DNA of 32,371 bases from Bifidobacterium breve (GCA_945861955.1 CAMAWJ010000005.1:1-32371); one strand, 5' to 3'; counted from the first letter of the stretch, positions 1 through 32,371 are shown. The notes: generated from the letters alone by a model not told the origin. Numbers and translations are program-made.

Positions 1-75
1 GGCCCACACGACGCCCGCGATGCCCTCGTCTCCTTCGTGGACGAAGCAGCCGCCTATCGCGAGAGCAGGAGCTAG
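1..75 (+). CDS. C-terminal fragment of an upstream protein (…GPHDARDALVSFVDEAAAYRESRS*), family not recognised
   Basis: Frame 1 is open from base 1 to a TAG at 73-75; same strand as rel. Too short to assign. Confidence 0.35.
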   Translation, partial: GPHDARDALVSFVDEAAAYRESRS

Positions 76-78
76 GCG

Positions 79-183
79 ATGACGATCCTTATGGAGTCGA
101 GCCGCTTCGCTAGGGAGGACATGACATCCGCGCGGTTGTGGTGTCCTCCCGACGTGGAATCGGACTCCGGTACCATTCGCTAG
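79..183 (+). CDS. Candidate 34-aa leader/small ORF upstream of rel (MTILMESSRFAREDMTSARLWCPPDVESDSGTIR)
   Basis: ATG at 79 with AGGAG at 67-71 (7-nt spacing). TAG at 181-183 lies 3 nt before the rel ATG. The junction sequence GCTAGGCGATG occurs identically at both ends (71-81 and 179-189). Confidence 0.3.
   Translation: MTILMESSRFAREDMTSARLWCPPDVESDSGTIR
113..150 (+). other. Inverted repeat/hairpin in the rel leader (GGGAGGACA…TGTCCTCCC)
   Basis: Perfect 9-bp arms at 113-121 and 142-150; the loop contains CCGCGCGG. Confidence 0.5.
169..176 (+). promoter_or_regulatory. Candidate -10 element of rel (GGTACCAT), 10 nt from ATG
   Basis: TACCAT at 171-176 preceded by GG; ATG at 187. Confidence 0.4.
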
Positions 184-186
184 GCG

Positions 187-2382
187 ATGTCCGTTACCGA
201 ACTTGTACCCGCCGCGGAGATTCACCGCGAACTGCTGGACGAACTGATTGAAGACGTCCACGAGTACGCGCCGGACGCCGATGCGGAGCGCTTGGCCGCC
301 GCCTTCGAAGTGGCCTGTCTCCATCACGACGGGCAGTTGCGCAAGAGCGGCGAGCCCTTCGTCTACCACCCCTGGAGCGTTGCCAAGATCTGTGCACAGT
401 TGCGGCAGCCCGAGAACGTCCTGATCGGAGCGCTGCTGCACGATGTCGTCGAAGACACCGAGGCGACTGCCGACGAGATCGAGCAACGCTTTGGTCCTGA
501 GGTGCGCGTGCTGGTTGAGGGCGTCACCAAGCTCTCGAAGATCCAGTTTGCCTCGCGCGAGGAGGCCGAGGCCGAGAACTATCGCAAGATGATCCTCTCG
601 ATGGCCGAGGACATCCGCGTGATCGTGATCAAGCTGGCCGATCGCCTGCACAACATGCGAACGCTGTCGTTTCTCGGCAAGCAGAAGCAATTGCAGAAAG
701 CCAAGGAGACGCTCGAGGTCTATGCACCGCTCGCTCATCGCCTCGGTATTCACTCGATCAAGTGGGAGCTCGAGGATCTCGCCTTCTCGACGCTCTATCC
801 GCGCAAGTATGCGGAGATCGAGTCGATGGTCAATGAGCGTCGTGCTGACCGCGAGCGTTTCGTTTCGGAGGCCGGCGAGCAGCTGCTCGACCAGTTGCGC
901 CTTGTCTCGATCACGGCCTCAATTGCAGGGCGCGCCAAGCACTTCTATTCGATCTACGAAAAGATGGCCCGCCGCGGCAAGGAGTTCAACGAGATCTACG
1001 ATCTGACGGCGATGCGCGTGCTGGTCGACTCGGATCGAGATTGCTACGGCACGATTGGCGTCATCCACGCACTCTGGAAGCCGATGCCGGGTCGCTTCAA
1101 AGACTACGTTGCTGTCCCGAAGTCGAACGGGTATCAGTCGCTGCATACGACGATCATCGGTCCGCACGGCAAGCCACTTGAGATTCAGGTGCGCACCGTC
1201 CAGATGCATCAGCGCGCCGAGTTCGGTGTAGCGGCCCATTGGCTTTACAAGGAGCGTGCGGGCGTCGCGACGCAATGGCTCGACGATCTCGTGGCCGTTC
1301 CAGAAGGCGATCCGCAGGGCTACATGGCAGATCTGCGCACGGGACTCGTCGACGATGAGATTTTCGTGTTTACGCCGAAGGGCGAATTGAAGGCACTGGC
1401 CACCGGGGCGACGCCGCTTGACTTCGCGTACGCCGTGCATACGGACGTCGGCCATCGCTGCGTGGGTGCGAAGGTCAACGGACGTATCGTGTCGTTGTCG
1501 TCGACTCTGACGTCCGGCGACATCGTCGAGGTGCTGACGTCGAAGGGAGATCGTGGACCGTCGCGTGACTGGCTCGGCGTGGTGACCACGACGCGGGCGC
1601 GCAACAAGATTCGTGTCTGGTTTGCGCGCGAGCAGCGCGAGGACACGGAGCAGAAGGGGCGCGACCTGCTGCAGAACGCCCTTAAGCAGAATCGCCTGCC
1701 GACGCAGCGCATCGCCTCGTCGCCGATGTTGGCTGGCGTGATGCGCGAGATGGGGTACCACAAAGCCGAAGAGTTTTACGTAGCGCTCGGCAGCGGCAAG
1801 ATCACGGTCCCGATCGTGATTCAGAAACTGCTGGGGCAGCTGAAGACAGCCGAGGTGGATACCGCCCCGACGCCAGCGCGTCGCACGGGTGGACGCAGCC
1901 GCGCGCTGGCATCGAACTCGTACGGCATCGTCGTCGATGGCGAATCCGACGCGGGCGTCATGGTGCGCATGGCGAAGTGCTGTACGCCCGTCCCCGGCGA
2001 CGACATCGTCGGCTACATCTCGGTTGGGCGCGGAATCACCATTCATCGTGGTGACTGCGCGAACTCGCGGCAACTGGCTCGAACCCCTGAGCGGTTTACG
2101 CCGGTCGCCTGGAGTGGCGAGGCTCCAGAGGCGTCGTTCCGCGTTGGCGTTGCTCTTGAGGCGTGGGACCGTCCACGGCTGCTGGAAGACGTCGGTCGTA
2201 CCGTCGCCGAGCATGGCTGCAACGTGGTCGAGTACGGCGGCCACGTCAGCGAAGGCATGTCGCGCAACTGGTACGTGCTCGAGATCGGCGATCTTCGCAC
2301 GCTCAAAACGGTCTTGACATCGCTGCGTCAGATCGAGTCGGTTGTCGACGCATTCCGCGTCACTCCCGGCGAGCGAACCTAG
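187..2382 (+). CDS. relA: Bifunctional (p)ppGpp synthetase/hydrolase (RelA/SpoT family, Rel)
   Basis: HD hydrolase motif (LIGALLHDVVEDTEAT), synthetase region with RFKD (RXKD class) and SNGYQSLHTTI, TGS domain (DEIFVFTPKGELKAL), C-terminal ACT-like region. Confidence 0.96.
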   Translation: MSVTELVPAAEIHRELLDELIEDVHEYAPDADAERLAAAFEVACLHHDGQLRKSGEPFVYHPWSVAKICAQLRQPENVLIGALLHDVVEDTEATADEIEQRFGPEVRVLVEGVTKLSKIQFASREEAEAENYRKMILSMAEDIRVIVIKLADRLHNMRTLSFLGKQKQLQKAKETLEVYAPLAHRLGIHSIKWELEDLAFSTLYPRKYAEIESMVNERRADRERFVSEAGEQLLDQLRLVSITASIAGRAKHFYSIYEKMARRGKEFNEIYDLTAMRVLVDSDRDCYGTIGVIHALWKPMPGRFKDYVAVPKSNGYQSLHTTIIGPHGKPLEIQVRTVQMHQRAEFGVAAHWLYKERAGVATQWLDDLVAVPEGDPQGYMADLRTGLVDDEIFVFTPKGELKALATGATPLDFAYAVHTDVGHRCVGAKVNGRIVSLSSTLTSGDIVEVLTSKGDRGPSRDWLGVVTTTRARNKIRVWFAREQREDTEQKGRDLLQNALKQNRLPTQRIASSPMLAGVMREMGYHKAEEFYVALGSGKITVPIVIQKLLGQLKTAEVDTAPTPARRTGGRSRALASNSYGIVVDGESDAGVMVRMAKCCTPVPGDDIVGYISVGRGITIHRGDCANSRQLARTPERFTPVAWSGEAPEASFRVGVALEAWDRPRLLEDVGRTVAEHGCNVVEYGGHVSEGMSRNWYVLEIGDLRTLKTVLTSLRQIESVVDAFRVTPGERT

Positions 2383-3555
2383 CTAGGCGCGGGCGCCGGG
2401 CCCGTAGGCCAGCGGATTTTCGAAGCCGCGAGCGAAGCGATCGGGCGCAAGGTCGCTGACGTCGATTGTGGGCGTCTGCCCGGTCACGAGCGAGGCCATC
2501 ACTCGGCCGATTGCTGGCGTCGATTTGAGACCATGGCCGGACCAACCGGCGCAGATCCACAGATTCTCGGTGCCGGGGACCTGGCCAACCAACGGGTGCC
2601 AGTCGGGCGTCGCGTCGTAGGCGCCACCCCAGCCACCCACCAGCGGTGCGCCGGCCAGCGTGGGGAAGCGCTCTCCGAGGGGACCACGAATGGCACTCTC
2701 GTAGCCGTCGAGCAACGGCAATTGGCAATCGTCTCGCACGCTGATGATCGGTGTGTCGGCCTGATATGCGACGACCCAGACGTCGCGACCCGCAGCCGAC
2801 CGGACGACAACATTCGAGACCGCATCGCTCGTCACGGCCGCCGGCGCGACCTGGCCCGGCGGTAGACGGAGGACGGCGACCTGAATACGAACAAGATTGA
2901 AGGGCACCTCCCAGATGCCCGCGAGGACCTCTGGGGACCAACCGCCCGTGGCGACGACGACTTGACCGGCTTCGATGCGTTCTCCATCCGCTAGTTGCAC
3001 CCCAGTGGCGCGATCTCCTTCGAAGGTGATCGCCTCGACGGGTGCGTGCTGGCGCAGCTCGAGGCCGCGGCCGAGTGCATCGAGCAGCCAGGAGTCGATC
3101 ATCAGGCGACTGTCACAGACGCCGCCATGCGGCTCGTACGCGGCCGCTGCGACGCCCTCAAGAGACAGCAGCGGTTCAACGTCAGCAATCTCGGATGGAG
3201 TCAGCAGCTGGGTCTTAAGCCCGAAACCCTGCTGGCGCTCGACGTTGGCGCGACAGGCATCGACCAGTCGCTCTGGCACGGGCAACAGATAGCCAGTCGG
3301 TACATACGCACTGCTACCGACTCCGACCTCTTCGTCCCAATGGGCGAGGATCTCAGTGCCGGCCATCGACAGCTGAATCAGTACCGGGTTGGTGTAGTGA
3401 CGACGGACCATGCCGAAGGTCAAGGCAGAATCACCCCCACCCGCGTTGCCGCGGTCGAGGAGCAGGACCCGACCGGCACCTTCACGCATAAGGGCGTTCG
3501 CGGTGGATGCACCGACGAGGCCACTGCCAATTACACAGACGTCAACTATTGCCAT
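2383..3555 (-). CDS. FAD-dependent oxidoreductase, DadA/sarcosine oxidase beta-like
   Basis: N-terminal Rossmann motif VCVIGSGLVGASTANALMREG, C-terminal DWHPLVGQVPGTENLWICAGWSGHGLKSTPAIG typical of the DAO family. Confidence 0.9.
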   Translation of the reverse strand: MAIVDVCVIGSGLVGASTANALMREGAGRVLLLDRGNAGGGDSALTFGMVRRHYTNPVLIQLSMAGTEILAHWDEEVGVGSSAYVPTGYLLPVPERLVDACRANVERQQGFGLKTQLLTPSEIADVEPLLSLEGVAAAAYEPHGGVCDSRLMIDSWLLDALGRGLELRQHAPVEAITFEGDRATGVQLADGERIEAGQVVVATGGWSPEVLAGIWEVPFNLVRIQVAVLRLPPGQVAPAAVTSDAVSNVVVRSAAGRDVWVVAYQADTPIISVRDDCQLPLLDGYESAIRGPLGERFPTLAGAPLVGGWGGAYDATPDWHPLVGQVPGTENLWICAGWSGHGLKSTPAIGRVMASLVTGQTPTIDVSDLAPDRFARGFENPLAYGPGARA

Positions 3556-3561
3556 GAGCGG

Positions 3562-3567
3562 AATCTA
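3562..3567 (-). promoter_or_regulatory. Candidate -10 (TAGATT) 6 nt upstream of the FAD oxidoreductase ATG
   Basis: TAGATT-CCGCTC-ATG on the minus strand. Confidence 0.55.
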
Positions 3568-3642
3568 CCACCTATGGCGAGGTGTTTACATACTGCGGGT
3601 CGTTGCGATACGGTACGGCTTTGCGCTACAGGAGGACACACG

Positions 3643-4143
3643 ATGGCAGAAATTCTGGCGGGCGAAACATTGATTTGGCAGGGACGTCCGACTTGGAAGT
3701 GGTCGGTTTCGTTTCTGCTCAAATGGGGCCTCGTCGGTCTGCTTCCATTGATCGTTGGCGTGCTGCTGGGTCTCGTCGTGGACGTGCCGATCTCTTGGTT
3801 CTTCGCAGCGACGGTGATCTTCACCGCCATCGTCGTCGTGCTGGCCTGGATTAAGCGTCTCGACAGTTTCTACACCGTCACGGATCGGCGCGTCGTCGTT
3901 CGGCGTGGTATCGCGAACCGCAACGAACGCAGCGCCAGCATCGATCGTATTCAGAATGTCAACACCAAGCAGGGCCTCTATGGGCGCGTGCTCAACTTTG
4001 GTGATATTGAGTTCGACACCGCTGGCTCGGACATCAATGATTCAGGACTCGCCTTGCGTGGCATCAGCGATCCGCACAAGATGCGCGACACGTTCGATCG
4101 CGAGTTGGTTCAGCGGGGCAGTACCAGCGCGGGCGGCGTCTAG
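3643..4143 (+). CDS. Membrane PH-domain protein (bacterial PH / YdbS-like)
   Basis: ATG preceded by AGGAGG (about 3630-3635); two hydrophobic helices followed by YTVTDRRVVVRRGIANRNERSASIDRIQNVNTKQGLYGRVLNFGDIEF, typical of bPH2. Confidence 0.85.
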   Translation: MAEILAGETLIWQGRPTWKWSVSFLLKWGLVGLLPLIVGVLLGLVVDVPISWFFAATVIFTAIVVVLAWIKRLDSFYTVTDRRVVVRRGIANRNERSASIDRIQNVNTKQGLYGRVLNFGDIEFDTAGSDINDSGLALRGISDPHKMRDTFDRELVQRGSTSAGGV

Positions 4144-4147
4144 AGCC

Positions 4148-4498
4148 TCACGGTTCCCAGTCCTCGCCGCCGATATCCCAGCCGACGAGGCAGAACGCGC
4201 TGATCAAGTCGGCGACCTGCTCCCACGTTGTGCGGGCGTCCTCGTCGAGGGAGGCGGGGGTGACGAGCAGCGCGACGAGTTCGCCGTCGTAGCGGACTTC
4301 AACTTCCGTCGTTACGACGCCGGCTTCACCTACCCACGGGCCGTCAGAGAAAGAGCCCTCTTCGATGAAGCGGATCCCAACGCCCGTCGCGTAATGCGCG
4401 CTGAGCGCAGCGATGGTGCCGAGCAGAATCTGATCGGCCTCCTCTGAACGCTCGAGAATCTGCTCGATCGTGGCGACGACGGTGGCTCCTTCGCTCAC
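4148..4498 (-). CDS. Conserved-type hypothetical protein, possibly GAF-like
   Basis: 116 aa ORF with GTG start overlapping the phosphomannomutase stop (GTGA at 4495-4498). Text resembles a short GAF-type fold, but this is a weak call. Confidence 0.6.
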   Translation of the reverse strand: MSEGATVVATIEQILERSEEADQILLGTIAALSAHYATGVGIRFIEEGSFSDGPWVGEAGVVTTEVEVRYDGELVALLVTPASLDEDARTTWEQVADLISAFCLVGWDIGGEDWEP

Positions 4499-5844
4499 GA
4501 GCGGATGACTCCCAGCACCTCGTCGCGGCGAGTCTCCATCTCCGCCTCGGTCGTGGCTTCGAGATTGAGGCGCAGCAACGGCTCGGTGTTGGACGGGCGA
4601 ACGTTGAAGCGCCAGGTCTCGTGGTCGATTGAGACGCCGTCGAGGTGGGTGACTGTGGCACCCGGGCCGTAGCGGTCCTTGAGTTCTTGCAGCTTGAGGG
4701 CGACGTCCGGCACGGGAGAGTTAATCTCGCCGGTGATGAAGTAGCGCTCACGCATTGGGCGCAGCAATTCGACCAGAGTGGTGCCGCTCCGCGAGACGAG
4801 CTGGAGCACGAAGAGGGCGGGCAGGATGCCCGTGTCAACGCCGTAGAACTCACGGAAGTAGTAGTGACCAGACACCTCACCGGCGAACGTGCCGCCTGAC
4901 TCTTTGATGGCGACCTTGATGAAGGCGTGGCCGACGCGCGAAACCTGGGCGGTGCCGCCGCAGCGCGCGACGGTGTCGGGGACGGCGAGTGAGGCGCGCA
5001 CGTCGTAGAGGATGGTCGCACCTGGGTGGTGCTTGAGGACCTCTTCTGCGAGCAAGGCCGTGATGAAATCGCCGGGAACGAACGCGCCTTCCTCGTCGAT
5101 AAAGAAGCAGCGGTCGGCATCGCCATCCCACGCAATCCCAAGCGAGCCGGGGTGCTCGAGCACCTTGGCGATGACAAACTGCCGATTCTCTTCCAGCAGT
5201 GGATTGGGTTGGTGATCGGGGAAGGCGCCATCGGGCGTGAGGAAGTACTCGTGGGCGGTGATCGGTAGTTGCTTGAGGATCGGGCCGAGCATCGTCCCGG
5301 CCATGCCGCTGCCGCCGTCGAGCACGACGCTCAGAGGTCGCAGTGTCGGAGCGTCAATCAGGCCCAGCATCTTGTCGGCGTAGGCCGGCAGCACATCGAG
5401 CGGCGTTGCAACGCCGGGTGTGGCGACAGCAGGCAACTCGGCTGGTCCTGTGGCCAACTTCTTGACCTCGTTCAGGCCAGACGCGCTCCCAACAGGTTGG
5501 GCTTCAGCGCGTACGATCTTCATACCGTTGTATTCGGCCGGATTGTGCGAGGCAGTCACGATGATGCCGCCATCAAGGCCACCATCGGCGACGGCGAAGT
5601 AGAGCATCTCGGTGCCGATCTCGCCCAACACGGCGACGTTTGCACCACCGTCCGTAGCGCCGCGAATGGCTGCCTCGGCGAGCGTTGGCGAGGAGAGTCG
5701 CATGTCGTGACCAATCGCGATGTTCTTCGCTTGAAAGACCTCGACGTAGGCGCGGGCTACGCGATACGCGCCGTCGGGGTCGAACTGGTTCGGGACGATG
5801 CCACGGACGTCATAGGCCTTGAAGATTGCGGGATCGAGCGTCAT
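4495..5844 (-). CDS. manB: Phosphomannomutase/phosphoglucomutase
   Basis: FKAYDVRGIVP N-terminus, phosphoserine loop TASHNPAEYNGMK, DGDADRCFFID metal loop, RPSNTEPLLRLNLEA phosphate-binding loop. ATG at 5844; the track ORF extends artefactually upstream. Confidence 0.95.
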   Translation of the reverse strand: MTLDPAIFKAYDVRGIVPNQFDPDGAYRVARAYVEVFQAKNIAIGHDMRLSSPTLAEAAIRGATDGGANVAVLGEIGTEMLYFAVADGGLDGGIIVTASHNPAEYNGMKIVRAEAQPVGSASGLNEVKKLATGPAELPAVATPGVATPLDVLPAYADKMLGLIDAPTLRPLSVVLDGGSGMAGTMLGPILKQLPITAHEYFLTPDGAFPDHQPNPLLEENRQFVIAKVLEHPGSLGIAWDGDADRCFFIDEEGAFVPGDFITALLAEEVLKHHPGATILYDVRASLAVPDTVARCGGTAQVSRVGHAFIKVAIKESGGTFAGEVSGHYYFREFYGVDTGILPALFVLQLVSRSGTTLVELLRPMRERYFITGEINSPVPDVALKLQELKDRYGPGATVTHLDGVSIDHETWRFNVRPSNTEPLLRLNLEATTEAEMETRRDEVLGVIRS

Positions 5845-6338
5845 GCCTGAGAGGGTACCCATGCATCCCGCAGGAGTCGCCAGGTATCGTCGAGGTGCTG
5901 TGCCATGACGCGCGTGTCGGCCAGCACTGGCATGAAGTTTGTGTCCCCATTCCAACGTGGAACGACGTGCAGGTGGAGGTGTCCTTCGATGCCGGCACCG
6001 GCGGCTCGGCCGAGGTTGAGTCCGGCGTTGGTCCCGTGCGGCTTGAGGGTTCGGTCCAGTGCGCATAGCGATTGGTCGAGCAGGTCCCACAGCTCAGCCC
6101 GTTCAACAGCATCCATTTCGCCAGGGGTGGCGAGGTGGCGATAGGGAGCAATCAGGATGTGACCATTCGTGTACGGATAGAGATTGAGAACCACGAAGCA
6201 GGTCGGTCCGCGGTGCAGGATTAGCTGCTTCTGGTCATCGGTATCGGTCGGTGCGGCGCAAAAGACACATTCGAGTGGATCGTGACCCGACGCGGCCTTG
6301 ACGAACTCCAACCGCCAGGGTGCCCAGATGCGCTCCAC
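5841..6338 (-). CDS. HIT-family protein, Ap4A phosphorylase-like
   Basis: VERIWAPWRLEFV…CVFCAAP…NLYPYTNGHILIAPYRH…GIEGHLHLHVVPRW (HxHxH motif). GTG at 6338; ATGA overlap with manB. Confidence 0.9.
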   Translation of the reverse strand: MERIWAPWRLEFVKAASGHDPLECVFCAAPTDTDDQKQLILHRGPTCFVVLNLYPYTNGHILIAPYRHLATPGEMDAVERAELWDLLDQSLCALDRTLKPHGTNAGLNLGRAAGAGIEGHLHLHVVPRWNGDTNFMPVLADTRVMAQHLDDTWRLLRDAWVPSQA

Positions 6339-6344
6339 ACCGGC

Positions 6345-6350
6345 AGCGTA
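6345..6350 (-). promoter_or_regulatory. Candidate -10 (TACGCT) 6 nt upstream of the HIT GTG
   Basis: TACGCT-GCCGGT-GTG on the minus strand. Confidence 0.6.
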
Positions 6351-6371
6351 CCCCGAGCGGGGGCAGCCCGG

Positions 6372-6377
6372 TACGCT
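6372..6377 (+). promoter_or_regulatory. Candidate -10 (TACGCT) 6 nt upstream of the NUDIX GTG
   Basis: TACGCT-CGTGGT-GTG; mirror image of the HIT promoter. Confidence 0.6.
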
Positions 6378-6383
6378 CGTGGT

Positions 6384-6962
6384 GTGGCGCCGGTTCCAGA
6401 TATCCAACTGCTCGCGACGATCCTCGCGCCAACGCTCGCAGAGCCTGCTCCTGCAGCGACGGCGAGCGTGATGATCTGTCTCCGTGATGGTGCGCGTGGT
6501 ACCGAGATCTTGTTGTGTCGGCGGGCGACGCGTCCGGGTGATCCCTGGTCTGGTCACGTGGGTCTACCTGGTGGACGTGTCGAGGAGGTCGACCGCGACG
6601 CGCTCGACACGGCGGCGCGCGAAACGTGGGAAGAGGTCGGGTTTGACCCGCGTGAACATGGCTCGATCTTGGGCGTCCTCGAACCACTCACGCCTCGTTC
6701 GTTCGCAATTGTGATCTCCGCGTATGTGGCGCACATCACCGATGCCATCGAACTGTCCTTATCCGAGGAGATTGCCGCCGCCTGGTGGACGCCGTTTGTT
6801 GACCTTGAGTTGGTCTCGGCCGAGGTTCCTGAGGCGCCGACGCGTGTTTCGGCGTTTCGCCTTCCACACGCCGATGCTGCGGATGTCGTGGTCTGGGGAA
6901 TTACCTACCGCCTGCTCGACAGGTTGCTCGGGATTACCACCTCACGGGATCTGAGCCAGTAA
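6384..6962 (+). CDS. NUDIX hydrolase, NudL/CoA pyrophosphatase-like
   Basis: LLCRRATRPGDPWSGHVGLPGGRVEEVDRDALDTAARETWEEVGF; GTG start at 6384. Confidence 0.88.
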   Translation: MAPVPDIQLLATILAPTLAEPAPAATASVMICLRDGARGTEILLCRRATRPGDPWSGHVGLPGGRVEEVDRDALDTAARETWEEVGFDPREHGSILGVLEPLTPRSFAIVISAYVAHITDAIELSLSEEIAAAWWTPFVDLELVSAEVPEAPTRVSAFRLPHADAADVVVWGITYRLLDRLLGITTSRDLSQ

Positions 6963-6965
6963 AAT
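6960..6965 (+). promoter_or_regulatory. Candidate -10 (TAAAAT) 6 nt upstream of the TPR gene ATG
   Basis: TAAAAT-CGAGTC-ATG; overlaps the NUDIX stop codon TAA. Confidence 0.6.
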
Positions 6966-6971
6966 CGAGTC

Positions 6972-7328
6972 ATGGATGTGTATGAGCTCTACGTCGAAGG
7001 CCGGTCGCATTTGTCGGCTGGGGAGTACCTGGCCGCGATTCCACCACTCGAGCAGGCGCGTGATCTCTCGCCGGAATCGGGGTCGATTCGCGAGGCGCTC
7101 GCCATCGCCTATCTGCGGGCTCGCCGCTATCGCGATGCGCTGCCAGAGGCCGAGGCGGCTGTCGAATGCTCGCCCAATGATCATTACGCTTATTTCTTGC
7201 ACGGGCGCGCCTTGCAGGGACTCGGCGATTTGACTGCGGCGCGGGGGCAGTTTAGATTGGCGACGTGGCTCCGCCCGGGGGATCAGACCTATCGGGCCGC
7301 GCTCGATTCGGTCGATTCGCCCGCCTGA
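6972..7328 (+). CDS. TPR-repeat protein
   Basis: 118 aa; tandem TPR-like helices (GEYLAAIPPLEQARDLSPESGSIREALAIAYLRARRYRDALPEAEAAVECSPNDHYAYFLHGRALQGLGDLTAARGQFRLA). Confidence 0.85.
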   Translation: MDVYELYVEGRSHLSAGEYLAAIPPLEQARDLSPESGSIREALAIAYLRARRYRDALPEAEAAVECSPNDHYAYFLHGRALQGLGDLTAARGQFRLATWLRPGDQTYRAALDSVDSPA

Positions 7329-7337
7329 CGCATGCGG

Positions 7338-7343
7338 TAGTAT
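7338..7343 (+). promoter_or_regulatory. Candidate -10 (TAGTAT) 7 nt upstream of the tetR ATG
   Basis: GGTAGTAT-TCCGACC-ATG. Confidence 0.6.
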
Positions 7344-7350
7344 TCCGACC

Positions 7351-7977
7351 ATGACTGATCAGTTAGTCAGCGCCGCAGATCACTTGGTCGACACGGATCG
7401 TCCGTCGCAAATTCTCGACTGTGCCTGTGTCGTGATCGCACGCGATGGTGCCGAGGGCCTGCGGATGGCTGCTGTGGCACGCGAGGCTAATGTCTCCAAC
7501 GCCCTGCTCCATTACTACTTCGCCACCCGCGAAGAGCTGATCCGCCAGGCCTTCGAATACCATGATCGACGCGAGACACGAAAGGGCAACGAGCGAATCG
7601 AGCAGATTGCCGACCCGATCGAGCGCATCCGCGATGTCTTGGCCCACGAGTTGGCCGAAGATGCGGCAGTGCGCGAAGGCTGGATTTTGTGGAGCGAAAT
7701 GCTGCGGCTCGCGATGTTCAACGAGGCCCTTCGTGCGTCGGTTGCGGATCGATCGGCGCGTTGGGTTGGGGGTGTGGCAACGATGATTCGCCTCGTCCAA
7801 GCCGACGGTTCTGTTTCGTCCGACATCGATGCCGATGCTGCTGCGTTGCGTCTAACCGCGCTTGTCGATGGCTTGGGCGGTCACATCATCGTCCAGTCGC
7901 GCACACGGGCGGAGGCGCTGGCAGCGCTCGAGTCAGCCCTCTTCTCCGAACTCGGTCTGTCCGAGGTGACTGCATGA
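7351..7977 (+). CDS. TetR-family transcriptional regulator
   Basis: N-terminal HTH: RPSQILDCACVVIARDGAEGLRMAAVAREANVSNALLHYYFATREELIRQAF. Confidence 0.93.
   Translation: MTDQLVSAADHLVDTDRPSQILDCACVVIARDGAEGLRMAAVAREANVSNALLHYYFATREELIRQAFEYHDRRETRKGNERIEQIADPIERIRDVLAHELAEDAAVREGWILWSEMLRLAMFNEALRASVADRSARWVGGVATMIRLVQADGSVSSDIDADAAALRLTALVDGLGGHIIVQSRTRAEALAALESALFSELGLSEVTA
7352..7369. promoter_or_regulatory. Nested palindrome at the tetR start, candidate autoregulatory operator
   Basis: ACTGATCAGT perfect palindrome (7354-7363) and TGACT…AGTCA arms (7352-7369), directly over the predicted transcription start. Confidence 0.35.
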
Positions 7978-9221
7978 GCACCACTCGTCGTCGCGCCAAA
8001 CCGACCCGTGCAGGCGGAGCGACGCTCACGCTCAACGCTAAGGCCTACGCTGATCCAGAGACTTTTGAGCGCGAGCGGCGCGAAATCTTCGCCCGCGCCT
8101 GGATCATTGCGGGACATGTCGCTGAGGTCCGCGAGCCGGGCGATTTTACGACGACCAACATCGCCGGTGAGCCCGTCGTGGTGGTGCGCGACGCCGACGG
8201 GACGCTCCGTGCCTTTTCGAATGTCTGTCGTCATCGCGCAGCCCAGCTGGCAACGGGAACGGGATCGTGTGGCAAAGTCTTGCGCTGCCCGTATCACGGC
8301 TGGACGTATCGTCTCGATGGCACGCTCGCAGCGATGCCCGAGGGGCGTGGATTCGGTGAGGACTTCGACCGCGACGCTGTGCGCCTCCCTGAGTTTAAGG
8401 TCGATACGCTCGCTGGACTCATCTTCGTTTCGATGGATCCCGAAATCGTCCCAGTACGCGAATGGTTCGGTGACATCGTCGAACGGCTCGAGTCGCTCAA
8501 CATCGACCAGCTCGTCCCCGTCACGCAGCGTGATTGGAAGCCGCGCGAGATTCTGCGGGGTATCCCTGATGTGCTCCGCTCGCGCAGCACTGACGACGCA
8601 AAGGCGTTGATTCCCGCCGCCGAACACGGGCGTTGGTATGCCGAGTACGACCACAATTGGAAGACGCTGTCAGACAACTACCTCGAGGGCTATCACGTGC
8701 CGATTGGCCACCCAGGACTCTTGCGGATGCTGGATTATCCGAAGTACAAGCCGACCCTGTATGAGCGCGCCGTCTGGATCGATGGCCCGTTGCGAGACAA
8801 CCCCTCGCGCGTCACGATGGAGCGGCTCTACCAGCGTCTGCACCGGCCGATGCCGGAGTTCCCTTCCGAGTTGCGCAATCAGTGGACGTACGTTCACCTC
8901 TGGCCTGGGCAGTTCATTGACATCTACCCGGAGAGCATCGACGTCTGGCAGATGCAGCCGCTGGGACCGCTGCGAACGCGCACCTGCATGATCGTCTTTC
9001 GCTCGCCGAACGAGACCTTCCAGGACCGCTTCGTGCGCACAATCAACCAGCGCTTCAACAGCGAGGTGATGGACGAAGACGTCACACTCTGCGACGGTGT
9101 TCAGCAAGGCCTCGGCTCCCTCACGTACACGCGCGGTGTGCTCAACGACAACGAAGCCGCGGTTGGCCATTTCCACGATCTGTTGCGCAACGCGGTGCCA
9201 GGGATCGATGACGCACCGTAG
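7974..9221 (+). CDS. Rieske [2Fe-2S] ring-hydroxylating oxygenase, alpha subunit
   Basis: Rieske motif CRHRAAQ…CPYHGWTY; mononuclear iron site DNYLEGYHVPIGHPG. ATG at 7974 overlaps the tetR stop (ATGA). Confidence 0.94.
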   Translation: MSTTRRRAKPTRAGGATLTLNAKAYADPETFERERREIFARAWIIAGHVAEVREPGDFTTTNIAGEPVVVVRDADGTLRAFSNVCRHRAAQLATGTGSCGKVLRCPYHGWTYRLDGTLAAMPEGRGFGEDFDRDAVRLPEFKVDTLAGLIFVSMDPEIVPVREWFGDIVERLESLNIDQLVPVTQRDWKPREILRGIPDVLRSRSTDDAKALIPAAEHGRWYAEYDHNWKTLSDNYLEGYHVPIGHPGLLRMLDYPKYKPTLYERAVWIDGPLRDNPSRVTMERLYQRLHRPMPEFPSELRNQWTYVHLWPGQFIDIYPESIDVWQMQPLGPLRTRTCMIVFRSPNETFQDRFVRTINQRFNSEVMDEDVTLCDGVQQGLGSLTYTRGVLNDNEAAVGHFHDLLRNAVPGIDDAP

Positions 9222-9567
9222 CTTTGGGCGTCACGACTGGCTCGGCCTGACACCCGAGGTTGAGCGATTCGGGCCGCTCCTCGTCGACCGGATCACCGCA
9301 GCACTGGGCGAGTCGCACGATGCGCTTGGTGAGGCACGCGTCGAGGCGCTAATTCGTAATGGCGATGCAGCAGCGTGGCTCACCTACCTCGGCGCCCTGA
9401 CCGCGCTCGTCGATCGCGGCTCGCAGTCGGGTGTTGCGATAGCAGAGATCGAGATCCTGGCCGAGATTCTGCGGGATCAGTATCGACTCGCACCTGGTGT
9501 GCTCGTACTCTCGGAGACCGACGTGGCACGCTCTGATCACCTCGAGGCACTTTTGGAGACACGATGA
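9208..9567 (+). CDS. Hypothetical protein, 119 aa, translationally coupled to the Rieske oxygenase and the acyl-CoA ligase
   Basis: ATG at 9208 overlaps the Rieske CDS; stop overlaps the ATG at 9564. No family recognised. Confidence 0.7.
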   Translation: MTHRSFGRHDWLGLTPEVERFGPLLVDRITAALGESHDALGEARVEALIRNGDAAAWLTYLGALTALVDRGSQSGVAIAEIEILAEILRDQYRLAPGVLVLSETDVARSDHLEALLETR

Positions 9568-11597
9568 CCGACGCCCTGCGGACCGATTTTGCTTCGTTGC
9601 TCGATATTCGGCGTGCTGTGGTCGTTGGTGCATCGGAGCGTGGTCCTGGCCACACGTTGCTACAGAATCTCAGTACCTACGGAGGCGAAGTGATCGGCGT
9701 GCATCCGACCCGTGAGCAGGCTGCCGGTCATCGCTGCGTGCCGAACATCAAAGACGTGCTCTTCAAGCCGGATGTGGTCGCGATCGCGCTTGGGGCACGC
9801 ACGATCGTGCCGGCACTGGACGAGGCGATCGCTGCGGGGCATCGTGTGTTCGCAATCCCTGGGCTCGGCGCCGAAGCCGTGGGTGAGGAGGGCGACAGCG
9901 CCCGCGCAGCGGTGCGGGAGCGCCTGAATGCTGCGGATGCAGTCTGCGTCGGGATTAACTGCATGGGCATTGCAGTCCCCGAACGCCCGTCGCCGTACAT
10001 GGGTACCGTTGGCCCGGGTTTTCGGGATGGTGGCGTTGCGGCGATTGTCGGCTCTGGCTCGATTGCCGAGGCCCTGCTCGCCCTCGGGCCGCGCGTCGGC
10101 TTCCGCAACGTCGTCTCGATTGGCGCGGAGACGAGTCGTGACGCGGCCGACTGGCTCGCCTTTCATGTCGAGGACGAGCGCACGCGAGCAATCGGGCTGT
10201 TCCTTGAAGCCGTGCGACGTCCAGTGGCGTTCCGCGCTGCGCTGGAGCGCGCAGCTGACGCCGGCAAGCCCGTCGTGGTCCTCAAGGTTGGCCGTTCCGA
10301 GGTCGCTGCCCGCAACGCCATGGCACACACCGGCGCCATTGTCGGCTCAGACCAGTCGTTCGATGCGCTGTGTCGTTCCTACGGTGCGATTCGCGTTGAT
10401 GACTACTGCGACTGGATCGAGCAGCTCGAGGTGCTCGGCACGCCGCGACGTCCGCGCGGTCTGCGTACGGTCCTCCTGACCAATTCGGGTGGTGAGGCCG
10501 AACTCGTGGCCGATGTCTCGGATGCTGCTGGTATGCCACTGATGACACTCCCTGCGGATCTGGCGGCCGAGATCGACGCGGCCTGGCCCTTCCATGGAGT
10601 GCACAATCCGATTGACTATTGGGCGTTCGGCGAGCCCGAGGAGATCGTGCCGGACCTCGTGCGCCGTTGCGCGCAGCATCCGGAGGTCGACAACGTTGTC
10701 ATCAACATCGACCAGTCGTGGCGGTTTACGAACGGTGAGCGCGAGAACGCGGAGGACGCGTGTACGACGATGGCCGATGTTGCCCTCGCCACCGGTACGT
10801 TTTGTGCCGTGCTGTCCACGGCAGTCTCTGATCCGTCCGATGACGCGGTGCTGAATGCGGTACGCGGTGGCGTCCCGGTGCTGATCGGTGCTGGTATGGG
10901 CATGCGTGCGATCGCGCGAGCGGCCCAGTGGCGTCCAACCAAGCCGGAGGCGCCCGCGCCGTGGGACAAGCCTGTGTGCCCCGAACTCGAGCGAGAGGCA
11001 GGGCATCTTGCCGAAGCCGATGCCAAGATCGTCCTGGGTCGCTACGGCGTCCGTGCGCCGCGCGAGCTTCGCGCCGCGAACCCGGCAGAGGCTCGCGCAG
11101 CGGCAGAGGAGATCAACGCCACAGTCGTCGTCAAGGTGGACGGCCCGGCGCACAAAGAGAAGTACGGCGGCGTGATCCTTGGCTGTACCGATCCGGATCG
11201 TGCTGCTGCCGCGGCCGAGCAGATCGCAGCGCCGGTTTTGGTCTGCGAAGAGATTCGTGGCGGTACTGAGGTGCTGTGTGGCCTCGTGCGCGACCCGCTC
11301 TACGGTCCCGTGGTCGTCGTTGGCGTGGGTGGCTCGTGGGCCGAGGCCTTCGGTGACACCGCGCGTGCCGCACTCGGCCCGATCTCGCAGGCCGATGCCG
11401 AGCGCCTCGTACGCTCTGTCAAGCCCCTCGAACAGCGGCTGGTGGAGTCCGAGGTGACGATCGTGGCGGAGACATTGGTTGCGCTGGGTTGCGTGGCGCA
11501 CGACTTTCCGCGCGTATCCGAGATTGATGTCAACCCGCTCGTGATTCGCGACGGCACCGGTGTGGCCCTCGACGGGCTGATCGTCCTGAGCGACTAA
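9564..11597 (+). CDS. Acetate/acyl-CoA ligase (ADP-forming), fused alpha-beta
   Basis: N-terminal CoA-binding domain (AVVVGASERGPGHTLLQNL), AMAHTGAIVGSD with the catalytic-His-type loop, C-terminal ATP-grasp (VVKVDGPAHKEKYGGVILG…VSEIDVNPLVI). Confidence 0.92.
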   Translation: MTDALRTDFASLLDIRRAVVVGASERGPGHTLLQNLSTYGGEVIGVHPTREQAAGHRCVPNIKDVLFKPDVVAIALGARTIVPALDEAIAAGHRVFAIPGLGAEAVGEEGDSARAAVRERLNAADAVCVGINCMGIAVPERPSPYMGTVGPGFRDGGVAAIVGSGSIAEALLALGPRVGFRNVVSIGAETSRDAADWLAFHVEDERTRAIGLFLEAVRRPVAFRAALERAADAGKPVVVLKVGRSEVAARNAMAHTGAIVGSDQSFDALCRSYGAIRVDDYCDWIEQLEVLGTPRRPRGLRTVLLTNSGGEAELVADVSDAAGMPLMTLPADLAAEIDAAWPFHGVHNPIDYWAFGEPEEIVPDLVRRCAQHPEVDNVVINIDQSWRFTNGERENAEDACTTMADVALATGTFCAVLSTAVSDPSDDAVLNAVRGGVPVLIGAGMGMRAIARAAQWRPTKPEAPAPWDKPVCPELEREAGHLAEADAKIVLGRYGVRAPRELRAANPAEARAAAEEINATVVVKVDGPAHKEKYGGVILGCTDPDRAAAAAEQIAAPVLVCEEIRGGTEVLCGLVRDPLYGPVVVVGVGGSWAEAFGDTARAALGPISQADAERLVRSVKPLEQRLVESEVTIVAETLVALGCVAHDFPRVSEIDVNPLVIRDGTGVALDGLIVLSD

Positions 11598-11615
11598 CGG
11601 ACCAATGGATTAGCC

Positions 11616-12809
11616 ATGGATTTCTCCCTGACCCCTGAGCAGCACGACCTTCGGCTGCGCGCACGTGCATTTGCAGATGCGCTTTTGCCGTATGAGGTTG
11701 CGGCAGAGGAGAGCGGCGGCAAGGTTGCGCCCGAGGTCAAGGCCGAGGTTCGCCGTCTCGCGCAGGAGGCCCGTCTGATTGGCGGCAACCATGCCGTCGA
11801 ACATGGCGGCCAGGGCTGGAAGATGATGGAGCACGTGATCGTGCACGAAGAGCTCGGGCGCATCACCAATGGGCTCTGGTGGCTGATGGGTGGGGGCTAC
11901 AACGTGCTGGCGCTTGGCACCCCCGAGCAGATTGAGTCGTATCTCTTGCCAACGCTGACGGGCGAGCGCGCCGATGCCTATGCCGTCACCGAGCGCAATG
12001 CGGGCTCGGATGCATCGGGCATTGAGGCGACAGCCGAGCGCGTGCCAGGTGGCTTTCACATCACGGGCGAGAAGTGGTTCGTCACGAGCGGTGATCATGC
12101 CGACTACCTGATCGTGATGGCGAACGTCATCGACGGCTCGAAGCGTCTACCCACACTGTTTCTCGTCGATCTTCCACTCGCCGGCGTCGAGATCATCGAC
12201 GACCCCACCTTTACGCACGTCTTCCCCGATGGACACCCGACGTACCAGTTTGACTGTGTGGTGCCAGAGTCCGCCGTGCTCGGAGGCCCTGATCAGATTG
12301 GGCAAGGCGACGCGGGGCAGCACGCCTGGTTCGTTGAGGAGCGCATCCACATTGCTGCACGTTGCGTGGGAGCGATGCAGCGTCTGCTCGATGAGGCCGT
12401 GGGCTGGGCCACCACACGCGAGCAGTTTGGACAGCCGATCATGGACTTTCAGGGGGTCAGTTTTCCGCTGGCCGATTCGGCAGCAGATTGCGTTGCGGCT
12501 CGCCTCTTGACCTACCAATGTGCGCAGATGTTTGATGACGGCGCAGCGCCGAAATTGGTTCATGCGAGGGCGGCGATGGCGAAGTTGTTCGCTTCCGAGC
12601 GCGCGTACGTCTGCGCTGATCGGGCGGTGCAGGTCTGGGGTGGGCGTGGCTACATGCGACGTAACGCCGCCGAGCGATTTTTACGAGAACTGCGTGTCGA
12701 CCGCATCTGGGAAGGAACCACAGAGATCCAGCGCCTGATTGTCGCCAATGCGCTCGTCAAGCGCGGCGTGGGTGCCACACTGGCTGTCGATACACGGGAA
12801 ACGGTGTGA
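11616..12809 (+). CDS. Acyl-CoA dehydrogenase
   Basis: MDFSLTPEQHDLRLRARAFA, YAVTERNAGSDASGI, C-terminal IWEGTTEIQRLIVANAL with catalytic Glu. Confidence 0.95.
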   Translation: MDFSLTPEQHDLRLRARAFADALLPYEVAAEESGGKVAPEVKAEVRRLAQEARLIGGNHAVEHGGQGWKMMEHVIVHEELGRITNGLWWLMGGGYNVLALGTPEQIESYLLPTLTGERADAYAVTERNAGSDASGIEATAERVPGGFHITGEKWFVTSGDHADYLIVMANVIDGSKRLPTLFLVDLPLAGVEIIDDPTFTHVFPDGHPTYQFDCVVPESAVLGGPDQIGQGDAGQHAWFVEERIHIAARCVGAMQRLLDEAVGWATTREQFGQPIMDFQGVSFPLADSAADCVAARLLTYQCAQMFDDGAAPKLVHARAAMAKLFASERAYVCADRAVQVWGGRGYMRRNAAERFLRELRVDRIWEGTTEIQRLIVANALVKRGVGATLAVDTRETV

Positions 12810-14875
12810 CCGAACGACGAGATCTGACCAGGCTGTTCGAGCCGAAGAGCGTCCTGCTGGTCGGGGCCACGGCGGACACGTTGAAATGGGGAGGCTGGGT
12901 CTCGCGCTCGTTTGGCAAGACGAAGCATCTCCGCACGACGCACTTCGTCAGCCTGCGCGGTGGAGAGCTCTATGGGCTCCCGGTCCACACGAGCATCGCG
13001 GCTGTCCCCGGTCCGGTCGATTTGGCCGTGATCGTCGTCCCTGCGCCCGGTGTGCCGCAGGCGGTCACCGAATCGCTCGCACTCGGAGCCAAGGCGCTCG
13101 TGATCATCACCTCGGGGTTTGGTGAGGCCAGCGCTGAGGGTGAGCTCGTCCAGCAGGCGCTGGCCGAGGAGGTCCGTGTTGCGGGTGCCGTGATGCTCGG
13201 ACCCAACTGCCTTGGGCTGTTCGACGATCATGGTCAGCTGAACGTCTACGGAGGCACGTTTCCGTCTGGCGACCTTGGGTTTGCCACCCAAAGCGGCAAC
13301 CTAGCGCTCGAAGTCGCGTTGCTGCTCGAGCGCAGTGGGCTCGGGATGACGCGCTTTGCGAGTGTCGGCAACCAGGCGGATTTGACGCTCGCTGACGTGA
13401 TTCGCGACTTTGCGCATCACGATGCGACGAAGGTCATTGGCGCCTACATCGAGGCTCCGCGGGACGGCAGGGCCTTCGCCGACGCCGTGCGCGAGGCTGC
13501 TGCCGTCAAGCCCGTCGTGCTGTTCGCGGGTGGGCGCACCGCTGCGGGCGCTCACGCCGCGGCATCGCACACCGGTAACCTCGCCGCTGAGTCGCGGGTG
13601 TTGCGGGCAATCTGTCGCGACGCTGGGGCCGTGGTCGTCGATTCTCCGGGCCAGTTTGTCGATGCTGTGACGACGCTACGGACGGGCAAACCGCTTGGGC
13701 GTAGGCGCATTGGCATCGTCGCTGATGGTGGTGGCCATGGCGTCGTCGCGAGCGACACGGTGATCGAAGCCGGGCTCGAGATGGCCGTTTTCTCCGAGGC
13801 CACACGAGAGGCGATGCGGCCACTCTTGCGACACAACGAACCGGACAATCCCGTCGATCTTGCGGGCGTTGATGCTTCGCTGATGTGGAATTTTCATGGC
13901 CTCGTCGACGTGTTGTTGAAATCGCCCGAGGTCGATGCGGTTTTGATGAGTGGCTACTTCGGTGGTTACGGTGCGTATGAACCCAAGGCAGGCGAAATCG
14001 AGCTCGAGGTGGCGGAGGCGATTGCCCGCAGCAGCGACGAACATGGCAAGCCCGTGGTGATCCAGTCGATGGAGGAGGCCTCCGGCAACGCCACGATCCA
14101 ACGGCTGCGCGAAGTGGACGTCCCCGTCTTCTCTCGCATCGAGAACGCCGTTGCGGCGTTGACGTGGCTCGAGCGTCCCCCGATCGTGCATGTCTCGACC
14201 GCAAATCCTGTTCCCGCGGTCGAATTGAGTGCAGTTCCGGCCTACCCGGAGGCCCGGGAGGTGCTGGCAGGGCTCGGTATTCCATTTCCCGCCGGACTGC
14301 TTGCTCACACCGCCGATGAGGCTGCGGCGGCGCTCGCCGTCGTGGGCGCACCTGCGGCGATGAAGGCGGTCGCTGCCGAATTGCTGCACAAGACGGATGC
14401 CGGTGGCGTTGTGCTTGGTGTGGCTACACCAGAGATTGCTGCCGAGACCTTCACGGCGATGAAACACCGGGTTGAGCAGGCAGCAGGAGTCAGCCTCGAT
14501 GGCATCTGGGTCGAGCGCATGGCCGATCCGGGCGGCGTCGATCTGGTCGTCGGTGCGCGTCGTGATCCCGCCTTCGGTCCCGTCATTCTCGTGGGCGTAG
14601 GTGGCGTCTTTGTCGAGATCCTCGACGACGTTGTTTTGTCACCAGCCCCAACGGATCCCGCACATCTCGCCGCACTGATGAAAACCCTTCGGGCGTTTCC
14701 CATGCTGGCAGGCGCGCGCCGCCAGGAGCCGGTCGACTGCATGGCGGTAGCCAAGATTGCGGTGCGCTTAGGAGACCTGCTGGTACAGACGCCGTCGATT
14801 AGCGAGGTCGAGATCAATCCGCTGCGCGCAACAGCCGCGGGCGCAATCGCGCTCGATGCGCGAATCGTCTGCTGA
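12806..14875 (+). CDS. Acetate/acyl-CoA ligase (ADP-forming), second paralogue
   Basis: Same domain order as 9564-11597: VLLVGATADTLKWGGW, AAASHTGNLAAES, ATP-grasp_5 (MKAVAAELLHKTDAGGVVLG…ISEVEINPLRA). GTG at 12806 overlaps the ACAD stop. Confidence 0.92.
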   Translation: MTERRDLTRLFEPKSVLLVGATADTLKWGGWVSRSFGKTKHLRTTHFVSLRGGELYGLPVHTSIAAVPGPVDLAVIVVPAPGVPQAVTESLALGAKALVIITSGFGEASAEGELVQQALAEEVRVAGAVMLGPNCLGLFDDHGQLNVYGGTFPSGDLGFATQSGNLALEVALLLERSGLGMTRFASVGNQADLTLADVIRDFAHHDATKVIGAYIEAPRDGRAFADAVREAAAVKPVVLFAGGRTAAGAHAAASHTGNLAAESRVLRAICRDAGAVVVDSPGQFVDAVTTLRTGKPLGRRRIGIVADGGGHGVVASDTVIEAGLEMAVFSEATREAMRPLLRHNEPDNPVDLAGVDASLMWNFHGLVDVLLKSPEVDAVLMSGYFGGYGAYEPKAGEIELEVAEAIARSSDEHGKPVVIQSMEEASGNATIQRLREVDVPVFSRIENAVAALTWLERPPIVHVSTANPVPAVELSAVPAYPEAREVLAGLGIPFPAGLLAHTADEAAAALAVVGAPAAMKAVAAELLHKTDAGGVVLGVATPEIAAETFTAMKHRVEQAAGVSLDGIWVERMADPGGVDLVVGARRDPAFGPVILVGVGGVFVEILDDVVLSPAPTDPAHLAALMKTLRAFPMLAGARRQEPVDCMAVAKIAVRLGDLLVQTPSISEVEINPLRATAAGAIALDARIVC

Positions 14876-14924
14876 CCCTCAACCGATTCGGGGGCGCATG
14901 CGATAGCAAGGATGGGGGAACGCC

Positions 14925-14954
14925 AGGGCTCGTCCACCTCGGTGGGCGAGCCCT
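14925..14954 (+). terminator. Probable transcription terminator after the Rieske/ligase operon
   Basis: AGGGCTCGTCCACC / GGTGGGCGAGCCCT: 14-bp stem with one G·U pair, followed by the T-rich CGCGTGTTGTTTTG. Confidence 0.7.
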
Positions 14955-15047
14955 CGCGTGTTGTTTTGAACTGTTAGCTTGATTTGTCTCGGATGTATCT
15001 CGTGAATTGGTCTAGACACCGGTGGGGGCGTGCCCGATGATGTCGGT

Positions 15048-15785
15048 ATGAGTGTTGCGGTCCAACTCTTTCCCACCTGCATTAGCGATGTCGTTGCACA
15101 GCAGACGGTGACCGACACCGAGCGGGTGCTCGACGCGCTGGGCATCGATCATCAGCGTCCGTCGGGCACAACTTGTTGTGGTCAGCCGGCCTTTAATTCA
15201 GGGCACGACGGCCCCGCTCGTGCCGTCGCCAAGGCAACGTTAAAGGCGTTGGACGATGGTTCGGATCTGCCGATTCTGGTTCCGTCAGGCTCGTGCACGA
15301 GCATGGTCCGGCTGCACTGGCGGGAGCTCTTCCACGGCACCCCCGAGGCCGAGGCGGCGACCCGGATCGCGCGGCGCGTACGAGAGCTGTCGAGCTATCT
15401 CGTCGAGCATACGGATGCCTTGCGCGAGCTAAATCCGGCGCTCGCAGTCCGGGTCGGGTACCACGACTCCTGCCACATGCTGCGCGAGCTGCGGATCAAG
15501 GATGCCCCACGCGAGGTCCTGCAGACTGTCGCCGGCCTAGAACTCGTCGAACTCGATTCCAGCGAGCGCTGCTGCGGCTTTGGTGGCACGTTTAGCGGAC
15601 GCTACCCCGACGTCTCGGTAGCGATGGCGGACACCAAAATCGACGACATGGTGACGGCGAAGATCGACGTGCTCGTGTCATCGGACCCGGGCTGCCTGAT
15701 GCAACTGGCAGGACGGATGTCGCGTCAAGGCACGCCCGTGCGTGCCGTCCATCTCGCCACCCTGATGGCTGAGGCGCTTGCATGA
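15048..15785 (+). CDS. lutA: (Fe-S)-binding CCG-domain protein, LutA/GlcF-like lactate utilisation subunit
   Basis: VQLFPTCISDVV, CCGQPAFNSG, YHDSCHMLRELRI, SERCCGFGGTFS; followed by lutB and lutC homologues. ATG at 15048 (alternative GTG at 15030). Confidence 0.9.
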   Translation: MSVAVQLFPTCISDVVAQQTVTDTERVLDALGIDHQRPSGTTCCGQPAFNSGHDGPARAVAKATLKALDDGSDLPILVPSGSCTSMVRLHWRELFHGTPEAEAATRIARRVRELSSYLVEHTDALRELNPALAVRVGYHDSCHMLRELRIKDAPREVLQTVAGLELVELDSSERCCGFGGTFSGRYPDVSVAMADTKIDDMVTAKIDVLVSSDPGCLMQLAGRMSRQGTPVRAVHLATLMAEALA

Positions 15786-17230
15786 GCGCGACGCGTGAAG
15801 ACGTCGGGGGCACGCCGCTGCCGCCCGGCTGGGCAAAGCCAGCGCATCAGCCAGACGCCTTCGAACTGACGACGACAACGTTTGAGGAGCGAGCCGCGAA
15901 GACAATGGCTCGCCCGTTCGCTCGTGGCGCGATCGCGAATGCGACCGACCACGCCGCTGCCCTCACCACTGCGCGCTTTGTCGGCACAGACCATCAGGCG
16001 CTGCGCGAGGAGGCCCGCAGGATTCGAGCCCACGCAATTGCCAACTTGCCGGACTACCTCGATCAATGGATCGATCAGGCCGAGCGCAAGGGCACCATCG
16101 TGCACTACGCGTCCGACGAGTCCGAGGCGCGCCGAATTGTCGCCCAGATCTGCACAGACCAGCAAATCACGCGCGTCGTCAAGTCGAAGTCGATGGCGTC
16201 GGAAGAGGTTTCGCTCAATTCAGCACTCGAAGCCGTTGGTGTTGACATTTACGAGACCGACCTTGGTGAGTTCGTCGTGCAGGCGATGGGCGATCGCCCG
16301 GGTCATGTGATCGCACCGATTCTGCATCGCACCAAAGACGAAGTCCACGAACTGTTTTCTGCGATGGCCGGGCACGAGTTGCCGAACGAGGCAGAGGCGC
16401 TGACGGCCTTCGCGCGGGAAGGCCTACGACACGCGTTCCTGACTGCAGACGCGGGGATTAGCGGCGGCAACTTTCTGATCGCCGAGACCGGGGACGTGCT
16501 GATCGTCACCAACGAAGGTAACGGCCGCCTGACAACGTCGCTACCACCGATCCACATCGCGCTAGTAGGAATCGAGAAGGTGTTGCCGCGGCGGCGAGAT
16601 CTTGCCGTGTTGCTGCCGCTCTTGACCGGCCACGGCACGGGCCAGCAGATCACGACGTACGTTTCGGTCTCTGCCGGCCCTCGGCGGCAAGGTGAGCCCG
16701 ATGGTCCAGAGCAGATGCATGTCGTGCTGCTCGACGCCGGGCGCAGCGCGCTCCTCGGTGGCGAATTCGAAGAGGCGCTGCACTGCATCCGCTGTGGTGC
16801 CTGTCAGAACGTCTGTCCCGTCTATCGCCAAGTTGGTGGGCACGCCTACGGCTGGGTCTACGGCGGTCCAATTGGTGCCGTCTTGACGCCCCTGTTCCGC
16901 GGGCAGGAAGAGGCGGGCGAGCTCGCGCAAGCCACCACGCTTTGCGGCGCCTGCGACGACGTCTGTCCGGTCAAGATCCCGCTCCACGATCTTCTGCTCG
17001 GTCTGCGGCGACGCTCGGATGCCGATGGGCATGTGCCGCGGCATGAGCAGCTCGCGTTCGCACTGTGGGCTCAGGTTTGGAGTCGGCCGCTGCTCTACCG
17101 CGCCACGACGGCTGTGGCCCGTGGCTCCCTGCGGACGCTAGCCCGTGATGGTGTTGTGTCGGCCAAGAATCCGCTGCTGCGACGTTGGACCGCAGGGCGC
17201 GACCTGATCGTTGACAGGCGCCCGCGATGA
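15782..17230 (+). CDS. lutB: LutB-like iron-sulfur LUD-domain protein
   Basis: KSKSMASEEVSLN, ISGGNFLIAETGDVLIVTNEGNGRL, two ferredoxin motifs CIRCGACQNVCPVYR and CGACDDVCPVKIPL. Confidence 0.94.
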   Translation: MSATREDVGGTPLPPGWAKPAHQPDAFELTTTTFEERAAKTMARPFARGAIANATDHAAALTTARFVGTDHQALREEARRIRAHAIANLPDYLDQWIDQAERKGTIVHYASDESEARRIVAQICTDQQITRVVKSKSMASEEVSLNSALEAVGVDIYETDLGEFVVQAMGDRPGHVIAPILHRTKDEVHELFSAMAGHELPNEAEALTAFAREGLRHAFLTADAGISGGNFLIAETGDVLIVTNEGNGRLTTSLPPIHIALVGIEKVLPRRRDLAVLLPLLTGHGTGQQITTYVSVSAGPRRQGEPDGPEQMHVVLLDAGRSALLGGEFEEALHCIRCGACQNVCPVYRQVGGHAYGWVYGGPIGAVLTPLFRGQEEAGELAQATTLCGACDDVCPVKIPLHDLLLGLRRRSDADGHVPRHEQLAFALWAQVWSRPLLYRATTAVARGSLRTLARDGVVSAKNPLLRRWTAGRDLIVDRRPR

Positions 17231-17883
17231 CCGACCGGGCTTCGTTTCTAGCGGCAATCCGCAGCACTCCGCGTGGGCTCGATCCTGGTCTTCCTGATCG
17301 CCGAGACGCGCCCGACGCGCCGACGCAATTGCGGGAGGGAGAGAATCGCGCCGATCGTCTACAGGCGGAGGCCGAAGCGGCGAGCACGGTTGTCCATCGC
17401 GTGACCGCAAACGACGTTGCTGCGACGGTCGCCAGCGTGTTGGTGGAGACAAATTCTCAACGGATCGCCTTGACGACCGACCTCGCTCCGTTCGTAGAAG
17501 ACGTGCAGGCTGCCATGTCGGTTGCCGGGTTGACAGGTTCGATCTACGCCGAGGTGGCGTCGAATCGCGCCCAAGCGGGTGCGTTGGATGCCACCGTCAC
17601 CGGGTGTATCGCCGCCGTGGCGGCCAGCGGATCGATCGTCACCTCGGCCGCAGGGGCTGGGCGTGCTGGGGCGTTGATCGCGCCAACCCACATCTGCGTG
17701 GTGCGGGACGAGCAGATCGTCGGAGGGTTGCACGAGTTGTTCGACGGAGACGTTCTTGCCGAGGCAGGCAGCCTCTTCGCCTTACAGTCCGGCCCCAGTC
17801 GCAGTGCTGACATCGAGAAGGTGCTGATCCTCGGAGTGCACGGACCGGGCAACGTGCACCTAGTTATCGTCGCACCCGACTAG
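17227..17883 (+). CDS. lutC: LutC-like LUD-domain protein
   Basis: LUD-type core (VTGCIAAVAASGSIVTSAAGAGRAGALIAPTHICVV…DIEKVLILGVHGPGNVHLVIV); ATGA overlap with lutB. Confidence 0.9.
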   Translation: MTDRASFLAAIRSTPRGLDPGLPDRRDAPDAPTQLREGENRADRLQAEAEAASTVVHRVTANDVAATVASVLVETNSQRIALTTDLAPFVEDVQAAMSVAGLTGSIYAEVASNRAQAGALDATVTGCIAAVAASGSIVTSAAGAGRAGALIAPTHICVVRDEQIVGGLHELFDGDVLAEAGSLFALQSGPSRSADIEKVLILGVHGPGNVHLVIVAPD

Positions 17884-17905
17884 AGCCTTCGGAAGCGGCG
17901 TCCGG

Positions 17906-18706
17906 CTAGGCGACGATGTCGACCGGCGTGCCGGGCGAGACGAGTCGCACAACCTTGCGAATAGCCGGATCGGGAACGCGAATGCAGCCGTGGGACGGGT
18001 TCGTCCCCGCTGTGGCCCAGAGCACGCCGCGCGCGCCGTGGATCGCCACGCGGCCGGGTCCACCGGCGTACTCAAAGAGGACGTTCGAATGGGCGGTCAG
18101 ATGCAGAGCCCACGGGCCGAGCGGACTCCACCAGACCTCACGAATTTTCTGATAGATCGCAAAGCGGCCCTTAGGAGTCGGTGTCGCAGCTGCGCCGAGT
18201 GCTACCCCGAGGCGGAGAACCACGCGCCCGCGTCGAAACACCCGTAGCTCGTGACGACGAAGGCTGATCTCGACGCGCATCGGGTTCTTGCGCAGAATCA
18301 CGCTGGACTCTCGGATCCAGGCCGTGGCGTCGTTCGGACGGCGGGGGAGGCGTACCTTGAGCCACGTCTCACCCTTGGACGAAACCGCGTTGTCGAGCAC
18401 CAGCAGTTCGACGGGATTGCCCGTGTCGCTAATCCACGGAGCCAGGGTGCCGCGTAGCTTTCCGCCGCCTGCTTTGGGATACAGCCCAACACGAGTAATC
18501 AGTCGTGCGACATACGACTCGCGCTTGGTGGGACGAAAATCAAGCGCAGGCTGCGTGGCGGCGGCCTCCGTCGTAGTTGCTGTGTCGCTGGCGGGGGATG
18601 CAGTCGTTTCTGCCTGTCCGCTGGCCGTGCCGCCGCTGAGCAAGACGAGGACGAGACCAACCAGCGTTCCCGCAAGCACTCCGGTAGGTAGGCGAGGAAC
18701 CGTCAC
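17906..18706 (-). CDS. L,D-transpeptidase (YkuD domain), secreted
   Basis: VAIHGARGVLWATAGTNPSHGCIRVPDPAI catalytic motif; likely signal peptide VPRLPTGVLAGTLVGLVLVLLSGGTASG from GTG at 18706 (ORF extends to TTG at 18769). Confidence 0.9.
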   Translation of the reverse strand: MTVPRLPTGVLAGTLVGLVLVLLSGGTASGQAETTASPASDTATTTEAAATQPALDFRPTKRESYVARLITRVGLYPKAGGGKLRGTLAPWISDTGNPVELLVLDNAVSSKGETWLKVRLPRRPNDATAWIRESSVILRKNPMRVEISLRRHELRVFRRGRVVLRLGVALGAAATPTPKGRFAIYQKIREVWWSPLGPWALHLTAHSNVLFEYAGGPGRVAIHGARGVLWATAGTNPSHGCIRVPDPAIRKVVRLVSPGTPVDIVA

Positions 18707-18779
18707 AGTACGGGTCAGGTTGCACCGGTTGCTCCCGTGGTCGCTGGACGGCGAGCCAGAACCCTGCAACGATCCTCAC

Positions 18780-20189
18780 ATGACGGAACCACATCGATCG
18801 CTTTGGCTTGAACAGTCGTATACAGGGTCAACCGATGCGGCCGTCTTGAGTGGCGGAGATCACGCGGACGTGGCGATTGTAGGTGGTGGCTATCTCGGGC
18901 TGTGGACGGCGATTCTGCTGAAGGAGCGTGAGCCCTCGCTCGACGTGGTGATCGTCGAGAAAGACATCTGTGGTGGCGGCGCCTCGGGCCGTAACGGAGG
19001 CTTCGTGCTCAGCTGGTGGCCGAAATTGGCGACACTGATCAAGTTGGCGGGTGAGCGCGAGGCGGTCGAACTAGCGCAGGCGTCAGAGGCTGCGATCAGT
19101 GAGATTGAGGAGGCCTGCGAGCAATACCATATCGACGCGCAGTTTAAGCGTGGCGGCTGGCTATGGACCGCGGCGACTGAGGTGCAGCGGGGTGCGTGGA
19201 GCCCGGTAGTGGAGCTCTGCGACAGCCTTGGCGTCGCGCCCTTCACGCACCTCTCTCCCGAGGAGATTGCCCGACGCACTGGCTCTCCCGTTCACCTCGA
19301 AGGTGTCTTTGAGGCGAGCGCTGCCACCGTGCACCCCGGCTATCTCGTTCGTGGTCTCGTGCGTGCGGCACAGCAGTTGGGAGTGCGCATCTATGAGCAC
19401 AGCCCGATGATCGAGTTGGATCGCCGCCGACCGGCGGTCATTCGCACGCCGAACGGCGCATTGACGGCCGATGTAGTGGTGCTGGCAGTCAACGCGCATG
19501 CGGCCGGGATGCGCGAGCTGCACCGGAAGATTGTGGCGATCACGAGTGACATTGTTTCGACGCCACCGATTGTGGATCGCCTGGAGGAGATTGGTTGGAC
19601 GGGCGGAGAGTCGATCTCGGATTCTCAATTGCAGGTCCACTACTATCGCACCACGGAGGACGGAAGAATCGCGTTTGGCAAGGGCGGTTGGGGCATTGCT
19701 CTAGGCGCGAGGATGGGTGCCAGTTTCGATCGCGACGCCACTCGTGCCGCGGACGTGACACTCGATTTTCGCCGGCTCTACCCGTCGCTTGCAGACGTGC
19801 CAATTACGCACGATTGGAGCGGCCCGATTGATCGCTCGCCATCTGGCATTCCGCTGTTTGGCAATCTCGGTGGGCGCCCACACATCCTCTACGGCGCGGG
19901 CTTCTCTGGCAATGGCGTTGGTCCGTCGCGACTCGGAGGGCGCATCCTGGCCGATCTCGTGCTGGGTGAGACCGATGGTTTTGCGGGCAGCGCGCTGGTC
20001 AACGGCAAGCCCGGTAGCTTCCCTCCCGATCCAATCCGCTACGTCGGCGCGCACGTGGTGCGCACCGGTGTGGCGTCAAAGGAGCGCGCTGAGGCAGTCG
20101 GCAAGCAGCCCAGCCGTCTTGCGAACGCGTTGGCGCGACTCGCGCCAGCCGGCATGATCCCCAAGAAGGACGCTGACGGCGACCACTAG
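18780..20189 (+). CDS. FAD-dependent amine oxidoreductase, PuuB/OrdL/DadA-like
   Basis: DVAIVGGGYLGLWTAILLKEREPSLDVVIVEKDICGGGASGRNGGFVLSWWPKL; C-terminal GIPLFGNLGGRPHILYGAGFSGNGVGPSRLGG. ATG at 18780. Confidence 0.92.
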   Translation: MTEPHRSLWLEQSYTGSTDAAVLSGGDHADVAIVGGGYLGLWTAILLKEREPSLDVVIVEKDICGGGASGRNGGFVLSWWPKLATLIKLAGEREAVELAQASEAAISEIEEACEQYHIDAQFKRGGWLWTAATEVQRGAWSPVVELCDSLGVAPFTHLSPEEIARRTGSPVHLEGVFEASAATVHPGYLVRGLVRAAQQLGVRIYEHSPMIELDRRRPAVIRTPNGALTADVVVLAVNAHAAGMRELHRKIVAITSDIVSTPPIVDRLEEIGWTGGESISDSQLQVHYYRTTEDGRIAFGKGGWGIALGARMGASFDRDATRAADVTLDFRRLYPSLADVPITHDWSGPIDRSPSGIPLFGNLGGRPHILYGAGFSGNGVGPSRLGGRILADLVLGETDGFAGSALVNGKPGSFPPDPIRYVGAHVVRTGVASKERAEAVGKQPSRLANALARLAPAGMIPKKDADGDH

Positions 20190-20197
20190 CGTTTCGG

Positions 20198-20240
20198 TGG
20201 CACGGTCGTTGGCGGTAATCCAACGCGGCGAGTGGTGCCA
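20198..20240. other. Two-tier stem-loop (outer TGGCAC/GTGCCA, inner CGTTGG/CCAACG)
   Basis: Outer arms at 20198-20203 and 20235-20240; inner arms at 20207-20212 and 20220-20225, in the convergent intergenic gap. Confidence 0.5.
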
Positions 20241-20246
20241 ACGAGT

Positions 20247-20272
20247 ACCTGACACGTGCGCACGTGTCAGGT
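20247..20272. terminator. 26-bp perfect palindrome ACCTGACACGTGCGCACGTGTCAGGT; candidate bidirectional terminator or binding site
   Basis: ACCTGACACGTGC followed immediately by its reverse complement, between convergent genes; no U-tract. Confidence 0.5.
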
Positions 20273-20283
20273 GCGTGGCTGGC

Positions 20284-22383
20284 CTAGTCGCCGACGGCAG
20301 CGACTGCGCTGGGTGTCGACTCGTTCGCCTTGGCGACCAGCGTTGCCTCCACCCGATTGTCATGGTAGGTGGGGGCACCTCCCATATCCGCGTCGCGGAC
20401 CGGAGTCGTGGCGTTGACGTTGTGACCGCCATTGTCTTTGGCCCAGTACGCCTTGTACGACCAGGCGACACCGTCACGGGCCTGCGGATGGATTGCCGCC
20501 CGACAGCGAAACGCGCCGCGATCGTTCGCGACCTCGACCTCATCGCCGGCTTCAATGCCGCGTGCGGATGCGTCGTTCTGGCTGAGAAATAGCGTAGGAG
20601 CGCCGGTCATGCGCAGATGTCCGGGCAGGTCGGCGAACGTCGAGTTAAGGAAAAAACGATGTGCGGGTGTGATCAGGATCAGCGGAAAGCGCTGAGCCAA
20701 GACTGGATCGGCGCCCTCAAACGACGGCGTATAGCCGGGGATCGGATCCAAATTGTCGTCGGCCAGCGCTGGCACGGTGATGTGCAGCTTGCCGTCGCGC
20801 GTGGGAAAACCGCCGTTGGCGTGTGGTGCTGTTCCGGCGAGGTCGTCAATGGCCGCGTAGCCCGTCTCGCAGAGAGACTCGAACGTGATTCCGCGCTCGC
20901 GGGCTCGATCGGTGTCAATAAACTGTCGGATCAAGGCTTCGTCGCTGTCGTGGAGGCGTGGGTGCGCCAATTCGAGAGCGGTGGCGAGGCGTCGGAAGAT
21001 CTCAGTGTTCGGTAGACACTGCCCGACCGGCTCGATCGCTGGCAGATTCAGAGTCAGATAGTGGTGGCCGTACGACGGGTGGATGTCGAGGTGCTCGGTC
21101 TGCATCGTGGCCGGCAGTACGACGTCGGCGAACAGTGCCGTGTCGGTCAGTCGGTGTTCCAGTACGGTCAGGTGGAGATCGTCGCGGCGGAAGCCCTGCT
21201 GCACGCGAGTCTGATCGGGTACGGTCGCGGCTGGATTGGTGTTCCACACGACCATCGCGTGCACGGCCGGGTTGAGGGCGGTATCCGTCAACGCCTCGGC
21301 AAGCCTCGACATGTTGATCGTGCGCGCCAGCGGCAGTGGCAGTCCAGCCGGCTCCTCAAGATCGCTGGTCGCGTCATCGAAGCGACCACTCGTCTCCGAC
21401 ACGACACCGCCACCGACGTGCCGAAAGTCACCAGACACTGCGCCAAGCACTGTGATTGCACGAATCGCGGCACCGGCGCCACCGTGGCGCTGAAGACCAA
21501 GACCCAGACGGATCGCCGTCGGGCGTGTCGTGATGATGCGCTCTGCTAGACCTCGAATCTCGCTGGCGGGGAGACCGCAAATCTCGGCGGCCCGCTCGGC
21601 GTTCCAGTCGGCGAGGCGCTCGCGCAACTCCGGCCAGCCGACGGCACACTCCGCGAGCCACTCCTCGTCGCAGGCATCGGCGGCACAGAGCTCTCCCATT
21701 AGGCCCATGGCCAGTGCGGCGTCGGTTCCCGGAAGCAATTGCAGGTGCTGGTCGCAGCGTTCGGCTGTATCCGTCGGTAGCGGGTCGATCGCCACCACGT
21801 GGGCGCCGTTTTGTTGGGCGGAGTGAATAAAGTGCCATTGATGCATGTTCGACGACAGCAGATTGGCGCCCCAGACGAGAATCAGCCTCGCGTGGGCGAA
21901 ATCCTCTGGGTCGGTCCCGACTGGCCGGTGCATCGTTACGCGCAAGGCGGCGTAGGTAGCTGCGTCGCAAATTGTCGTGTCGAGCCGCGATGCGCCGAGG
22001 TGTTTAAAGAGACGCTGGCCCAGTGACCAACCTTGCACAGCACCGAGGGTGCCAGCGTAGTAGAACGGCAGAATCGACTCCGGGCCGTAGCGGTCGATCG
22101 TCGTCCGGAGGGCTGTGGCGGTCAGGCCGATTGCCTCGTCCCAGTCGATTGCTTGGAACCGTCCCTCGCCCTTCTCGCCAACGCGTCGCAGCGGCGTTGT
22201 CAGTCGATCAGGCGCGTAGACGGCATCGAGATAGTTGTTGACCTTGCCGCACAACGAACCGCGGGTGTACGGATGGTCCTTGCGTCCCCGCATCCGGATC
22301 GCCTTGCCATCTTCAACCTCAATCTGCCACGCGCACGTATCGGGACAGTCGAGTGGGCAGGCACCGTTGACGATGTAACTCAT
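20284..22383 (-). CDS. Molybdopterin (bis-MGD) oxidoreductase with N-terminal [4Fe-4S] site
   Basis: CPLDCPDTCAW…GSLCGKV cluster ligands; RFQAIDWDEAI; LVWGANLLSSNMHQW; C-terminal molybdopterin dinucleotide-binding region (GDEVEVANDRGAF). Confidence 0.94.
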   Translation of the reverse strand: MSYIVNGACPLDCPDTCAWQIEVEDGKAIRMRGRKDHPYTRGSLCGKVNNYLDAVYAPDRLTTPLRRVGEKGEGRFQAIDWDEAIGLTATALRTTIDRYGPESILPFYYAGTLGAVQGWSLGQRLFKHLGASRLDTTICDAATYAALRVTMHRPVGTDPEDFAHARLILVWGANLLSSNMHQWHFIHSAQQNGAHVVAIDPLPTDTAERCDQHLQLLPGTDAALAMGLMGELCAADACDEEWLAECAVGWPELRERLADWNAERAAEICGLPASEIRGLAERIITTRPTAIRLGLGLQRHGGAGAAIRAITVLGAVSGDFRHVGGGVVSETSGRFDDATSDLEEPAGLPLPLARTINMSRLAEALTDTALNPAVHAMVVWNTNPAATVPDQTRVQQGFRRDDLHLTVLEHRLTDTALFADVVLPATMQTEHLDIHPSYGHHYLTLNLPAIEPVGQCLPNTEIFRRLATALELAHPRLHDSDEALIRQFIDTDRARERGITFESLCETGYAAIDDLAGTAPHANGGFPTRDGKLHITVPALADDNLDPIPGYTPSFEGADPVLAQRFPLILITPAHRFFLNSTFADLPGHLRMTGAPTLFLSQNDASARGIEAGDEVEVANDRGAFRCRAAIHPQARDGVAWSYKAYWAKDNGGHNVNATTPVRDADMGGAPTYHDNRVEATLVAKANESTPSAVAAVGD

Positions 22384-22389
22384 GGTGCG

Positions 22390-22395
22390 AGTGTA
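22390..22395 (-). promoter_or_regulatory. Candidate -10 (TACACT) 6 nt upstream of the Mo-oxidoreductase ATG
   Basis: TACACT-CGCACC-ATG on the minus strand. Confidence 0.55.
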
Positions 22396-22426
22396 CGCGA
22401 TCTAGCGCGTGAGAACGAGTAAAAAA

Positions 22427-23146
22427 TCAGCGATTGCGGTAGCGCTGAGCCGCAGCGACGAGATCTCGAAAGAGCGCCTGCTGCTCGGGTTCGTGCATTT
22501 TTTCCGGATGCCACTGCACGCCGATGATGGGCCACTCGGCTGGGCCTTCGAGCGCCTCGATGACCACGCCAATTCGTGCTGTCGCGGTCAGCGTTCCGGC
22601 GTCGAGCACCGCTTGATGGTGGATCGAGTTGACGGGAAACGTTGTTGTCCCCATCACCTCTGCGATCCTGGACTGTGCTGCGAGCTCAATTGGGTGTCGC
22701 GACTCCATTAGGGCCTGTGGATTCTTCGGAATCAGAGGATGGCCGTGGTGTTCCTCAAGGTCTTGCAGCATCGTGCCTCCGCTGGCGACTGCGAGGGTCT
22801 GCATGCCCCGGCAAATGCCGAGCACGGGCAATGTGCGTACCGCGGCCTCGCGTGCGAGAGCGAGCTCCCAGAGATCGGCCCCAGCGTTGGGATCTTCGAG
22901 TGTGACTGCAGCGGACTCGCCGTAGTGCTGGGGATCCAAATCGCCGCCGCCTGTCAGGACAAGGCCATCAAGCAGGTCGAGCAGGCCGATCGGGTCGTCA
23001 CCATGCGGAATGATCAGCGGCTGGCCACCTTCGGCCTGAACACAGTTGGTAGTGGCAGGATCGAGCGTGTACAGATCTGTCTGGTCGCCGAGGGGCGTGA
23101 CGAGCGAACGCCGATACGCCGTGAGGCCAATCACGGGACGAGTCAT
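22427..23146 (-). CDS. Class I glutamine amidotransferase-like gamma-glutamyl hydrolase (peptidase C26, PuuD-like)
   Basis: RPVIGLTAYRR, LVLTGGGDLDPQHYGE, LGICRGMQTLAVASGGTMLQDL (nucleophile Cys), NSIHHQAV, GVQWHPE. Confidence 0.93.
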   Translation of the reverse strand: MTRPVIGLTAYRRSLVTPLGDQTDLYTLDPATTNCVQAEGGQPLIIPHGDDPIGLLDLLDGLVLTGGGDLDPQHYGESAAVTLEDPNAGADLWELALAREAAVRTLPVLGICRGMQTLAVASGGTMLQDLEEHHGHPLIPKNPQALMESRHPIELAAQSRIAEVMGTTTFPVNSIHHQAVLDAGTLTATARIGVVIEALEGPAEWPIIGVQWHPEKMHEPEQQALFRDLVAAAQRYRNR

Positions 23147-23152
23147 GACGGC

Positions 23153-23158
23153 AGCCTA
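23153..23158 (-). promoter_or_regulatory. Candidate -10 (TAGGCT) 6 nt upstream of the PuuD-like ATG
   Basis: GGTAGGCT-GCCGTC-ATG on the minus strand. Confidence 0.5.
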
Positions 23159-23162
23159 CCGA

Positions 23163-23882
23163 TCAGCCAAGCGGCCACGGGAGGTCGGGCATATGGGCCT
23201 GCCAGACCTCCGCGAGCGAGCCGTTGTCGATGATCCGTCCGAGGGCGCCATCGAGAGCGTTGAGGAGCTCGTTGTCTCCTCGGCGAACAGCGACACCCCA
23301 CTGGTTGCGGGTCTCAATGGTGAAGGCCAACCGAAGTTCAGGATCGTCATCGAGCGGAACCATCACGACGTCGTCATCGACGAAACCGTCGATCTTGCCC
23401 GAGCGAGTAGCAGCGATCATGTCGCCAAAGACATCGTCCGTCGCACCATCAAAGGCAACCGGAATCACTCCCGGAAACGTCTCGGTCAGAGTCATGTTGG
23501 TACTCGCGGCGATTGCACCGATGCGGAGGCCGGCGCATTCCAGTGGATTAGAGACGGTGCGCTCACGACGCGTGACAAGCGATTCGTTAAAGACCGCGTA
23601 CGGCCTTGTAAAGTCGACCATCTGCTGGCGGGCCGGTGTAATGCCTTGCCCGCACCAGATCGCATCGACGCGTTCCTCGTGAAGTGCGGGATAGAAGTCG
23701 CTCCACTCGAGTGGCACCCAATCGATCAGGAGGCCCAGTTGAGCGGCGACGAGCGCGGCTGCCATCGGCTCGTACCCGGGACGGGTGCCGTCGTCTTGGA
23801 TCAGTTCGAAGAGCGGTGGTGCCTGGAGATCACCACAGCCAAGCGTCAAGACGCCGGGCTCAAGCAGTGGCAGCTCGCTCAT
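23163..23882 (-). CDS. Substrate-binding protein family 3-like (amino-acid SBP fold), apparently cytosolic
   Basis: LTLGCGDLQAPPLFELIQDDGTRPGYEPMAAALVAAQLGLLIDWVPLEWSDFYPALHEERVDAIWCGQGITPARQQMVDFTRPY is SBP_bac_3-like; no signal peptide or lipobox in the N-terminus. Confidence 0.85.
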   Translation of the reverse strand: MSELPLLEPGVLTLGCGDLQAPPLFELIQDDGTRPGYEPMAAALVAAQLGLLIDWVPLEWSDFYPALHEERVDAIWCGQGITPARQQMVDFTRPYAVFNESLVTRRERTVSNPLECAGLRIGAIAASTNMTLTETFPGVIPVAFDGATDDVFGDMIAATRSGKIDGFVDDDVVMVPLDDDPELRLAFTIETRNQWGVAVRRGDNELLNALDGALGRIIDNGSLAEVWQAHMPDLPWPLG

Positions 23883-25147
23883 CGGGACGACTCCGTCGGA
23901 CCGAAAAGCAGTGGCAGTCGAACCGGTCCAGTGTTGCCCGAATCGGGCAGAAATTCGGGCTCACCGTCGTGCCGCAGATTGGGTAGCCGTTGGGCCAGCA
24001 GGACCAGTGCCTCCGTCATGTCGCCCCGTGCAATGAAATGCCCGAGGCAGTAATGACGCCCACCACCGAAGCCAAAGTGCTTCGGACGGTCCTCGATGCT
24101 CATGTCGAACGCGGGGTTTTCGTACTTGTGCGGGTCGGTGCCGCTCGACTCGGTAAAAAGATGGAGCGTCGTGCCTTGGGAGACCTGAATGCCATCGAGC
24201 TCAAAGTCTTCAGCGGCCTCACGCGTGATCCACGTCGTCGTTGGTCGCATGCGCATGATCTCCTCGACGGCATTGGTGGCCAACTCGGGTCGTTCGCGCA
24301 AGAGTTGCCACTGCTCAGGCTGTCGACAGAAGATGTCGATTCCAAGTCCGAGTTGGTTACGCGTCGTATCGATGCCACCGAAGACGAGCAAAGCGATGTT
24401 TTCTCGGAGCTCTTGGTCGGTCAGGGAGTCGCTGTCGACGTTGGCATCGACGAGGCTCTGGAGAAAATCGTCCTTTGGGTGTTGCTGACGGTCCTCAATC
24501 ATGGTGTCGGCGTAAGCGAGCATGTTGGCAAGTCCAGCCTCCATCTCGACCTGCCGTGCCGAGCCGACGATCGAAAGGCCGAGGCCGATCTGCTCGGACC
24601 AGCCGGCGAGCGTCTCCCACTCGTCCTCCGGAATGCCGAGCAGCTTGCAGACAACTCGCGTGGCGTATGGCTCGGAGAACTGGTGCATAAACTCGCACTG
24701 TCCGTCGTCGACGAAGGCGCCGATCAACTCGTTGGCGAGCGCCTGAAACTCAGGTACGAGATTCGCCACGTGCTTCGATGCGAATGCTGGATTGACGAGC
24801 TTGCGGAGACGAACATGATCTTGTCCCTCACGATTGAGCACAATGTTCGACCACCAGTGAGCCCAGGGGCCAGTGATGTTGTTGTGGCGAGACCAGGCAG
24901 CACTGCCTTGGATCAGGCGCTTGTCGTTGACGAGCGCGTTGACTTCCGCGTAGCGCAGCACTGCGAGCCCGTATGGGGTGCGCGCATACGGGCCAGCAGC
25001 ACGGGCGTCGCGAACGGAATCCGAGCGAATCGAAAACGTCGGATCGTTGATGTCGAGGAAGGGCAGCTCAAGCACGCGATCGTCGACGGCCTGGTCGGCG
25101 CGATCAACGGCGGATGCCGAGTCTTTTGCTGCGTTGGGATCACTCAT
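23879..25147 (-). CDS. Cytochrome P450
   Basis: Heme-ligand motif FGFGGGRHYCLGHFIAR, I-helix LLVFGGIDTTRNQ, ExxR in VEEIMRMRP. ATG at 25147; track ORF over-extended. Overlaps the SBP start by ATGA. Confidence 0.95.
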   Translation of the reverse strand: MSDPNAAKDSASAVDRADQAVDDRVLELPFLDINDPTFSIRSDSVRDARAAGPYARTPYGLAVLRYAEVNALVNDKRLIQGSAAWSRHNNITGPWAHWWSNIVLNREGQDHVRLRKLVNPAFASKHVANLVPEFQALANELIGAFVDDGQCEFMHQFSEPYATRVVCKLLGIPEDEWETLAGWSEQIGLGLSIVGSARQVEMEAGLANMLAYADTMIEDRQQHPKDDFLQSLVDANVDSDSLTDQELRENIALLVFGGIDTTRNQLGLGIDIFCRQPEQWQLLRERPELATNAVEEIMRMRPTTTWITREAAEDFELDGIQVSQGTTLHLFTESSGTDPHKYENPAFDMSIEDRPKHFGFGGGRHYCLGHFIARGDMTEALVLLAQRLPNLRHDGEPEFLPDSGNTGPVRLPLLFGPTESSR

Positions 25148-25161
25148 CAACTCTGACAACC

Positions 25162-25167
25162 AGCGTA
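25162..25167 (-). promoter_or_regulatory. Candidate -10 (TACGCT) 14 nt upstream of the P450 ATG
   Basis: AGTACGCT then 14 nt then ATG on the minus strand. Confidence 0.45.
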
Positions 25168-25208
25168 CTTGATGCGAGCGATGCGACGGCGGAACTGACG
25201 TGGTCGCG

Positions 25209-25214
25209 TACCCT
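25209..25214 (+). promoter_or_regulatory. Candidate -10 (TACCCT) 6 nt upstream of the era GTG
   Basis: TACCCT-GCAGGC-GTG. Confidence 0.55.
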
Positions 25215-25220
25215 GCAGGC

Positions 25221-26105
25221 GTGGAGTTTCGCTGCGCACTGATCGGCCTCGCCGGTCGCCCCAATGTCGGCAAGAGCACGCTGGTCAACGCGATCGTTGG
25301 CCAACACGTCACGATCACCTCAAATCGACCGCAGACGACCAGGCGCCGAATTGCCGGAATTGCCCACGGCGATGGTTGGCAGCTCGTGCTCGCGGACCTT
25401 CCAGGCATACAGATTCCGCGCGATGGCCTTACACAGCGGATGGCTAGCAGCGTGCGAGAAACGCTCTCCGACGTCGACCTTGTCTTGCTCGTCCTCGACG
25501 GCACAGAGTCGATCGGTGGTGGCGATCGTGCGAGTGCTGAGGCCGCGTTTGCCGCGGGTGTGCCGGTGATCATCGTCGTCAACAAGACAGATGGCATGTC
25601 GCCTGAACGAATTGGACGGGCGATCGGCGCCGCCGCCGAATTGGGCGACTTCACAGAACTGCACCCGATCTCAGCCATCAATGGTGACGGCGTGCAGGCG
25701 CTCGTTGACGACCTCGTCCGCTTAGCGCCAGAGGGCCCCGCCTTGTTTCCCGACGACGCCAAGTCGTCCGATCCCGTGCGGCTTCAGATTGCCGAACTGA
25801 TCCGAGAGCAGGCCCTGCGCCGGTTGCGCGACGAGGTGCCACACGCGTTGACCGTGGTCGTCGAGGAGTACGAGGCGCCGACGAAGAAGCGGGCGGCGCG
25901 CATTGAGGCGACGATCTACGTGGATTCCAAGTCGCAGCAGGGCATCGTGATTGGTGCCGGCGGCTCGATGATTCGTGCCATCGGCACGTCGGCGCGCCCA
26001 AACATCGAACGGATCATCGGTGCCAAGGTGATGCTCGATCTGCGCGTGCGATCGCAGAGCGGCTGGCGCGACGATCCTGCGCTGCTCGACCGCCTCGGCC
26101 CGTAG
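25221..26105 (+). CDS. era: GTPase Era
   Basis: GRPNVGKSTLVNAIVG, TSNRPQTTRRRIAGI, NKTD, C-terminal KH domain (IEATIYVDSKSQQGIVIGAGGSMIRAIGTSARPNIERIIGAKVMLDLRV). Confidence 0.96.
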   Translation: MEFRCALIGLAGRPNVGKSTLVNAIVGQHVTITSNRPQTTRRRIAGIAHGDGWQLVLADLPGIQIPRDGLTQRMASSVRETLSDVDLVLLVLDGTESIGGGDRASAEAAFAAGVPVIIVVNKTDGMSPERIGRAIGAAAELGDFTELHPISAINGDGVQALVDDLVRLAPEGPALFPDDAKSSDPVRLQIAELIREQALRRLRDEVPHALTVVVEEYEAPTKKRAARIEATIYVDSKSQQGIVIGAGGSMIRAIGTSARPNIERIIGAKVMLDLRVRSQSGWRDDPALLDRLGP

Positions 26106-26107
26106 CG

Positions 26108-27346
26108 CTACGGCTGGCCGTGGGTGCCAGCGAAGGCACCTGGCGTGTACGTGCACTGAGCATTCCAGAGCAGCCAGCCGCCCACTCCTGTGCGGTCGGC
26201 AGCGTCGATCTGCTCCAGCACCTGTGGTAGACCGTAGTTGATGCCGCCAAGCGTGAAGTCTTGGAGCCAGGGGCGGATCTGAACCGTGCCGCCATTCGTG
26301 CGGCGGCGCCAGTCGGAGAGCGCTGCGGCCACCGTGGGCCCAGGCGTATCACCAGGCTTGCTGATGCCAAACTGGCCATCGGTGAAGTGCGACGGATAAA
26401 CCATCGGATAGATGGCGTCGAGGGTGTTCCTCAATTGACCAGGCTTCTGACCAATGCCGAGCTCGCCGGTCGCCGCGAGTCCGAACATGGCAGCAGACAC
26501 ATGAACGCCGAGTGGCTTGAGCGATCCCGATGCCTTCTTCAGAAACGAGGTGATGGTGTTGTCGCGATTACGACCTGGATCGTGAAAGACCATGTCTGCA
26601 GCATCGCCGTCGGTGGGATAGCGAACGTAGTCAAACATGATTTCGTCAAAGCCCAGTTCGGCGGCATACGTTGCCAACTGGATCGGGTATTCCCATGAGG
26701 CCTCATTGGTGGGGTCAGCCCACGTGATGCCAAGCTCGTTTTTCCAGAGACCACCACGACGAGAGCGGACTGCGGTGGACGGATCCGCGACAGGGGCGTA
26801 GCCATCCTGGAACACAACGATGCGGCCGATCACGTAGAGACCGGCTTCGTGGGCTCGTCGAAGCACCTTGACTGGATCGTAGATATTCATGTGCGCGCCA
26901 GCCTTTTTGGCCGTCGGGATTGGTGTGCTGAAGGCAACCTCGCCGCGCTCATCCTTGATGTCGATCTGAATCGCGTTCATCCCAAGCTTTGGGTCGGCGA
27001 GTTCCATGATCGGCTCGAACATGGTGGGCTCGGCGACGCCGTAGCTCGTGACATGGACACCGCGAACGTGATTCGGCATGGCGATCCGCCCACCAACGGA
27101 TTGCTCGGCCGCCGACTGTTCCGGCAAGGCTTCGGTCACGGGGGGAGCCTGCTTGGGTGTCTCACCACTGCGACTCCACGTGAATGCGAACGCTGCGATT
27201 GCGACGGGCAGCAACAGCACCGCGATCAACATCATGCGTCGCTTGCGCTGAATCGCTCGCGCGCTCGCGCGCTGTTTGGCTCGGCGCGAGTTGCGCATCG
27301 CCTCTTGGTGCGCGTCGTAACGCTTCTGGTCGCGGAAGTCATTCAT
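26108..27346 (-). CDS. Membrane-anchored glycoside hydrolase-like protein (DUF4015 type)
   Basis: N-terminal basic stretch and TM helix; VRGVHVTSYGV…MNAIQIDIKDERGEV…YVIGRIVVFQDGYA…FDEIMFDYVRYPTDG…IYPMVYPSHF, characteristic TIM-barrel glycosidase-like motifs. Confidence 0.88.
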   Translation of the reverse strand: MNDFRDQKRYDAHQEAMRNSRRAKQRASARAIQRKRRMMLIAVLLLPVAIAAFAFTWSRSGETPKQAPPVTEALPEQSAAEQSVGGRIAMPNHVRGVHVTSYGVAEPTMFEPIMELADPKLGMNAIQIDIKDERGEVAFSTPIPTAKKAGAHMNIYDPVKVLRRAHEAGLYVIGRIVVFQDGYAPVADPSTAVRSRRGGLWKNELGITWADPTNEASWEYPIQLATYAAELGFDEIMFDYVRYPTDGDAADMVFHDPGRNRDNTITSFLKKASGSLKPLGVHVSAAMFGLAATGELGIGQKPGQLRNTLDAIYPMVYPSHFTDGQFGISKPGDTPGPTVAAALSDWRRRTNGGTVQIRPWLQDFTLGGINYGLPQVLEQIDAADRTGVGGWLLWNAQCTYTPGAFAGTHGQP

Positions 27347-27360
27347 TTCGTGGACTCCGC

Positions 27361-27366
27361 ATAGTA
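27361..27366 (-). promoter_or_regulatory. Candidate -10 (TACTAT) 14 nt upstream of the DUF4015-type gene ATG
   Basis: TACTAT then 14 nt then ATG on the minus strand. Confidence 0.45.
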
Positions 27367-27412
27367 GACGAGTTACGAGTGTGATGGAGCGACCGGGGTC
27401 ACGTTGGGCGGG

Positions 27413-27418
27413 TACGCT
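27413..27418 (+). promoter_or_regulatory. Candidate -10 (TACGCT) 6 nt upstream of the DeoC-like ATG
   Basis: GGTACGCT-CTAAGG-ATG. Confidence 0.6.
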
Positions 27419-27424
27419 CTAAGG

Positions 27425-28099
27425 ATGGCACGACGAACCGGTGATGTGGCTAAATCGATCGAACTGATGCTGCTGCGGCCGCGTCTAACGGCGGGTCAGT
27501 GCGCGGCCTTCTGCGAGGCGGCAATGCAGGCGCACGTGGCAGCAGTCTGCGTGCCACCGACGCATGTGGCGACAGCGAGTGCCGCACTCGTGGGCTCCGA
27601 CGTCAAACTCGTCGCGTTGATCTCGCATCCGTTCGGGACAGATCTGCCCTCGATCAAGGCGCTTGCAGGGCGGAGGGCACTTGAGGATGGTGCGCACGAG
27701 CTCGAGATCGTGGTCGATCTCGCGGCTTTTTCGTCTGGCGATCCGAATCATGTTCGCGATGAACTCACTCGCTGTATCGCCGAGGCCCGAGAAGTTCGAG
27801 CCGAGGTACTCGTACGAGCCGTTGTCGAGACCGGGGTGTTTGACGATCGAACGTTGCGCCTACTCGTGCGTGCGGTGGTGGCAGCCCAGGCGGACATGAT
27901 CGTGACTTCCTCGGGGCTCGTGCCCGAACCTGAGGGTGCCTTGGATGTTGAGCTGCTGCGCGAAGAGGTCGGCGCTGGTGTCGGTGTCAAGGCCGTCCGT
28001 GCCGTGCGGGGCATGGACGAGGTGGCGGAGCTGATTGCGGCTGGCGCGACGCGCGTTGGCGTGTCGAGCCTCGATGTCTTCGCAGAGCCGCAGCGTTAG
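27425..28099 (+). CDS. DeoC-family aldolase homologue with degenerate active site
   Basis: Overall DeoC architecture (VAAVCVPPTHVATA, ELEIVVDLAAFSSGD, VVETGVFDD, VGVKAVRAVRGMDEVAELIAAGATRVGVSS), but KTSTG is replaced by VTSSG. Confidence 0.85.
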   Translation: MARRTGDVAKSIELMLLRPRLTAGQCAAFCEAAMQAHVAAVCVPPTHVATASAALVGSDVKLVALISHPFGTDLPSIKALAGRRALEDGAHELEIVVDLAAFSSGDPNHVRDELTRCIAEAREVRAEVLVRAVVETGVFDDRTLRLLVRAVVAAQADMIVTSSGLVPEPEGALDVELLREEVGAGVGVKAVRAVRGMDEVAELIAAGATRVGVSSLDVFAEPQR

Positions 28100-28980
28100 G
28101 AAGACAGCGCGGCTGCGAGACCGCGCACGCCGGTGCTGTTTGAGATTCGGATTCGGCTCAGCTGCAGGGGATCTGCGGCAGAGTGTACGTCCCCCGACTT
28201 GGTCGTCGTGGCTAACACGTAGCCCGCTTGCTTGACCAATTCGACGGATGCTGGGTCGACAGAGCCCGCCGGATAACAGAACCATTGAACCGGGTGGCCA
28301 AGGCGCTTCTCCAGCGTGAAGCGAGAGGCGCGCAGCGTCTTCAGGGCCGCCTTGGGAGTCATGGATGGAATCTCTGTGTGTGAAACGGAGTGTGAGCCGA
28401 TATCCCAACCGCGCTGCTCGAGGGTTCGTAGCTGCGACCACGTCATCCACGTGGGGGCGGTCTTCTTGAGGTTCGCGATGCGATTGGTGATGACGTACGC
28501 CGTGCCGACCATGCCAGCACGGGTCATGATCGGCGCCGCGATCGTGGCGATGCCGCGGTAGCCATCATCGAAGGTAATCATCACCGGCTTGTCCGGCAAC
28601 GGCTTGCCCTCTTCGAGCGCTCTATACAGCTGCATCTGGGTAATCGAGGTGTAGCCGTTGTCCTGCAGCCACTGCATCTCAAGCGCAAACTCACCGGGGT
28701 CGACCGTCAGATCAATGGTCACTGCTGGCTCGTCGCCGGCGAGGACTGCGATGCGGTGGTACATCAGGATCGGTACGCGCACGGTGCGTGTTGGCAAGGG
28801 GTCGGGCAGCGTCAGCAGTGGCACGTCCTTGACTGGCTCGGCAATTGTCGTGGCGTCGGCTTGCGTCGTCGCAGCTGCGGGTGCTGCCGATGAGTTCGTG
28901 GTTTGGTGAAGGAGCGAGGAGCCCGCGACGACGGCAACCACGATTGCCGCGAGGACGACCAGAGCAGGGCGGACACGCAT
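28096..28980 (-). CDS. Polysaccharide deacetylase (NodB domain), membrane-anchored/secreted
   Basis: N-terminal hydrophobic segment; PILMYHRI, VMITFDDGYRGIAT, DIGSHSVSHTEIPSM, VQWFCYPAGS. Confidence 0.93.
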   Translation of the reverse strand: MRVRPALVVLAAIVVAVVAGSSLLHQTTNSSAAPAAATTQADATTIAEPVKDVPLLTLPDPLPTRTVRVPILMYHRIAVLAGDEPAVTIDLTVDPGEFALEMQWLQDNGYTSITQMQLYRALEEGKPLPDKPVMITFDDGYRGIATIAAPIMTRAGMVGTAYVITNRIANLKKTAPTWMTWSQLRTLEQRGWDIGSHSVSHTEIPSMTPKAALKTLRASRFTLEKRLGHPVQWFCYPAGSVDPASVELVKQAGYVLATTTKSGDVHSAADPLQLSRIRISNSTGVRGLAAALSS

Positions 28981-28989
28981 CCAAGTGCA

Positions 28990-28995
28990 ACTCTA
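28990..28995 (-). promoter_or_regulatory. Candidate -10 (TAGAGT) 9 nt upstream of the deacetylase ATG
   Basis: GGTAGAGT then 9 nt then ATG on the minus strand. Confidence 0.45.
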
Positions 28996-29014
28996 CCTGC
29001 TCTTGATTCAGCCC

Positions 29015-29020
29015 TATAGT
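29015..29020 (+). promoter_or_regulatory. Candidate -10 (TATAGT) 6 nt upstream of the NUDIX GTG
   Basis: TATAGT-GCCGAG-GTG. Confidence 0.6.
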
Positions 29021-29026
29021 GCCGAG

Positions 29027-29575
29027 GTGGAACAACAGGGACCCAACGCGTGGCAGACCCTCGGCAGGCGTGTACTCCATGATGGTGTAGTCCGCATTGA
29101 GGAACACGACGTTCGCACACCAGAGGGCCGCGACTATCAATTTCCGCTGATTCTCTCGCCAGGATTTGCAAAAGTTGTTCCGTTACTTCCGAATGGCAAC
29201 GTTGTGCTCGTGCGCCAGTATCGCTACGCGATGGGCCTCGAGACCCTCGAGGTGCCAGCAGGTGCGCTCGATGCGGACGAGGAGCCGCTCGACTGTGCGC
29301 GCCGCGAGCTCGGTGAGGAGACGCTCCTCCGGTCGGACGAAATCGAACCGTTGGGAGAGTTCTGTACGAGTCCCGGTCGCATGAACGAGCGTGGCTACAT
29401 CTTTTTGGCGCGCAATTGCATTCCCGATTCAACCGCTGCGCAACACGAGCCGACACTGCCCATCACGATGCCGTTAGCGGACGCGATCGCGATGATTGGC
29501 GGCGAGATCTTGGCGGCGACGAGTTGCTTGGCACTTCTGCTGGCGCAGCGTCGACTCGCCGGGCTCGATCGATAA
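29027..29575 (+). CDS. NUDIX hydrolase, ADP-ribose pyrophosphatase-like
   Basis: VLVRQYRYAMGLETLEVPAGALDADEEPLDCARRELGEETLL; GTG at 29027. Confidence 0.9.
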   Translation: MEQQGPNAWQTLGRRVLHDGVVRIEEHDVRTPEGRDYQFPLILSPGFAKVVPLLPNGNVVLVRQYRYAMGLETLEVPAGALDADEEPLDCARRELGEETLLRSDEIEPLGEFCTSPGRMNERGYIFLARNCIPDSTAAQHEPTLPITMPLADAIAMIGGEILAATSCLALLLAQRRLAGLDR

Positions 29576-29585
29576 CACTTCGTTC

Positions 29586-31370
29586 ATGACCGCTCTCACG
29601 CCATCCGGACCAAACGCAGCGGGTGTCCACTGGGACCTCTCGTTGATCTGCTCCGACGTTGCCGCTGCTCAGCAGTTGTTGAACGAGACGATTGCTGCAG
29701 CGGAGGCCTTCGACGCCACCTATCGCGGTACCGTCGCAACGCTTGACGCGACGGCGCTTGCTGCTGCCCTGGCCGAGTTGGCCGAGATCAGCAATGCACT
29801 GCATCGGGTGCGGTCGTACGTCGGTCTGCGTCGTAGCGTCGACGTCAACGACGACGAGGCGCGCGATTTTGAGACGGTCGTCGATCAGGGCATGGTGCGC
29901 GCGGGCAATGCGTTGCGCTTCTTCGATCTCGAGTGGATTGCCGTAGACGACGCAGTTGCTCAGCCGTTGATCGACGCCCCGGAGTTGGCAGCCAATCGCC
30001 ATCATCTATCGTCGGAGCGTCGCTTCCGTCCGCACGTGTTGCCAGATGATCAGGAGCGCATGCTGTCCGAGCGCGAGCCGGTCGTGTCTGCTTGGCAGAA
30101 CCTTTTTGCTCAAACCGTCTCGAACATCCGCGCACCGTTTGATGACGGGACCGGTGAGACAGAGAAGACCGTGGACGAGCTGCTGTCGTACGTCCACACC
30201 ACCAATCGCCCAGTGCGGTTGGCTGCTCTCGAGACCTTGTACGTGGCGCTCGAGCCCCACGGCGACGTACTTTCGACCTGCTACGACAGCATTGTCGCGG
30301 ATCGCCTCACGATGGATCGGCTGCGCGGCTACGACTCGCCGATCGCACCGCGGCACCTTTCGAACGAGCTCGAGCCTTCATGGGTAGACGCGATGATGGA
30401 GGCCATTGAGTCGCGCTATGGCATGGCGCAACGCTGGTTTACGAAGAAAGCCGAACTGATGGGGCTCGAGAAGCTGCACCTCGCCGATCAGTACGCGCCG
30501 CTTGGCGAAGGGCGTGCGATGCCGTACGTCGAGGCCTGTGGGATCGTGGAGGATGCGTTCGGGCGCTTCTCCCCCGAGATCCTGCGTGTCTCCAAGAGCG
30601 TCTTTGACGAGCAGCGGGTCGATGCCGAGCCGCGCCAAGGCAAGCGTGGAGGAGCCTTTTGCGCATCGGTTGCTCAGGACGCACAGCCGTTCATCATGCT
30701 CAATCACACCGACACGCTGCGCGACCTAATGACCGTCGCGCACGAGCTCGGCCACGGCATGCACTTTGCCCTGTCGAGCGAGCGTCAGACGGCACTGTCG
30801 ATGCACGCTCCGCTGGCGCTCTGCGAGGTGCCAAGCACCTTCGCCGAACTGTTGGTGTTTGATCGCATGCTGGCCGAAGAGCCCGACGCGGCGACCCGGA
30901 TGGCTTTGATTCGCCAGGAGCTCGAGTCGGGGTTTGCGACGGTCTTCCGCCAGACGATGATGGTGCGCTACGAGCAGGATGCCTACGGCGCTCGCAGCGA
31001 GGGGCAGGCACTCACGAAGGACCGCCTTGCCGAGTTTTGGATTGCCCGCAACAAGGCGTACTACGGGGATTCGATGGAGCTGCCAGAGGGGTACCGTCGT
31101 GGCTGGTCCTACATCCCACACTTCATCAACACGCGGTTCTACACCTACGCCTACGCGTTTGCACACCTCGCGAGCCTCACGCTCTACGCGCTCTATCGCG
31201 AGGACGGCGACGCCTTCGTCGGTCCGTACCTCGACTTCCTGGCAACGGGTGGCAGCAAGTCGCCGGGCGAGCAGCTTGGTGCGTTCGGGATCGATCTTGC
31301 CGACGCGGCGACGTGGGGTAAGGGTCTCGACGAGATGGAGCGCATGCTCGAGCTCGCGCTCGAGGGCTGA
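29586..31370 (+). CDS. pepF: Oligoendopeptidase F-like M3 peptidase
   Basis: Zinc motif TVAHELGHGMHFALSS, YIPHFINTRFYTYAYAFAHLASLTLY C-terminal region. Confidence 0.93.
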   Translation: MTALTPSGPNAAGVHWDLSLICSDVAAAQQLLNETIAAAEAFDATYRGTVATLDATALAAALAELAEISNALHRVRSYVGLRRSVDVNDDEARDFETVVDQGMVRAGNALRFFDLEWIAVDDAVAQPLIDAPELAANRHHLSSERRFRPHVLPDDQERMLSEREPVVSAWQNLFAQTVSNIRAPFDDGTGETEKTVDELLSYVHTTNRPVRLAALETLYVALEPHGDVLSTCYDSIVADRLTMDRLRGYDSPIAPRHLSNELEPSWVDAMMEAIESRYGMAQRWFTKKAELMGLEKLHLADQYAPLGEGRAMPYVEACGIVEDAFGRFSPEILRVSKSVFDEQRVDAEPRQGKRGGAFCASVAQDAQPFIMLNHTDTLRDLMTVAHELGHGMHFALSSERQTALSMHAPLALCEVPSTFAELLVFDRMLAEEPDAATRMALIRQELESGFATVFRQTMMVRYEQDAYGARSEGQALTKDRLAEFWIARNKAYYGDSMELPEGYRRGWSYIPHFINTRFYTYAYAFAHLASLTLYALYREDGDAFVGPYLDFLATGGSKSPGEQLGAFGIDLADAATWGKGLDEMERMLELALEG

Positions 31371-31373
31371 GCG

Positions 31374-32371
31374 ATGCCTGCTCTTGCTTGGCTTGACGCG
31401 GTCCCGGGCGAGGCCGCGTTCTATGCAGATGATCTGATGGCGATCCGGGCGGGAGCCAAGCACGATGGTTTCACGTACCTTGGCGAGCCGATCACGCCCG
31501 GCCACAGCGCAGTCCGCAGTCCGTCGCGAGCCATGTTGCTACGCGTCGAGACTGCTGCCGGCGCGGTCGGTTGGGGCGATGCTGTCTCGGTGCAATACGC
31601 GGGCGTCGGTGGCCGCGATGCCCCGGTCGATCCAGCCGTGCTCGGAGTTGAGGTCGATTTTGCGGCGCTGGCTCTGCAGCGTGCGGGGGAGTTCGACTTT
31701 GCTGGTGGGTGTCAGCTGATTGAGGAACTGCGGTTCGACGGTCGCCCGCTCCATACCGCCGTTCGCTATGGCATCAGTCAGGCGCTGCTTAATGCCACTG
31801 CTGCCGAGGCGGGGAGCAGCCCGCTGCGGATTCTTGCGCAGCTTACGGGTCTCACCGAGCCAGAGCTGTTGCCGGTCTATGCGCAGTCCGGTGACGAGCG
31901 CGAGCTAAACGCGGACCGGATGATCCTGCGGGCTGTCGACGTCCTGCCGCATGGCCTGTTCAACTCGCTGGATTCGTTTGGGCACGATGGACAGCGGTTT
32001 CTGGACTACGTGGCGTGGTTGCGTCGACGTGTCGACGAGTTAGGGCCGGCCGGCTATCGCCCGTCTCTACACCTCGACGTCTACGGCATGCTCGGACAGG
32101 TCGTCTCGCTCGACGTCGATCGCATGGCGACGTTCCTCGCTGCCGCGGAGACAGCGGCGGGAGGTCTCGACCTCGCCGTTGAGTCGCCGTGTTACGGCGT
32201 CGACGTCGCTGAGACGGTCGAGCTGCTCGCGCACCTGCGTTCCACGCTGCGTGAGCGCGGTGTCTCTGTCGCGCTGGTTGCGGACGAGTTTTGCAATTCC
32301 GATGCCGACGTGGCGCAGTTTGTCGCTGCCAAAGCCGTCGACCTGCTCCAAATCAAAATGCCCGACCTTGG
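31374..32371 (+). CDS. mal: Methylaspartate ammonia-lyase (3' truncated by window end)
   Basis: Manual translation of the open frame: AGAKHDGFTYLGEPIT, SVQYAGVGGRDAP, LHTAVRYGISQALL, PVYAQSGDERELNADRMILRAVDVLPHGLFNSL, LHLDVYGMLG, LVADEFCNSDADV, LLQIKMPDLG. These match the conserved motifs of MAL (enolase superfamily). Absent from the ORF track because there is no stop before base 32371. Confidence 0.93.
   Translation, partial: MPALAWLDAVPGEAAFYADDLMAIRAGAKHDGFTYLGEPITPGHSAVRSPSRAMLLRVETAAGAVGWGDAVSVQYAGVGGRDAPVDPAVLGVEVDFAALALQRAGEFDFAGGCQLIEELRFDGRPLHTAVRYGISQALLNATAAEAGSSPLRILAQLTGLTEPELLPVYAQSGDERELNADRMILRAVDVLPHGLFNSLDSFGHDGQRFLDYVAWLRRRVDELGPAGYRPSLHLDVYGMLGQVVSLDVDRMATFLAAAETAAGGLDLAVESPCYGVDVAETVELLAHLRSTLRERGVSVALVADEFCNSDADVAQFVAAKAVDLLQIKMPDL

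Follow-up and report, generated by a model that had tools for sequence, protein, structure and literature searches.

The window, that is, the whole stretch of 32,371 nucleotides analysed here, corresponds to contig C5 of a MAG assembly of 1.1 Mb in 93 contigs that is 69% complete, and its source genome is a Thermoleophilia-type MAG of an uncultured lake actinobacterium. An earlier reading of the sequence alone had assigned labels to ten genes with a conspicuous motif before their start codons, and Pfam matches agree with nine of these (DAO oxidoreductase, HIT, two NUDIX proteins, TPR, TetR, molybdopterin oxidoreductase, Peptidase_C26, and an Era-type GTPase with KH domain); the DeoC-like protein had no Pfam match at E 1e-5. 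The identities of the phosphomannomutase (PMM), PH, DUF4015, polysaccharide deacetylase and P450 genes were also confirmed.

The motif is the hexamer TANNNT, and its distance to the start codon is given below as the gap, the number of nucleotides between the two. The sequence-only reading had placed the box at gap 6 (gap 7 at tetR) in ten genes, with GGTACGCT recurring at three of them (HIT, NUDIX-1 and DeoC-like), and had described looser boxes at 9–14 nt in four others; every box and gap was re-read and all were found to be correct. PMM, the eleventh boxed gene, had been overlooked. The claim that a Shine-Dalgarno (SD) sequence is mostly lacking also stands, as none is present at nine of the ten boxed genes and FAD1 has only a chance-like AGGTG, and so does the exceptional status of the PH-domain gene, which has AGGAGG and a box of its own further upstream. 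The elements are as follows.

171 to 176, plus strand: candidate -10 box TACCAT, gap 10 to ATG 187 of rel, with a leader of about 4 nt predicted; GATACCAT/GGTACCAT in most genus copies and in same-family L185 and L186.
3562 to 3567, minus strand: candidate -10 box TAGATT, its last base being position 3562, gap 6 to ATG 3555 of FAD1 (DAO-family oxidoreductase); gap-6 TANNNT in 7 of the 8 relatives listed.
3609 to 3614, plus strand: candidate -10 box TACGGT, gap 28 to ATG 3643 of the bacterial PH-domain gene, the leadered contrast case.
3630 to 3635, plus strand: Shine-Dalgarno sequence AGGAGG of the PH-domain gene.
5852 to 5857, minus strand: candidate -10 box TACCCT, gap 7 to PMM ATG 5844, within the HIT 3' end and overlapping its stop codon; kept in the genus.
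6345 to 6350, minus strand: candidate -10 box TACGCT, gap 6 to GTG 6338 of the HIT-domain gene; gap-6 TANNNT in 11 of the 11 relatives listed, family included, with ATG and GTG alternating.
6372 to 6377, plus strand: candidate -10 box TACGCT, gap 6 to NUDIX-1 GTG 6384; TACGCT, TAGGCT or TACCCT at gap 6 in 9 of the 9 same-genus copies listed.
6960 to 6965, plus strand: candidate -10 box TAAAAT, gap 6 to ATG 6972 of the TPR gene; TAAAAT, TAGAAT or TAGGAT at gap 6 in 7 of the 7 relatives listed.
7338 to 7343, plus strand: candidate -10 box TAGTAT, gap 7 to tetR ATG 7351; TANNNT at gap 7 (gap 6 in one relative) in 5 of the 5 relatives listed.
22390 to 22395, minus strand: candidate -10 box TACACT, gap 6 to ATG 22383 of the molybdopterin oxidoreductase (Mo-oxidoreductase) gene; box and gap identical in L053 and L057.
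23153 to 23158, minus strand: candidate -10 box TAGGCT, gap 6 to ATG 23146 of the PuuD-like (Peptidase_C26) gene; gap-6 TANNNT in L052, L053 and L057.
25162 to 25167, minus strand: candidate -10 box TACGCT, gap 14 to P450 ATG 25147, predicted short leader; equal gap in L052 and L053.
25209 to 25214, plus strand: candidate -10 box TACCCT, gap 6 to era GTG 25221; of 10 same-genus genomes, 9 have TACCCT or TAACCT at gap 6 (all but G004), the upstream DNA being divergent.
27361 to 27366, minus strand: candidate -10 box TACTAT, gap 14 to ATG 27346 of the DUF4015 gene, predicted short leader; TANNNT at gap 12–14 across the genus.
27413 to 27418, plus strand: candidate -10 box TACGCT, gap 6 to ATG 27425 of the DeoC-like gene; the same-genus copies listed have TACGCT or TAGGCT at gap 6, and same-family L059 has TACGAT at gap 7.
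28990 to 28995, minus strand: candidate -10 box TAGAGT, gap 9 to ATG 28980 of the polysaccharide deacetylase gene; predicted leader of about 3 nt.
29015 to 29020, plus strand: candidate -10 box TATAGT, gap 6 to NUDIX-2 GTG 29027; TATAGT, TACAGT, TATTGT or TAAGGT at gap 6 in 7 of the 7 relatives listed.

On both strands of the window, TANNNT stands at gap 6 or 7 before 14 of 1,995 ATG/GTG triplets (0.7%). A plausible start with a box at this distance was found for 11 of the 29 called genes, compared with 0 to 2 genes at eleven control gap pairs (binomial P about 1e-9). The genome-wide positional search for TANNNT against controls, which the sequence-only reading had proposed as a test that could refute it, gave a clear enrichment at gaps 6 and 7. 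It was carried out on 429 kb, comprising the window and 20 further stretches (397 kb) and amounting to 38% of the incomplete MAG assembly. Genes were called with our own caller, for which a codon model was trained and starts were then chosen by coding potential and start-codon type only. Among the resulting 411 genes, the box was present at gap 6 in 33, at gap 7 in 24, at gap 8 in 7 and at gap 9 in 6, with about 2 at each other gap. In-frame ATG or GTG codons near the starts were preceded by TANNNT in 46 cases at gap 6 and 32 at gap 7, versus 2 and 2 for out-of-frame codons of the same stretches. A plausible boxed start was available in 85 of the 411 genes, with a control mean of 11.

The proposal that most first-in-operon genes are leaderless went too far. 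Putative first genes were taken to be those in divergent orientation or separated from their upstream neighbour by over 60 nt. The strict box was found at 53 of 188 such genes (28%), with a control of about 6, and scoring with a relaxed weight matrix, for which mismatch rates were assumed, gave an excess of 25–37% of first genes, the upper value being the most that relaxed scoring allows. The share of unit-starting genes with a box placed for RNA to start at the start codon is thus predicted to be about a quarter to a third. Of 168 genes lying within 25 nt of their upstream neighbour, 19 were boxed. Boxes are not confined to operon heads, because those of TPR, tetR and PMM belong to genes lying 9–22 nt from, or overlapping, the upstream gene, the TPR ATG at 6972 being 9 nt past the NUDIX-1 gene.

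The boxes are conserved. In the same-genus genomes used for footprints, in which era is 75–99% identical, era, DeoC-like, NUDIX-2, Mo-oxidoreductase, PuuD-like, HIT, NUDIX-1, TPR, tetR and PMM have kept box and spacing while the surrounding sequence has changed and ATG and GTG have replaced each other; box and spacing are also kept at FAD1 in all but one of the eight relatives listed. In a member of the family (G015, locus L158), the PMM box is TAGCCT at gap 6 before a GTG start, and its TAG doubles as the HIT stop codon. The in-frame upstream extensions of era, HIT, NUDIX-1, DeoC-like and NUDIX-2 lack the kind of conservation seen in the proteins themselves, whereas box, spacing and N-terminus are kept, which supports the corrected starts that the sequence-only reading had proposed for these five genes. 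The starts chosen by the coding-only caller differ from the conserved boxed starts at PMM, era, DeoC-like and NUDIX-2. Outside the genus era is mostly without a box, so leaderless starts appear to turn over gene by gene. Most genus copies of the PH-domain gene retain both an upstream TANNNT box and an SD of the GGAGG type. The peak at gaps 6–7 was seen in most other sampled genomes, across genus, family and order: an excess was also found in G001, G003, G015, G016, G020 and G039, and a weak one in G013, whereas G017 was undecided; the four boxed genes of G013 and the three of G017 are too few to be conclusive by themselves.

Start-context statistics were pooled over nine sampled genomes. An SD of at least 4 nt was found at 17% of boxed genes versus 45% of the others (p 1e-13), and one of at least 5 nt at 4% versus 20%. 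A pyrimidine occupies position -1 in 88 of 112 gap-6 genes (79%) compared with 658 of 1,262 other genes (52%; p 3e-8). The boxed starts comprise 116 ATG and 64 GTG codons, and none of the 34 TTG starts carries a box. SD scarcity, the absence of TTG and the pyrimidine at -1 are what would be expected if the start codon is the start of transcription. In a search for a -35 consensus, no column between -40 and -30 exceeded 0.22 bits in the gap-6 or the gap-7 set. The 16S gene was not detectable in the own genome of the window; loss of the anti-SD as the cause of SD-poor starts was rejected, given that CCTCC is intact in the 16S of a same-order genome.

Leaderless transcription from -10 boxes is, with high confidence, the best explanation for (G)GTANNNT at gaps 6 and 7, and the genome-wide excess and the conservation in relatives agree with the sequence-only reading of the box as a putative -10 element at leaderless distance, GTG starts included. 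The motif would be the -10 element of a promoter probably read by the housekeeping sigma factor. With the last T of the box 6–7 nt before the start codon, RNA polymerase would start on the A or G of ATG or GTG, giving an mRNA that would have no 5' UTR, and ribosomes, by analogy with mycobacteria, would begin directly at the 5'-terminal RTG without an SD. This leaderless mode would coexist with leadered SD starts in the genome and the order.

The exactness of the start is where an alternative has most weight, namely that the boxes are -10 elements and many transcripts carry ultra-short leaders of 1–8 nt in place of starting on the start codon itself. Gap 7 is nearly as frequent as gap 6, small tails extend over gaps 8–10, and the gaps of 9–14 at rel, deacetylase, DUF4015 and P450 are alike in the relatives that align there; gap 7 and the wider gaps of these four genes count against an exact start, implying either a flexible start or such leaders. 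However, the peak lies at gap 6 with almost nothing at gap 5, and in the gap-6 class the pyrimidine at -1 and the purine of the start codon fit a +1 on the start codon, and this alternative is regarded as unlikely. It is far less probable that TANNNT is a translation signal or regulator site by the start codon, with transcription beginning further upstream. Its position is indeed fixed relative to the start codon, as with ribosome-binding sites, but the box matches the mycobacterial -10, a similar box 28 nt before the PH gene is followed by an SD, which fits a promoter and not a start-codon signal, and symmetric boxes are common to both genes of certain divergent pairs at 18 and 23 bp, distances known between the start sites of E. 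coli bidirectional promoters. The least credible explanation, with a probability close to nil, is that the box arose by chance from base composition or from a choice of start codons guided by the motif. TANNNT alone is a weak motif and the starts had first been chosen by eye, yet an equal peak is obtained with starts called without upstream information and is absent at out-of-frame codons and at shifted gaps, and the box is conserved in relatives; chance origin is thereby refuted.

Beside this, leaderless transcription may be combined with shared promoters at certain divergent genes of the order. According to Warman et al. (2026; PMC12825309), who refer to Warman et al. (2021), E. coli bidirectional promoters have a symmetric -10 for which 18 bp is the commonest start-site distance and 23 bp a common one. 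Unlike these promoters, the divergent pairs of the window have two separate boxes: the starts of HIT/NUDIX-1 lie 46 bp apart and the implied starts of deacetylase/NUDIX-2 44 bp apart, so neither shows a shared -10 with starts at 18 or 23 bp, and the HIT and NUDIX-1 boxes were rejected as one bidirectional promoter. Elsewhere in the genus, some divergent, putatively leaderless pairs do resemble the E. coli cases, with start codons 18 or 23 bp apart around one symmetric box. Across the sampled genomes, a box was present on both sides in 35 divergent pairs, and the implied starts were 18 or 23 bp apart in 6 of them. At L041, L032, L083, L193 and L194, TANNNTA or ANNNTANNNT lies between two start codons separated by 18, 20 or 23 bp; the ORFs to either side have 148 codons or more, and two-way transcription is predicted. 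L193 and L194 hold a thioesterase-like/methyltransferase-like pair at 18 bp and L041 an ABC-F-like/unknown pair at 23 bp, with similar sites in G001, G004, G005, G008, G010 and G012 (names from reading the translations). The symmetric box of a biotin-ligase-like gene (L189, L191, L192) was excluded from the two-gene cases, the opposite frame having only 14–17 codons.

Whole-genome scans of 61 genomes of the order returned 108 sites for CAY-N6-ANNNTANNNT-N6-RTG versus 26 for the reversed pattern, and 12 with both gaps 11, while CAY-N5-TANNNTA-N5-RTG gave 92 sites versus 30 reversed; these counts are unfiltered for genes on both sides and include orthologous sites of related genomes, and reversing the pattern does not give a perfect control. 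We give somewhat better than even chances to the view that some divergent pairs in the order are both leaderless with one symmetric -10 (TANNNTA or ANNNTANNNT) and start codons 18–23 bp apart, a single short palindromic box acting for both genes as their promoter, as the intergenic region and as the selector of the start site. The two genes would then be expressed in alternation, because polymerase occupies one orientation at a time. A literature search that combined leaderless genes with bidirectional promoters listed no bacterial paper on both. If the shared-box reading is true, the geometry of promoters can be read off the start codons thanks to leaderless transcription.

Leaderless genes with TA-like signals were described in Actinobacteria and Deinococcus-Thermus by Zheng et al. 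(2011; PMC3160421), with a TANNNT core some 12 bp ahead of the start codon, middle bases that are uninformative at high GC, and a leaderless share in Actinobacteria of 19.2% on average (range 2.3–29.8%). The core and position found here are the same, and 85 of 411 genes, against a control of 11, falls within their range; there is no difference of substance, and the Thermoleophilia-type lake MAGs represent a further example. For M. tuberculosis, Cortes et al. (2013; PMC3898074) reported start sites with TANNNT and a purine at +1, a preference for C at -1 and no -35 consensus. According to Shell et al. (2015; PMC4633059), leaderless starts in mycobacteria function with ATG or GTG only. The present genomes share with M. 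tuberculosis and M. smegmatis the TANNNT -10, the lack of a -35 consensus, a purine at the predicted +1, the preference at -1 and the use of ATG/GTG but not TTG, although transcript ends and translation were measured there and are deduced here from sequence and comparison. The literature searches yielded no leaderless study that names Thermoleophilia, apart from a table of anti-SD types, or Solirubrobacter, apart from a toxin paper unrelated to the subject.

The pattern holds across the order and agrees with that published for Actinobacteria; it is an expected trait rather than a novel mechanism. Its presence in Thermoleophilia-type lake bacteria widens the range of a trait already known from actinobacteria, and it allows start codons to be assigned and promoters to be located from sequence alone in an uncultured lineage.

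The spacing between the -10 box (TANNNT) and the start codon was compared by start codon in a 429 kb sample of genome G000, comprising the window and 20 further stretches. Gaps of 6 and 7 nt were equally frequent before ATG (26:26), whereas GTG starts favoured 6 over 7 (20:6; Fisher p 0.03 for ATG versus GTG, one among several tests). With nine genomes pooled, these ratios were 69:47 for ATG and 43:21 for GTG, and the contrast was much weaker.

Some divergent genes, with start codons 18-23 bp apart, flank a single symmetric, putatively shared -10 box (TANNNTA or ANNNTANNNT); similar sites recur in several members of the genus. These pairs are:

L041:2238-2261
L032:2001-2021
L083:14487-14507
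L193:555-573
L194:1260-1278

A TANNNTA box, present in nearly all genus genomes, also precedes the predicted leaderless GTG start of a gene named biotin-ligase-like by reading its translation. A second gene opposite it was rejected, the opposite frame being of insufficient length. Its positions are:

L189:1712
L191:1533
L192:1570

In the window, the start codons of two divergent pairs are separated by 46-47 bp, and by geometry the -35 region of each promoter would therefore fall near the other's -10 box:

6338-6384, HIT/NUDIX-1
28980-29027, deacetylase/NUDIX-2

Between the divergent DUF4015 and DeoC-like genes (window 27346-27425), a GAGCGACCGGG-type sequence is kept across the genus, as is a CGTCTA..AT box, both additional to the two -10 boxes; this may be a regulator site.
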